Of a stretch of 64,000 nucleotides of DNA, positions 1 to 64,000 are shown piece after piece. The DNA is from Pyropia yezoensis (Eukaryota; Rhodophyta; Bangiophyceae; Bangiales; Bangiaceae). The notes under the pieces were generated by a model. That model did no database searches and was not told where the DNA came from. It was given only the letters and a program-made list of their open reading frames with translations. The position numbers were made by a program, and so were the translations under genes. The DNA is taken from the NCBI GenBank assembly GCA_009829735.1, contig CM020620.1, positions 24,712,020 to 24,776,019 of the forward strand. Reading direction: 5' to 3'. Position 1 is the stretch's first letter. Each line of letters opens with the position of its first letter.

Positions 1-954
1 CGCGCCCACACCAGCCTGTCCGCCTACGCCACCGCCGCCTATTCATGCCCATGGTCGCGGCAGCCAGCCGGAGGCCGCGGCCATCAGCCGCCACATCAGT
101 GGCCAATGCTGCCGCCACCGATCGGTGTAGAGCTGGTGGCAGGCAGTAGCTCCCCGAACAGCCAGGCCGCCAACGCTGCAGACAGAGATGCGTGCGCATG
201 GTCGCCGCGGTCAGCAGTCTTCACACCAGCCGCGCCCACACTAACGTCACCCATCCATGGGCATGGGGACAGCCGCCATCCGCCGCCTCACCACGTCCGC
301 CCGTGAAGTTGCACAACAGGATGTACGACACGACGTCGGATCTCCCCGCCAAGAGCTCCACTATAGGAACACCAAGGTGAGTAACGTGGAGGAAGGCCGG
401 ACACCGGCGGTTACCGAGGTCGGCATGGGGGGTGCCTGACGACGGTGACAGCCAATCTCGTGTGATACCACCACATTCGCGAGGGGGGCTCTTCGGTGAG
501 GCTGCCGAATTTAAAGAGATTTAAGAGAACGGCCACCCAGAATGAACTGCACAGGTCGATTCAGTGGTCTCACGTCAATCCACGTGAGTTCACTGCGGGG
601 CGGTCCCTGACAAAAACATTGGCGGTGCCATCACTCTGCCGCCCCGCCCTCTCAAGACATCGGCGCTCCTTCCACTGCGGTAATAAGCAAGGGCAATGGA
701 TGCAACGCCAAAAAGGGAGTTGGGACATCAGTCACACGGAGGGATTGTAAAACAATATTTTTCTTCAATCGATCGGGTGACGAGGACAACCTGAATGGAG
801 GCGTCTGAGGTCAGTGGGCATGTTGATTGCTCGTGCCGTTTTTCCGCGCGTACCGCACGCACCGCGAAGATCACACCGCTGGTCGACGTGAGGACGCTGA
901 CAAGCGACCGGTCGGCTGTGGACTGCGCGACGCCGCTGCTGGCGGCAGGCAGCC
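1..954. other. No supported gene
   Basis: GC-rich sequence with only short overlapping open frames and no recognisable domain. It lies directly upstream of a transposase pseudogene. An AT-richer patch near 750-775 (TTGTAAAACAATATTTTTC) could lie near the end of that element, but I could not pair it with a convincing inverted copy on the other side. Confidence 0.5.
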
Positions 955-1996
955 ATGTTTTCGAAGCAGCAGCTCTTGCATGTGTTGGGGTTGGACGAGG
1001 AGAGATACGACCAGGAAGAGGTGGCGCGCATCATGCGGTGCTCCACCAGGTCTCTGCGTCGATGGGGGCTCCGGTGGGCAGACGCGGGCACGGTGTGGGA
1101 GAACGAGATGCGCAAGAACGCACACTTTGACGCTGCCATATTTTGGTCCTCCCTGTCAGCAGCGGTACTGCACGTGGTGCAGACAGAGCCTGCGGGGTTG
1201 CTCGAAGAACATGTGCATGAGCTGGAGACTCTCAGAAGCACGTCTGAGGAGTATGCGGGCGTGCACGCGAGTGCGCCCACAATATACCGTGTCTTGCGCC
1301 ATCACGGGTACACCAGGAAGAAGATCGTGAGGTTGTTTCAAGAGCGGAGTGAGCAAATGCAGCGGGTGTTTGCTCAGACGATGACGCAGCTACCCATGCC
1401 GTGCGTCGTGAGCATTGGCGAGACGCACAAGTCGGGAAACGACTCCTACCGCGTGTACGGAAGGTCTATGCGCAACGAGCCCTTACTGTTGGACCGGGAC
1501 CCTCGCAGTATCCCGCGCACAAGTATGATGATGGCGGTGAGCGCAGTGGACGGTGTGTTGTCGCTGCAGACGGTTGTGCTAGGCCCCGCCCAGAACAGCG
1601 ACGACTGGCGCTTGTTCCTACAAGACCTGTTGGAAAGCGAGCACATGGTAACGTACTCGCCCAACCTCCCGTGGGCCCTGCAGCCCTCTAACTGCCTGCT
1701 GCTGTTCGACAACGTTGGCATTCATGACCAGCTCGGCGACGACTTCCTGCAGATGAACGGAGCGTGCTACATCCGCCTGCCCCCGTATTCCCCCAACCTG
1801 CAAGCCCATTGAGGGTGTGTTCAACGAATTGAAGATACACATCAGAGACATCATTTACCACGACAGCCGCTACTTTGACAAGCCGCGACGGTTGATCGCG
1901 AAGGCGGCCGGCCGCCTGACGCACGCCAATATTTACGGCCAGTTTAGACGATTGCAGAAGGAGCTCGACCGCCTGGTGCAGAACCCCGTCGCGTGA
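955..1996 (+). pseudogene. Tc1/mariner-IS630-like DDE transposase, dead copy
   Basis: A transposase cuts and rejoins element ends in the nucleus. The frame from ATG 955 has an N-terminal helix-turn-helix region (residues about 1-60, RSLRRWG), then a DDE_3-type catalytic core. The block that reads SVDETH in the copy near 22.8 kb reads SIGETH here (GGC codon), so the first catalytic Asp is lost. The second Asp is present in LLFDNVGIHD. After LPPYSPNLQA an extra C near 1801-1807 shifts the frame to an immediate stop. In the next frame the family signature IEGVFNELK, with the catalytic Glu, continues to a stop at 1994-1996. The copy is therefore inactive twice over. It is clearly diverged from the 22.3-23.3 kb copy, so it comes from an older or different insertion. 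Terminal repeats were not identified. The family call is strong; an exact subfamily cannot be given. Confidence 0.88.
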
Positions 1997-3189
1997 CTAA
2001 AAATATATCGCTGATGCAGTTGTACAACGAAGTGACCCGCAACACTACGCGGTCACACCACGTCCGCATCCGCGCCTATGCACAGCATAACATGCATCCC
2101 TAGCAGCAGGGACACGGAAGAGAGAACGCCCAGCAGACCCACATTGTGCTCAAGTGTCGTCCCCTACTCAACCGTCGGAGGTGCACTTGACGTGGAGACG
2201 CCCACGTACCTGACGACCGCAACGCCAGCCGGGAGGCCACTCGCAGCTTCCTGGCAGGATGTGTCTGATTAACGGCTCCCGCTGCCAACACCGTCACGAC
2301 GGCCCGCACTAACACCGCCGCCTCCAGGGGCGTTCACGATCGGCACAGTACCTACCTCAACGCGCCCCGCTCGCAAGGCACCGCCAGCAGAATTCCCGAG
2401 GGTGCGCCTCCCCCGTCGTGGCGGTCAGCCCCAGCGGAGCCAATGCCCAAAAGATGCGCGGACCCAGGTCGTGTGGATGCTGCACCACGGCCAACTGTGG
2501 GACCAAGAGCACGACTGCCAGCAGGAGAGACGGCGCCGAACCCTGCCTTGTGCGCGGCCGCTGCGGTCGCGGCATCGGAAAGAACTTTAACATCTCCACC
2601 TGCGGCACATGGTAGGTAGGCCGCCTGCATGCGGTGCGGCAGCGAGAAGCACAGGAACTCGGCGATGTGAGCCGGAGAGCACTGGCCACACGACACCATG
2701 AAGCCGCGCAGGCCGTTCTCCAATGCCCCTTCCAGCATCAGTCGTCGCACGTCCTCATACTTCTGCTAAATGGGCAGCCGGCTGGCTGCCACCACGACGG
2801 CATCGACCTCGCCTGTCGGCGTCAACGACGCAAGCGGCGCCCACGACACATGCTGCAGCAGATGGGAGATGCGCGCCCACGCGGCCGGCAGCCACCGATA
2901 CCCTCCGTCCGCAGACCCGCTGAAGTTGGACACCACGTGCACGTCTTAAAACTTACAGGTCTTGACCCCCTTGCCTTTGCGGCTCCCAGACGGCGTAACA
3001 GGTGTGCGGCCACGAGGTGAGCGCTGCGAGGGAGAGCGATGGGATCAACTTCCACCACCACCATGGCCGGAGAGAGACCCGCGCTTCTTCAGGATCGCCC
3101 TCGCCGACGCTGGCGCCCGCCCCGTCCGCCTTGTCGTTCATGGTGACAAAGAGATGCCTCGTCAGAAACTCAACAGGCAGGGATAGCAA
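1997..3189. other. No supported gene
   Basis: Short overlapping frames on both strands, none longer than about 130 codons and none with a recognisable motif. The sequence just after the transposase pseudogene (TAAAAATATATCGC) is AT-rich and may belong to that element's 3' end. Confidence 0.45.
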
Positions 3190-5215
3190 CTCGCGCACGC
3201 AGCAGGCACACTGGCCCACAGACCGTGCGACCCACCCACCGGCACCCGCACGCGCAGCAAGCAGCAGTTACAAAAGATAGAGATCACCACCACCGACTTC
3301 GTCAGAAGCACGTCCACCAGCAGAGGGGGCAGCTCGCGCACACGCACTGAGTCGTCGACGTGCGCAAACATCGGCGAAAACAGCACCACCCGCGCCAACC
3401 GCAGCTGTCGTCGACGTGCGCCACCGCCAGCACCGACAGCATCAACGACGCCAGCCGCCGCCGGGGCCGCGCGGGCCCACCGACCGTGTGGCCCTTACAC
3501 ACTCGCAAGCGCAGCACTCAGCAGCTGAAGAAGATGAAGATCACCACCACCGGCATCCACGGAAGCAACTCCACCAGCATGAGGAGCACGCCAACCGCCC
3601 CACCCAGCTGTCGTCGATGCGTGCCACCACCAGCACCGACCGCAACTACGACACCAACCGCCGCCGCAGCCAAGCGGGGCCACAGACCGTGCGGCCATCA
3701 GACACCCACACGCGCAGTGTAAGGATTTGCCCCTTAAATCCACGCCTGGAACCCAGGGGATATGGACTGGGACCTCTCCTTACATGTCCTGCCCCGCTAA
3801 CTCCTCCGAAGACAGATCAACTCCCCATTACCCTGGGCGACTCCACGCTGTTTTCCTGACATTCTGCAAGCGTCGGCTGGCCGCACGAAGACCGTCGTCA
3901 ACTCACTGGCGGAACCTGGTCGTGGATGTCGAAACTAGACAAAGAGGAACGAGTGACATCGTCGACCAACCACGGGAGGACATCCCTGTCTGTGACTGCC
4001 AGAACATTATTCTCTGCGCTGGCCGAAAGCTGGCAATCAAGGACGAGTCACATGATTAACCGACACCGAGGACACCACACATCCTCGCTGGCGGCTGAGT
4101 GTGATATGACTGGCTCGCCGGCTCTTGGATTGACTGAATTCGGCCAGCTGGCTGGTGACTGGCTGGCCGGCCAAGGGATTGATTAAATTTGGCCCTGCTG
4201 GCCCTTACAGCCGGTCAGACCTCCCGGCCGACCGGCGTTTGGAGCCGGCCGGTGGGGCGCGCTGAGCGCCATCCACGGGACCCCCTTCGTTTTGGGCTTA
4301 CTGGACTCCTTTAGTGCGCACGCCCGCCCATGCTTTGTTCTGAGAGACATGCTTTGTTTTTGGGCCTTTCTGTGCCTACCGGCGGCGCGACGGGGAAACG
4401 CATGCTTTGGGGCACCTCGGGTGCTGCGTCGCGAGTATGTAGTGCGTCGGTGTCGGCGCCACCGGGGGAGAGAAGAGGGGCAACCACAGATACAGACAAA
4501 GAACCCCATTTACCCTTTGTACCCTCGATCTTCACAGACGTCGCGACCATCTTCCTCCCCAGACCCACCCCCGTGAAGACCACCGTCCTCTTCCCCGTAC
4601 CCTGCCGCTGTATTGGCTGACAGGGCCCGCTGATGGCTCCCCCCCCCCCCCGGTTGTGGGTGGGTCCTCACACGCAGCGAGCAGCAGATGAGGAAGAAGA
4701 AGATCACCACCACCTGCGTCCATGGAAGCACCTCCACCACCAGGAAGAGCACGCCCAACGCCCCGCCCAGCTGTCGTCGACGTGCGCCAGCACCAGCACC
4801 GACGGCACTTACAACACCAGCCGCCGCCGCGGCCGCACGGGCCAAAAGACCGTGCGGCCTGCGCACATCCGCACGCGCAGCGCTCAGCTGTTGAGGAAGA
4901 TGAAGATCACCACCACCGGCGTCCACGGAAGCACCTCCACCAACAGGAGGAGCACGCCCAACACCCCACCCAGCTGTCGTCCACTTGGGACACAGTGGGC
5001 ACCAACCGCACCTACGACACCAACCGCCGCCGCGTCCATGCGGGCCCACAGATCGTGCGCGACGACCGGAACCAACCAGCACCAATCGCACCTACCGCAC
5101 CAACCGCCGCCGCAGCCACTCGTGCCAACAGACCGTGCGGCCCAATGACAACGGCACGCACCTACCGCACCAACCGCCGCCGCAGCCACGCGGGCCCACC
5201 GACCGTGTAACACAC
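3190..5215. repeat. Degenerate tandem repeat, unit about 205 bp, interrupted
   Basis: The same block recurs, diverged, near 3270, 3400, 3535, 4700 and 4900. It consists of GAAGATCACCACCACC, then GGAAGCACCTCCACCA, then CCCAGCTGTCGTC, then a CCGCCGCC tract and GACCGTGCGGCC. The copies at 4700 and 4905 are about 205 bp apart. Unrelated sequence at about 3720-4640 separates two groups of copies. On the minus strand most copies read open through a hydrophobic stretch (QLGGALGVLFLVVEVLPW and similar, followed by VVVIF), which could be a remnant of a multiplied membrane-protein exon. No start, no intact gene and no family can be named. Confidence 0.65.
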
Positions 5216-7856
5216 CGACTCACGCACCCGCAGAACACAGCAGCGGCAGGAGAAGGCGCTTATCACCAACGCCAAGCGATCGGCGTGGTGTATGAACACG
5301 AACACCCGCCAAAGCACAAGCAACAGCAGAGAATTTGGCCCCCAGAGCTCCTCCGCGGTGCGGGGGACACCACCGGTGCCGCACGCAGCCGGAGGAGAGT
5401 GGTGATGGGGAAGAGGGGCCACAACACCGTGGTGGGAGGACAACACCGGCGCCGCACACAGCCGGGGGGTTGTGGCGGAGGAGAGGCGGCAAACCACCGC
5501 CGTGCGGGGGACACCACCGGGTGCCGCACACAGACAAGGGGTGGTGATGAGGGCGTCGCGTCGCCCACAGAGCCACAGCAGCGGCACAAAATGGGGCAGA
5601 ACGACAGGGAAACTGTGTCACCCCCCGCGCGCGATCAGGGACACCCGCGCGAACAGGGAGATAACAGTGCGGTGAGGCGCAGCGGACAAGACGGAGACGA
5701 GGCGACGCACATCGACACCGGCGGTCGTGCACCGTGGTGGCCGGTGCGTGCCGAACGCACGGTACAATGTGGACGCAGAGCGAAACGGACTGCGGACGAC
5801 GAGTGAACTTCAGCACCAACGAGAGCGGCCACACGCAGTCTATCACAGTGGAAGTCAGTTGCGATCTGCGCTCTCTACTGTCTGTTATTGGTCGATAATT
5901 TGGGACCAGTCGCGCGATTCAGTGGGCCACCAAGCTTTGCGGGTTGCGACCAGCTTTGCGGTTCCGCCGATGTGGCCATTTTTCGGAAAAGCACTCTATT
6001 CAACGTTGCACCGCGTAGAACAACTTACGTAGTCTCCAACGGAGAAGACACAACTGTCAGCACCATTGTCGTACTTCAATGCGTATCTTTGCTCACCGGC
6101 TGTATTGCTTCTGCCACCAGTCCAGATCCAAGGGCTCATCCCCCACCCTTCCAACGTCGTGCCCGCGGGCGGGCCCGCCTGCCAGTCTGACAGTGCCGCT
6201 GGCCACAGAGTGGGTGGTGGGGCGGCCGAGCGCGCTCACCGGCCGCCCATCCCAGCCGGCAGGAAGTGCCGCCTTTTTCCCCTTGCCCAATTGGCGGCCG
6301 CGCCGGCGGCCGAGGGGTGTTCGGGGGCCGGCCGCCGCGCAGCTCGCTGTCTCTCGACGGCGCACCTCCCAGCAAAGGACCCAGAACCCGGCCCAACCAC
6401 CACCACCACCTAAGCCTCGCTCCCCGCAAGGCCGCTCCCGAGAGGGTGGTCTGGGGACGCGGACCGTCGTGGATCCCACCGTGAGCTGGCCGCGGTCGCC
6501 AGCGGGACCAGCCGGTGGACTCCCCAGCCGCGCCGCCGGCCCTCCACCATCCGTTTGGTACCCCAGCCAGGCGTCGGGGGGTGGCGGTCGACCTGGCTGC
6601 GCCTCCCCTCTCCCGCGCGTTTTTGACCTTCCCCACCCCCGGCCGCCGGTCCAGCCGTACCGGTTCTGGTGCCTGTGTCCCCAGAGCCATACCGGTGCTG
6701 TAGCATAATATCCCGACCGGCCATCTGGCAGTGGCACCGCCGTTGAGTCGGCGACGCCTCGTCTGCCGGCCGCGCGCCCCGCCAGCGCCGTCACCGGTGC
6801 ACCGTGGGGGGGCGCTCTCACCCCGCTCCACCGCGGGCGGCGGCTGCGGGCGAAGCAATCCACCCCCCCCCCCGCGCCGGGCGCGTCGTGCGGCAACGGG
6901 GGTCTGTGCCAGTGTACAGGCCGCCTGTTTGGGGTGAGGCGGGGCGGGACAGACCAGGCTCGGTCGGCTCAGAGGCGCGGGGGACGGGGAGGGTTGAGGA
7001 CGGGGGGGGGGTGTTGGGGGAGGTGCACTCGCCCACCGGGGGTGTGCCCTGCCGCGACCTGCGCAGCTCCCGGGATCCCGCGGGAGGGGAAGCGCCCGCC
7101 TTCTTATCGGCGGAGTCGCGACCACACGTTGCCACGGTGGCACCGGCGAGGGAGGACGGGGTGGTCGCTCAGAGTCGTTGTTTCTCCTTGGTGTGGGACG
7201 CAGCCGCTTCATTTTCTCCTTTTCCCCCTTTCCCCACCCCCTCCTTCTCTCCCCAATTGGCGCGTCTGACAGGGTGTCGACGGCACCCGACGGTGTCGTT
7301 GACGGCGGGTGGGCGGGCTCGCGGGCGGGTGGACGGGCTAGGCGGGTGGACGGGCTAGGCGGGTGAACGGGTTAGGCGGTTGGACGGGCTCGGCGGGTGG
7401 GTAGGCAGCGTCGGCGGTAGCTGACCGGGCCAGGTGGCTTGGGGGGGGGGGGGTGGAGGCGGGCAACCCGGCGGTGGGCGCGATGAAGTTCCGGCTGGAC
7501 TGCCGCCTGCCCTTTCCGGCAGACCTGTTTTGGAGTGTACGTTGAGTGCTCCGGGAGGGGGGGGGGCGAGCGGTGTGGGCGGGGTGTTGGTCGGGATGAC
7601 GGGTGGGCTGAACGAGGGGGTGGGCGGGCACACTTGTGGGGGGCGACGTGGGCGTCGGTCGCCGCCCGTCGTGTGGGGTGTGACGTTTGGGGTTTGCCGA
7701 GTGGCCTGGTGCCGCTGCGAGTACGCTCTGCTGCTGACCTCCCCATGATGGATGGCCGTATTCTTGTGATGGCCCGTTGACCTCTCTGTCTCTCCCCTTT
7801 CCCTCGCCCCCTTCCCCATCCTCCCCCCTGGGCAGATTCGTGCTACACCCGGCTTT
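5216..7856. other. No supported gene; short degenerate repeats
   Basis: From 5340 to 5545 there are three diverged copies of a block of about 75 bp carrying GGGGGACACCACCGG and GCCGCACACAG. The rest is proline/arginine-type low-complexity sequence whose long open frames on both strands reflect GC content. A pyrimidine-rich tract ending in CAG at about 7834 looks like a 3' splice site for the gene that follows. Confidence 0.5.
7318..7402. repeat. 17-bp minisatellite
   Basis: Four to five copies of a unit close to GCGGGTGGACGGGCTAG stand in tandem, with base changes in the later copies. No function is evident. Confidence 0.8.
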
Positions 7857-9917
7857 ATGAACTTTGTGGTGGAGGATGGGCTGCTCAGAGCCATGACGGG
7901 CACCACGTCGACGCCCGCAGCGGATGCGCGGGCGCTGGACGGGGTGCTGCCGGCCACCGACCGGTTGCCGGCCGCCGCGTCGGCAGCAGCAGCAGCAGCA
8001 GCGGCGGCGGCAGGCTCAGCAGCCGCATCAGCGTCTGGGGCGGATACAGCGGCGGGCTCCCCGTCGGGGGAGCGCCCCCGCCTTCAGGACATCCGCACGC
8101 GCCAGCAGACTTACACCCCTGCCCGCGTGGAGATGCCCGACCTGGTCCGTGGCATCGTCGGCCAGACGCTCTTTGAGGTGACCGACACGCAGACGTGGAA
8201 CGCGTCGCCGGGGGCCCCGACGGTGCAGGCCTTCCGCATCACCCCCTCCTTCCTGTCCTCTCTGTGCACCACGGCGGGGGTGCTGTCGGTGCGGCCGGCG
8301 CCGCCACCGGGTGCACCAGACCTGGTGGGCGTGCCACGGGCCGAGGGGGGGAGGGACGCGGCGGGCGGGGGCAGCGGCCACGACGCCCTCCCCCCCCCGC
8401 CCGTAGGGGTGCCGGCGGTACCCACCGTCGGGGGCGCTCCGATCACGTGGTGCACCCACACCGTCGACGGCACTGCCAAGGTGCGGCTAGTTGGGGTGGG
8501 AGTGTGGGTGGAGCGGGCGATGCTTCACAACCTCTCCCTCTTCTACGCTGAATACCCGGCGACGATCGACCGCTTTCGGATGTGGCTGCTGCGGCGGCAC
8601 GGCCGGCCGGGCGACGGCGGGGGGGACGCGGCGCTCGGTCGGGCGGTGTGGCGGTTTCGAGTGGCGGAGGGGGGGGAGTTTGCGCCCCCGTCGCCACCCG
8701 TGTCGCTGCCGTGGCGGCGGCCGGCGGCAGTGGCGGTAGCAGGCGCAGCAGCGGGGGTGTCGCCGGCGAGGGCGGCGGACGCGTCGGGCTCAGAGGACGG
8801 GGACGCGTCGTCGCGGGAGGGGGCGGGCGGGTGGAGCGAGTACCACTCGGTCGCCACCGATGACAGCGACTATGCGAGTGCGGTGGAGTCGGCGGTGGGC
8901 GGCCCGCCGGCGGCCACCGCCGTCTCTGCCGCCAGTGGCAGCGGCTGGACGTCGGACGGTGCGTCGGGCACCGACGGCGACAGCGACAGCGACAGCGATG
9001 GTGGCAGTGACCCGCAGACGCCGGGGGGGGTGCCGCCCTGCCGCTGCGCCGCGGCAGTGGCGGCCGCCCGTGGGGGCAACCCCCGGCGGGCACAGACGCG
9101 GGGGGCGGGTCCCCCCCGCCGGCGGCGGTCCCTGAAGCCCCTGTCTGGCGCTGGCGCCGCCTCGGACGCGGACATTGACGATGTGGCTGCCGCCGCCGCT
9201 GCCGCCGCCGCCGCCGCGGCTGAGCGCAGTTCAAATAGCAGCAGCAGCAGCAGTGGCGGCGGGGCGGGCAGCGGGAGTGACATTGGCAGCGCCGCCACCG
9301 CCGGTTCGGTACGGAGCGGCGGCAGCGGCCGCCTGCCACCTCGGGTGGCACGGCGGCACCACCGCAAGGCGGCGGCATCTACCCCCACCGCCGTCGCCCC
9401 CGACACGGCGGCGCACCGCCGCCATCACCGCCGCCGCCGTCGCGCCGCCGCCGCGGCGGGGGTGGGCACCGCCGCGTCCCTGTCCCCCGCGCGGTCCGCG
9501 TTGAGCATCGGGGTGGAGGAGCTGATGGGCGGCGACGCCCCGCCGCCGCCGCCGTCCCCGCCACCCCCGTCGCCGCCGCCACCGTCGTCGTCGCTGCCGC
9601 CGTCGGCGTTGCGGCCGTCGGTGCTGTGGCCCGTGCGGGTACGGGCGGGCGGTGCGGCCGGCCGTGGTGGCGGCCGCCCCGGTGGCCCCGCCGCGCGCGC
9701 GTGCCGAGTGGCGGTGGCGCTCGCGGCCGTGTCGGCGGTCGTCGTGCTGGTCGCCCGTGCGGGAGGGCGCGGCGACGGGTGGGCGTCAGATGATGGTAGT
9801 GAAGACGGGTGGTGGGGGGGGGGGGGGGGTGGTCCAGTCCGCCCCGCTGAGCATGTGAGTGTGTCTGTGTTTATGTGCGGGGAAGGCGGGGGCGTTTACG
9901 TCGGGCATCTAGCCTGA
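7857..9917 (+). CDS. START-like domain candidate with C-terminal membrane anchor
   Basis: The best candidate gene of this stretch. Residues about 85-250 are not low-complexity. They run VEMPDLVRGIVG, then DTQTWNAS, then a segment beginning FRITPS, and end with CTHTVDGTAKV-RLVGVGVWVE followed by LHNLSLFYAEYP. This order, with a late strand and then a long C-terminal helix, resembles START/SRPBCC lipid-binding folds of the DUF2505 or VASt kind; that assignment is tentative. Ala-, Ser/Asp- and His/Arg-rich low-complexity follows (270-600). A hydrophobic segment then appears near residue 616 (VAVALAAVSAVVVLVARA), which would make it a tail-anchored membrane protein. The frame is open upstream to a pyrimidine tract ending CAG at about 7834, so ATG 7857 may lie inside a second exon. 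The last 50 residues follow a 13-nt G run and may be misframed. Confidence 0.5.
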   Translation: MNFVVEDGLLRAMTGTTSTPAADARALDGVLPATDRLPAAASAAAAAAAAAAGSAAASASGADTAAGSPSGERPRLQDIRTRQQTYTPARVEMPDLVRGIVGQTLFEVTDTQTWNASPGAPTVQAFRITPSFLSSLCTTAGVLSVRPAPPPGAPDLVGVPRAEGGRDAAGGGSGHDALPPPPVGVPAVPTVGGAPITWCTHTVDGTAKVRLVGVGVWVERAMLHNLSLFYAEYPATIDRFRMWLLRRHGRPGDGGGDAALGRAVWRFRVAEGGEFAPPSPPVSLPWRRPAAVAVAGAAAGVSPARAADASGSEDGDASSREGAGGWSEYHSVATDDSDYASAVESAVGGPPAATAVSAASGSGWTSDGASGTDGDSDSDSDGGSDPQTPGGVPPCRCAAAVAAARGGNPRRAQTRGAGPPRRRRSLKPLSGAGAASDADIDDVAAAAAAAAAAAAERSSNSSSSSSGGGAGSGSDIGSAATAGSVRSGGSGRLPPRVARRHHRKAAASTPTAVAPDTAAHRRHHRRRRRAAAAAGVGTAASLSPARSALSIGVEELMGGDAPPPPPSPPPPSPPPPSSSLPPSALRPSVLWPVRVRAGGAAGRGGGRPGGPAARACRVAVALAAVSAVVVLVARAGGRGDGWASDDGSEDGWWGGGGGGPVRPAEHVSVSVFMCGEGGGVYVGHLA

Positions 9918-10177
9918 CACGCTGCCGGCTTCGTGGTGTTGACTTTGTGGGGGTGACCTGACGCCGTGGGTGGGCCTACATAGGGGTCCTGGCGATGACG
10001 GCACGGCAAGCTAGACAGGAGCATCGGGGGTGGAAAACGGTGTGGTTGGGGGGGAGGGGGGGGCACTGGGATAGGCTCGATAGGCAATGGGGGGTGATTG
10101 TTTGCTGAAGGGGGGGGGGGGAGGCGGTCGGCCGACGCCCGCCGCCCCGCCTCCTCTTCCTTTCTTTTTTTTCGTTC

Positions 10178-10309
10178 TCAGACATCCCCCACCGCGGTTG
10201 TGGTCTTTTCGCTCTCAGACGCTCGCGCCCGTCCAGCTCGCGGCGGTCGACAGCCGCGGCGGCGCCCCCCCCCCCCCCCACCGACGGCGGCGGCCGCCCC
10301 CTCCCGCGT

Positions 10310-10340
<31 letters not shown>

Positions 10341-12629
10341 GCTGCCGCCGCCGCCGCCCGCCGCCCGCGGCGCGGCCGGCGCGCGGCGCGGCGGCCGCCA
10401 CGCGGCGCGGCGGCCGCCAGCCGGCCGCGGCGGTCGTGGGCGGCGAGCGCGGCGAGCGCCCAGGCGACAAACGCGGCGACGGCGCCCCCCCCGCCGACGG
10501 CGGGGCTCGCCACGACGGCGGCCCACCCCCAGCCGCGGCCGACGCGGCCGGCGGTGGCGGCCAGGAGGGCGGCGGCGGCGGCGGCGGCGGCGGTGATGGT
10601 GGCCGCACGGACGGGGGGGAGGGCGACGGGGGGGTGCCGCCGGTGTGGGGGGGGGGTGGGGGGGGGGGGGGGGGGGAGTTGGGCGGCGGGGGGATGGGGG
10701 GGACAGGGGGCGACTCGGAGGGGAGGGGGGAGGGGAGCAAGGGAGGGGTGGCATACCGCCACCGTCCGCCGGTGGGCGCGGCGGCGATGCAACCGCTGCC
10801 GCCACCGCCGCCGCCGCCGCCGCCGCGGGGGTGTTTGCGGGGGCGCCCGTCAGGGGCACCTGCTCGGCCGGTGGTGGCGGCGGCGGCAGCCGAACGGGCA
10901 TTGGCAGCGGCGGCGGGGGGGGTGGGGGCGTCGACGACGGCACCGGCGGGGGCGGCCACACCCCACCGGGCCACCCCGCGGCGGCGGGCGCGGCGCCCGG
11001 CGGTGGCGGCGCCGGCGGTGGCGGTGACGGCGATGGCGGCGCCGGCGCCTTGACGCCCCACAGCACCTCCTCCAGCGACGCGTGGCGGCGGTGCCCCGCC
11101 CCCCCCCGCCGCCCCTCCCCGTCCCGCCCGCCGCCGCGCACCCGTGACCGCCGGCGCCCCCCCCCGGGGGTCATGTCGCCCGCAGCAGAGGCGGCGGCGG
11201 CAGCGGCATCGGCGGCGGCGGCGGCGGCGTCGGCGGCGGCGGCGGCGGCGGCGGCGGTCGCCGCGTCCACTCCCGCCGCCGCCACCGCGGCGGCCGCCCA
11301 CACGCCCGCCGCGTAGGCAACGGCAACGCCGGCGAGGAGCGCCGCGCCCTCGGCGTCGGCGCGGCACGCCCAGCCGCCCACGGTGCCGGCGGGGGCGTCC
11401 CCCCCCCCCGCCGGGGAGCGCGCGAGGCACGCCCACCCAACGCCCACCGCCCCCCAGCCGCCGTCGGTGAGGCGGGGCGCCACCGCCGCGGGGCCCCCCG
11501 CGGCCACGTAGGCGCCCGCCGCGGCGAGCACCGCCGCTACCGGCCGGCGGCTGTGGACGAGGGCCGTCCACGGTGCCACGGCGGGGGTGGCGGCCGCGGC
11601 GGTGAGCGCCGCCGCCAGCCGGGGGGACCCCGCAACGGCGGCGGCGGCGGCGGCAGCGGCGGGGGCGGCGGCGGCGGCGGCGAGAAACGCCAGGGGCACG
11701 AGGAAGAGGGCGCGCGTCAGCCGCACCGCCGCGGTGGGCAGGTCCGCCGTGAGGGCATAGGCAACGGCGCGGGCGCGCCAGCCACCGCTGCGACGACCAC
11801 CCCCACCCCCGCCGCCGTCCATGCCGGGCAGGGTAAACGTGGTGGTCGTCACGGGCACGCGGCTGCCGTCCACAAAGACGGTGAGCGTGTGGGGCACCCC
11901 GCCGGCAAGGCTGCCGGGCCGCCACGGGAAGAGGTGCAGCGGGGAGGACGGGAGCGACACTACCGTCGCGAGGAGGCGGCCGTTTAGGTGGACCGTCACA
12001 TGCGGCAGCGGCGCACCGGCAGCGGCGGCGGCGGTGCGGCCCGTCCCTTGGAACAGCAGCCGCGTGGTGCCGTTGGCCGGGGCGGCCATCGGAGGGCGGT
12101 CAGCAACGACCGCCTGCCGGGCGACGGCCGGCACCCGCCCCCCCCCGCCCCCCCCGGAGGCGGGGCCGGTGGCGGCGGCGGCGGCGGCGCCCCACACAAC
12201 CCCCCGCCAGACCAGCACGCGCACGTGCGACGAGGCGGCGGCGGCGGCGGCGGCGGCGGCGTCCCCTTCCCCCACCCCCCCCGGGTTGGTGACGAGCGCC
12301 ACCACCCCCCCCCCCCGCGGGGATGGCGCCACCAGCGCGGTCGTCACCACCCCGTGGTCGATGGCGACCAGCCGGGCGCCGCGTGCGGCGGCAAGGTCTG
12401 GGGTGAGGGCGGCGGCGGCCGCCACCGCGGGGGGGGCCACCACCACCCCGGCGGGGGCGGCCCCGCCGGCGGTGTGGAGGTGGCCAACGAGCGTAAGCGC
12501 CAGGGGGGGGGGGGCGCCGCCCCCACAGGCAGTGGCCAGGGAGGAGAGCGACCGCCGCCGGCGGGTGGTGGACAGGGGTGGGCCGCGGGGGGGGAAGGGG
12601 GGGGCGCCGCGACCGCCGCGACCGCCGCT

Positions 12630-12673
<44 letters not shown>

Positions 12674-13352
12674 GTCACTGCCCCCGCTGGCCGCTGTGGC
12701 AGCGGCGGCGGCGGGGGCAGCAGGGGGGGCGAGCAGCCGCCGCCCACCCCCCGCTGCCGCCGCCGCCGCCGCCGCCTCTGCAGCCGCCGCGTCGGCGGCC
12801 GCGTCGGCGGCGGCCACCTCTGCGTCACTCAGCGCCGGCCACGCAACGAGCGACTCGGGGTAGTGGGTGTAGAGGAGCGTCGGCGGCGCGCCGCGGCCGC
12901 ACCCCCCCCGCACCGCCGCGCGGAGGCGGAGGTAGTCGCCGGCAGTGACGGCGCCAAAGACGCCCAGCGGCCGCCGCCCCGACGGCGCCGGCACCGCGTC
13001 CACGCCCAGCAGGCGGATGCGCACGCCGCCGCCACCGCCACCACCCCCACCCCCGCCGTCGCCGCCGCCGTCGACGGTGGTGACGGCCAGGCGGCCGCCA
13101 GGTGCGCGGCCGCTGAGGCCGTACCGGCGGTAGTGGCCGCCGCGTCCCCGCCCGCCCGCGCGGCCGTCGCCGCCATCCCCATACGCGTCGTGGTTGCCCC
13201 GCGTGTCCACCCACACCACCCGCCGGGGGGCACCGCCGTCCCCCGCCTCCCCCGCGGCAGCAGCGGCGGCGGCGGCGGCCGCGGCGGTGGCGCCCTCCCA
13301 CTCCCCCCCCCCCGCCCCCCCCCCTGCTGCCGCAGACGACAATGACGATGAC

Positions 13353-13383
<31 letters not shown>

Positions 13384-14065
13384 GCACCCCCCCCGCAAAC
13401 GCCACGACCGCCGCGTAGGTGGCCCACTCGGCCTCGCCGGCAACGCCCGCGACAAGGTCCCCGCCCACCACCACCGCCGCGGGTGCAATGGGCGCCACCA
13501 CCCCCCCCGCAAACGACCGGAGGGCGGTGCGGATGGCGCCGCCGGCGGTGGCGGCGGTGCCGCCGCCGCCGCCGCCGCGCCACCCCGCCCCCGCGCCGCC
13601 GCCCCTGTCCATGTGCAAGTCTGTGATGTGGAGGAGGGTGGCCCAGCCGGTCGGCGCGTGGCCCCACACCCCATCCGCCGCGAGCGCGTCGGCAATGGGG
13701 CCGGGCAGCGGCGGCGGGGGAGCGGCGGCCGCGGCGGCGGCGGCGGCGCCATCCCCCCTGGCGGCCGCTGCAGAAGGGGGGGGGGGGGGCGCCACCGCCG
13801 CCGCCCACAAGATGGCGCCGACGGTGGCCGCCAGGGTGGCCACGTAGAGGAGGAGGTCCGCCGCGGGGAGGAGGCGGGCAACGCCGGTGAGGGGGCGGGG
13901 GGGGGGGGGGGGGGGGGGGGGGGCTCGCCCCCGCCCGCAGGGCCGCGCCATGGTGGGGGGGGGGACACAGCTTCGCGCGCCTTGGGGGGGGGGCGGAGAG
14001 GTCGACGGGGGAAGGAAGGGTACGGTGCCGCCGCCGCGGCGCGCGGCGCAACGAACGACGGCCAC
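10178..14065 (-). CDS. TMEM62-like membrane metallophosphoesterase, frames broken at homopolymers
   Basis: Calcineurin-like phosphoesterase fused to a membrane domain, as in TMEM62 of the secretory pathway. The substrate is unknown. From ATG 14065 there is an N-terminal hydrophobic anchor (LLLYVATLAATVGAILWAAA). The metal-binding blocks follow in order: HITDLHMD (about 13615), VVGGDLVAG (about 13460), DTRGNHDAYGD (about 13190) and LLYTHYPES (about 12860). The last block, LVGHLHTAGG (about 12480), lies in another frame. The switch occurs at a 12-nt G run on the plus strand (12503-12514), so one gene is split by a 1-nt indel, real or an assembly artefact. The second frame continues with VAIDHG and VALVTNP, an Ig-like sheet region, and hydrophobic segments near 11700-11500. 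The C-terminal hydrophobic part seems to move to a third frame, ending near 10178 (GAVAAFVAWALAALAA). The exact exon structure and end are uncertain. The 27-nt G run at 13897-13923 encodes prolines. Confidence 0.72.
13897..13923. repeat. G27 homopolymer
   Basis: Uninterrupted run of 27 G on the plus strand, read as proline codons near the N-terminus of the phosphoesterase gene. Its length is likely to be unstable or mis-sequenced. Confidence 0.9.
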
Positions 14066-14427
14066 AAGAAAAGCGCAGGCGCAGGCACCGGGAGTGGTGG
14101 TGGGGAAGGGGAGGGACGACGGGGCCGGTCTGCATCCTGGTTGGACTGTAAGGACCCTTCACGCCACAACGACGATACGGGGATCGCCGGCGCGCCGCGG
14201 CGAGAGCTGCACAAGATAGGATACGGTCTGCGATGCTGCAACAGTCCCCGTCGCTTTGGTGGGACGCGCGGGGGGGTAGGCGGCGTCAACGGCGGCGCAC
14301 ATCATAAGTTACGGGTCCTATTAGCTCTACCAAACGCGTCATCCACCGCAGCAGCGGAGTCGGGGCGCACGCCAGCGCGAGGCTAACTAGAGGCGCATCG
14401 GTCCTCCCTTGCCCTCCCCTCCTTCCT

Positions 14428-14450
14428 CCCCCCCCCCCCCCCCCCCCCCC
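14428..14450. repeat. C23 homopolymer
   Basis: Uninterrupted run of 23 C between the phosphoesterase gene and the 3' end of the secreted-protein gene. The two genes lie on the same strand about 400 bp apart. Confidence 0.9.
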
Positions 14451-14469
14451 TCTTCTTCCCCCTCCGAGC

Positions 14470-15246
14470 CTACGCGCCCTGCAGCAGGGCGGCAACGTCA
14501 GCCCAGGTGGGCGCTCCACCCCCCACCGCGGCGGCCATCCGCGTCACGGGCGGGCGCACGCCAAACAGGCGGGTGACGATGTCACACGTGGACGGGAAGC
14601 CAAACAGGTCACACACGGTGCGGGGCGTGTTGCCGGCGCAGGCGGTGAAGCAGGGGTCGGCCGTGACGGGCGGCTGCGGCGGGGGCCCCGCGGGGGCGCC
14701 GGGGCACGGCCCAAAGCCGTCCACCTGGTAGGCGCCAAAGAGGCAGGTGGCCACGACGGGGGCGGGCGCCAGCGCGGGCGGCACCGGGTCGAGGGTGCAG
14801 AGCTTGGTCGTCTTGAGGCGGTACGAGTCGTCCTTGACGGCGTTTTTGAAGCAACAGACGCGGGCAGAGCAGGCGGGCAGCGCCGTCACGGAAGCAAACA
14901 GCTGTGGGGCGGAGGGGTAGGAAGGTGAGGAGAGGGTGAGGAGGGGGGGTGTAGAGCAGGGATAGCATGCCAGCCATCCACAGGGTGAGGGGAGGGGGGG
15001 GGGGGGGGAGGGGACGGAAACGACGGCCCCACGCGTCAGCACGCCATGACATTCTCTACCGCCACCAACCGGTGCAGTCATTGAACACCAGCGCAGCGTG
15101 CTACGCAGTGCGCTCCCGCGTGCCGTTGTTCATGGCAAAGAGCTTTCCCCCCCCCGGCCTCCCCCCCGCAGCCATGAAAAGAAACAACGTACCAGTGTCC
15201 CCATGAGGGCAACGAGCGTCACCCGCGCAACGTGAGAGGCAGCCAT
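14470..15246 (-). CDS. Secreted Cys-rich small protein, two exons
   Basis: I predict exon 1 at 15246-15193 (18 codons), a 291-nt intron at 15192-14902 with GTACGT donor and CCCCACAG acceptor, and exon 2 at 14901-14470. The junction is in phase 0. The first exon gives MAASHVARVTLVALMGTL and the second continues LFASVTALPACSARVCC, which together form an ideal signal peptide cleaved near ALPA. This is the main reason for accepting the model. The mature protein of about 135 residues contains roughly ten cysteines (VCCF, KLCTLD, ATCLFG, GPCPG, DPCFTAC, TVCDLFG, STCDIV), so a disulfide-bonded extracellular or wall protein is likely. I do not recognise the family. The pyrimidine-rich intron, with a C13 run, explains why the frame without splicing lacks a signal peptide. 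Confidence 0.68.
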
Positions 15247-18200
15247 GACGACCGACGGGCGCGGTGAGTACGGGGGGGGGGGGGGGATACAAGAAAGGTA
15301 CACCGGCGGCGTCGGGAAGTGGGCGGTTGTGGCGGCCGTGTCGGGGGGAGAGCGATGATGTCGACGACTGGCTGTGCCGGGCGGCTCGGTCCGTCCCCCG
15401 ACCAGCCGGCGCGCGCGCCCTCTTATCCCCAACCACCCACCCACCCCCCTCACGTCCAGGTGTCAAAGGCGGCGCATCCTACCGCGCACCCTCCCCACCA
15501 CGCCCCCCCCCTAATTCTGCCCCGTGTGGTGGGGCTGCGTGCGGCCTTCCGCCGTGCATCCGAAAGGGCAGAGGGGGGGGGGGGAGGAGGTGAGGCACCC
15601 CTGCCTGGCGGCGGCAGCCCCGCACGACTTGCGACCGCTGCAGGCTGCCTCCCCCAGACGCAACCAGCAGGCGCGATTCCAATCGGGAGGGTGCGGGGGG
15701 GGGAAGGGATGAGTAGGCGGGGGGGGTGTGCCCTTGCTGCCGTGGTGTCCGGTAGCTACGGTGCCTCTGCCGCCGTGACGCGCCAAGCATCGTAGTCTGT
15801 TTGGGGCACACGGCGCCTGGCGGCGGGACCGGGCCGGCAGCCGGTCCACCGCACCTGCCCGAGGGGAGAGGGGAGAGGGGGGCTGCCGCGCACCCGCCCA
15901 CGCGGGAGGCGGTTCCGTCCCCTCCCCTCCCGAGAGTCCACCCCACCCATAGTAAGCCACCCTTCTCCCTTTAAGGACAACCCTACGGACACGCGCGGGG
16001 GAAAACTCTCCAACGCTGATTGCGGTTTGATCGACACAGTCACAGTACCGCATCTCTGGGCTTGTACCCTTTTGTGCGTGGCCATTCCAGAAGAACACGT
16101 GCGCTTCCCCGGATCGGCTCGTAGCGGCGGATCCCGTCTCGTGCTTGGCTTGTGTTGGCGGCAGGTGGCCACGCCCTGGCCAATCAAACCTCCGTCAAGC
16201 GTAGAGTCCGGCTGCACGGAAACGGGACACGCCAATAGTTGGGGAGTGTCCTGTCTTGTTCCCTCCAATGTCAATGTTCAGCCACGAATTGACAACGCTC
16301 GCCTCGCGTAGCAGCGCCGCAAAGGGGGGGGGTGGGGCGGGATGGGGATGCAAAATCTTGATGCGCCGCTTCTCCCGTGCCCCCCCGCGTGGCCACGTAC
16401 ACCTCCTGTGGTTTCACACCCGCCCTGTGGGTACAATGCCCCCCCCCCCCCCCAGGGCGGCTGCCCGGGAGAGTACCCGGCTGACGACCGTACAATCTTC
16501 CAGCGTGCCCTGTCCTCCCGTTTTGTAACGGCGCTGCCTGGGCCATCCAGCTTGTGCGGCACGGTCCGCCACGGCGCCACTGCCACGTGCCAGTGGAATG
16601 GGGGTAGACAGAGCCCAAATAGTCCTCAAGTCTGTCTCCCCAATGGGGAGTCCCCATCCATGTCAATCCTCGACACCCATGCCCCCCACAGTCTGACGAT
16701 CATCGCCTCCGCCATCTCGCGCCGACTGGCGTGAGCGCCCGCCGCCACCGCCATCGACGCTCTATTTGTCCGTCCTGGCGTCTACTCACCTGGGATCGAC
16801 CCCTCACCCGCCCTCCGACGTGATCCACAATCCCATGCCCTACAGCGTGGTCCCCACACACAACCGGCTGCTCTTTCCCCCCCCATCCTACCCCCCGACG
16901 CTTCAAACCTCTCGTTGGCACCTCCGCGCACCGCCAGCGCCTGCGAGACAACGCAGGGTGTCGCCACCCCCGCGCGTTTATCCTGTGAAGCGCTTGGGAG
17001 TTTATGCGGCCGACGGCCTGCTCGGTTGGACAAAGAGCCTGCAAGCACACCACTTCCTCCACCCCCCACTGGCATGGTAGCGGGCCAACACTCACAGGCC
17101 GAGGGGGCCTCGTCGTCACCAGGGTGACTTCTTTTCCCCTTGGCGTCGGGGCTGCCACACCCACAGAAGCAGGCCTCCTACGGCGGCAACAGCGGGGGGT
17201 CAGTGCGTCTCCCCAGCCCAAGCCGCTGCCCGCCAGGCACTGTTCGATTCGACGGCTGGCGGACCTGCCCGTGTGTATGCGACCGACGGCGACGCTGGCG
17301 CTTGGACGGGTGCTCAGACACGTCTGCCCCAACGGCAGCCGCCCTGGCGGCTGCGTGAGCAGGGCAAGCGCCGTCGCCCCCATTGGTCGCCCCTGACCCC
17401 CCCACCGGTCAGGACCATCCCGTTCCCAGCGGCCACCCCCAAGCGGTCACTCCCAAGCGGTCACTCCCAAGGGACGCCGCCCCTCCGACCGCGGGATGGC
17501 GTGACGCGGCGCGCTGCCAAGGGGCGGCCGCCGCCCGGCTGGACACTCGTGAATGGGGGTGTGTATGTACAGTGCGAGGCCAATACATAGTATTTCCACG
17601 CCCCCAAATTTGGTCTCGACTGCCCCTCTTGTTGCCCCTCGTCCTCGGCTATAGAGCAACGCCCCAGGGGTTTCTTGGGCTCGCTGTGCTCCTGGGAACG
17701 TCTTTTATCCTTATGAGTCACCACAGTGCCACCTCCTCTGTGCTCAGGGCTTAGAGCTGGCATCAGGTCGGACAGAGTTGAGCACAGGAAAATCAGAACG
17801 GTGCCACTCCTGCAGCCTTGTAGCAGTGCTGTTCTGAGCATGCGACTTCTTCATCATGACACAAATGGTGTGCCCATAATGCATGAGTGCCGTATGTATC
17901 TTTCCCGTAGCGTCTGTGGCCCATGCACGTCATTCTCTCCCTTGGCGAACGAGACAGCGAGTGCTCCTGTTCTTTTGTCGCTTCGCGCTACGCATAGACA
18001 CGACGGAACTGCTCTTTTGCGGTATCCATGTCACATGCGAACTGCTTTACGTGCATGACGAGCCTCGATCGCTCGAGATCGTTCCCCGCGCAAAGAACCG
18101 ACGGGCCCGCGCCAGTTGGTCCGCAGCCCGCCGAGCAGAATTGAAGTGCACGGCGATTCGGGGATCCAATGGGTCAATTGCACGCACGCTTGCTCCTGTG

Positions 18201-19347
18201 CCACTCTGGCGCGCTCTCGCAATCCCGTGCCCCTTCAAACGACCGCGGGACATGCCGTCGGCCGTAGATCTCCGCGGTCGGTTTTGGTGCCGCCGCCGCC
18301 ACCGTGTGCCAGCCGCCCGGCTCGCTCCCGCGGTGCTCGTCGCCATCCCTTCCCCCCCGACAACGTCCCCCCTTCCCCTCGGTTTGCCCGTCACCCCCCC
18401 CGCCCCTCCCCCTCGTACTCTGCGCTGCGGTGCCCATCTTCCGTATTCCCGCTCGCCTCCTCTCCCCCCATCCCCCTCCCCCCCCCCCCCCCCCCTCCCA
18501 TCCTCCCCCCCTCCCTCCGCCTCTCTTCATTGGGGGTCGTCCCACCTCGCTGCCGCGCACTTCGAAAGGCAGCCAACCTGTTCTTTCCCGCAGCAGCAGC
18601 GTCGGCGGCGCACCTCGTGGGCGCGACGCCGCGCCATCCGACTGCGGTCCGACTGGGCGGGGGCAGAGTCGCAGCGGGTTTCGGGCGGCGGGAAGGGGGG
18701 GGGCGTGGGGGGGGGGGGGGTGGGTGGGTGGGGTGGGGTGTACGGTGGGTTGGGGAGGTCGGGAGGCGCCCGCGCGCCCGGCCGGGGGAGGGAGGTTGGT
18801 CTGCGCCGGCGGCAGCGGGTGGTTGGGGCAGGGAGGGGGGCGGGAGAGAGGGAGGGCGGGGCGGCCGTACCGTCGCCGTCGCCGGCGGCCCGCCTGCCGA
18901 GCCGGCTGGCACGCTCGGTGGCTGGGTGGCGCCTCGGCGCCGCAGCCCCCACCCCCCCCCGCGCTCTCTGTCCCCCGGGGTGCGTCGGAGGGGGCTGGGT
19001 TGTTTCTTCCCTCCCCCCCCCCACCCGCCGCGGGGAGCGGCGGCGGCGGTGGCGGCGGCGGTGCGTGCGCGCGGGCTGCCCCTTTTTGGGGGGTTTGGCC
19101 GGGGTGGGGGGGCGGGCGGGAGTGGGGCGGTGGCGTAGGGGGGGGGACGGGGAGGGTGGGCGCGCTCCCCGGGGGGGTGGAGCAGAGCACCGTGGGGGTG
19201 AGCGTTTCCGCCGCGCCGCCCGCGGGCCGTTGCCGCCAGCCGTTTCCGGTCGGCGTTCCCCCCTCCCCCCCGCCCCCGCTCGCTGGCGGCTGTGCGCTTC
19301 ACCCCGTCTCGGCCTACGCCCCCTTCCCCTGCCCCCCCCCCCTCTAA
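15247..19347. other. No supported gene
   Basis: Four kilobases of GC-rich sequence with G and C runs. Long open frames (for example one from 17883 on the plus strand) are proline/arginine low-complexity and overlap equally long frames on the other strand. Near 17436-17475 a 14-bp unit (CCCAAGCGGTCACT) is repeated. No motif was recognised. Confidence 0.5.
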
Positions 19348-19940
19348 TTGCGCGGGGCTCCCCGCCGTCGCCGCCGCCGTCGCCGCCGCCGCCGCGGGCC
19401 ACACCCGCCCCTGGCGCGCGGGTACGGTGCGACGGGAACGGCGGACGAGGGGGCGGCTGCCAGCGGCAGCGGCGCCCCGTCTCTCCCCGCGGGGGCAGCC
19501 GCCGCCGCCGCGGGTGCGGGCGTGGCGGCTGGATGGGTGTCGACGGGCGGTGGGTCCTTGGCGCTTCCCCCAGGCCCCGCGACGGGCGCCCTGGGGGAAC
19601 ACGCACTCCTGGGGGGTGGTGGCCGCGGCGGCCGCGGCGGCAGCGGCAGCGGCGGAGCCGGCGGCGGCGGTGGCGGCGGCGGCGGCGGCGGCGGTAGTGG
19701 CAGCGGCGGCCCGCCAGGAGCGGTAGGGGAGGACACCCCGCTGGTCGGCTCGGCTGGCGGCGGGAGCAGCAGCGGCGGCGGTGGTCGTGGCGGCATTGGC
19801 GTGGACCGTGACGCGGAGGAGGCGTACTATGAGGACGATGACGAGGCGTATGAGTACGAGGAGGATGCGACGGGTGAGTGGGATGACCTGGACGTCCACC
19901 CGGTGATGGAGGAGGAGGTGTCGGGGCGGAAGGCGCAACG
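19348..19940 (+). CDS. Orphan 5' exon: Gly-rich then acidic N-terminal region
   Basis: An open frame from ATG 19348 encodes an Arg-rich start, a long Ser/Gly-rich region, then a strongly acidic patch (DRDAEEAYYEDDDEAYEYEE, followed by EWDDLDVHPVMEEEVSGRK). At 19940/19941 the sequence reads AACG|GTACGTTTTG, a good 5' splice site in phase 2. After it the frame becomes low-complexity. I could not find a convincing downstream exon in the next 2 kb, which soon enters repeats, so this may be a truncated gene. The acidic patch suggests a nuclear or protein-interaction role, but that is only inference. Confidence 0.35.
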
Positions 19941-20179
19941 GTACGTTTTGGGTGGGACGGCGGGGGTTGGGGGGTGCGAAAGTGGGCGCGCTGGTGCTTG
20001 CGCGTGGGTCTGGCGGCCGGGGAGGGGTGGGCCGTGTGGGGGATGTGGTATGCGGAGCGCTCGGACCTTGGGGCGGGTTTGCCTTGGCTAGAGAGGGGGT
20101 GGCGGTCGAGCGGCAGCAGTGGCGTGGAGTGGGAATGGGGCTGGTAGGAGCGACGGGGAGTGCTGGGTGGGCGTCAAGG

Positions 20180-20460
20180 GGAGGTGAACCAATAAACAAA
20201 AGAAGCCTGCTGACGTTTAATTAAATTGGTTCATCGTGGCTTCATGGAAGCAGGTTTCTCTGCAGACATCGCCAAGACTCTTCAGCAGGTGTTGACCAGC
20301 TATGGTACGTTGCAGAAAAAAGATACATCGAGGATGTTCTCAGCTCGGGCCCAGGAGGCAGACCCCCCGTGGAAGGGTCCATGGCTGCCATGCTGACAGA
20401 GCATGCTGACAAGGCCTTGCGCAATCACGCGGTCGCGCGCTCCCATGGCACTTGACAATG
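20180..20460 (+). other. Lower-GC island with broken reading frames
   Basis: Base composition drops sharply here. An 8-bp inverted repeat, GAACCAAT (about 20186) and ATTGGTTC (about 20226), brackets an AT-rich 32-bp spacer. Protein-like frames follow that switch: FMEAGFSADIAKTLQQV in one frame, then DQLWYVAEKRYIEDVLSSG in another. This may be a decayed coding remnant of unknown family, foreign to the surrounding composition. Confidence 0.35.
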
Positions 20461-21384
20461 GAGAGAGCCCCCGTCAGCAGCACCTTGAGGGCACCGGCAA
20501 CTAATGGCCCTCAACTGGCGCCATCATTTTCGGAAACATTTGCATGTCTCGGGCGTTCGTTGGGGCCCATGTAGTAACTGAGGCTTGGAAGCGGGGTGGT
20601 CGATATTAGAGTGGTTCCGGGGGACGTGCGGAGGGCGTTTTTTTCAGACCCTTTTTCCGTGTGCGAGAGCTCGACCGTCAAATGTGCTGCTAGGGCGGTA
20701 AATGTTCCATGGCATAAGCTCGCGTGATTGGCCGACTGCAGCTCTCCGGCGCCTCGTGCACGTTGCGTGTGAAGGCCGACAGCTGGGAATGATGGCAGCT
20801 GCCTGTGTGCAAGTGCCACGCCCCGTCCCTCACCTGCACCCGCGCCGCAAGCGGGAGCACCGCGCAGACCCACGGCCTCGGCGGCGCCACAGCCCCCCCA
20901 CCACCCCCCCCCCCCCCCCCCCCCCCCACCGCTTTCCACCCTGCAGGTGCCACCCCGCCCCCCTGCGAGCGGTGGCGGCCACCGCCGTGGCCATCTGCCG
21001 CGAGGTTGTGGTGGGTGACGTGTTTTTTGGGTTGGCACGCAACAGAGGGACTGGGGACACGCCTGACTTCCATATCAACGTTGGCGTTCTCTTTCTCCGC
21101 GCCCCCCCCGCGCCCCCCCCCCCAATTCATCCCGCCAGCGCTTCTCCTCCATCCAATTATCTTCTGCCGCAACCCCCCGTCTCCCCTCCGCGCCCATCTC
21201 CATCGTTCTCATCCTCCCTCCGTCCCCCCCCTCCCGCCCTCCCCAAAACCGGCCATTCCCCTTCCCGCCGCCGCGTCCCATCGTGTGGATGATCCACCCT
21301 CCATCATCCATGCTGACCGCCGCGCGACCGCCTACACCAACGCGACCACAACCGCGGCCGCCACCACCCCGCTGGCGCTGGCCG
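20461..21384. other. No supported gene
   Basis: Mixed-composition sequence with C runs (near 20900-20927 and 21110). No frame shows a recognisable motif. Confidence 0.45.
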
Positions 21385-22225
21385 TCAAGCTCCCCCCCCA
21401 CTCCCTCCCTCCCTCTCCCCCGGGCCCACTTAGCCCGCGTAAAGGGTGACGCGCTTGATGCCCCGGCGCGCGGGTGTCAAAAGCTAGGGGTGGAGCGTGA
21501 CCAGCTCGCCGGCCGCCGCCGGCGCGGCGCCGCAAACCGACGGCGGCCCACCGCCACCCGCGCTGGCCGTCCAGCCCCCCCCCCCCTCCCTCTCCCCCCC
21601 TCCCCCGGGCCCACTTCGCCCGCGTAAAGGGTGACGAGCTTGATGCCCCTGCGGGGGCGCGACAAAAGCGAGGGGTGGCAGGGGACCAGCGCTGCGGCCG
21701 CCGCCGGCGCGGCGCCGCCAACAGAAGGCGGCCCGCCGCCGACGGCACTAGCCGTCCAACACTCCCCCCCCTTCCCTCCCCCACCCTCCCCCTCCCACGG
21801 GCCAACCGGGCCCGCGTCGAGCGTGAAGCGCCTGATACCTCTGCGGGGGGGGGCGAAAAGCCAGGGGTGGTGGGTGATCAGCTCGCCGGCCGCCGCCGGC
21901 GCGGCGACGCCAACCGACGGCGACCCGCGGCAGCCGGCACTGGCCGTCCAGCTCCCCCCCCCCTCCCTCCCCCACCCTCCCCCTCCCACGGGCCAACCGG
22001 GCCCGCGTCGAGCGTGAAGCGCTTGATACCTCTGCGGGGGGGGGCGAAAAGCCAGGGGTGGTGGGTGATCAGCTCGCCGGCGGCGAGCCGCCGCCGGCGC
22101 GGCGACGCCAACCGACGGCGACCCGCGGCAGCCGGCACTAGCCGTCCAGCCCCCCCCCCCCCTCCCTCCTCTCCCTTCCTCCGGGCCCGCTTAGCCCGCG
22201 AAAAAGGGGACGAGCTTGATGTCTC
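21385..22225. repeat. Tandem repeat, unit about 190 bp
   Basis: About 4.5 copies of a unit built from a C-rich tract, CGGGCCCACTTAGCCCGCG, GTGAAGCGCTTGATACC, an AAAAGCCAGGGGTGG block, CAGCTCGCCGGCCGCCG and CGACGCCAACCGACGGCGA. The two middle copies (about 21780 and 21970) are nearly identical and the outer ones are diverged. The array ends abruptly at about 22221, where AT-rich sequence of the neighbouring transposon begins. Confidence 0.85.
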
Positions 22226-22282
22226 ACAGAAAAAACAAAATAATATACTGAAGTTCATCTCTCACCCATTTCCGAAAATGTT

Positions 22283-23310
22283 CTACTCACAGATCGACTC
22301 GATCACCTTCTCAACACGATGAAACTGACCGGAAATCTGCCGCTCCGTGATAAGAACAGCCGCCAACGCCTGCAGGTGCAGCGGATGATCCAACAGTGTG
22401 GGATCGTCGTGCACCAGCCGACGGATGTAGCACTTGAGATCATTAAAGACCCCCTCAATTGCCTGAAGATCCGGCGAATACGGCGGCAGGCGCATGAAGT
22501 GAACACCGTTTGCCTCGAGGAATGCATCGCCAGCAGCATCGTGAATCGGAGCGTTATCAAACAGTAGAATGCAGTTGTCCGGTTGATCGCCCCATGGGTG
22601 ACCCTCCAAGAACACGTTCATCTGGGGCACCAAGGTTTGACAGAAGATGAGCCAATCAGCTGCGGTCAAAGCGGGGCCGAGGACGCACGTATGCACCGCC
22701 TCAATGTTGCCCAATCCCGAGATTGCCATGGTCGTACTCGTCCGTGGGACCGACCTTGGATCACGATCCAGCATCCGCATTGGCTCATCCCGTGGGGCCC
22801 ATCCTCGCTTGAGAAAGACATCCCCGCCATCCGTGTGGGTCTCATCAACGGATATGATACACCGCCTGGGTATCTGCCTCATGAGCTGGCAGTGATGTAG
22901 GCGTGCCGCTTCATTCCGCTCTTGAAACAGGCGCTCGATTACCTTGCGAGTAAATCCCATCCGCCGGAAGTATCGCGAGAGCGACGCTGTGCTGCACTGT
23001 AGGCCGGCGAATTCGTCCTCGGCCAGGATGCCTACTCATCCAATACTCTGACATTGTCCTTGAGGGTGGCCGTAGGGTCTTGATCGATCAGCCAAACCAT
23101 GGCCCGATGTAGTTCCTCGTTGAACTGAAGTCCATCCGCGTGGGAGTTGCGCCATTCTGGCGTCGGCCAAACGGTGCCCGTCGCACGATAGTACCTCAAC
23201 CAGCGGGCCAGCGCGGCGCCCTTGCAGCCAATCACATCACAGACCTCCTTGCCGGAAGATCCACGTTCAATCATCGCTATCGCCGTCAAGCGCAGGTCCT
23301 CGGAAAGCAT
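22283..23310 (-). pseudogene. Tc1/mariner-IS630-like DDE transposase, one frame break
   Basis: Two collinear minus-strand frames form one transposase. The first, from ATG 23310 (MLSEDLRL), carries an N-terminal helix-turn-helix with ALARWLRYYRATGTVW and stops after NVRVLDE. The second resumes one frame over within about 10 nt (near 23028-23036) and holds the complete catalytic core. It has SVDETH (Asp 1), ILLFDNAPIHD (Asp 2) and SPDLQAIEGVFND (Glu), with 33 residues between Asp 2 and Glu as is usual for the group. It ends at 22283. Unlike the copy at 955-1996, all three catalytic residues are intact, so a single indel separates it from a complete frame. An intron in so short a gap is unlikely. 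It truncates the left arm of the inverted repeat at 23413. Terminal repeats and the TA target duplication were not identified. Confidence 0.88.
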
Positions 23311-23412
23311 GACGTCTCGGCAATAGACGGGTGTCGGAAACAACGCCAATCCTCGACCAGCAGCTGGCAGCACCTCGGACGGGGGGCGTCAGGGTCCTGG
23401 GGGAACGTGGCA

Positions 23413-23887
23413 CGGCAGGAGCACGGGAGGGGGGCGGGTCGCAGTGACGGCGCCGTGTGGAGCAGGGGGTGAGGAAGCAGAGGCAGCAGCACGAACGCCG
23501 CCAGGAAGGTCTAGGGTCACCACGGCAGGTATGAGGTGGGCGTGTGGTGCGGAATGGATGGACTGGTGGTGTCTGGAAGAAAAACAGAGGTTATAAGCTT
23601 TTTTCGGGGGTCTGACGGCCCCGCTGGGGCCCTCGCACGCCCGCCCGTGCACCACGCGCAGCGCACAAAAAGTGGGTTCTGGGGGTGCTTCTGGCCATGG
23701 TGTGCCGGATGTAGCGCATGCGGCGCCCGTGGGCGCACGCCGGCCGCGCTGCGCCCAGACAGACAGTGGGAGAGGCTGTCATGCCACTTTTTCGAGCCGA
23801 CAAACATTTTCCGCATCGGGAGAGATCATGATTGCCCCCAAGCGCGACAAACGTGTCAGTCGCTGACACGAAGCCCAGAATCATGCA
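23413..23887 (-). repeat. Left arm of a long inverted repeat
   Basis: Near-identical, in reverse orientation, to 35437-35913. Both arms carry the hairpin GTGTCAGCGACTGACAC and a pyrimidine tract ending TTCCAG. The outer end abuts the Tc1-like transposase and the inner end faces the 228-bp satellite. The arm equals the 5' flank and first part of the Cys-rich gene at 35.7-36.8 kb, so it is probably a truncated copy of the same large element placed head to head. Confidence 0.9.
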
Positions 23888-23930
23888 CGGACCATCATGG
23901 TGAACACGACACGAAGGCCTGACAATTTGT

Positions 23931-24140
23931 GGAGACGCCACGACATTCTGTGCGCTGCATCTGTGGACGGGAGAGTGCTATGAAAACTCTGAAACGGCAT
24001 GAGGCGCCCGCCGCCACCTGCTTTCGGCGGCATCTACGCACACACAAAGACAGGAGAGGTCCGGTGGTGCGTGAGCACCGTGAATTCGGATTTTCCATAT
24101 TTTTTGTTTGCACAATCACCAGTCGGATCGCTTTCCGAGC
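23931..24140 (+). repeat. 228-bp satellite, leftmost partial unit
   Basis: Matches the units at 34351-35365 (CGCCACGACATTCTGTGCG to CGGATCGCTTTCCGAGC). It is separated from them only by element 1. Removing that insertion and one CGAGC copy restores the head-to-tail array exactly at a unit boundary. Confidence 0.92.
24136..24140 (+). repeat. Target site duplication of element 1 (left)
   Basis: CGAGC immediately precedes the 5' LTR. The same five bases follow the 3' LTR at 34346-34350. Five bases is the usual staggered cut of Ty3/gypsy integrases. Confidence 0.92.
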
Positions 24141-24679
24141 TGTGGGAGATTGGGCCGGAATTCGGTACCAATACTTTGAAGATTCGGGTCAAGTGGACCT
24201 GACCGGAAGTCGAAATTCACCCGACCCACGATGGTGAAACTTCTGACTTCTGGACGGAAATTCGACTAGGACTTCCGACATACTAGAGCAGGGTAATGCT
24301 GCTGGTATTTGTTTCTTGGGATTTTTGCACGGGAGCCAGACGGATTTCTACGCTTTGAGTTCTTTGCATGTGGAGTGATATGATTGGTTTGTTTGAGGGT
24401 TCATTTTCTGAGTGTTTTGAGGGGTTGCGTGAGCGTGTGAGGAGGGTTGATAAGGAGGGACAGCAAGGCGGGGAGGGCCCACCTTGGCTGGCCAAGCAAG
24501 AAAACACCGTCTGGCTCCGACACATCTTGTTCGTGCCTTGGTGAGTGGACCCGCTCACCACACGCAAGTTCCGTGTTCGGCTGTGTGGAGGTGCTTGCTT
24601 CCGGTGTCCCAAGTTGGGATATCGGCAATACTCCTCTTCCTTCCCTGACTCGGGGTTGGTGCTTGGGAGTACTGCTACA
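24141..24679 (+). repeat. Element 1 5' LTR (539 bp)
   Basis: Begins TGTGGGAG and ends CTGCTACA, and matches 33807-34345 base for base as far as I could compare. It contains TTG|GTGAGT (donor at 24541), a strong 5' splice-site match also seen in the LTR of element 2. Confidence 0.95.
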
Positions 24680-24681
24680 GT

Positions 24682-24699
24682 TGGTGGATCAGCGGGGGA
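24682..24699 (+). other. Element 1 primer-binding site
   Basis: TGGTGGATCAGCGGGGGA starts two bases after the 5' LTR. TGG is the complement of the tRNA 3' CCA. Element 2 has a similar site (TGGTGGAGCAGCAGGGGA), so both probably use related tRNAs. I cannot name the tRNA. Confidence 0.7.
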
Positions 24700-24996
24700 G
24701 AGGATATCGACTTTGGTACCTCCCTTGACCGGAGACGGGACCAAGTTGGCCCCTCTCCCCCTTCGGCACCGAGACTTCCGGTGACACGATCGACTCGCCA
24801 ACGTTCCGAGCGTTCGCTGGGCGACGAGGTTGGCCACCGTGAGTCTTGGTGGGAGACCCGGAGTTTCGGGAAACCTCACCGCCTTCCTTGAGGCAGGTGG
24901 AGGGGTGGAACGTGCTCTAGGAACTCCCTAGCTGACGATCCCCGACTCTGGACACCGTTTGGTCGTTTTGGTTGACTCCACGTGACTCTTGTGGAG

Positions 24997-26760
24997 ATGG
25001 CTGGTGAGGGAGACCCCCCCATTGCGCCGAGTGTACCTGGGGAGGGGGAGCGTAGTCCTCCCCCGACGGGCGGAGTACCACCCAGGCCGGGCAGTGCGGA
25101 TGTGGTGGGTCCAGAGGTTGGACCCCGACGGCGATCGGCCAGGTTCCTTCCCAGGCCGTCACCGGAAGAGACGGGCGGAGTTCGCCCTTCTCCGGTGGGA
25201 GCGCCGAGCCAGCGTCAGGCTCCGGCAACCTCTTCGGGGAGTGACGACACTCACTTCGGCATGGGACCGCCGACCGGCAGAGGTGACGGGACAGGGAGTT
25301 CTGTACCCCGGGTTGGTGGGTCCGCGCCACGACTGGTGCCGGAAGGACCGGGTGGGAGCTCGAGTCAAGCTCCACCTGGATCATCCGGTATCGTGGATAA
25401 CTCGGTGATGACTGCCATCGCACAAGTCGTGCGAGAGGAGGTGGGGAAGGCGTTGAAGGGGAGCACCCCTCCGCCTGAGCAGGCCTCGAGGCGTCAGAAG
25501 CGACGGGAGATTCGACGTACTCTCCGTCGTGAGGTGGACTCGGAGTCTGAGTCCTCTGCAAGTGGCAAGTCGGGTGAAGAAGATCTTACTCGACATGGTC
25601 GTGTGACTCACACGGACCGTCTTGGGACTAGAGTCGTCCCAGGAAAGATCGTGGTGAATAATCCATTGTTCAAGGATGTCTTCGACTGTGAGACATATGG
25701 GTTGGTCAACAAGTCGTTGACCTACTCAAATAGCCAGGCCCGTACCCTGGGCCGGCGCAAGAAACACGTTGCGCAATCCTTCGGGGTCCGTTCAGAATGG
25801 GACGGGACTCCACCCCTGAAGGTCTTCCAGTTTTTGCGGAAGTTCGCAAAAGCCTGCGATGACAATGATGTCTCTGAAGCTGAAGCGTTTTTCATGCTTC
25901 AGGACTTCACCAAGGAGCCACTCCGCTCCGAGGTGATGAACGTCATGCCAAGTCGGCATGGTGGGAATCCGGGTGAGGTGACCTCCTACCTGGAGTTGGT
26001 TAATTGGATCCTTCGTCTTCACGCAGACGAGGCTTCCTTGGCTGTGCAGGTTGAAGAGTTCAACCGCGCCACCCAGAGTAAGGGTGAAGAGGAACGGGAG
26101 TTCGCTGAACGACTCCGTCAGCTGAACGTCCTCTGTGGATTCCTATATCCCCAAGGAGTCATTAAGGGACGCTTTGTGGAGGGTGTCCACCGAGCAGCTC
26201 GAGCGACTGTGCGAGAGCGTAATACTCCGACCATGACTCTGGCGGAGTTGGCACGCATCGCCCAGACTAAGGGTGATGAGTACCGCTGGCTCGTGTCTGA
26301 GCAGCGGAAGGAACGAGAGAAAGAAGTTAAGGGAATGGAAGCAAGTCGCTTCCGCAGAACTGCAAGGATGCCTTCCTACACGCGGACGTACCCTGCAGTA
26401 CCTTCGTCCTCAACTCGAGAGACGGAAGGTATGGTGGCCGCCATCCCTGATAAGTCACAGGGAAAAGCGGGGCCATCGGCGTCGATGAGTGATCGGCCGT
26501 GTTGGCAGTGTTCCAAGTCGGGACACTGGGCAGCCCAATGCCCCACTCTGGACGTTCGTTTGAGAGCCCTGTTGGCTCGTATTGGGAAGCTCGGTATTCC
26601 GAGGACTGATTCGGATACCCGGCCACACACCACACGTGTGACGGCCATGACTCAACCTAAGTCAGAGGATGAGTCCACGCTTGAGAAGGGGGAAACCTCT
26701 TCCCCCAGCTCAAGTGGCAAGGATACTCCATCATCCGAGTCGGATGAGGGAAACGCCTAG
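24997..26760 (+). CDS. gag: Element 1 Gag
   Basis: Structural protein that packages the element RNA into cytoplasmic particles. The first ATG is 24997 (MAGEGDPP); the frame is open slightly upstream only through a GTG. It has 587 residues. The first 230 or so are Pro/Gly/Ser-rich and basic. A capsid-type helical region then runs from about 240 to 420 (for example LKVFQFLRKFAKACDDNDVS). A CCHC zinc knuckle follows near residue 507, C-WQ-C-SKSG-H-WAAQ-C. The tail is Ser/Glu-rich and ends EGNA just before TAG. The last codons contain the slippery heptamer that leads into pol, so most product should stop here and a minority continue as Gag-Pol. Confidence 0.92.
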   Translation: MAGEGDPPIAPSVPGEGERSPPPTGGVPPRPGSADVVGPEVGPRRRSARFLPRPSPEETGGVRPSPVGAPSQRQAPATSSGSDDTHFGMGPPTGRGDGTGSSVPRVGGSAPRLVPEGPGGSSSQAPPGSSGIVDNSVMTAIAQVVREEVGKALKGSTPPPEQASRRQKRREIRRTLRREVDSESESSASGKSGEEDLTRHGRVTHTDRLGTRVVPGKIVVNNPLFKDVFDCETYGLVNKSLTYSNSQARTLGRRKKHVAQSFGVRSEWDGTPPLKVFQFLRKFAKACDDNDVSEAEAFFMLQDFTKEPLRSEVMNVMPSRHGGNPGEVTSYLELVNWILRLHADEASLAVQVEEFNRATQSKGEEEREFAERLRQLNVLCGFLYPQGVIKGRFVEGVHRAARATVRERNTPTMTLAELARIAQTKGDEYRWLVSEQRKEREKEVKGMEASRFRRTARMPSYTRTYPAVPSSSTRETEGMVAAIPDKSQGKAGPSASMSDRPCWQCSKSGHWAAQCPTLDVRLRALLARIGKLGIPRTDSDTRPHTTRVTAMTQPKSEDESTLEKGETSSPSSSGKDTPSSESDEGNA

Positions 26761-26796
26761 CCGCTGGGACTAAGACTGACCCAAAGGCTCCAGCGG
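26748..26796 (+). promoter_or_regulatory. -1 ribosomal frameshift signal, gag to pol
   Basis: Slippery heptamer G GGA AAC (26748-26754) is in the gag frame. A 6-nt spacer containing the gag stop follows. A perfect 7-bp GC-rich stem comes next, CCGCTGG (26761-26767) with CCAGCGG (26790-26796). Loop bases GACCC can pair with GGGTT near 26806-26811, giving a possible H-type pseudoknot. After slippage the -1 frame is open into pol. Heptamer type, spacing and stem match known -1 frameshift sites; function is inferred. Confidence 0.8.
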
Positions 26797-26798
26797 TA

Positions 26799-29700
26799 AT
26801 GAAGCGGGTTGCTTCACGCTCACCGACCCATGGGAGAGTGAAGGTCCTGACTCGACCTCGAGGGGTGAGACCTAGGGACAAGGCCCCTCCTCAGAAGCAC
26901 GACCCGAGTCGGATTGTGTCAGTGCTGGTAGGGAGTAACTACCAGGTCGCAGCTCGACTCTGGCTGCAGGATGGATATGAGTTTACCTCTCGTGTCATAG
27001 TCGACACAGGCTCTGCTGCCTCTCTCATTAGGCAAGACTTATTGCCAGAGGGGACAGATGTGAGCCCCGCCAGCTCACCCGAGTGGCGTATGTTTGATGT
27101 CAATGGGGGACTCCTCCCCATTGTTGGGTCTATTGCATTGACTGTTTGCATTGGGTTCTACCAGACGCAGGTGAACTTTGGAGTAGTCTCCAATATGTCA
27201 GTCCCCGTACTCCTGGGAACTGACTATCTGGACCTCCATGTCCCGGCCGTCTGTGGACCGGAAGGGATAATCCGAATGCGTAATGGAGAGACTGTCCCCA
27301 TATTGCGTAAAGGGAGGACTGTTTCCCCTACGACTCATCAACCTAGGGAAAACTCTCCCAAGGGTGGAGGCTCTACGACCCATGTACGAGTATGTAAGGG
27401 TACGGTAGTCCCGCCCCGATCAAGGACCTTTGTGCGAGTACGCACACGGTTTCGAGGGAATGGACTTGTTTCCCCCGTGGACCGAGTCTATTATACTCAC
27501 CAAGTGCAAGTTGCTTGGGGCCCCATGACTTGTGGGGATGACCAAACCTGGTGGGTGGAGGTCCTCAACACGTCGGAGGAACCTCGACGACTCCCCGGAG
27601 GCATGAAGATTGCGTCGATCTCTACCTTTGAGGGGAATGTCGTTGCTGTGACTCAACAGCAATGGGAGGATATTGGAATGGCAGGCTCTGCCGACCAATC
27701 GAGTTCATCGACGGCTAAGTCGCCGACGGTACATCGGGAGAACATCCCGGAGTGTTTACATGGACGACTGGATGAGTTAATCCAGAAGCATCACAAGTTG
27801 TGGAATGGTGACCTTGGGCTCATCAAGGCCACCGAACACAGAATCGTGTTGAAGCCAGGGGCTAGGCCAGTTCGCCTGAGTCCCTACCGTATGGGACCAG
27901 ACTCACGGGAACTCACCCGAGAGCAGGTCCAACGGATGCAAGACATGGGTGTCATTGAGCCTTGCTCAAGTGAGTGGGCCAGTCCCATAGTCTTGGTGCC
28001 CAAGTCAGACGGCACGATGCGGTTCTGCATCGATTATCGTAAGCTAAACGAGCGGACGGTAAGGGATAGTTACCCCTTACCCCGTATGGACGATTGCCTT
28101 GACTCACTCGGTGAGGCACAGTACTTTTCCACGTTGGACTGCAACGCGGGGTACTGGCAGATACCCATCCGCAAGGAGGACAGACACTTGACCACCTTCA
28201 CGTGTCACTGTGGAGTTTATCAGTGTACACGGCTCCCTTTTGGGCTTTGCAATGCACCTGCGACTTTCCAGCGTGCTATTGACTTGATACTTGCCGGAGT
28301 CAAGTGGCAGATCGCCCTGGTGTATCTGGACGATATCATTGTGTTCTCCGGGACTGCCGAAGAACACTTGTCCCACTTGGACAGAGTGTTTACCCTGTTG
28401 GGTGAAGCAGGAGTAACACTCAAACCTACGAAGTGTCACCTCTTTAGTAATGAGGTGGAGTACCTCGGCCATATAGTCCGGCCAGGTCGCATTCTGGTCA
28501 ATGAGAAGAACCTCATGGCCATCCGTCGGGCGAAGTTCCCCCAGACGCAGACACAACTCAGGAGCTTCCTGGGTATGTGTAACGTATACAGACGCTTTGT
28601 GGCGAACTATGCCAAAGTGTCTGCACCGTTGAACCACTTGGTAAGTTCCAAGATGCCCAAGCGCTTGGATGCTCCCAAACCCCCGGAGCAAGAAGCGTTT
28701 GATAGGTTGCGAGAGCTCCTCTGCAACCCACCGGTGTTAGCGATCCCGAGACCGGGGGCTCACTACATCGTTGATGTGGACGCAAGTTACGACCAACTCG
28801 GTTGTTGCTTACTCCAACAACAGCCTTCGGGGGAGTATTTACCCGTTGGCTATTTCAGTAAGGGACTCTCACCCGCCCAGAAGAACTATTCTGTGACGGA
28901 GGTAGAGGGTCTTGGCGTGGTATGGGCAGTCTCCATGCTACGGCCATACATCGAAGGAAGGAAGTTCCTCATTCGATGTGACCACAAGGCTTTGAAGTGG
29001 ATACTCACCACTACAGCCTGTACGAATAACCGACTCAATCGATGGCGACTCTGCCTCGCTGAGTTCGATTATGATGTTGAATATCGGCCAGGCCCGAAGC
29101 ATGCGGTTGCGGACGCGTTGTCTCGCATACCGACGGATGGGAAAGACACTTCCCCTATCCCTGAGGAACTCCCTCATGTGGCAGTGACCACTCGCTCCGG
29201 AACTGTCCTCGACCCGAGGATGCCTGGCATGGCCAAATTATTACCCGTGTCTTTGGATGAGTTTGTCCAGGCACAGGAGAGCGACAAACTTTGTCGACGA
29301 CTCAGGAAGGAGCTCGACCAGGCTCAACCGACTCGGTTCTTCCTGAATGACAACGGCATACTCTGCCGTAAGGGATATACCCAGGGGGACAAGCAAGTCG
29401 TCGTCCCCAAGGAGTTACGCAAGAGTATCCTCCAACGGGAGCACTCCTCACCGTTGGGTGGACACCCAGGGTCTACGAGGATGTATCAGACCCTACGTAA
29501 GAAGTACTATTGGCCATCACTCGTGGCTGATGTGTACGGATATGTAGCCGCATGCGCGACTTGCGCAAAGAATAGACTCATGGAGTCCCGGCAGACTTCT
29601 TCCATGAGACTCTTTCCTGCAACAGAGCCGTTTGCAGCGATAGCAGTGGACTTACTCGGTCCACTACCACGAACACCTGAAGGATATGAGTACCTTCTGG

Positions 29701-30788
29701 TGATGTGTGATCGCTTCACTAAGCTCACACGGGTATCCCCACTCAAGGATATCACAGCCGTGGACGTTCTGAGTGAGTTACTCGACGTCTGGGTTGCCAG
29801 TTATGGCATCCCCGACTCTATCCTTTCGGATAACGGACCACAGTTTGCGTCCGTCCTGTATCAGGGAGTCATGAAGATGTTGGGGGTGCAGACGAACTTC
29901 GCCACCCCTTACCATCCCCAGACTAATGGGCAGGTGGAACGATTCAACAGGACTCTAGTGCGCCAGTTGCGTCACTATGTCCATGACCATGTAGTCACAT
30001 GGGCTCGTTATGCGTCACTACTCGTGACAGCATACAACTCCCAGGTACACAGTAGTACGGGAGAGGCACCGTTTGCCTTCGTCTGCCCCCGACGACTTCC
30101 GTCAGTAGCTGTGGAGCGTCTCACCCAGACTGAGGGTGAGACTTCGACTCAAACACCGAGTCAGGCGAAAGCCTCCCTACTCCAGAGACTGGAGGAGATG
30201 ATACCCCTTGTCCGGGCTACTATGGAGAAGGCCCAAGCCCGTTACAAGAGGTACTTCGATGTCCGAGTCAGACATCGTCGCGATCCGCTCCGAGTTGGAG
30301 ATTGGATTTATGTTAACTCCCACGACAATAAGGGAGGGAAATTGGTCTTCAAGACTCTGGGACCATATCACATCCTTAAAACGGATGGACGTCGGTTAAC
30401 CATCGAGAGTGATGATGGTATCCGGACAATAAATGGGAATCACGCGACTCGCGCACCCGAACCCCCAGAGGGAGATCCCGCTTGGGAAAGGGCTTTGCAA
30501 GCATGGAAAGTCCCATCCTTGCCGACCTCTTCCAATAAGCCATTGGAGGCGGTGTTCGACAAGTTTGTCGGGCACGGATATGATGAGTCGGGGCGACTCA
30601 TGCTCCGAGTCAGGTGGTTCGGGTATGGACCAACTTCCGACACATGGGAGTTTGTAGAGGACCTACCAGTAGAGAAGGTCCGTAGATACTGCCAGACTGT
30701 GGGCATATCTATACGCCGACGTAGCACTCGTACGTCGGGGGATGAAGTCCCTGCTCCAAGTCAGAGCAGAGCGGCAAGCCAACCATGA
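26799..30788 (+). CDS. pol: Element 1 Pol polyprotein with chromodomain
   Basis: The frame is open from about 26748, in -1 relative to gag, to 30788. ATG 26799 is only the first internal Met. Domains counted from it are: aspartic protease with VDTGSAASLI (about 68); reverse transcriptase with RFCIDYRKLN (about 408) and the catalytic YLDDIIVFS (about 508); RNase H with VDVDASYDQLG (about 656) and VADALSR (about 770); integrase zinc finger with H-x-H at SSPLGGHPG (about 885) and CATCAKNR (about 919); integrase core with AVDLLGP (Asp), LSDNGPQF (Asp) and NGQVERFNR (Glu); a GPY module (KTLGPYHIL); and a C-terminal chromodomain, RVRWFGYGPTSDTWEF (about 1260-1290). All catalytic residues seen are present and there is no internal stop. 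The chromodomain is thought to guide integration by reading modified histones. Confidence 0.95.
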   Translation: MKRVASRSPTHGRVKVLTRPRGVRPRDKAPPQKHDPSRIVSVLVGSNYQVAARLWLQDGYEFTSRVIVDTGSAASLIRQDLLPEGTDVSPASSPEWRMFDVNGGLLPIVGSIALTVCIGFYQTQVNFGVVSNMSVPVLLGTDYLDLHVPAVCGPEGIIRMRNGETVPILRKGRTVSPTTHQPRENSPKGGGSTTHVRVCKGTVVPPRSRTFVRVRTRFRGNGLVSPVDRVYYTHQVQVAWGPMTCGDDQTWWVEVLNTSEEPRRLPGGMKIASISTFEGNVVAVTQQQWEDIGMAGSADQSSSSTAKSPTVHRENIPECLHGRLDELIQKHHKLWNGDLGLIKATEHRIVLKPGARPVRLSPYRMGPDSRELTREQVQRMQDMGVIEPCSSEWASPIVLVPKSDGTMRFCIDYRKLNERTVRDSYPLPRMDDCLDSLGEAQYFSTLDCNAGYWQIPIRKEDRHLTTFTCHCGVYQCTRLPFGLCNAPATFQRAIDLILAGVKWQIALVYLDDIIVFSGTAEEHLSHLDRVFTLLGEAGVTLKPTKCHLFSNEVEYLGHIVRPGRILVNEKNLMAIRRAKFPQTQTQLRSFLGMCNVYRRFVANYAKVSAPLNHLVSSKMPKRLDAPKPPEQEAFDRLRELLCNPPVLAIPRPGAHYIVDVDASYDQLGCCLLQQQPSGEYLPVGYFSKGLSPAQKNYSVTEVEGLGVVWAVSMLRPYIEGRKFLIRCDHKALKWILTTTACTNNRLNRWRLCLAEFDYDVEYRPGPKHAVADALSRIPTDGKDTSPIPEELPHVAVTTRSGTVLDPRMPGMAKLLPVSLDEFVQAQESDKLCRRLRKELDQAQPTRFFLNDNGILCRKGYTQGDKQVVVPKELRKSILQREHSSPLGGHPGSTRMYQTLRKKYYWPSLVADVYGYVAACATCAKNRLMESRQTSSMRLFPATEPFAAIAVDLLGPLPRTPEGYEYLLVMCDRFTKLTRVSPLKDITAVDVLSELLDVWVASYGIPDSILSDNGPQFASVLYQGVMKMLGVQTNFATPYHPQTNGQVERFNRTLVRQLRHYVHDHVVTWARYASLLVTAYNSQVHSSTGEAPFAFVCPRRLPSVAVERLTQTEGETSTQTPSQAKASLLQRLEEMIPLVRATMEKAQARYKRYFDVRVRHRRDPLRVGDWIYVNSHDNKGGKLVFKTLGPYHILKTDGRRLTIESDDGIRTINGNHATRAPEPPEGDPAWERALQAWKVPSLPTSSNKPLEAVFDKFVGHGYDESGRLMLRVRWFGYGPTSDTWEFVEDLPVEKVRRYCQTVGISIRRRSTRTSGDEVPAPSQSRAASQP

Positions 30789-30916
30789 GTACAAACACAT
30801 ACCATGGTTCTTCAAAGATTCTCTACTAACAAAGCCGACTATGGCACAATACAAAACGAGAAGAATACCCACCACTCTTCTCACCAAGGAAAGAACAAGT
30901 CGTTCGACCGCTGACT

Positions 30917-32833
30917 CTAGCGTTCCATATGGCCACCCCCACCACTATAGGGACCGCCCGACCACGAACCCCCAGGGTCGTAGGCCGGTAGCGGAGGGGC
31001 GTAACCCACTCGGGAGGGCCCCGGAGTGGAAGCACTGGGAGGGGCCCGCCGACTCGCGGACCCATCCCCGTCGTAAGATAGATGTCCGGAGGTACTCCCT
31101 CCGTGACGCGGAAGCTGCTGCTGAGTCGACAGCAGCCGTTGGACAAACTCGTGTCCAACCGCGAGGCGAGTGACCTCAGCTGCCAATGACTGTCGTGCCG
31201 TGGCTGAGTCGCCCGACGCGAGGAAGTGACTGACACGCCGGGTGACCCAAGCCAACGTGTCAAGGGAGGCCACGAGTGAGGCCTCCACCGTGGCGTCATA
31301 CATGATGGCTCCCAAGTTGGGAAGCATCTCGCCAACGCCACGCGCAATCGGCATGGGTACCGGAGTTCGGACCCGTAGCGAACCCAACGCCACGTCGGGG
31401 AAGGGCTCGAGGAACTGGAAGGGTGGAGCCTGAGTCGGCTCCACACCCCCCGAGGTCGGAGTCGCGACCCGCGGGGAAGTCGTCGGCACAGCTCGCCCGC
31501 GGCTTCGAGGGGCTCCTCGATGAGCACCACGACGAGTCGTCGCCGATGATGTCGCCCACCCAGAGCCAGGGGGCGACGTAGAGGGAGTAACCCCCTCTGC
31601 GTAGGGAAGGGAAGAGTCCCCCAACCCCTCACGCAAGAACAGCTGTCCCTGCACCAGAGTATGGGTGACATGGACGAACTCCCGGGGTGGCTCACTCTCC
31701 AACCCCGGCTCTGGACGCTTGTTGCGGCGGAGGAAGGGTTCCAGCTGCGCCCAATCGAGTCGATTGTGCAGGGTGACCATACCCTTAAGGAGGAACGGAG
31801 CCAGGTCCCCCGCGCCCAAGGCTAACCAGTGGAAGCCAAGGGTTTCCATACCCTCCACCAGAGCCGGTGGGAGGTGCCACAGGTAACCCCGATGGACTAC
31901 ATCGGAGTACCAGCCCCGAGTCACCACGACCACCCAGTGCGTGGCGAGGTAGGCGAAGACCCGGTTACCCTCCGAGCTGGAGCGTAGCACGGAGCCAAAG
32001 TAGGCAACGAGGAGGGGGATCCGAGCCGGAAACCCACAAGGTACCTCCACTGTCTCCCACCACCCTGGGAGAAAAGGGTACTGGTGCTCACGCTCCTCCA
32101 GAGGTACGTGGGTGAACTCCACCCGCGACCCGTGGATGAGGAAGCCCGAGGAGCCCCGGAGTCGGAACTCCTCTCGCACCACGCCGTGTTGGGCGTGGGC
32201 GTCCTCTCCGCCCAGGTAGGGACGGGGAAGGGCACACCACTCGGTAGACACAACCGCGTGGGTGTCGTCGATCTCCTTGTCGCCCGACCCCAAGGCGAGG
32301 GAGGTTGACAACGCCTGGACTTCAGGCGCGTCCGCCAGGCAGAGTAGCGCTGGTAGGTCGCAGACCACCCCATCAGGTAGAGTCACCTGGTTGGGGTACC
32401 GACGAGTCCGGCGGTACCATACGTCGGTCCGCCGCGGCTCGGGGATGATCAAGTAGACATCCTTGAGCTTGCAGTCGGGAAGCTCCCCGACTGACTTGGG
32501 AGGCGCCCAGGCTCGGGGCCCCATAGGAGGACGGGGCCGCGGCGGGAGTAGCAGCCGTGACTCAGGAAGGCGGGGGATGGGAGTTACATCCCCTTCCGCC
32601 ACCGGGTTGGAAGACCCATCCCCCGGTGGGACCACGGCCGAGGGGGCAGTAGGAGGTGATGGGGCGGGGACGGCTGAGGCGGCCGCCTCCGACCCTCGCC
32701 CGGGACGAGTCGTCTCCATGGCCGACCCCCGGCTGAGAGACTCCTCAGTCCCGAGGGCCTCCTCTCCCGTCCGTCGCTTGTCCGACAGAGACGTCGGAGA
32801 CGGGGACAAAGGCCGACTCGGCTCACCCGCCAT
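30917..32833 (-). CDS. Element 1 antisense accessory ORF, conserved in element 2
   Basis: A long open frame runs on the strand opposite gag-pol, between pol and the 3' LTR. It is open from 33256 to 30917. I chose ATG 32833 (MAGEPSRP) because the part upstream is a 94-bp tandem repeat read as low-complexity; this gives about 638 residues. After a disordered Pro/Ser-rich start it has a first conserved block (VYLIIPEP, then VWYRRTRR, VTLPDGVVCDLPALL). A second block follows (LLVAYFGSVL, then GYLWHLPPALVEGMETLG and LHNRLDWAQLEPFLRR). Near the C-terminus comes a helical block (SLAAEVTRLAVGHEFVQRLL). The same order of blocks appears in the antisense ORFs of element 2, although the DNA is strongly diverged. 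I recognise no known family and no catalytic motif. An antisense transcript must exist for it to be made; its promoter would lie in 33260-33806 or in the LTR. Confidence 0.72.
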   Translation of the reverse strand: MAGEPSRPLSPSPTSLSDKRRTGEEALGTEESLSRGSAMETTRPGRGSEAAASAVPAPSPPTAPSAVVPPGDGSSNPVAEGDVTPIPRLPESRLLLPPRPRPPMGPRAWAPPKSVGELPDCKLKDVYLIIPEPRRTDVWYRRTRRYPNQVTLPDGVVCDLPALLCLADAPEVQALSTSLALGSGDKEIDDTHAVVSTEWCALPRPYLGGEDAHAQHGVVREEFRLRGSSGFLIHGSRVEFTHVPLEEREHQYPFLPGWWETVEVPCGFPARIPLLVAYFGSVLRSSSEGNRVFAYLATHWVVVVTRGWYSDVVHRGYLWHLPPALVEGMETLGFHWLALGAGDLAPFLLKGMVTLHNRLDWAQLEPFLRRNKRPEPGLESEPPREFVHVTHTLVQGQLFLREGLGDSSLPYAEGVTPSTSPPGSGWATSSATTRRGAHRGAPRSRGRAVPTTSPRVATPTSGGVEPTQAPPFQFLEPFPDVALGSLRVRTPVPMPIARGVGEMLPNLGAIMYDATVEASLVASLDTLAWVTRRVSHFLASGDSATARQSLAAEVTRLAVGHEFVQRLLSTQQQLPRHGGSTSGHLSYDGDGSASRRAPPSASTPGPSRVGYAPPLPAYDPGGSWSGGPYSGGGGHMER

Positions 32834-32896
32834 CACGCGACCAACCTTGACCGACTCGGTGAGGTTGAGCACGGGGGGGGACACGACCCACACCCC

Positions 32897-33064
32897 CCAC
32901 CGACAACGAAGAAGCCCGACACAAGGGGCAGCGCGGGGAAGACACAACCCCGCCAACGAGGACAAAGGGGGGGGAACACAACCCACGCCCCCACCGACAA
33001 CGAAGAAGCCCGACACAAGGGGCAGCGCGGGGAAGACACAACCCCGCCAACGAGGACAAAGGAA
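32897..33064. repeat. Direct repeat, period 94 bp
   Basis: A block of about 74 bp beginning CACCGACAACGAAGAAGCCC occurs twice, at about 32897 and 32991. It lies upstream of the likely start of the antisense ORF. Confidence 0.85.
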
Positions 33065-33259
33065 GGGGGAAGACACCACCCCAACCAACGACACCAACCG
33101 CACGGCGGGAAGAGACAGACCCGCCGACGCGAGGGAGCAGCGGCGGGAAGGCACACACCCGCCCGCACACACGAAGGGGAGAGAAGACCCCGCACCGGCG
33201 GCCGAGTCCCACCGCCGGCGACCGAGTGCAACACCCCCAACTCGGGGTGCGCACACCCC

Positions 33260-33793
33260 TCAACCCTGACTAGAAAGGGGGGGAAGGAGTGAGGAACACC
33301 CCGCAGAGAGCCAGCTGGGGGTGGATCGAGCTGAAGGGGGGGACACAACCCGACCCCCCGAGAGCAACCGTACCCCAACTGAAGGGGCAGGTGCAGGTCG
33401 ACGTTCCGAGTGAGAACGTCGACGCCCTACTCCTCCAGTTGAGGGGCAGGGGGTGTGGCGGAGGTACGCCGACACCCAGATTAGGGGGCTCACCCACACG
33501 TGAGTCCACCCGTGGAGCACCCTGACCAGGTGGGGGACGACTTTCCCCCACACCTGTTTCGCGTGGAGGGGGCTCCTCTACCCAGTGTCAGGGCAGAGAG
33601 CGCACCCCACGGAGAGGGACTGCCTCTCCCGGAGGGCCCCGCCGGACGCGAGTGCAACCCCGGCGTAACCCTGGTGCACGCTAGACGCCAGCGATGCACC
33701 GTACTTTGCATCTCAACTCGGGAATTGCATCCTCCTCTCCCGGTCACTGCGACTCGCCGCTGATTGGACGTCCACCGGGACGGCTGGACTTTT
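33260..33793. other. Element 1 3' untranslated segment
   Basis: Sequence between the antisense ORF and the polypurine tract. No gene is seen on either strand. It would hold the upstream region of the antisense transcript. Confidence 0.5.
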
Positions 33794-33806
33794 GAGAAGG
33801 GGGAAA
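33794..33806 (+). other. Element 1 polypurine tract
   Basis: GAGAAGGGGGAAA directly abuts the 3' LTR. This is the expected position and composition for the plus-strand DNA primer. Confidence 0.9.
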
Positions 33807-34345
33807 TGTGGGAGATTGGGCCGGAATTCGGTACCAATACTTTGAAGATTCGGGTCAAGTGGACCTGACCGGAAGTCGAAATTCACCCGACCCACGATGG
33901 TGAAACTTCTGACTTCTGGACGGAAATTCGACTAGGACTTCCGACATACTAGAGCAGGGTAATGCTGCTGGTATTTGTTTCTTGGGATTTTTGCACGGGA
34001 GCCAGACGGATTTCTACGCTTTGAGTTCTTTGCATGTGGAGTGATATGATTGGTTTGTTTGAGGGTTCATTTTCTGAGTGTTTTGAGGGGTTGCGTGAGC
34101 GTGTGAGGAGGGTTGATAAGGAGGGACAGCAAGGCGGGGAGGGCCCACCTTGGCTGGCCAAGCAAGAAAACACCGTCTGGCTCCGACACATCTTGTTCGT
34201 GCCTTGGTGAGTGGACCCGCTCACCACACGCAAGTTCCGTGTTCGGCTGTGTGGAGGTGCTTGCTTCCGGTGTCCCAAGTTGGGATATCGGCAATACTCC
34301 TCTTCCTTCCCTGACTCGGGGTTGGTGCTTGGGAGTACTGCTACA
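33807..34345 (+). repeat. Element 1 3' LTR (539 bp)
   Basis: Same length and, by eye, the same sequence as the 5' LTR. It is followed by the CGAGC target duplication and then by satellite sequence in phase with the left partial unit. Confidence 0.95.
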
Positions 34346-34350
34346 CGAGC
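34346..34350 (+). repeat. Target site duplication of element 1 (right)
   Basis: CGAGC, identical to 24136-24140. Confidence 0.92.
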
Positions 34351-35365
34351 TGTCTGCTCCGCATCTGCGGGGACGCCACGACATTCTGTGCGCTGCATCT
34401 GTGGACGGGAGAGTGCTATGAAAACTCTGAAACGGCATGAGGCGCCCGCCGCCACCTGCTTTCGGCGGCATCTACGCACACACAAAGACAGGAGAGGTCC
34501 GGTGGTGCATGAGCACCATGAATTCGGATTTTCCATATTTTTTGTTTGCACAATCACCAGTCGGATCGCTTTCCGAGCTGTCTGCTCCGCATTTGCGGGG
34601 ACGCCACGACATTCCGTACACAGCATGAGGCGCCCGACGCCACCTGCTTTCGGCGGCATCTGCGCACACGCAAAGACAGGAGAGGGCCGGTGGTGCATGA
34701 GCACCATGAAATCGGATTTTCCATATTTTTTGTTTGCACAATCACCAGTCGGATTCGCCTTCGGAGCTGTCTGCTCCGCGTATGCGGGGACGCCACGACA
34801 TTCTGTGCGCTGCATCTGTGGACGGGAGAGTGCTATGGGAACTCTGACACAGCATGAGGAGCCCGCCGCCACCCGCTTTCGGCGGCATCTGCGCACGCAC
34901 AAAGACAGGAGAGGTCCGGTGGTGCATGAGCACCATGAATTCGGATTTTCCATATTTTCTGTTTGCACAATCACCAGTCGGATCGCTTTCCGAGCTGTCT
35001 GCTCCGCATCTGCGGGGACGCCACGACATTCTGTGCGCTGCATCTGTGGACGGGAGAGTGCTATGAAAACTCTGAAACGGCATGAGGCGCCCGCCGCCAC
35101 CTGCTTTCGGCGGCATCTACGCACACACAAAGACAGGAGAGGTCCGGTGGTGCATGAGCACCATGAATTCGGATTTTCCATATTTTTTGTTTGCACAATC
35201 ACCAGTCGGATCGCTTTCCGAGCTGTCTGCTCCGCATCTGCGGGGACGCCACGACATTCTGTGCGCTGCATCTGTGGACGGGAGAGTGCTATGGGAACTC
35301 TGACACAGCATGAGGCGCTTGCGGCCACCTGCTTTCGGCGGCATCTGCGCACACTCGCAGAGTAG
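34351..35365 (+). repeat. 228-bp satellite array
   Basis: Units start with TGTCTGCTCCGC at 34351, 34579, 34768, 34996 and 35224. Lengths are 228, 189, 228, 228 and a final part of about 140 bp. Units 1 and 4 are almost identical. The short unit lacks about 40 bp and gains one base near its end. Frames are open on both strands across the array because 228 is a multiple of three and the unit has few stops. One plus-strand frame has a zinc-finger-like look (RCICGRE, then TCFRRHLRTHKD), but the short unit switches frame internally, so coding is doubtful. Confidence 0.93.
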
Positions 35366-35436
35366 GAAGGCAGATGATTGTCCGCATTCGGCGTCCCTTA
35401 TTTGGGGCTGTATGTGTCATGTACATCATGATTGTC
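35366..35436. other. Spacer between satellite and right arm
   Basis: About 70 bp with only weak similarity to the matching spacer of the left side. No feature was recognised. Confidence 0.5.
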
Positions 35437-35913
35437 AGTGCATGATTCTGGGCTTCGTGTCAGCGACTGACACGTTTGTCGCGCTTGGGGGCAATCATGA
35501 TCTCTCCCGATGCGGAAAATGTTTGTCGGCTCGATAAAGTGGCATGACAGCCTCTCTCACTGTCTGTCTGGGCGCAGCGCGGCCGGCGTGCGCCCACGGG
35601 CGCCGCATGCGCTACATCCGGCACACCATGGCCAGAAGCACCCCCAGAACCCACTTTTTGTGCGCTGCGCGTGGTGCACGGGCGGGCGTGCGAGGGCCCC
35701 AGCGGGGCCGTCAGACCCCCGAAAAAAGCTTATAACCTCTGTTTTTATTCCAGCCACCACCAGTCCATCCATTCCGCACCACACGCCCACCTCATACCTG
35801 CCGTGGTGACCCTAGACCTTCCTGGCGGCGTTCGTGCTGCTGCCTCTGCTTCCTCACCCCCTGCTCCACACGGCGCCGTCACTGCGACCCGCCCCCCTCC
35901 TGTGCTCCTGCCG
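35437..35913 (+). repeat. Right arm of a long inverted repeat
   Basis: Reverse-complement partner of 23413-23887, with only scattered base differences. It holds the hairpin GTGTCAGCGACTGACAC (35457-35473) and a likely 3' splice site, TTTTTATTCCAG, ending at 35753. It runs directly into the Cys-rich gene. Confidence 0.9.
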
Positions 35914-36807
35914 CCCCACGGCCCCCCGCGACGCCTTTTGTCCGCGTCCCTGTGCTTGTGCAAGCCGATTGCTACGTGTCACGGCGTGTGTATCGACGCA
36001 TCCTGCGAACTTTTCGGGCGGTCCAAGATGGTTTGGTGCTTCCTTTGCGGGCTGGACTCTACGCAGTTTGGCCGCAACCAACGCTCATGCTCCATGCGCA
36101 AGTTTCGGTGTGTCCGGGGGCTGCCGGCCGATCATCCGTTTCGACACCCTGGGCCAGATGTGCCCTGCACCAACCTCAAGTGCTCTCATGCGCGAAAGTG
36201 CGCCAAGTGTCACGACATTGGTCATGACAGCGACACCCTCGAGCTCGACGCGGAGCGCTACGCCATCAACGAGATGTCGAAGGGACGGTCCATCACGAGA
36301 CGAGCCAGCGCAGGGCCCATGAAGGGCATCGACTTCGTCTGCCGAAACGTGGACGATACCAAGGCCGCAAGCATGTGTGCTGGCATCCGAGCCGGCTGCG
36401 CAGCCAGGTTCAACGAGCGGCAAGTCAAGGCATCGTCTGTCGGTTTGATGGCTGGCAACCTCTTTGCGGTTGGCTCTTCCCCCGCGGACACGATCGATTT
36501 GATTGGACAAGGGGAGATCAAATCAAGCACGATGCACAAATCCAACAAGCGGGCGCATGAGTTGGCGATAGGCGGCAGGAAAGCGGGAATGAGCGCTGTT
36601 AATGCTGCCCTGGCTGCCGCAGAGCAGATTCGGCGCGAGAGCAGCAGTGGGAGGCAGGAATTGCACGGAACAGCTCTCACCGAAATTTGGAGGAATCTAT
36701 CGGAGGAACCTGCGGGGGGGGGGGGGGGGGGGGGGGGGGGGCGGGCGGGCTCGCTTCGCTCGCCCGCCCGCCCGGCTGGCCCCGGCCCGTCGGGCACAGC
36801 CGGATAG
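35671..36807 (+). CDS. Cys-rich zinc-binding-type protein of the large element
   Basis: The open frame has no ATG before its cysteine cluster (35671 is GTG). The start is therefore probably in an upstream exon, joined at the TTTTTATTCCAG acceptor ending at 35753. The core (about 35945-36240) is dense in Cys and His: LCLCKPIATCHGVC, DASC, VWCFLCG, RSCSMRKFRC, then VPCTNLKCSHARKCAKCHDIGH. The C-x4-C-x-H-x3-C-x2-C-H arrangement suggests two or more zinc sites. A helical part follows (36300-36640), with VNAALAAAEQIRRE. The frame then enters a 28-nt G run and a GC hairpin before TAG 36805. I recognise no family. Its position beside the orphan ORF, helicase and transposase suggests a DNA-binding role in the same large transposon. 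The 5' part is duplicated in the left arm. Confidence 0.55.
   Translation: MVHGRACEGPSGAVRPPKKAYNLCFYSSHHQSIHSAPHAHLIPAVVTLDLPGGVRAAASASSPPAPHGAVTATRPPPVLLPPHGPPRRLLSASLCLCKPIATCHGVCIDASCELFGRSKMVWCFLCGLDSTQFGRNQRSCSMRKFRCVRGLPADHPFRHPGPDVPCTNLKCSHARKCAKCHDIGHDSDTLELDAERYAINEMSKGRSITRRASAGPMKGIDFVCRNVDDTKAASMCAGIRAGCAARFNERQVKASSVGLMAGNLFAVGSSPADTIDLIGQGEIKSSTMHKSNKRAHELAIGGRKAGMSAVNAALAAAEQIRRESSSGRQELHGTALTEIWRNLSEEPAGGGGGGGGGRAGSLRSPARPAGPGPSGTAG
36714..36775. repeat. G28 run followed by a GC hairpin
   Basis: Twenty-eight consecutive G (36714-36741) run into GCGGGCGGGC, a short spacer and GCCCGCCCGC, an inverted repeat of 10-bp arms. The run is G-quadruplex-prone and the hairpin very stable. 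It lies inside the 3' end of the Cys-rich frame. Confidence 0.9.
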
Positions 36808-37429
36808 CATATAGATTTCAGACCTCAGCTCTGCGCCAGGCGCGCAGCGGTAGAATCGTGTACATACGGGCCAGAGGCAAGAGAGCATTTTGTCGTCAAG
36901 TGATTGACGACCACACGAGATACGATTGCGAGACAGTGCCAGCGTCACTGGCGGTCCTCGTCCTGACGCTTCGATCTGTTCCGGCGCTACGCAGTGCGCC
37001 TTCGACAACGTGTCCAGGACCCTTTCCGCGATCATACAGTATGGACGTGGTGCAGCCCGAGCGTGTGTACCTCTTTCTCTGTATGCGTGTCGAGTGCAGC
37101 GAACCCCTTTACAAGCGCTGTTTCTTGTGTGCCTTACACTGATCGCGGTTACTCCGCCACCCGCCTGTCAGATACGACGCTGTTCGCGCCATTTATTCTT
37201 GACGGCGTGACGCACCGGGCAACTCTCTCCACGTACGTATGTGCTATCCTTTGAGGGATGTGGGACCGCTTTTTTGACGCCACAATGCCGTACGTCTGAT
37301 GTGGCCGGGACTGGAACGCTAAGACGGAACCATCGTTGAGAGGTTGCTGACCGTGTCCTGCTACATCCTACTCCCCGTACAGCTTGCCTTCTACTTCTGG
37401 ATGGATTGCTTTATACCAGTCCAGAGTGA
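36808..37429. other. No supported gene (intergenic)
   Basis: Spacer between two plus-strand genes, with normal composition. No motif or start-competent conserved frame is seen. It probably holds the promoter of the 965-residue gene. Confidence 0.5.
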
Positions 37430-40327
37430 ATGGATCGTGTGGGCAGCAGCGGCAAGCCGAAGGTCCGGTCCCAGTATGTGCGATTTTTTGAGACCCTGGG
37501 AGTCACAGATGCTGGAAAGTTGCAGGTTCTTTCTCGCCACCTCCAACTTGTGCACGACGTAGCCTCCCAACTGGACAACCACCTGGAGGCTGTCGGGGCC
37601 TCGCTTCACGTGGCTGTGAGCCGAATGTGCAAGTCCGTCAACCAACTTGGTCCATCCCAGCACCGTTGGATTCGAGTCGTTGATCGCCTCGGCTTCTTCA
37701 ACGATACGGACGTACATGCTTCTCGAATTGTGAATATTGGCCTCTCTTATGCTTATCGCCACAAGGAGTTGGATGCCATTGCCGCCACCAACACGCTGTT
37801 GCTCGCGGATCTTCGTCTGGCAGCTGATCCGGGCGAGAGGGAAGCTGGGCGGTGTCCGCCACTCGAGGTCCCACGTGAGGACACTGCCGCTGCCCGACCG
37901 CCGGAGTCGTCCGGCACTCCTCTTTCGGCTGGTGCGGCTGCTCTTCCTCCATCACTGGGTGGCCCCAGTGGTGCTGGGGAAGGCGATCTACAGGTACCTG
38001 TAGGTGGTCTGGTTGTCCCACGCCCTGGCGACGTGCAACCTGCCGCGACAGCGGTAGCCCGCACAGTAGCTGCTGCTGCCGGCGGCATTGGGCAGGGAGG
38101 GGGAGGTGACGACCTTCAAGTGCGGGAGGGTGGAATCTTGGTGGAGACCCGCGAGACACCGTTCGCTCATCCAGCTGCCGCAGCCGATCAAGCGTTGTCG
38201 GCTGCTCATGCCCCGTTGACCCTGTCAGCTGGCGCTGTTGGGGAGAGAGGGGGCGACGGGACTCGGCGTGAGCTGCCTCGATCGGACATGTCTCCATGGA
38301 GCGCGCCGGTTGTTGTACCCGCCGACGTTGGGCAAGATATGGTCTATCCCAAAGTTGTCTCCGACTCGCAGCCCGTCGTCAAGCCAACCGAGGTTGCCGT
38401 CAAGAGCGTCGTCGGGGTTTTGGAAGGCATGCTCGTCCGGGGTGATGTACGGCAAGTCCTGCAGCAGCTTGTCTGTGACTCACTGTTATGTTGGGCGCGC
38501 CAGCGAAGCGGGGCTGTGCGTAGCCCAACTCAGGAAGTGGTGCCTGCCAATGTTGAGCAGCTCTGGACCAGTGTGCGGAAGCTTCTTCATCGGTGGTGGC
38601 CCACGTGGGAGGCATCTCCCACTTTTGCTGGGGAAGCGGCGTCCGTTCCCCCACCCGGAACGGTGTCGTTCATCACCCACCCCCATCGCCGGCCCAAATA
38701 CTGCAAGTGGGCGATCGACGTCGACGTCTCGGCTGCCCACGATATCATCTCACGGCTGCAGGGTGTCGGGTCGGCCCGGTACTTTGACAAGGAGAAGCTC
38801 CCATCCATGGTGACCGTCATGCGGGTGGGGCCGAGTGCTAAGTCACCGATCCTGATGTCCGTAGCGACCCTACTGCTTGTGGCCTCGAAAGAATATGCCT
38901 TTCCCACTTTGTTGACCGAGCTGGCATCCATGGGCCGGGCGCCAGAGCCGAAGGACAAATCGGTCGTTGTCGCCACCTGCCACGAGTTTGAGACCGCCGG
39001 ACTGGAGGCTCCTGCGGTGCTTTTGGCGGGTGCCAGCGAACAAGCTGCGCCCTTTGATGTGGCTCAGCGTCGCGGCGAGGGGGCTCGTGGGGAGGAGGCG
39101 GGCGCGACTGGGGACGGGGGGGAACCAGACGCACTCTCTGACGGGGACTTGGCCTCCGCAGGAGTGGATGACGCCGGCCCTACCCTAACGATGGAAGAAC
39201 GGTACAAGCAGATGGAGGAGCTTTTAGATGCGGAGAAGGCTGCTGAAGCTGTCGCCAATCGCTCCCATCGCGTCGCCGTCCGCCGTCTGACCCGCTCATC
39301 GTGCGAGGCAGACTTGGGCACACGTGAAGCTGCGCCCCCGCCGCCCCCGGATGAAGCCCCTAGCGACCCACCTGCGTCCACGCTGCTACTGGATGAGAGG
39401 CCGGGTGCCGTGTTGAAGAAGCAGAGGGTCAATACAGGCGGTCCGTCGGGGCGATCCACGCAAGTCCTGCTCAAGTTAGGGCACCTGTGCCCACCACGTC
39501 GACCAGCAGCAGTGCGCATTGCACCTGCTGTGACTCCAACGAAGACCAGTCGGGTGGGAGGATGGGCAGCTCCAGGAGGTGGCAAGGCCAACGGTGTGAG
39601 TGGGGGCTCGTCTTTCAGTACGCTTCCGGCTGCACTCGGTGCGCAATGCGCCAGCTCGGCAAGTGCCGACAAGAGCCTCCCAATTGCGTCCGTCGCGCTT
39701 TGTGGCAGCGCGGCGCATGCTGCTGATCTTCTCACGGGCGTTGCACCTGCCGCCTCGAAGGATCCCGGTTGTGTGCGCGCCGTGACCACCCACGAGTCGT
39801 CGGACGGTGCCAAGCCGTCAACGCTCATAGGCAATACGTCGTCCTTGGGTGACCCACCGGATTGGTCTGCGCTGAATGGGGACTCCAGCCCAGCGCCATC
39901 TGTGCGCCAGACGCCACGCCCGTTCCCTTTCCCGTTTGCTTCTGGGGTAGATGACGCCGAGCCAGGCTTAGGGCCCGGCACTGCATCGGACTCCAGCTTG
40001 TCTTCAAGCGACCAACCGATCAATCTTCGTCTGCGCGGTGCGGTCGCACATGACAGCGACGAGGCGGTCGGTCGAACCCGGCCACCTGGCTCTTCAGTGG
40101 CTGCTTTTCCTTTTCCGTCTACCCAGGAGCGTGAGCTGGCCCGGCAGCGTGTAGCTGCTGCTGTCGCGGCGTCGCACCAGCACATTGCGGCTGTTATCGC
40201 CATGCGCAACCCACCTGCTGAGAGCACTCGTGCCATGGATTGCGAGCCTGCTTCCTTGCCGTCCACGCAGCCGGAGCATCTTCGAAGCGCGGGTGGCGCT
40301 GATTCGCAATCGCTTCGCTCTCCCTAA
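37430..40327 (+). CDS. 965-residue orphan protein of the large element
   Basis: One uninterrupted frame from ATG 37430 (MDRVGSSGK). Balanced codon use and a non-repetitive sequence argue that it is real. Residues 1-135 are alpha-helical and conserved-looking (YVRFFETLGV, LQVLSRHLQLVHDVASQL, RWIRVVDRLGFF). A disordered Ala/Pro/Gly-rich part follows to about 300. Residues about 300-520 form a second globular part (VLQQLVCDSLLCWARQRSG, YCKWAIDVDVSAAHDII, LLLVASKEYAFPTLLTEL). The rest is low-complexity with an acidic coiled-coil-like piece near 585-615 (MEERYKQMEELLDAEKA). No known domain is recognised. It converges tail to tail with the PIF1-like gene, only 210 bp away, and shares a locus with the transposase, so it may be an accessory factor of that element. 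Confidence 0.72.
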   Translation: MDRVGSSGKPKVRSQYVRFFETLGVTDAGKLQVLSRHLQLVHDVASQLDNHLEAVGASLHVAVSRMCKSVNQLGPSQHRWIRVVDRLGFFNDTDVHASRIVNIGLSYAYRHKELDAIAATNTLLLADLRLAADPGEREAGRCPPLEVPREDTAAARPPESSGTPLSAGAAALPPSLGGPSGAGEGDLQVPVGGLVVPRPGDVQPAATAVARTVAAAAGGIGQGGGGDDLQVREGGILVETRETPFAHPAAAADQALSAAHAPLTLSAGAVGERGGDGTRRELPRSDMSPWSAPVVVPADVGQDMVYPKVVSDSQPVVKPTEVAVKSVVGVLEGMLVRGDVRQVLQQLVCDSLLCWARQRSGAVRSPTQEVVPANVEQLWTSVRKLLHRWWPTWEASPTFAGEAASVPPPGTVSFITHPHRRPKYCKWAIDVDVSAAHDIISRLQGVGSARYFDKEKLPSMVTVMRVGPSAKSPILMSVATLLLVASKEYAFPTLLTELASMGRAPEPKDKSVVVATCHEFETAGLEAPAVLLAGASEQAAPFDVAQRRGEGARGEEAGATGDGGEPDALSDGDLASAGVDDAGPTLTMEERYKQMEELLDAEKAAEAVANRSHRVAVRRLTRSSCEADLGTREAAPPPPPDEAPSDPPASTLLLDERPGAVLKKQRVNTGGPSGRSTQVLLKLGHLCPPRRPAAVRIAPAVTPTKTSRVGGWAAPGGGKANGVSGGSSFSTLPAALGAQCASSASADKSLPIASVALCGSAAHAADLLTGVAPAASKDPGCVRAVTTHESSDGAKPSTLIGNTSSLGDPPDWSALNGDSSPAPSVRQTPRPFPFPFASGVDDAEPGLGPGTASDSSLSSSDQPINLRLRGAVAHDSDEAVGRTRPPGSSVAAFPFPSTQERELARQRVAAAVAASHQHIAAVIAMRNPPAESTRAMDCEPASLPSTQPEHLRSAGGADSQSLRSP

Positions 40328-40537
40328 GACGCGTATGCGCGAGTTACAACGTACGCCGGCTGGACACCGTTGCGGACGTGTCATGCGCCGGGTCGGGAAC
40401 GTCGTTATCTATATCCGTATAATATTGTACTGTATCTGTTGTGTTGTTATTATTGCGCCTGTGACTCAAAGTAATGCCCGACATGAATGCAGACGGGGAA
40501 CGGAGAAGCAAAAAGCTGAGTGGTACACACATGCCCA
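40328..40537. other. Convergent 3' intergenic region
   Basis: A 210-bp AT-richer spacer between the 3' ends of the orphan gene and the helicase gene. It contains TATCTATATCCGTATAATAT near 40407, so polyadenylation signals for both genes are plausible. Confidence 0.5.
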
Positions 40538-43432
40538 TCAAAGGCGTCGCCCACTCCTATAAAAGTTCAAAGCCACAGGATCTGCAAACAACCTGCTCCC
40601 CATGAAAGATCTCACATGCATGCGCTTCCGGTCACTCACCCGGCTGATGGCAGCGTTGACCATGCCCGGTCCAAAGGCCTGTCCAATGTCCAGCACTGCG
40701 TCGGACAGAGACAGACTCTGTGACCGGTGAACGGTGATGCCCCAACCGAGCACGAACGGTACTTGGCGTCGAACCTCAACAGCACCGGGGTGTGCCATGA
40801 GGCGGGCCTCAAAAGCAACAGGGGGATACTCCACCTCCAGCCAGTCCTCGCCCGCATCGTGCACCCCGTGCATACCACGCCCCGAACCGTTCGGAAGAGC
40901 ATGGTGATCAAATCGCACGACAGGGGTGCCATCGTCCTTGTACGAAGAAACTCGCCCTATGCTCCCATGGTAAAGCCCAAGAGCCAGGTACTGGTTGTTG
41001 ATCAGCATCACCCGGGCGCCGAGAGTGTGCTGCACCGACCGGGGTGCGACGCAGTCCACGAGGGCGGCATTGCGGGAGTGCTCGCTCACACGAGAAAGGT
41101 CCACAGAAGGTAGTGCCTGCTCCCTGTCCTTGTCTTGCTCAATCGTGTCGACGGCGGCAAATTTCATCGGCTCCGATCCACGGCACAGCTTGGCGAGGCA
41201 GTCCCTGTTGTGCTTCTCCACGATGTCATGGTGGGGCATCAGGTGCAGGACAGAGCACCTCAGCGCCTCGTACTGCTCATCAGTGACGGAGCGCTCCTCC
41301 ATCAGCGCCGTTACAGCCATTGAGCAGACCCCATATCGAGCGTCGTTGATGGCGCGGATGAAATCAGTGTCGGCCTGCCGGTGGACCTTCGTCAACTCCA
41401 GCATGGAGTTGCCGAACAGCACGGGCCACGATCGCGACGTAAACGCCAAGGCCCCCCCGCCAGGGGGCCCCAACTGCAGAAAGTCACCAAACGTGTATAT
41501 CAAACATGGCGGGCTGGAGGCAGACCGCGACTGACGCAGCAGTTGGACGATGATGTCAAATCGGTCAGCCGGCACCATTGACACCTCGTCAATCAGCAAT
41601 GCGCGCACAGTCGCGAGACGGCGAGAGATGAAGCGGAAGCGCTCTTCCTTAAGCAGGCGTGCAGCTTCATCGACTGGATCGGGCATCTTCACAACATAGT
41701 TGCGCGGGAAGCCAAAGAACGAGTGGTACGTCTGCCCGTTCGCAGTCTTGGCGGCGCTCCCAGTGGGTGCCACAACGACGACCTCTCCTGGCAATGCCCA
41801 CTTGTCCAGCAGCTTCTTGTGGAAGCACCTCAGAAATGTGGACTTGCCAACACCTGGTCCGCCCGTCACGAACGTGCAGTGGCCCGACTCAGCCAGTGTA
41901 TGGAGGAGCGGAGCCCAATGACCTGAGGCAGCTAGCTGCCCGAGTGGCCCGATTGCCGGGCTAGGCAGCCCCCCTTCTGCATCATCTCGGTCACGGACAG
42001 TCGCCGTCTCTGCACAGGGTGGCTGCTGCACACTGCGGCTGTCGGCAGGCGCGATGACGACGTCCCGCACAGGCGTTGGCCCCGCCTGCACAGTACAGGT
42101 ACGGGATGCGGTCCACAGCGTCGGTAGTGCAGAGGGTAAGGCTCGCTGCGCAGCAGCAGCAGCAGCAGCAACAGCTCGTGCCCTGTCTGCGTCGCTCTTC
42201 TCCCATGCTCGCTTCGTTTCCGCCATCATGCGGCTGATGCCCGCCCTCGAGAAGGTGGTCCGGGAGTCAGCATACCCAGCACCGCTCGGGTTGAGGAAAG
42301 ACGGCACGCTCCCGCTCTCCACAAGGCGCATCTTCTTGGCAGGTTTGCCGCCGACGACAGAGGGCGCTCGCAAGGAGGGGGCCCCGCACTCAGCTTCGTC
42401 AGTGCCATCATCGCGGCCGTCAGCGCCACAAACACCAGCTGTCACAGCGAGTGCGACGGGACAAGGCCGAGGCAGAGGCAGATAATTGGCGGTGCCGCGC
42501 TCAGCTGCAGCCCGACTCTTCCCACGGCTCACCCTGCCACGGCTACCAGTTCCTGCCCGGCCAGAGGACTGTGCACACGACGAGCCCGCATCGGACATGG
42601 ACGACGCCCGACCAAACGCGCGTGGCGGCTTCCCCGAGGTGCCAGTACCATGCACAGAGGGGGGGCCGCGAACAGAACTCCTCGCCGATGGTGAACCCGC
42701 CGTCGTGGACAGTCCTTCCCCACTTGATGCGTCGACCTCAGCTGCGGCTTGGGCTGACCACACAGCTAAGGGGGAGCGGTCGCACACGGGCTTATCCTTG
42801 GCTGGGACCGGTCCACCTTGCCGACGCCTATGGAGAGGGCCCTCGCAGTGGTCACCCCAGGGAGGTTGCGCAGACTGCTGCAATGCCTCCGACTCTTGGT
42901 GTGCAACCAGGGCTGAAGCGGCAACTCTAGGAGGACCGGCATCGTGACGAAGCTCGCTCGGACCAATGGCAGCGTCAACAGTGTCCGAAAGCAGCTGCAG
43001 CAGGTCGGCCGTGGCCGAGCTGGCAAGCCAGCGATGTGCGTCGTCGGCAGCCGCAAGCCGACCCACAGCGCACAGTGGGGACACAGACTGCTTCATCAGC
43101 ATAACAGCACCGCCGGTGCCTGAGCTCCGAAGGTCGAAGCACGAGCTCAAACCGCGTGCAAAAATGGCGAGCCACCGCCCACCGCCCCCCTCAGATGGTG
43201 GGGCGGGCAGGACCCCGCTCTGATGCACTGCCTGAACGACATCAGCTGGCACAGGATCCGTCAGCCAGCACATGGCAGACGCGGCAGTCTCAAACGAGCA
43301 CGACATAAGCAGACCCGACGTTGGCAGCGCGACAAGCCGCTGCGCAATGGTCAAGTCGTCCATGGTCGACAGCAGGCGGGACGACTCGGCGGTGACCAGC
43401 CCCAGAAAGCCACGTTGGATGGGCGCAGCCAT
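40538..43432 (-). CDS. PIF1-like superfamily 1B DNA helicase
   Basis: ATP-dependent 5'-3' DNA helicase of the PIF1/RRM3 group, 964 residues from ATG 43432. The N-terminal half (1-480) is unknown. It has a possible folded part (1-180), then Ser/Gly-rich linkers and an Ala run encoded by CAG/GCA-type repeats near 42150. The helicase core begins near residue 510. It has Walker A FVTGGPGVGKSTF, then APTGSAAKTANGQTYHSFFG (motif Ia), Walker B LIDEVSMVP, TFGDFLQLGPP (motif III, with Gln), LTKVHRQ (motif IV), LGARVMLINN, and the C-terminal GITVHRSQSLSL and NAAISRV (motifs V/VI region). All key residues are present. Host PIF1 proteins exist, but the neighbours suggest an element-borne copy; helicases of this kind also accompany Helitrons and other large transposons. 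No Helitron Rep domain is seen nearby. Confidence 0.9.
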   Translation of the reverse strand: MAAPIQRGFLGLVTAESSRLLSTMDDLTIAQRLVALPTSGLLMSCSFETAASAMCWLTDPVPADVVQAVHQSGVLPAPPSEGGGGRWLAIFARGLSSCFDLRSSGTGGAVMLMKQSVSPLCAVGRLAAADDAHRWLASSATADLLQLLSDTVDAAIGPSELRHDAGPPRVAASALVAHQESEALQQSAQPPWGDHCEGPLHRRRQGGPVPAKDKPVCDRSPLAVWSAQAAAEVDASSGEGLSTTAGSPSARSSVRGPPSVHGTGTSGKPPRAFGRASSMSDAGSSCAQSSGRAGTGSRGRVSRGKSRAAAERGTANYLPLPRPCPVALAVTAGVCGADGRDDGTDEAECGAPSLRAPSVVGGKPAKKMRLVESGSVPSFLNPSGAGYADSRTTFSRAGISRMMAETKRAWEKSDADRARAVAAAAAAAQRALPSALPTLWTASRTCTVQAGPTPVRDVVIAPADSRSVQQPPCAETATVRDRDDAEGGLPSPAIGPLGQLAASGHWAPLLHTLAESGHCTFVTGGPGVGKSTFLRCFHKKLLDKWALPGEVVVVAPTGSAAKTANGQTYHSFFGFPRNYVVKMPDPVDEAARLLKEERFRFISRRLATVRALLIDEVSMVPADRFDIIVQLLRQSRSASSPPCLIYTFGDFLQLGPPGGGALAFTSRSWPVLFGNSMLELTKVHRQADTDFIRAINDARYGVCSMAVTALMEERSVTDEQYEALRCSVLHLMPHHDIVEKHNRDCLAKLCRGSEPMKFAAVDTIEQDKDREQALPSVDLSRVSEHSRNAALVDCVAPRSVQHTLGARVMLINNQYLALGLYHGSIGRVSSYKDDGTPVVRFDHHALPNGSGRGMHGVHDAGEDWLEVEYPPVAFEARLMAHPGAVEVRRQVPFVLGWGITVHRSQSLSLSDAVLDIGQAFGPGMVNAAISRVSDRKRMHVRSFMGSRLFADPVALNFYRSGRRL

Positions 43433-46039
43433 CGCACCCCTGCCTGCCCCGGCAACCTACAATGGCACGACTCGCGCAGAATGTACACGCCGGGAGTGTG
43501 GGTCCAACGTATCCGCGGGCAGACCGCAAGCAGGTGACAAAGATCAACACTACAAAGCGCACGATTGGCTATAGGTCGCTTCAGAAACGTAAGCCACAAG
43601 AGGAGAGCGAGCAACCCGCCTGGTGAACGAGCCCCGCACACACGCAGGGCGTCGCACGGGCATGGCGGCACTGTCCGCCAAGCGGCACGCAGCACGCGTG
43701 TGCGGTCTACACAAGAACATGAGCGCAGAAACGCACGCGATGTATAGAAAGGCGGCATGCAGCAGTGGCGGGAGCGCCATCAAAGGGTCGGTTGAAGCGT
43801 GGTGGCGGCTGTTGGCGAGAGTTTAAAACGCGAAGAGACCGCCCGCGCGAAGAGCCAAGGTGCGACGGGTCAGCCGCTTCCTCATGTCCCGGTAAGAATC
43901 CGAAAGGGGGGCCACTCACAGCCTTTCGCGCCACCTGGTAGTTTCAGAACTTAGCAGCGACATGGGCGACAGGAAACTTAGAGGCTCTCCAGGACGATTG
44001 CATGCCTGCTTGCCAGCTGAGGACTCTCTCTGTGTCAGCATGGGCGTTTTCCACCACATGCTGAGGAAGCAACGGCCGCCAGCCCTGTCCCAAATTTTGA
44101 AGACTTGCGTGATCACGCAAGACTTACAATCGTCATGGTCATCGCCTGGCGACCCACCCTCCAGTTACCACCCTGAGCGCGCAGTCGAGCACGCCACCAC
44201 GTCGTCATCGACGGCCTTGCTATGCAGTCTGGGTAGCCCGGAGCGCGGCGGCGCGCACTGGCTTCATCGCAGTCTTCGATGCCAGGCAGCAGGCACTGCC
44301 TTTTCATGCGTGGAGAGGGCAGATGATTCACAGATTGGGCACGAAGGATGGGGCGTTGCAGACGGTTGTGTCCCATGCGTCGAGCTGTGGCGTCATCGCC
44401 GGCTCCCACCAATCCTAACAGACCGTGAGACAGAGCAGCAGCAAAGCACATCGTTGGGAACGCTATCACGTGAATAGGCCGTTCTGTGAGACGGTTCGGT
44501 ATGGGCACGTCCGCGGCCGAGCCCAAGCGACTGCCCCGCGGTAGCTCAGGACGTCCTGGCCTATTCTGTTCGTAACCTTCCTCGTAGTCCGATGCAACGC
44601 CACAGGTACAGCTGCACATTTTTTCGCTAAGTAAGAGTGACATTGCCCTGGACAGCACGGGCGCTGTGGTAACCCTGACACTCGAGTAGACGGGGTGCAC
44701 TGGTCTCGACACGTACGTCTCACGGCCGCTGCTGCGCCCGTGTCCCATAACCAGTGTGGACGCGACGCCTGTGGGCAGGACGTCAGAGAGGTGCACATAA
44801 GAATATCAGATGAGGGACGCGGGTGGCATATCTTCGGGGGGTCGCAGTGCATCTCGAGAATGGATTGTCTGATTGGAACCGACACACCCGTGTTGACCAC
44901 CACAGGGGCGTAGTCTGGGCTCAGGACACTCAGTGAACATTCTACCCTTCATCTCCCCGGGGTATAGTCCTTGGGGGTTGTCCTACTTGTCACCAGGGCA
45001 CCGCTCGGGCGTCAGTCCCCTGCGCCCCCGAGCGGGACTCGCCGCGCGTCGTCCCTCTCCCGTGCCCCCCCATCGAAACTGCGGTCCCTTTCCCGCTAGG
45101 GTCCTGGCACGCGCGGAGTGGGTGCGCCATCCCAGCTCCCACCCGGTGGGTGCGTCTGTTGAACTCCCAAACATCGTGTATTGGTCGCCACTGCGCCTAC
45201 GTCTCAGGCCACTGCTACATCAGTCTCCCGCAACCAGTGTAGTGTCGACGCATGTGCGCAGGGCGTCAGGGGGACGCACGTGTGCATGCCTGGGGGGGGA
45301 CGCTGGTGACCTGCCCACTGCGAGCCGCCGTGTTTGTCGTGAGGGTACATCTCATTGCGGCGGAGCCGTGGGCTCTTCCTGGTGAGTCAGCGAGTGCCAG
45401 ACCCAGCTTGCATCTAAGATGCTCGTGGGGTGCCACGCTGACGTCACTCGGCAATGAGTGCTGCAGAGATGGCGCCTCCTGAAGTCATGGCAGAGCGTGC
45501 CACATCGCTGTCCTACAGACGCGAACAGAGGACCGGGCGGCGACACACAAAAAGAGAAGTAAAGAAAACGGTGTATACACTCTTGACGCCCCACTTCCCA
45601 CAACCCTGCCCGTTCCAGGGCAGCAAAGCCAACTTCGGTCGAGCCACAGCAGGTGGAGGACTCCATTTTGCCGCACGCTGGGGTCAGTCGTGCCATGAGC
45701 TCCTCAAGGAGACGGTGGAGGAATCGGACGGACCCGCTGGTCGCACTCAGGGAAGCGCAGAAGGTGCACCCAGGGACCAATGCGCTGCCTTAACGCCCCA
45801 TGTCGAGGACCCGCGACAGCACGCACAGAGACAAGGAAACATTTTACGCACTCATGGCGCCCTCCTTTCTACACCGTAACTCCCCTACCTACAGCGCCCC
45901 CCCGCTTCCTACAACGCAGCCCGTCGTAGGACCGTACAGCTCACGGTGATGGAGCCAGTGCAGGTCACAGTGATGGAGCCAGTGCAGGTCGGGGACCACA
46001 CGTTGATACACGCAGTAGCCCAGACGTGCAATGAGTCCC
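43433..46039. other. No supported gene (2.6-kb spacer)
   Basis: Between the start of the helicase gene and the end of the transposase gene, both on the minus strand. Open frames are short, overlapping and without motifs. It contains the perfect 18-bp palindrome at 44104-44121 and a 21-bp direct repeat (TGATGGAGCCAGTGCAGGTC) near 45947-45990. Confidence 0.5.
44104..44121. other. Perfect 18-bp palindrome
   Basis: CTTGCGTGATCACGCAAG, flanked by non-complementary bases. It could be a dimer-binding site upstream of the helicase gene or a hairpin; nothing further supports a role. Confidence 0.6.
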
Positions 46040-49000
46040 TCAAGGGTCCGGTAGTGGAGCTATTGGTGACACCCGTACGTCGTACTGATCGCGGACCGTG
46101 GATCTCGGGGAATCACAGGTGCCAGTCATGGTGAGATCATCATGGAACAGGGCGATGGCAACACGGTTGCGCAGCACGTGGATGTCAAAATGGCTGAAGG
46201 CCGCCGCAGCTCCGACAGCAAAACAGTCCGCCACAGCGAGTACACCGCAGCTAACCGCGTCCATCTGCTTGGGCAAGTCGCGTCCGTCTGAGACAGGCCA
46301 CTGCTCGACGCCCCAGTCAAGTGCAGCTTCTTGGCCAAGGTGCTGACCCACCTCATCAGTGACCCAGCGGCGGAGGTGAGAGATGAAGCGCTCCTGGCCT
46401 GACCCCATCAATGGGTCATAAAGGACAACTGAGCGGTCACGTATGTTGATGATCACTGCAATCCAGTGATTGCTGTCCACGTTGATGGGCACAATGATGA
46501 TGTCCACGTCATCCATGTGCAGGTTGGACTTTCTCCCCCAGTTCTGCACACCGGCATAGTCGTACGGCCTGGTGCGCTCGACCATCCTCGAGAAGAAGTA
46601 CGTGTTGAACATGTGCGTCCGCGGCAGCACAGGCGCGTCCGGGGGCAAGGAGACGCGTTCCGTCAGGCTCGGGATTGCGCTGCGTGCGCATCTCGCCTTG
46701 ACATCCCTGTCATTGATGAGAGCGACAAAGGAGTTCATTATCTCATCATTCAGCCAACGCCCCGAGCACAGTAGCAAGAAATCGCTCACTAGGAGCACCG
46801 CGCTGGCTTTGTTGGACGGGCGCACAGCGCTCGAGGCTTCGCGGCCATCGGTGAAGCTGAGCACAAAATCTGCCTCAGGGACGGTCAGCAGGGACGTGCT
46901 AAGGGGATCAAACGAAGGGCCACGACCGGTAGAGGCTGGCGTCTTGTCCAAAGGGCTGACACCCGGCTCCACGAGGGTTCCAGCATGCGTGCTGCGGTCC
47001 ACGTATTGATTGTGCTGCTCCTCGTTGACGACGGGGCCGGCGTGGCCCACGAGTCGCCCAGCGCTCACGCTGGGATCTGCCCCTGCGACCACTTCACCTG
47101 GACCCAGTCTCTCAGACGACCCACGCGGATACAGGGATACCGCCCCCAGGCGCGCAGAAATGACGCCGTCGATCGTCCGAGGCGGAGCAGCAGTTGTCTG
47201 ACAGATGCAAGACGATCCGCGCACACAATCGCGGGAGAGGTGACTGTGGTAGAACGGAGCCAGCGGGACGTGGTCATTCTCGGCCGTGATGCTGTCCTGC
47301 GACAATCGATGCAGCTTGCGCACGTTCATCATGGCCACTTGGGCCATCTTGTGCACCATGTACGTCACCGGGGACATATAGGCCAGACTGGTTCGATTGG
47401 CCACCGCAATCGAGTGCGACACCTCGGCTGCTTGCGTTGCCACGCCCGCAGTGGACCCCAGACTCTCATCGGGCATGTAGACAGGTGAGCAGGAGTGGGT
47501 GATCGAATGAGGTCGATCCAGGATGCAGCGAACTCCATGGGTCCGCAGGATGGGCCGCACGCGCCGCAGAGCGTTCTTGTCCAGCTTGCACGCAACGTCG
47601 TAAAATATTACCTTGGGCAGCTTCGGGAACCTCTCGAGTACGACAGAGAGGGCCTCGCCCACGCTCTCAGCGCGGAATAAACACCTGAAGCCCAGGGTGA
47701 TAACGTGGGGACAGACTACGTTGAAGACACCTTGTGTCAAGCCGCACTTGATCGAAAAGGCCTTCATGCACGCGTCGAGCTCGCCCTCCATATCAGCTGC
47801 ATGCCTTTCCTTCCCCCGGTAGCCCACGCGACGCTTTGCAGCTTCGGAGTCCTTAACGCCGGGCCGAACGCGACGCAGGTCCGCAAAGTACTCAAAACAG
47901 ACAGTCGGGTCGTCCAGTGCTGCGGCATCAATGCCCGCTTGGGTAGCGAGCCACTCACGGAAGTCGGAAGGAGTGGGCGTAGCTCCCCACTTATCGCAGT
48001 AGTGCGCATTGCGAGCCCCGCGCGCCTGCGTTTCAGGGCTCCTAGCAGCCTTGTCAAAGGCCTTGTCGATAGAATTCTCAACGTCAACTGCAGCACGCAG
48101 AAGCTGGCCAAGGGCAACTCGAAAGCGCGCGTCCGCATCGATAACCGGAGCCAATTGGCCGATGAAGCTGGAGACGAAGCCGACACCATCCAGCGCGTCC
48201 GTCACCTCACGCCACGCCCCGGCGGGCAGCAGTCGAAGTGTGTTTGCCGCCAGGCGCACGGCGTCCTCGTCGTGTGCCTGGAACATGCCGGACACCGTCT
48301 CAGCCAGCATGGCCTGCAAGAACGGCATAGCTGCTAGCCACGTGCCGTCGTCGTCTCGATGGTACTGCCGGAAGTTGGGGGCGCATATGCCTGTCCTGTC
48401 CCGCCAAGTCTCGCATTTCTGGATGGCCGGCGGGCCGCTGCCACCAAGAGTCAGCTCACCATTAGCGCCCAGCTTCAGTGAGGCTTCAAGCGTGCGCTTC
48501 GAGCCTTCCGCCGTCCGCTTTCTGGACCTCGCAGACTGCGCAGCACCAGCTGAGGGGTGGGGGTCATGCCGGTCGCTGCCGTCGGGCACCACTGCGTCAG
48601 GCGCCGCGTCTCGTCGTGGAGCATCAGAGCCCAACGGAAAGAACGTAAAAAAAATGTACGCTGCGCTGCCACCAGTTGTGGGACGTTCGTGCGTCATCAT
48701 GTCATCATGCCACTTTCGCAGCAGCTTGATCTGCGTCTCCGTCAGCGCTGCGCTTGAGCGCAACACCTTGGTGAGGGCTGCTCGCAATCCGGGATCCTCA
48801 ACCACACAAAGCTTGGTGGCGGGAATGTCGAGCACGGGGCACTCCACTTCGACACGCACTGGCTGCGCGTCATCGGGGTCCGTGCAGCCAATCGCCTGCC
48901 CGTCGATAATGATGAACTCAGGGTCAGGGCCACAGAGCGTACATCGCCCGGTTTCTGGAGTGATGACGAAAGCGCGTAGCATCGCCGTGCCCAGCTTGAC

Positions 49001-49243
49001 CACATCCTGGCGACGCAAATCAAAGCACTGTACGTCCGCAGAGAGATGGCGTGTTGCAGCTGTGTAGGTAGTGCGCGCCGTGATGATGAAAGAAAACAGC
49101 TTGTCCAGTAGCCCGCGCGTATACACGAGCCAGCGTTTGCGCTTGTTCCGCCTCCGCATGTTGAACAAACCATGCTCCGCACCATCATACTCCACCGTCC
49201 GTAAGCAATCACTCTTGTCGCACTTCCAAGAGCCAACAACGAC
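46040..49243 (-). CDS. Zisupton/KDZ-type transposase with Ulp1 protease, exon 2
   Basis: Second exon, 1067 codons, of the gene whose exon 1 is 61693-60224. It opens with VVVGSWKCDKSDCLRTVEYDG and GLFNMRRRNKRK, continuing the region before the transposase core. The KDZ/Zisupton-type core includes VCPHVITLGFRCLFRAES (about 47690), VIFYDVACKLDKN with the likely second Asp (about 47600), CILDRPH and HSCSPVY, and TQAAEVSHS with the likely Glu followed by MSPVTYMVHKMA (about 47430). The C-terminal 250 residues form a Ulp1/SENP (C48) cysteine protease: RWLNDEIMNSF, NHWIAVIIN (His), VVLYDPL (Asp), PKQMDAVSCGV (Gln and catalytic Cys). The protease may act on SUMO-like tags; a Ulp1 domain next to the transposase is known in Zisupton-type elements. 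No stop or frameshift was found. Confidence 0.85.
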   Translation of the reverse strand, partial: VVVGSWKCDKSDCLRTVEYDGAEHGLFNMRRRNKRKRWLVYTRGLLDKLFSFIITARTTYTAATRHLSADVQCFDLRRQDVVKLGTAMLRAFVITPETGRCTLCGPDPEFIIIDGQAIGCTDPDDAQPVRVEVECPVLDIPATKLCVVEDPGLRAALTKVLRSSAALTETQIKLLRKWHDDMMTHERPTTGGSAAYIFFTFFPLGSDAPRRDAAPDAVVPDGSDRHDPHPSAGAAQSARSRKRTAEGSKRTLEASLKLGANGELTLGGSGPPAIQKCETWRDRTGICAPNFRQYHRDDDGTWLAAMPFLQAMLAETVSGMFQAHDEDAVRLAANTLRLLPAGAWREVTDALDGVGFVSSFIGQLAPVIDADARFRVALGQLLRAAVDVENSIDKAFDKAARSPETQARGARNAHYCDKWGATPTPSDFREWLATQAGIDAAALDDPTVCFEYFADLRRVRPGVKDSEAAKRRVGYRGKERHAADMEGELDACMKAFSIKCGLTQGVFNVVCPHVITLGFRCLFRAESVGEALSVVLERFPKLPKVIFYDVACKLDKNALRRVRPILRTHGVRCILDRPHSITHSCSPVYMPDESLGSTAGVATQAAEVSHSIAVANRTSLAYMSPVTYMVHKMAQVAMMNVRKLHRLSQDSITAENDHVPLAPFYHSHLSRDCVRGSSCICQTTAAPPRTIDGVISARLGAVSLYPRGSSERLGPGEVVAGADPSVSAGRLVGHAGPVVNEEQHNQYVDRSTHAGTLVEPGVSPLDKTPASTGRGPSFDPLSTSLLTVPEADFVLSFTDGREASSAVRPSNKASAVLLVSDFLLLCSGRWLNDEIMNSFVALINDRDVKARCARSAIPSLTERVSLPPDAPVLPRTHMFNTYFFSRMVERTRPYDYAGVQNWGRKSNLHMDDVDIIIVPINVDSNHWIAVIINIRDRSVVLYDPLMGSGQERFISHLRRWVTDEVGQHLGQEAALDWGVEQWPVSDGRDLPKQMDAVSCGVLAVADCFAVGAAAAFSHFDIHVLRNRVAIALFHDDLTMTGTCDSPRSTVRDQYDVRVSPIAPLPDP

Positions 49244-49374
49244 CTGAATACAAAGCAACAAGGAATGCAAAACGCAGATCCAAAGAAAGTGACAGTCCAG
49301 ACCAGACAAGCAAGTCAGAATATGAGAAACTCAGCGCTCGGCGATAACCTGAAATCTTCCAAAACAGACAGTGT

Positions 49375-49379
49375 GGACA
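49375..49379 (+). repeat. Target site duplication of element 2 (left)
   Basis: GGACA precedes the 5' LTR and is repeated at 60180-60184 after the 3' LTR. Confidence 0.92.
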
Positions 49380-49742
49380 TGTAGCAATATGGTTGTCCGT
49401 ATTGTGACCCTAATATTAGGGGGGCTACTTCTAATCCTTAACTTTCAATTTGAGAGTCCGTACTGGTCACGGTATCTATAAGTTACGTACGACCAGAGGG
49501 ACTTCCATCTTGGGGTGGAGGGTAGTTAGTAGTGTCTCCGAGGGTTTATAACGAGGGGGCCGGCGGCGAATCCACCGCCGGCCAAGGTAGAACAACAAAC
49601 CCCTCCCATTTGGGCTCCCATCTTGGTCCCGTGGCTTGCGCTCCAAGGACAGCAACCTTGGCCTCCCGGTGACGTTGGTGCCGATCCCCCTTGGTGAGTG
49701 TTCCCTGAGAGTGGACGTGCGACGGATCCCTATTGTGCTACA
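49380..49742 (+). repeat. Element 2 5' LTR (363 bp)
   Basis: Begins TGTAGCAATATGG and ends ATTGTGCTACA. It contains TTG|GTGAGT (donor at 49694), as in element 1. Confidence 0.95.
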
Positions 49743-49743
49743 T

Positions 49744-49761
49744 TGGTGGAGCAGCAGGGGA
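49744..49761 (+). other. Element 2 primer-binding site
   Basis: TGGTGGAGCAGCAGGGGA starts one base after the LTR and resembles the site of element 1. Confidence 0.7.
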
Positions 49762-49967
49762 CGGGTTTCCGTCACCCTTGTGGTGACGCCGTCTTCGGCC
49801 CTGGCACACGGATAGGGATCCGGTCCTTTTCTTGTACTCGTGGTGTTGCGACCTGTTCGATTGTGTTGAGCTTTTACCCTTGACTGTGACCTACTGTTAC
49901 TCTCCCCAATCTACCCCCTCGCTCTCTTATTCGTGGTGATTGTTACGTCGGTTGACTGATTGTGACT

Positions 49968-52148
49968 ATGTCTGCCCAAGAGACGGGGAACGTTCAAGAT
50001 GACGGATCGGCGTCGACGCCGACTCCGGAGGTGACTACGGGAACCGGGATCGGGAACCCGATCGACAACATTGAGACGCCAATGCTCTCCGGTGCCGGAT
50101 CGACGTTTGGCACGGCTCGGACGGCAGGAGGCGGGGTTCCGCCGCAACTGTCATCGACCGACCTCACTCCGCCGCCTCCTTCACCAGGGGATTCCCTGAT
50201 GGCATCATTGGCCCGCATCGAGGCCCGGTTTTCCGGACTCGACGCTCGCCAGGAGCGGACGAAGGACGCAATGGCAGTGTTGATGTCAACACGCCACACG
50301 ACGGGACCCCGTCGTGTTCCTCCCACACCGGTACGGTTTGAACCGGCCGGACTACTTTCGGAGTCCACCAGGGTCGACCCCGGTGCAGCAGCTCCCGGAC
50401 AACCCCCGGACACAATGGGGTATGGATCCGACTCGTCGGCAGAGTTGGAACGGAGTCACACGGAGCGATACGCTCGGAGCACCCGAAGCGGACTCCGCGG
50501 ACACGACCCGGCGGATACTTACGCCGGGGGAGAGTCGGTTATTGGGGGAGGGGGTACCCTCTCACAGTACCCCCACGACGAAGGAGGCCAGGCAACTCGG
50601 GTCCCCGAGGTACCGACGCCTGAAGTACCACCTTCAGTGGTGGAAGCTATGACCGCGCAGGTAACTGCGAGCCTACTGAAGCGGATGGAGTCCGATGAGT
50701 TTGCTCATCAACTGGCTAAGCGACTGGATATCCAGGACGCTGACACGGAGATCGTCAACGAGGTCTTCCGGTCGGTTCTTACTCCGGAACGTTATCGTTT
50801 GGAGGACCGCTCTACCACCGTATCGGAATCGATGCGTAATACGTCGCATCGAGCGATTCGCTCTATGCAGACCCTTATGAAGGGAGTCCCTATGTTCGGG
50901 GGCCCCAACGGACGTCCGTTGGCAGTCATTGGCTTCTTGACTAGCTTCAAGGCAGCCGCGGACAAGGCGCTCGTCAACGAGGGGCTGGCCCTGGAGATCC
51001 TCCCGTTCTTTGTTGATGAACGGGTGCGAGGCATTCTTCGCCAGGCATCCCCGATGCCGGGAATGAGGGTCGCGGCCACCCCCATGGATTACCGTGGGAT
51101 ATTGAAGGAGCTGCTTAGCAGCTACCTCAGTGAGGACAAGTGCGAGGACCACTATCGGGCCCTTCGCACTGCCACCGCCCAGTCCTGGGAGGATGAAGAG
51201 ATGTTTGGACGCCGGATCCAAGAGCTCGACTACGAGCTGGGGAAGCTCCTCGGAGAAGGGGAGCTACGGGCCATCCTGTTCGCAGGAGTACCCAACTACG
51301 TGCGGATATCCGCACGGGGCGCCAACACGGCACGGACGAACTTCAGTCGACTGATGCATATGTGCAAGTCCCTAGGGGACGCCTACCGGGTTCTACACCC
51401 GGAGTGTGCCTTGGCCCAGCCCAAGGGTGAGGGAGGCAAGCCCAGTCTTACCCCGGTACCGAGGCAAGAGAAGGTGGAACGTAAGGCCGCACCAGTACTG
51501 GTGGCGACCGAACATACCCCGACGGGTGAGGATGAACCTCTAGTCGACCAACAGGGCCACCTGTTGCTACCGGCGACGCCGGTGATTGATGAACATGGTA
51601 CGGTAGCGTACATCGCCCCGGCTGGAACCCAGTTCCAGGTCAACGAAGGGACGGGACGGCGCGTCCCGTATGTGCGGACTACGGGGTACTCCCCGGTGAC
51701 GGGTAACCCTCACCAACCCTTGCCAACATGGGCGGTGCGCACGGAGGCACCCCCGCAGATTGCGGGCCGACCCAACCGGTTGGGGGAGTCCATGTTCCGG
51801 TTGACCCAAGGACCCAAGGCCTACCAGGGAGCAGGCACTCGGGCGCCCGAGGGAGGCAACCGCAGCTACGGGGCTACCCCGATGCGAACTCAAGGGGGGA
51901 CCGGCACGTCCGGATGTATGTTGTGCGGAGATCCCCAGCACTGGGTGTCTTCCTGCCCACTCATCCCCGAGGAGTCTCGGCGGGCAGCGGCGCAACGCAA
52001 GGCATCCACAGGGGGGTATCCCGCCAGAGCACCCGGACCCGCACCGGGTAGGCAGCCAGCTCCTGGTGGAGTACTGTCCGTCGAAGAGGCACCTCCTCAG
52101 CCGGATGGCCCGGCTGACAGCACCCTACCAAGGGCGGGAAACGAGTAA
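49968..52148 (+). CDS. gag: Element 2 Gag
   Basis: Structural protein of 726 residues from ATG 49968 (MSAQETGNV). The open frame extends two codons upstream only through GTG. The first 230 residues are Pro/Ser/Gly-rich. A capsid-like helical region spans about 235-480 (for example VVEAMTAQVTASLLKRM, then VIGFLTSFKAAADKALV). A CCHC zinc knuckle lies near residue 647, C-ML-C-GDPQ-H-WVSS-C. The protein ends PRAGNE before TAA. As in element 1, the last codons carry G GGA AAC. Confidence 0.92.
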   Translation: MSAQETGNVQDDGSASTPTPEVTTGTGIGNPIDNIETPMLSGAGSTFGTARTAGGGVPPQLSSTDLTPPPPSPGDSLMASLARIEARFSGLDARQERTKDAMAVLMSTRHTTGPRRVPPTPVRFEPAGLLSESTRVDPGAAAPGQPPDTMGYGSDSSAELERSHTERYARSTRSGLRGHDPADTYAGGESVIGGGGTLSQYPHDEGGQATRVPEVPTPEVPPSVVEAMTAQVTASLLKRMESDEFAHQLAKRLDIQDADTEIVNEVFRSVLTPERYRLEDRSTTVSESMRNTSHRAIRSMQTLMKGVPMFGGPNGRPLAVIGFLTSFKAAADKALVNEGLALEILPFFVDERVRGILRQASPMPGMRVAATPMDYRGILKELLSSYLSEDKCEDHYRALRTATAQSWEDEEMFGRRIQELDYELGKLLGEGELRAILFAGVPNYVRISARGANTARTNFSRLMHMCKSLGDAYRVLHPECALAQPKGEGGKPSLTPVPRQEKVERKAAPVLVATEHTPTGEDEPLVDQQGHLLLPATPVIDEHGTVAYIAPAGTQFQVNEGTGRRVPYVRTTGYSPVTGNPHQPLPTWAVRTEAPPQIAGRPNRLGESMFRLTQGPKAYQGAGTRAPEGGNRSYGATPMRTQGGTGTSGCMLCGDPQHWVSSCPLIPEESRRAAAQRKASTGGYPARAPGPAPGRQPAPGGVLSVEEAPPQPDGPADSTLPRAGNE

Positions 52149-52198
52149 GAGGAAGGACGACCGGGGGGCGCTGGGGTAACCCAAGCAAGCCACCCCGG
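52136..52198 (+). promoter_or_regulatory. -1 ribosomal frameshift signal, gag to pol (element 2)
   Basis: Heptamer G GGA AAC at 52136-52142 is in the gag frame, six bases before the end of the stop codon. The -1 frame is open from here through pol with no ATG nearby, so pol needs frameshifting. Downstream, CCGGGG (52161-52166) can pair with CCCCGG (52193-52198), enclosing a TGGG-GTAA-CCCA hairpin. The 18-nt spacer is longer than usual, so the true stimulator may be a different fold. Confidence 0.72.
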
Positions 52199-55100
52199 AG
52201 TACCGCGGGGAAAGCCCCACGGAGAGCGCGGTTGAGCCGGCGCCGCATCAACCCCCGGGTACACCTTCCGGCCCCAACGACACGGCGTCAGGGGATTGAT
52301 GACCAACCTCCAAGGTTGGGAGGAGAGGACGGGATGCCCCGTCACGTTGAACCAGCCAAGGGTCCTGTCCAGGATGCCCGAGCCACACCGGATATCGGTG
52401 TAGGCCACGTACTGTTCACCTTGGAAAACTTCAAGGTATCAGCTACACTGGGGGTTGACCCCCAGTCGACACGATCGTACTACCCTGTACTGGATACAGG
52501 GGCTGGACCCAACCTTATCCGGAAGGACACCCTCCCGGACAAGTGGCTTCCGCGAGTCAGAGTGACTCGGGGACCCACCATCAAGGACGCGAATGGTCGC
52601 CTCATTCGTACGACCGCAGCGATGTCGCTGCTGGTTACCATCGGGGAACTGACTACGGAAGTTGACTTCCTGGTATGTGAGACCCTATCGGTGCCCTGCA
52701 TACTGGGATGCACCTTCATCAACGTTCACGTCGATGCAATCCGGCCAGGCCGGAGGACCGTCGAGCTGCAAGAAGCCGACGGGACGAAGCGAGGACATAC
52801 GGCTATCGTCAGGGACCTGACGCTACAAGGGAGCCACGTTAACGTGGCTGAGGTGTACGCAAGCGTCGAGCCGAAGACACTTCGGTTGGCCAAGCGAACT
52901 CGCTTTGAGCCGTTGTCGGAGACAGTCCTCCCGGTTAACTGTGACCTCGCAGGCATCTGCAGAGTCCAGTCCAACCTGCGGACGTACAAGCGCCATGGGT
53001 TGACCATGGCCAACGGTCTCATAGACCTCCCAGCAGGAGGGTCGTCCCTCCTAGTGATGGCGAACTATCGCCGTAAGGCAGTCACCCTCCCGAAGGGAAC
53101 TATCCTCGGGATTGCCGAACTCTACGAAGGAGATATCCTTACCCCTGACAAGGAAGGTCACGTGGAGCCACTTGAGGTGCTGGCGGTCGCCGAGACCACC
53201 GAGCGACAGCAACCCGATGACGGGAAGCCTAGTCGACCATCATTACCGGCGGATATTCCGCCGAAGGACCAAGAAGCATTGAAGGCACTGGCTGAGGCTG
53301 ACCTCGACCACCTTCCCCCTTCGGTAGCCGAAGGGGTACGACGGATGCTTAGAAAGCATGACGTCATGTGGACAGGCGGGGCCTTGGGTACCATTGGGGC
53401 AACCCAACATCGTATAGACCTGGTACCAGGCGCACGACCCGCCCGGTCACAACCGCACCGAGCGGGACCTATGCAACGAGAGATCGTTGATGGAGAAGTG
53501 AAGAGGATGAGCGAAGCGAAGGTGATACGACCTTCGATGTCGGAGTGGGGTGCCCCAGTCGTTATCGTACCGAAGAAGGATCAAACCCCTCGGTTTTGCA
53601 TCGATTATCGACGCCTCAACTTGGTTACCAAGAAGGACTCATACCCTTTACCAAGGATGGATGAATGCATCGACTCCCTGGGGGAAGCTACGGTGTTTAC
53701 CACCATCGACTGCAATGCCGGATACTGGCAGATCCCGGTGGCGGACGAGGATATCCCCAAGACGGCATTCGTCTGTCACAGTGGAGTGTACGAGTTCCTA
53801 AGGATGCCCTTCGGATTGTCCAACGCCCCCGCTACCTTCCAGCGGGCTATCGACATTATACTGTCGGGGGTGAAGTGGCGTAACTGCCTAGTGTACCTCG
53901 ATGACGTCATCGTATTCTCGCGTCACATGGATGACCATGTGCAACATGTTGACGAGGTACTCACCCTCTTGAGGAACGCCGGGGTAACCCTGCGTCTGAA
54001 GAAGTGCGCCTTCTTCCAACAGACGGTCGAGTATCTAGGCCACCAGATAACCCCTGGTAAACTAGGGGTACTCGAAGCCAATACCCGGGCACTCCGGGAT
54101 GCTCGGTTCCCTAACACCCAGACGCAGCTCAAGAGCTTCCTGGGAATGTGCAATGTATACCGACGGTTCGTCAAGGACTTCGCTCGGATAGCTAAACCGT
54201 TAACGGTTCTTACGAGCAGTACCTTACCCAAGGTACTCCAACCCCCTTCGCCTAGCGAAGAGGAAGCATTCGAGTCGCTGAAGCGAGCCCTACTAGCCCC
54301 ACCCGTCCTTGCGTTACCGCACAGACGGGGTACCTTCGTCATCGATGTCGATGCGTGCGACACCCAAGTGGGATGCACCCTGTTACAGGGGGACACGTTG
54401 ATCGGTTCCGATAACGTTATCCCGGACCTACGTCCGGTAGGGTACTTCAGCCGGACACTCAACCCGGCTGAGCGTAACTATAGTGCCACCGAGCGTGAAT
54501 GCCTCGGAGTTATATGGGCAGTGCAACTGCTCCGCCCATACCTGGAGGGCTCCAGGTTCATCGTGAGGTCCGACCACGAACCCCTACGATGGTTCCTCAA
54601 CCTTGGTGACAAGGATTCCGATAGCCATGGGAGGCTAGCCCGATGGAGGCTGAAGATGGCCGAGCACGACTACCGCACGGTGTATAAGGCTGGGTCAACC
54701 CACCATCTCGGAGACGCATTGTCTCGACTCGACACCCCGAGCGGGGATACCCGCCCGGTGGACGAGGACATCCCGGTGGTACCGGTGTGCATGGTGGGTA
54801 ATGCTACCCAAGGTATGGTTGACCATACCATGGCACACCTTGCGTGCCCATTGACCCTCGCGGACTTCCGCGAGGCACAGGCCAATGACGATGACTGTAG
54901 ACATCATCGTGCTAACCTCCTGGCCGGTACGGCCGGCATCTTCTCCGAGAACGAAGACGGACTCATATACCGGCGGGCACCCGCCGATGGACGACATCAA
55001 GTCGTGGTTCCCGTGTCCTTACGGCAAGCCGTCATGGAACGAGAACATGAGAACCCTACAGCCGGACACCCGGGGGGTTCACGTATGTTCGCAGCAATGC

Positions 55101-56323
55101 GAAGGTTCTTCTACTGGCCAGCAATGGCCGTCGACGTGGTCGACCACGTAAGGGGATGCCACCCCTGTGCACGTAACCGCATGAGTCTACATAGGCAGGC
55201 GTCTGCCATGAAGCTATTCCCACCTGATGGGCCCAACGAGCAGGTCGCTATCGACATACTCGGGCCACTTCCGATAACGGAAGAAGGGAACAGGTACATC
55301 CTGGTCATGTCTGACCGGTTCACTAAACTGTCAAGAGCGGCAGCCATCCCGAATGATACGGCATACACGATCATGAACGCAGTGGTTGACCACTGGATCA
55401 GTGCATACGGAGTCATGAAGCAACTCCTCTCCGATAACGGAGCAAACCTTACGTCGGCATTCTGCACTAAGGTCCTGGGCATGTTCGGTATCGAACCACG
55501 TCGGGCATCCGACTACCACCCGCAGTCCAACGGGCAGGTGGAGCGGTTCAACCGCACCATCGTAAAGATGCTACAGTGCTACGTGGCCGAGCACACGAAC
55601 ACTTGGGACAGGCTTCTGTCCGTACTCACCCTGGCATACAATGCCAGGCCACATCGGAGCACAAACATCGCCCCACTGGAGTGGGTCATGCCACTAGGCG
55701 TCGGTAACCTGACGCTGCCACCCGGCAGGTGCACTCGGTATGATACACCGAAGGGCCGACCGGCCGAACGCATCCACCTAGCTTGGTTGGCCAAGCTATC
55801 GTGGATGGTTCCTAAACTCAAGGGTGCCCTTGACAGAACACAACTTCGATATAAGAAGAACTTCGACGCCCGACTACGGGTGCGCAACGCAACCCTGATG
55901 ACAGGTGACTGGGTCTATATCAGACACCAGAAGTTCCGAGGGAACAAGCTTATGCAACCGGTCAAGGGACCGTACCAGATCCTCCACAGAGATGACCACT
56001 CTGTCATCCTGCACTCCGATACGGAGATCCAACGCATCAGTATGAATGATGTCACACCTGCTCCGAAGCCGGAACAGCCTCAGCCGGTACCGGCTGGGTT
56101 GCTACATGAAGCTCTTACAACCCACCGGTCAGATGACCCGGTGGGACCGGATGGGATTCCATACCAAGTAGAGAGCGTGGTCGGACATACCGACCCGGAC
56201 CTACCAGGACCCTGGTACGTCAAGGTTATGTGGGTCGGGTACGACTCACCCACCTGGGAACAGGCGGCAAATATACCCCGCCAACTCCTCATGCCTTATA
56301 TGAGGCGACGACGCCTACTGTAA
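52145..56323 (+). CDS. pol: Element 2 Pol polyprotein with chromodomain
   Basis: Read in the -1 frame after gag. The first start-like codon is TTG 52232, so I place the beginning at the frameshift. Domains, counted from 52232, are: protease PVLDTGAGPNLI (about 84); reverse transcriptase RFCIDYRRLN (about 453) and YLDDVIVFS (about 554); RNase H VIDVDACDTQVG (about 702) and GDALSRLD; integrase zinc finger (ENPTAGHPGG and CHPCARNR); integrase core AIDILGPLP (Asp), LSDNGANLTS (Asp) and NGQVERFNR (Glu); a GPY module (VKGPYQIL); and a C-terminal chromodomain-like end, YQVESVVGHTD then VKVMWVGYDSPTWEQA. The catalytic residues are intact and there is no internal stop. Product sizes depend on protease cuts that cannot be read here. 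Confidence 0.94.
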   Translation, partial: VRGRTTGGRWGNPSKPPRSTAGKAPRRARLSRRRINPRVHLPAPTTRRQGIDDQPPRLGGEDGMPRHVEPAKGPVQDARATPDIGVGHVLFTLENFKVSATLGVDPQSTRSYYPVLDTGAGPNLIRKDTLPDKWLPRVRVTRGPTIKDANGRLIRTTAAMSLLVTIGELTTEVDFLVCETLSVPCILGCTFINVHVDAIRPGRRTVELQEADGTKRGHTAIVRDLTLQGSHVNVAEVYASVEPKTLRLAKRTRFEPLSETVLPVNCDLAGICRVQSNLRTYKRHGLTMANGLIDLPAGGSSLLVMANYRRKAVTLPKGTILGIAELYEGDILTPDKEGHVEPLEVLAVAETTERQQPDDGKPSRPSLPADIPPKDQEALKALAEADLDHLPPSVAEGVRRMLRKHDVMWTGGALGTIGATQHRIDLVPGARPARSQPHRAGPMQREIVDGEVKRMSEAKVIRPSMSEWGAPVVIVPKKDQTPRFCIDYRRLNLVTKKDSYPLPRMDECIDSLGEATVFTTIDCNAGYWQIPVADEDIPKTAFVCHSGVYEFLRMPFGLSNAPATFQRAIDIILSGVKWRNCLVYLDDVIVFSRHMDDHVQHVDEVLTLLRNAGVTLRLKKCAFFQQTVEYLGHQITPGKLGVLEANTRALRDARFPNTQTQLKSFLGMCNVYRRFVKDFARIAKPLTVLTSSTLPKVLQPPSPSEEEAFESLKRALLAPPVLALPHRRGTFVIDVDACDTQVGCTLLQGDTLIGSDNVIPDLRPVGYFSRTLNPAERNYSATERECLGVIWAVQLLRPYLEGSRFIVRSDHEPLRWFLNLGDKDSDSHGRLARWRLKMAEHDYRTVYKAGSTHHLGDALSRLDTPSGDTRPVDEDIPVVPVCMVGNATQGMVDHTMAHLACPLTLADFREAQANDDDCRHHRANLLAGTAGIFSENEDGLIYRRAPADGRHQVVVPVSLRQAVMEREHENPTAGHPGGSRMFAAMRRFFYWPAMAVDVVDHVRGCHPCARNRMSLHRQASAMKLFPPDGPNEQVAIDILGPLPITEEGNRYILVMSDRFTKLSRAAAIPNDTAYTIMNAVVDHWISAYGVMKQLLSDNGANLTSAFCTKVLGMFGIEPRRASDYHPQSNGQVERFNRTIVKMLQCYVAEHTNTWDRLLSVLTLAYNARPHRSTNIAPLEWVMPLGVGNLTLPPGRCTRYDTPKGRPAERIHLAWLAKLSWMVPKLKGALDRTQLRYKKNFDARLRVRNATLMTGDWVYIRHQKFRGNKLMQPVKGPYQILHRDDHSVILHSDTEIQRISMNDVTPAPKPEQPQPVPAGLLHEALTTHRSDDPVGPDGIPYQVESVVGHTDPDLPGPWYVKVMWVGYDSPTWEQAANIPRQLLMPYMRRRRLL

Positions 56324-56779
56324 CAACCCAACCGACACCGACTTCGGCTGTTGGGGGGTGAGGCTTATACCTACTAAGTAGGGTGTGACATGGTTACGGC
56401 AGACTTAGGTTTCTAAGTCGAACCAAGCTTAGGTAACTAAGTAGAGCTAAGTTTAGGTAACTAAGTAAAAACCTGAACCTTAATAAGTTAACTTAAAGGT
56501 AAAGGCTAACTCCGATAATATCGAAGTAACTAGGGAGCTTACACGGGAGGATGACCTCCCCAAGCCAAGACGCAAAGTGAGGGAGGATAACCTCCCCAAG
56601 CATGAACCAACCGGAAGAAGTTGGACGGGAGGCAAGGCACCACTGAGCCAGAAGGGGTACCCCCCAGGCCAGCAAACAGAGGCAAGCAACGCCCCCAGCG
56701 GGGGATGAGTTTATACTCACTACTACCCGGCTACCATAAGGGTTGCCGGGGCCCTCTCCCTCACAAACAATAGCACTCC
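56324..56779. other. AT-rich spacer with 24-bp repeats
   Basis: Separates the convergent ends of pol and the antisense ORF. From 56404 a 24-bp unit (CTTAGGTAACTAAGTAGAGC and variants) is repeated three times, with many in-frame TAA and TAG codons on both strands. It may supply 3' ends for both transcripts. Confidence 0.6.
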
Positions 56780-57913
56780 TCAGTGGGTAGACCCACTGCC
56801 CGAGGGAGGCCACTCACGCGTAAGCGCGTATACCTCCGTGCTCCACCGGTCGGCAATGTCACGACGGTCGATCACCCGCGTTACCTCGGTGCATAGCTGG
56901 ACGAGGGTGCTGCGGCCAGCCTCCACGTCCTCCAGAGCTTTCTGGAGGCGGTCAAGCACGCCATCGAAGCAACGCGCTGACCCAACCAGCGCAGCACCGG
57001 GGGGGATATCCCCCCAGCTAACAGAGAGACACTCCCGCATTGCACGGACAACAAGGGCGTCAACGCCCTCATACCAGAGACGGGGACCCCCGTCATGTAG
57101 GACAGAGGCGGGAGGTGACACTGGCGCAGCCAGAGGAGCCACAGGAGCCGACACGGCTACCACCGGAGCCGGTGGCACCTGATACGAGGCCCGGTAGGAC
57201 CCTACCGAAGGGGCTCCACCGTAACCACGGCGGTACTCCGCCCGACGACGGGACACCTCACGCTCCCCACCCACAGAGCCCCACTCTCGGGGACGACGGC
57301 CAACCGCCGCCGGTATCGGGTTACCGAACCACGGGGCAAGGACCTGAAGAGGGTCATGGATAACCATGGGAATACCCAGGTCAGCAACAGCCTCGGTGGA
57401 TGCCCACCCATGGCAACTGGGCTCACCCGGCTGAGTACGCCGGACACGCAACGAGTGACGAGGCAAGGGGGAAGCCCCAGCCTGCGGGTCCCGGTACGGG
57501 GGAAGGGCCAACACCCCAGCCCAGTTCACGGCATCGTGAACAGCCAGCAAGGCTTCGAACTCCCGGGCCAACCCGGTCTTGGCGGCTATCTGATCCACGC
57601 CCAACTGCGCGATGTGCCGACGGACACCCGTCGGAAGATGAAACAGACGACCCTGCCGGCGGACGGACAGCAAGAAGGAGGAAGCCTGCCCGAGGGTAAC
57701 CTCAAGGGTGAAGGTACCCTGCAACGGGTGGACCGGTCGGGAGGCCAACACACTCCCGAAGTATCGGAGACAAGGGCCGGTGTCAAACCGGAAAGCAGGG
57801 GCGGGTTCCCACCCCTCCTGCCATAGCGGCGGACGCACGGGAGTGTATACAGGCGCACGACCGTTGCCGGTCTGCAACGCACACGGTATATCCGTGCGGA
57901 ACGCATCCGCCAT
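56780..57913 (-). CDS. Element 2 antisense ORF, distal half
   Basis: Open from TTG 57952. The first ATG is 57913 (MADAFRTD), giving about 377 residues. Blocks shared with the single antisense ORF of element 1 are: LRYFGSVLASRP against LVAYFGSVLRSS; GRLFHLPTGVRRHIAQLG against GYLWHLPPALVEGMETLG; VHDAVNWAGVLALPP against LHNRLDWAQLEPFL; and the C-terminal helical block TLVQLCTEVTRVIDRRD against SLAAEVTRLAVGHEF. The upstream half ends inside this frame (57949) and is -1 related, so the two may be one protein made by a frameshift, or one gene split by an indel. Function is unknown and no catalytic motif is seen. Confidence 0.65.
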   Translation of the reverse strand: MADAFRTDIPCALQTGNGRAPVYTPVRPPLWQEGWEPAPAFRFDTGPCLRYFGSVLASRPVHPLQGTFTLEVTLGQASSFLLSVRRQGRLFHLPTGVRRHIAQLGVDQIAAKTGLAREFEALLAVHDAVNWAGVLALPPYRDPQAGASPLPRHSLRVRRTQPGEPSCHGWASTEAVADLGIPMVIHDPLQVLAPWFGNPIPAAVGRRPREWGSVGGEREVSRRRAEYRRGYGGAPSVGSYRASYQVPPAPVVAVSAPVAPLAAPVSPPASVLHDGGPRLWYEGVDALVVRAMRECLSVSWGDIPPGAALVGSARCFDGVLDRLQKALEDVEAGRSTLVQLCTEVTRVIDRRDIADRWSTEVYALTREWPPSGSGSTH

Positions 57914-57948
57914 GACACCATGGTTACGTCGCCAGCTTGACGCCGACT

Positions 57949-59226
57949 TCAACCCGCCATAGGCGGGTAGGGAGCCGTCAACGACAGATACGGGGCTCCC
58001 CCCGGGTGATAGTCAAAGTCGGGATACCGACCGGTACTGCCCACCGTCTCCCCAAACGCAACCGGCTCCGCCGCCGACGCAACCCCCCGAGCACTAGCCG
58101 GGTAGTCAATCTCCCGCGGCAACGCGGGAGCAATCAGGTCGCATATCCCGAAGTTGGGGTCGAGGTAGACCTCACCCCGTCCCACCCGGGTGCGCCAGAG
58201 CTGCGCATGCCGGTCGTCCGGCTGACTCAGGATCCAATGGTGTTCCACCCGGACCGCGTTCGGCTGGTTGACCAGCCGCACCAACTCCCGCTCCCAGCTC
58301 GGGTCCACCTTGACGCGCCGGGAGGACTCTCCACGGGGATGCACCAGGTGGAAGTCCACCCGCATACGCCCATCGGACTCCATCGACTCTTGCACCGTGA
58401 GGCCTCGAACCCGAGCCACCAAGTCGGACATCGACATGGCGGGTTGACCCGCCGCCACGGCGACGCCGCCACCCAACGGGGCAACCCGGGCAGGACCAGG
58501 AAGAATCGGGGGCGCCGGGGGACGCACCACCGGCAGAGGGGCCGACGCCGGAGGTGGACGAGGCCGAGGAGGAAGAAGAAGGGCGGGCGCCCGCCCGGAG
58601 TAGCTCCCGGTGTCAACCGCCATGGGGGAAGGAGCGTCTTGACCGCTCGACACCCGCGGCACCGCGGGTATGGTACCGGCGCCGGCACCACCCGTCGACG
58701 TAGCCCCCGCCTCGGAAGGGGAAGGCACTTGGACAGCCTCCGGAGCCGGAGCACCGGCCGTGCGGACACCCGCACCGTCTTGACTCGCCGCACCGGGTGT
58801 CGCACCGCCACCACCACCCGCGTCAATGTCGGGACCGCCTCGAGGGGTCACCGCCCGGACACCCGGACCACCTTGACCAGCCGGAGTCGGCTGCGGGTCG
58901 CCACCTCCGCCGCAGGGCGGGCCATCTTGGGGTAGCTGCGGTGAGCCGGCACCGGCACCAGGCTCCATCCGGGCAGCCGGCAGAGGGGGGGTAGAAGCCG
59001 CCACGCGCGGTTGACCGCCGGGTTGACCTCCGGCTGACGGCACCGTCGTGCCGCTGCACACGGACGACAGTCCTCCGGCCGACAGACGGACGGACGCAGC
59101 AGGCGCGTCGTCGTCAGACGAGCTCACCCCGTAACGCGCGGCGTCGGGACCGACAGGCGCGTCGTCCTCCATCTCCTCCCCGATCAGGAGGTCTTCCTCC
59201 TCTTCAAGCACCTGGGGATAGGACAT
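57949..59226 (-). CDS. Element 2 antisense ORF, proximal half
   Basis: Open from 59457. The chosen start is ATG 59226 (MSYPQVLEEEEDLLIGEE), because the part above it is low-complexity; this gives about 425 residues. An acidic start and a Pro/Gly/Ala-rich linker (to about residue 270) precede a folded part. That part holds MSMSDLVARVRGLTVQE, VDFHLVHP and HHWILSQPDDRHAQLWRTR, then YLDPNFGICDLIAPALP. The last two align with VYLIIPEPRRTDVWYRRTR and LPDGVVCDLPALL of element 1. It ends PMAG just where the distal half opens. No known family was recognised. Confidence 0.62.
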   Translation of the reverse strand: MSYPQVLEEEEDLLIGEEMEDDAPVGPDAARYGVSSSDDDAPAASVRLSAGGLSSVCSGTTVPSAGGQPGGQPRVAASTPPLPAARMEPGAGAGSPQLPQDGPPCGGGGDPQPTPAGQGGPGVRAVTPRGGPDIDAGGGGGATPGAASQDGAGVRTAGAPAPEAVQVPSPSEAGATSTGGAGAGTIPAVPRVSSGQDAPSPMAVDTGSYSGRAPALLLPPRPRPPPASAPLPVVRPPAPPILPGPARVAPLGGGVAVAAGQPAMSMSDLVARVRGLTVQESMESDGRMRVDFHLVHPRGESSRRVKVDPSWERELVRLVNQPNAVRVEHHWILSQPDDRHAQLWRTRVGRGEVYLDPNFGICDLIAPALPREIDYPASARGVASAAEPVAFGETVGSTGRYPDFDYHPGGAPYLSLTAPYPPMAG

Positions 59227-59457
59227 GATAACGGGTGCGGAGTCCCCCGCGCCCACAAGCCGTCGACGGCTACGACCCGGTACGGTGGGATAACCGGGAC
59301 GAGCCAGGGAAGCGCGGGCACCCGCGCTTATGACCACAAACGGCCACGAGAAGCGCCGCAGGCACGCGGGTCGACCCGCGCCCCACGGGGCTACGAACGC
59401 GCTCCACCCAGGCACCTGGGCGGGGCGGGGCCACACCCCCACACCCGGGGTAAGCAA

Positions 59458-59803
59458 GGGGGGTCACCCCCAACCGACCCCACTCAACGCGGGCAGCCCC
59501 CGCCCCCCACTCAATCGTCCACACGAGAGGGGCCCCCCTACCACCAGGCACCTGGTGGCGGATCCGCTTGCACCACCCCTCGGAAAGGGGGGTCGTGAAC
59601 AGCAACCCGCATCGGGAATTTAACGGTCCAGAAAACGGATCGTGTGTGTGTACCACACAAAGGGGGGCACCCCCCTCAGACAACCTCGAAAAGGGGTGTC
59701 TGTCGCGACGGGGCGCAAAGCCCCACCCGACTGGTAAACGGTCACGCGACCCACTTACATTCGGTAACCCGAATGCAACTCGACCCGAGGACGGGCCGAA
59801 TCT
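59458..59803. other. Element 2 3' untranslated segment
   Basis: No gene seen. It would contain the promoter side of the antisense transcript. Confidence 0.5.
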
Positions 59804-59813
59804 AAGGGGGGGA
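59804..59813 (+). other. Element 2 polypurine tract
   Basis: AAGGGGGGGA followed by TA and then the 3' LTR. Position and composition are as expected. Confidence 0.85.
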
Positions 59814-59815
59814 TA

Positions 59816-60179
59816 TGTAGCAATATGGTTGTCCGTATTGTGACCCTAATATTAGGGGGGGCTACTTCTAATCCTTAACTTTCAATTTGAGAGTCCGTAC
59901 TGGTCACGGTATCTATAAGTTACGTATGACCAGAGGGACTTCCATCTTGGGGTGGAGGGTAGTTAGTAGTGTCTCCGAGGGTTTATAACGAGGGGGCCGG
60001 CGGCGAATCCACCGCCGGCCAAGGTAGAACAACAAACCCCTCCCATTTGGGCTCCCATCTTGGTCCCGTGGCTTGCGCTCCAAGGACAGCAACCTTGGCC
60101 TCCCGGTGACGTTGGTGCCGATCCCCCTTGGTGAGTGTTCCCTGAGAGTGGACGTGCGACGGATCCCTATTGTGCTACA
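59816..60179 (+). repeat. Element 2 3' LTR (364 bp)
   Basis: Same as the 5' LTR except for one extra G in the run near 59854 and one base in TTACGTAT/CGACC. It is followed by GGACA. Confidence 0.95.
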
Positions 60180-60184
60180 GGACA
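60180..60184 (+). repeat. Target site duplication of element 2 (right)
   Basis: GGACA, identical to 49375-49379. Both copies lie in intron sequence. Confidence 0.92.
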
Positions 60185-60223
60185 CTGAAGACACAACAGA
60201 TGCGAGACCGAGGGGCCACATAC

Positions 60224-61693
60224 AGGAATGACAGGCGCAGTCGGGTGGTGCGTGTACAATGTTGCCGGCTCTTTGACGATGGCGTGCCGCTCCTCCCGCT
60301 TAGTGCCGCAGCTCCCGCAGTACGACTCGACAAGAAGCTTGCCCTTCGCATGAACGTGTCCAAGCCTGCACGATACTTCCATAATCTGGTCCATCACTGC
60401 CAGGTCCGCTGCCTTGTTGCCGTCGACTGACGACATGCGGGCGGAGTACAGACCGTGCCAGTCCGCAGTGCGTGCCCATGCCTCACCATCCGCTCTTTCC
60501 CCTGCACACGGAAGCATGTTGCGCGAGGTACGCCGGGAGATGCTGCCCTCTGCAATGTCGTCGCTGCCACGCACCGTGTCGGACACTAGCTGCTCTATGC
60601 CCTCATCTTCATCTGCAGCGGAAAGAAAGGGAGATCGCTGCGCCTTGGCCCCCTTCGACATCTTGGACTTAGACAGGACGTCGCTAGGCACGTTGGCACC
60701 AGACGTCGCCTGATGGACAGCATTCAAAGGTCGAGCTACCTTGACGTGTCCACAACGACCGCGAAAACGACGGCAGCCAGGCGCAATGCAGCTCGCCACG
60801 TTCCCAACCGTGAAGGACACGATGGAATAAACAGACTGGTACAGCACCGCCCATACCACCGTTGAGCCAAACTGCATGGGGCGCGCGTAATCGGCACAGC
60901 CCTCGCCGAGCCGCATGCGTGACCGAAACTTGGCCACAGAAATGCCCGACCTCGCAATGCACCGCTTGAGAACAGCTGTGTGACGGCAATCAGAGCTGCG
61001 CGACGTCGCGGACAACAGCACAGCATTCTGAGTCCCGCAAAAGCAGGAGCACATCAGTCCTCCTCGTGAAGACACCCAAAGGATCGCATCCCGCTTCGCC
61101 CCGCCAAACCGCAGAAAGATAGCCCGAGAGCGCGACAATGGGTCGCCGGTGATGTGTGCAGTCACAGAGGAGGCACTTCTCCCGACGACAGTACCCGAGG
61201 GAAGCCCGCAGCAACGCAGCACGCATGCCGTCAGGGCCACCTCCGTGTCGTCATTCGTACCCAGAGCAGGATCTGATCTCGCGAGTCGACGGCCGGGCAA
61301 CACAGCAGCCACGGGAGGACGCGGGAGAACAACAGGTACGTCCGACTCTTGCAGATCATCGTCGCCGCCAGAGTCTTGCGCGACCGGGCGGGGTGCCGGC
61401 GGACGCGCCACACTAGTACGCAGAGCAGATCGCGGTGCGTCCGTCCCCCGCGCATCCGCGACACAGACCCCCGCTCTCACTGCACCTGGCTCGGGTGCCA
61501 CAGGCCGCAAAGACCAGCCAGGTAGAGCAGGTACGGCGTTGCCCCCAGCTGCGCTTCCCACGACCACAGTGCCGAGGTCATGGAGGCCACGATTGGCCAG
61601 GTGGTTGTAGACCTGCCCAACTGCAATCTTGAGGGGTGGGACCGAGAAGGAAACGGGGTCATGGAAGAGCTGCTCATCGTCCGATTCAGGCAT
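60224..61693 (-). CDS. Zisupton/KDZ-type transposase with Ulp1 protease, exon 1
   Basis: First exon, 490 codons, from ATG 61693 (MPESDDEQLFHD). After a linker rich in Pro/Ala/Asp it carries the SWIM-like and cysteine-cluster zinc motifs typical of KDZ transposases. These are GLMCSCFCGTQ with SSDCRHTAVL (about 61060-60960), a second one, SCIAPGCRRFRGRCGHVKVA (about 60790), and near the end YCGSCGTKREERH. A donor, GTATGT, follows HPTAPVIP. Splicing to 49243 gives a protein of about 1557 residues. If transcripts instead read into the LTR of element 2, the frame stops after about 20 foreign codons, giving a zinc-finger-only product. The gene is probably the transposase of a large DNA element whose other cargo lies at 35-43 kb. 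Confidence 0.84.
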
Positions 61694-62169
61694 TTCCTGA
61701 ACCCCAGCATTGACCGTCCGGCGTCGACGCCGGCGTCACGATGAGAACAGCCACGGGAAGTAGAACTCCAACCGGCCGCGTGAGATCACAGCCACCGACG
61801 ACAGCCACGGGTATGGGCTGCAACACAACCACCTGGAGGGCGCCGCCATTCACGAGAAACAGAACTGCGAGGGACAGCCCCGACACACGGACGCCGAGTG
61901 GCGGACGGAGAGTGCCGCGATGGACGCCTGGGACCGCGCTAGCGTCGTGCACGGTGGTGGGGACCGCGACCGAAACACGTGTCAATGCGGCGGCACGCGC
62001 ATTGGTGTGGGTACGTCAGCCCACTCGAGGTCGAACTGCAATCAACAACGTAACACGCTTTCAAAGAAAGCATTATTCCAATACATTGTTCCCAGAAGTG
62101 AGGTTCAGGCAGAGTCGGCGACATTGCGCTGGCCACAGTGCCTCGAGCGGCCGCCCCAACCCCCCGCAA
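61694..62169. other. Upstream region of the transposase gene
   Basis: No gene seen. About 480 bp between the transposase start and the satellite. A divergent frame begins here but runs into the repeat and has no motif. Confidence 0.5.
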
Positions 62170-63235
62170 GAGCCCCCGGGGGCCGATTCTGGGGGGGGGG
62201 GGGGGCGCCAGAACGGCCGCCGGAGATTTGGGCGCGCAATATTCGCACCCAAAAGAGCGCCAAAACATGCGGCGGAGGGGGAGGCGCCAGCGGTGCCCGA
62301 TTGACCCCCCCACCCCCCCCCCCAGAGCCCCCGGGGGCCGATTCTGGGGGGGGGGGCGGGGGCGCCAGAACGGCCGCCGGAGATTTGGGCGCGCAATATT
62401 CGCACCCAAAAGAGCGCCAAAACATGCGGCGGAGGGGGAGGCGCCAGCGGTGCCCGATTGACCCCCCCACCCCCCCCCCCAGAGCCCCCGGGGGCCGATT
62501 CTGGGGGGGGGCGCGGCGCCAGAACGGCCGCCGGAGATTTGGGCGCGCAATATTCGCACCCAAAAGAGCGCCAAAACATGCGGCGGTGGGGGAGGCGCCA
62601 GGGCGGTGCTCGAGCAACCCCCCCACCGCTCCCCCCCCAGAGCCCCCGGGGGCCGATTTTGGGGGGGGAGAGAGCGCCAGATCAGCCGTCGGAGATCTGG
62701 GCGCGCAATATTCGCACCCAAAAGTGCACGCAAATGAGCGGTCGAGGAGGGGGCGCGAGGGCGGTGCCGGAACGCCCCCCCCCCCCCCTCCAGAGCGCCC
62801 GGGGGCCGATTTTGGGGGGGGGGAGAGCGCCAGAGCGGCCGCCGGAGATCGGGGCGCGCAATATTTGCACCCAAAAGTGCACCAAAATCAGCGGTGGAGG
62901 AGGGGGCGTTAGGGCAGTGCCAGGACGCCCCGCCCCCCCCCAAGAGCCTTTTGGGGCCGATTCTGGGGGGGGGGGGGGCCGCCATAATGGCCGCCTGAGA
63001 TTTGGGCGCGTAATATTCGTACCCGAAAGTGCGCCAAAATGAGCGGTGGAGGAGGGGGCGCCAGGGCGGTGCCGGAACGCCCCCCCCCCCCCCCCCAGAG
63101 CCCCCTGGGGCCGATTCTGGTGGGGTAGGGGGAGCCAGATCGGCCGCCTGAGATCTGGGCGCGCACTATTTGTACCCAAAAGTGCCCGAAAAAGAGCGCT
63201 GGAGGGGGGTGCGACGGGGCGCTGGGGGCTCATAC
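62170..63235. repeat. Satellite array, unit about 151-158 bp
   Basis: Seven units start with GAGCCCCCGGGGGCCGATTCT or variants at 62170, 62325, 62482, 62640, 62793, 62944 and 63098. Each has a G run, CGGCCGCCGGAGAT, the core TTGGGCGCGCAATATTCGC followed by ACCCAAAA, and a C run. The core forms a 9-bp stem with one mismatch. The first three units are nearly identical and later ones diverge, which suggests recent growth on the side of the transposase gene. Confidence 0.93.
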
Positions 63236-64000
63236 CGTCCAGATCGCTGAAACCTGAACATCTCAGGACAACTGTCGGACACTGGAAGGGGGGCCACCTC
63301 CTTGGTCTACCCCAGGGCAAGTGAGGGGTCGCACTGTACCCCTGCGCACCCACTTTCGCGCACCCTCTTGGCTGCGGCGCGACCGGCGCTCCCCTGGGGT
63401 CTCTCCCAGTGGCTGTCTATTTGGCGACGGTGAGCACCGCCGGTGTATGTCCGACGTGCCCTGGAGGAGGGGGTGTGCAGGGGACGAGTGGGGGGAGCAA
63501 GGTGGGGGCACCGGCGGCGGCGGGTATGTGTCCAACACACCCTGGAGGAGCTGCTGGTGCGGCTGCTACCGGTGGGGAGGCGGCTGATGCTGGCGGGGGT
63601 GCAGCTGCTGCCTGGGGTGGCGCTGCTATCGGCGTGTGGGCGGCTGCTGCCTGTGGCGGGGCGGGGGGGCGGGTGTTACCGGGGCGGGGGGCCGGCTGCT
63701 ACAGGCGGGGGGGCGGCTGCTACCGGCGGGGGGTCGGCTGCTGCCGGCGGGGGGGGTGCTGCTGGTGTGCAGCCGGCCGGGGGGGAGGCGTCCGCTGGTG
63801 GGGGGGCGGGGCGGCTGCTGCTACCTGGGTGGGGCAGCGGCTGCTACCGGCGCGGTCGGCCGGCTGCTGCTGTGTGGGTGCGGGCTGCTACCGGCTGGGG
63901 GTGCGGCTGCCTGGATGGGGAGGCGCCTGCATACGGGGCGGGTGGGCGGCTGCTGCCGGCGGGGGGGTGGGGCTGCTACCCGGGCGGTGGGGCGGGCTGC
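63236..64000. repeat. GC-rich short degenerate repeats
   Basis: From about 63550 the sequence is made of diverged copies of GGCGGCTGCTACCGGCGGGG. Frames are low-complexity. The first 300 bp hold nothing recognisable. Confidence 0.6.

What the first reader, a model, noticed from the sequence alone, without database searches (positions are those of the whole stretch)
30917..59226. A homologous antisense accessory protein in two unrelated gypsy elements
Seen: both retrotransposons encode, opposite to gag-pol and between pol and the 3' LTR, a protein with the same order of blocks. These are a WyRtR...CDL block, a YFGSVL block, an xHLPxxxxxxxxxLG block, an HNRLDWA/HDAVNWA block and a C-terminal EVTR helix. 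The elements are otherwise strongly diverged (no LTR similarity, different gag). Known: some plant Ty3/gypsy elements carry extra antisense ORFs. Inference: conservation of protein blocks through such divergence means selection, so this is a functional, possibly undescribed retrotransposon gene. It could regulate Gag, act in silencing suppression or guide targeting.
Basis: partly seen in the sequence, partly recalled or inferred. Interest (0 to 1): 0.88.

Follow-up and report, generated by a model that had tools for sequence, protein, structure and literature searches.

The report
Antisense gene family in nori retrotransposons
Several related jumping genes in a red seaweed carry, on the opposite strand and just after their enzyme genes, a conserved protein gene of unknown fold that selection keeps intact, an arrangement known from some land-plant and fungal elements but here with a protein family that matches nothing in the domain and structure libraries searched.

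Summary
Both window elements are young Ty3/gypsy LTR retrotransposons of a red alga (Pyropia yezoensis by scaffold sizes). Each has a long reverse-strand frame between pol and the 3' LTR, and the proteins are homologous over ~220 residues (hhalign score 41, E 2e-4; maximum of 200 shuffles 29). A third family (F4; RT 80% identical to element 1) has the gene in the same place in 4 of 4 copies read. It matches element 1's protein at E 6e-46 and element 2's at E 4e-9. Selection is purifying: dN/dS 0.09-0.12 in F4, 0.26-0.41 in the element-1 family; in the element-2 C-terminal half 0.09-0.23 in five of seven pairs. Corrections: the elements are not unrelated (pol 40% identical, gag detectably homologous); the C-terminal 'EVTR helix' is not significant; the element-2 frame is broken in the window copy but open in most scored copies. 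No Pfam, PDB or fold match; no membrane segment; not gag or pol. Kind: antisense additional ORF, as in plant Grande, RIRE2, Retand and fungal Boty, but without Retand's TRP28 domain. Best reading: a nuclear, nucleic-acid-binding regulator of the element. Existence and selection are shown; function is inferred.

The parts
24141..24679 (+). Element 1, 5' LTR (TSD CGAGC at 24136-24140)
   Evidence: 539/539 identical to 33807-34345
24976..26760 (+). Element 1, gag open frame with CCHC zinc knuckle
   Evidence: zf-CCHC E 7e-4, just under the curated cut-off
26748..30788 (+). Element 1, pol open frame (RT, RNase H, integrase; weak chromodomain)
   Evidence: Pfam RVT_1 2e-35, Integrase_H2C2 4.5e-19, Chromo 0.007
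30917..32833 (-). Element 1, antisense gene, 638 aa from an ATG shared by the 8 copies looked at; its stop lies 128 nt from the pol stop (convergent)
   Evidence: 56 of 69 scored genomic copies unbroken to the end of the query; dN/dS 0.26-0.41 for the ten copies with more than 45 differences
31748..32452 (-). Conserved core of the element-1 antisense protein (CDL block to HNRLDWA block)
   Evidence: profile alignments
31340..31639 (-). Arg-rich basic linker, predicted pI 11.6
31115..31339 (-). C-terminal helical stretch (homology to element 2 not significant)
32873..33082 (.). 94-bp tandem repeat, 2.2 units, starting 40 nt upstream of the antisense ATG; translated upstream matches in other copies 46-100% identical; possible antisense 5' UTR or promoter region (inference)
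33807..34345 (+). Element 1, 3' LTR (TSD CGAGC follows)
49380..49742 (+). Element 2, 5' LTR (TSD GGACA at 49375-49379)
   Evidence: 99.2% to 59811-60179
49956..52148 (+). Element 2, gag open frame
   Evidence: 23% identical to element-1 gag, E 1.3e-12
52118..56323 (+). Element 2, pol open frame
   Evidence: Pfam RVT_1 5.5e-36; 39.7% identical to element-1 pol over 1308 aa
57949..59226 (-). Element 2, antisense gene, N-terminal part (this copy is broken in frame)
   Evidence: one open frame in 83 of 102 scored copies
56780..58012 (-). Element 2, antisense gene, C-terminal part in another frame of this copy
   Evidence: dN/dS over the last 405 codons 0.09-0.23 in five of seven pairs, 0.48 and 0.57 in the other two
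57518..58230 (-). Conserved core of the element-2 antisense protein (spans the frame break)
59816..60179 (+). Element 2, 3' LTR (TSD GGACA follows)

Best explanation
The frames are one gene, inherited by a clade of red-algal Ty3/gypsy elements and kept by selection on its protein. It is read from the strand opposite gag-pol, convergent with pol. SHOWN: position, homology in three families, open frames in most scored copies, purifying selection, no relation to gag, pol or known domains, no membrane segment by hydropathy, Arg-rich basic tracts (an Arg/Ser tail in F4). INFERRED: it is transcribed from its own promoter between its ATG and the 3' LTR, so any integrated copy can supply the protein; the protein enters the nucleus through its Arg-rich tracts, binds element nucleic acid (RNA more likely than DNA, given the RS-like tail of F4), and regulates how much element RNA is made, processed or exported. 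This is the kind of role that the papers read propose for plant antisense additional ORFs, by comparison with nuclear retroviral antisense proteins such as HBZ.
For: Homology: F1-F4 E 5.7e-46, F4-F2 E 4e-9, F1-F2 E 5.7e-6; hhalign with 150 shuffles. Selection: F4 dN/dS 0.09-0.12 in 5 of 6 pairs, p 4e-15 to 1e-21, the sixth pair having 3 differences; F1 0.26-0.41 for the ten copies with more than 45 differences from the window copy, minor-allele columns at codon positions 1/2/3 = 16/3/27 in 16 copies; F2 last 405 codons 9/2/30 in 20 copies. None of the 15 F1 copies compared with the window copy has an indel over 638 codons. Similar length elsewhere: 633 aa in P. vietnamensis and 636 aa in an unnamed relative, against 638. 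Arg-rich linkers and the F4 Arg/Ser tail. KD hydropathy maximum 1.38. Analogy: nuclear GENE23 with its own promoter, predicted DNA-binding TRP28, nuclear HBZ (passages).
Against: No transcript, localisation or binding data. The fold is unknown: AlphaFold pLDDT 45 and 33, no PDB match. Arg-rich tracts also arise cheaply in a GC-rich genome. The N-terminal half of F2 is weakly constrained (dN/dS 0.39-1.04); two of seven F2 pairs are not significant in the C-terminal half (0.48, 0.57); some F1 pairs are at 0.56-0.81, as expected for copies that decay after insertion. Three of the six database relatives of F1 are shorter (499-532 aa). The clear RS-like tail is in F4 only.
Confidence: 0.5

Rival explanations
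1. The protein is an anti-silencing factor: it binds the element's own non-coding DNA or small-RNA machinery and keeps copies active, so each family's protein follows its own target and diverges fast between families.
For: Between F1 and F4 the antisense protein (37%) is less conserved than RT (80%), the pol C-terminus (65%) and gag (49%), while it is strongly constrained within F4. This fits a family-specific partner. The families are numerous and the window copies young.
Against: The N-terminal part of pol diverges nearly as much (42%), so no special arms race is needed. Nothing is known here about silencing in this alga.
Confidence: 0.22
2. The protein joins the pre-integration complex and helps nuclear entry or target choice.
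For: Basic Arg-rich tracts; a nuclear role is proposed for plant elements of the same arrangement.
Against: Element 1's pol ends in a weak chromodomain of its own. Family 3 (integrase 26-29% identical) shows no homologue in the 4 kb after pol of the one copy read, so integration in this genome may not need it.
Confidence: 0.12
3. The antisense RNA is the active product (self-limiting dsRNA or copy-number control) and the protein is incidental.
For: Convergent transcription would give an RNA complementary to the 3' part of the genomic RNA; raised for plant elements in PMC7264820.
Against: An RNA function does not predict conservation of codon position 2 and dN/dS near 0.1 or the alignment of near-equal full lengths across relatives.
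Confidence: 0.05
4. It is an Env-like or movement protein placed in reverse.
For: It sits in the env position between pol and the 3' LTR.
Against: Reverse strand; no membrane segment (maximum 19-residue hydropathy 1.38).
Confidence: 0.03
5. Chance open frames in GC-rich DNA; the block resemblance is an artefact.
For: The window holds other long open frames in GC-rich stretches.
Against: Homology beyond all 200 and all 150 shuffles, three families, relatives in another species, purifying selection.
Confidence: 0.01

Closest known systems
Antisense additional ORFs (aORF-3R) of plant gypsy elements: maize Grande GENE23, rice RIRE2, Silene Retand
   Same: Same place (pol to 3' LTR), same reverse orientation, present in most copies, unknown function, no env features; element 1 also has tandem repeats in this region, as about half of the Retand elements surveyed do (passages of PMC7264820 and PMC11963269).
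   Different: No TRP28/Transposase_28 match (the genome search had no working control); red alga, not flowering plant; Retand is described as non-chromovirus, while element 1 has a weak chromodomain. Sequence homology to GENE23 or the RIRE2 protein could not be tested here.
brtn of Boty-like gypsy elements in Botrytis cinerea
   Same: Extra antisense gene in a gypsy element, between pol and the 3' LTR (passages of PMC7264820 and PMC8365987; the original paper was not seen).
HBZ/APH-2 antisense proteins of primate T-cell leukaemia viruses
   Same: Protein gene on the antisense strand of a retroelement, nuclear product (passages of PMC11963269).
   Different: Deltaretroviral; homology not tested; here the function is only inferred.

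Membership tests
Antisense additional ORF (aORF-3R) of gypsy elements | Lies between pol and the 3' LTR | tested here: met
   Elements 1 and 2; F4: pol end, antisense frame, 3' LTR in order in L072
Antisense additional ORF (aORF-3R) of gypsy elements | Reverse orientation to gag-pol | tested here: met
Antisense additional ORF (aORF-3R) of gypsy elements | Present in most copies and conserved like a protein gene | tested here: met
   Of copies found by the gene itself, 56 of 69 F1 unbroken to the query end and 83 of 102 F2 with a frame of at least 700 aa; starting from RT, 4 of 4 F4 copies read, out of 34 listed, carry it; dN/dS
Antisense additional ORF (aORF-3R) of gypsy elements | Transcribed from its own antisense promoter; nuclear product (Grande GENE23) | not testable with these tools
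   Needs RNA and cell data
Retand-type antisense protein | TRP28 / Transposase_28 domain (PF04195) | tested here: not met
   No PF04195 match in the F1, F2 or F4 proteins with limits of E 5-10, though HMMER's filters drop most matches above 0.1; genome search with PF04195 found nothing, but its controls rang nowhere either
Retand lineage | Non-chromovirus pol | tested here: inconclusive
   Chromo E 0.007 in element 1, below the curated cut-off; none reported for element 2; no reference RT tree was built
Env-like additional ORF | Sense orientation and transmembrane segments | tested here: not met
   Reverse strand; maximum KD19 1.38
Boty brtn | Sequence homology to brtn | not tested
   No brtn sequence at hand

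The most novel reading that the evidence does not exclude
An undescribed protein family, specific to a clade of Bangiales gypsy elements, evolved independently of plant TRP28/GENE23 and retroviral HBZ as an antisense-encoded nuclear regulator. Each element family's version recognises its own element's RNA or DNA, which would make antisense accessory genes a recurrent, convergent solution to self-regulation in the retroelements of plants, fungi, animals and red algae.
Probability: 0.35. Interest if true: 0.75.

Novelty: new variant of a known kind. Interest (0 to 1): 0.6.

Why it matters
LTR retrotransposons are the predominant repeats of this crop alga's genome, about half of which is repeats (PMC7423979, passages). 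The element families with this gene are abundant: at least 69 F1 genes, at least 102 F2 genes, and 34 F4 RT rows before the list was cut off. A selected accessory gene shared by them is a handle on what controls their activity. If it proves independent of the plant TRP28 domain, antisense accessory genes arose more than once, which makes the open question of what such genes do testable in a second lineage.

Tried and rejected
Rejected: chance ORF; duplicated gag or pol (hhalign against gag/pol E 0.15-0.52 with 7-28 columns); Env; TRP28. The DUF6214 hit on family 2 has E 0.05-0.1, below its cut-off, and was dropped.

Led nowhere: AlphaFold models with pLDDT 45 and 33 and their PDB searches, no match at E of 0.001 or better; viral-contig scan, no relative; combined-profile protein search, two family-2 proteins only; searching the genome for further families with P0006 listed F1 copies only, and with the element-2 RT rows at 99-100% only, list cut off at 150. 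An early reading that family 3 ends 375 nt after pol was wrong, because the shared block ended where the fetched loci ended. It is replaced: a purine tract follows the pol stop at once in 18 of 30 loci searched with one pattern (L059 is the same copy as one of them; the other 12 were not examined further). That its LTR starts there is inferred; in the one copy tested the 5' LTR start was not found.

Literature: in the open-licence PMC library only. I saw listings with titles and starts of abstracts, often a part of the papers found (for example 12 of 738), and none of those listed announces this gene in a red alga. Subscription papers are not covered.
Full report
WHAT IS THERE. The window lies at C3:24712020-24776019 of a 107.5-Mb genome. 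The three large contigs (43.6, 34.3, 29.4 Mb) match the scaffold sizes given for Pyropia yezoensis in PMC7423979 (passages), and the nearest named protein relatives are from P. vietnamensis. The species label is therefore an inference. Two complete Ty3/gypsy elements are present with 5-bp target duplications, gag and pol frames overlapping in the same frame relation, and LTRs 100% and 99.2% identical, so both are recent insertions. Each has, on the reverse strand between pol and the 3' LTR, a long open frame: 638 aa from an ATG in element 1 (30917-32833), and two overlapping frames in element 2 (57949-59226, 56780-58012).

IS THE RESEMBLANCE REAL. BLASTP between the window proteins gives E 1e-4, for a stretch around YFG..LDW; between the element-1 protein and the N-terminal element-2 piece it gives nothing significant (E 0.95). 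Protein searches gave six relatives of the first at E 1e-3 or better, including a P. vietnamensis protein of 633 aa at 53-54% identity; three of the six are shorter, 499-532 aa. They gave four of the second, at 52-58% for the fuller P. vietnamensis ones. The two family profiles align colinearly over 216 columns, E 1.2e-4, hhalign probability 56%. Trimmed to the core: score 41, E 2.1e-4; 200 column shuffles peak at 29. The C-terminal helix is not significant (13 of 200 shuffles reach it), while the YFG..LDW block has E 1.1e-6.

A THIRD FAMILY DECIDES IT. The RT of element 1 finds 116 rows at 90% or more and 34 rows at 80-81% identity, in a list cut off at 150. I read the region downstream of pol in 4 of those 34 rows. 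All 4 carry an antisense open frame of 724 aa, 647 aa from the first ATG, in the same place. In one of these elements the order pol, antisense gene, 3' LTR is complete, with 468 bp of identical sequence at both ends. The F4 protein matches F1 at 36.8% over 288 aa (E 5.7e-46) and F2 at 24.9% over 189 aa (E 4e-9). F1+F4 against F2: hhalign 55.7, E 3.2e-6, shuffle maximum 25 of 150. The F1-F2 results do not depend on F4, and F4 was found through RT, not through this protein.

SELECTION. F4: dN/dS 0.09-0.12 in five pairs (p 4e-15 to 1e-21); the sixth pair has only 3 differences. F1: 15 further copies (seven top hits and eight picked for divergence) against the window copy. The ten with more than 45 differences give 0.26-0.41 (p 0.0016 to 5e-8); the five with fewer than 20 give 0-0.37 and say little. 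No indel in any of the 15; 14 of 15 have no stop codon inside the gene. Results the other way: F1 pairs L002-L006, L002-L007 and L006-L007 give 0.56-0.81, as expected for decay after insertion. F2: seven pairs against L014 were computed out of 19 possible. The C-terminal 405 codons give 0.09-0.23 for L009, L011, L015, L025 and L027, but 0.57 and 0.48 (not significant) for L010 and L013; the N-terminal half is loosely held in all seven (0.39-1.04). Five of these 20 copies are broken in frame. Pol C-terminus for comparison: F1 0.085 for L001-L002, 0.15 for L001-L006, but 1.33 for L002-L006 (18 differences) and 0.44-0.59 for pairs with L005, whose fragment differs strongly; F4 0.054 over 245 codons in the two pairs with differences, L074 left out because its pol frame is offset. 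Polymorphic columns with the minor allele in at least two copies fall at codon positions 1/2/3 as 16/3/27 in F1 (16 copies) and 9/2/30 in the F2 C-terminal half (20 copies).

COPIES. F1: 69 scored places for the query P0006; 10 list internal stops, 1 is split and 2 end early, leaving 56 of 69 unbroken to the query end. F2: 102 scored, 83 with an open frame of at least 700 aa, two of those with one stop read through. All are lower bounds, since the tool scores only the best candidates, and both searches start from the gene, so they do not say how many elements lack it. The window's element-2 copy is one of the broken minority.

HOW RELATED ARE THE ELEMENTS. F1-F2: pol 39.7% over 1308 aa, gag 23% (E 1.3e-12), LTRs no match better than E 0.007. 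F1-F4: RT 80%, pol C-terminus 65%, N-terminal pol 42% and gag 49%, antisense core 37%. A more distant gypsy family (family 3; 30 of 30 loci held fall in one cluster, its integrase 26-29% identical to F1 and F2) shows no homologue in the 4 kb after pol of the one copy read (best E 0.095), and its pol stop runs straight into a purine tract in 18 of 30 loci. So the gene looks like a clade feature, not a universal one; this rests on few copies.

WHAT THE PROTEIN LOOKS LIKE. Variable N-terminus, conserved core, Arg-rich basic linker (F1 pI 11.6, F2 9.8), helical C-terminus (predicted in both models); maximum 19-residue hydropathy 1.38, so no membrane segment. F4 ends in an Arg/Ser-rich tail; that it resembles SR proteins and nuclear localisation signals is recalled, not tested. 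No Pfam match above a cut-off, no PDB sequence match. AlphaFold models are poor (pLDDT 45, 33) and give no structural match. The fold is unknown.

MECHANISM. Shown: a selected protein gene in antisense. Inferred: own promoter (element 1 has a 94-bp tandem repeat just upstream of the ATG, in a stretch whose translated matches in other copies are 46-100% identical), nuclear entry, nucleic-acid binding, regulation of element RNA. Fast divergence between families with strong constraint within them fits a family-specific partner, which is also what an anti-silencing factor would show; I cannot separate these here.

KNOWN OR NEW. Antisense additional ORFs in this position are known in Grande, RIRE2, Retand and PvRetro13 and in fungal Boty; GENE23 is nuclear with its own promoter; 97% of Retand clusters carry TRP28 (passages of PMC7264820 and PMC11963269; brtn also named in PMC8365987, passages). 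The present family shows no TRP28 and is from a red alga. The listings of my paper searches showed no description of it. I file it as a new variant of a known kind: the arrangement is known, the protein family is new to the libraries searched.

Noticed in passing
23399-23912 and 35414-35927: A 514-bp inverted repeat (97%) flanks 228-bp tandem repeats; element 1 is inserted inside this terminal-inverted-repeat unit, in the tandem array.
   Followed up: partly
46040-49330 (-): 1096-aa open frame with a Ulp1-type C48 protease domain (E 1.4e-21) and a weak KDZ transposase match.
   Followed up: no
40538-43456 (-): 972-aa open frame with AAA/PIF1-like helicase domains.
   Followed up: no
62132-63221 and 21350-22221: Tandem arrays with units of about 155 and 190 bp.
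   Followed up: no
10001-14000: GC content 82-83% with long open frames on both strands, a warning against reading ORF length as evidence here.
   Followed up: no
L072:861-2798 (-), F4 antisense protein: Long Arg/Ser-rich C-terminal tail not seen in the F1 or F2 proteins aligned.
   Followed up: partly
P0005 and P0015: Relatives on ENA contigs of 2658 and 2873 bp; the size would fit transcripts, but the nature of the contigs could not be checked.
   Followed up: no
24680-24710 and 49743-49775: The sequence after both 5' LTRs is alike (TTGGTGGA.CAGC.GGGGA), suggesting the same tRNA primer in both elements.
   Followed up: no
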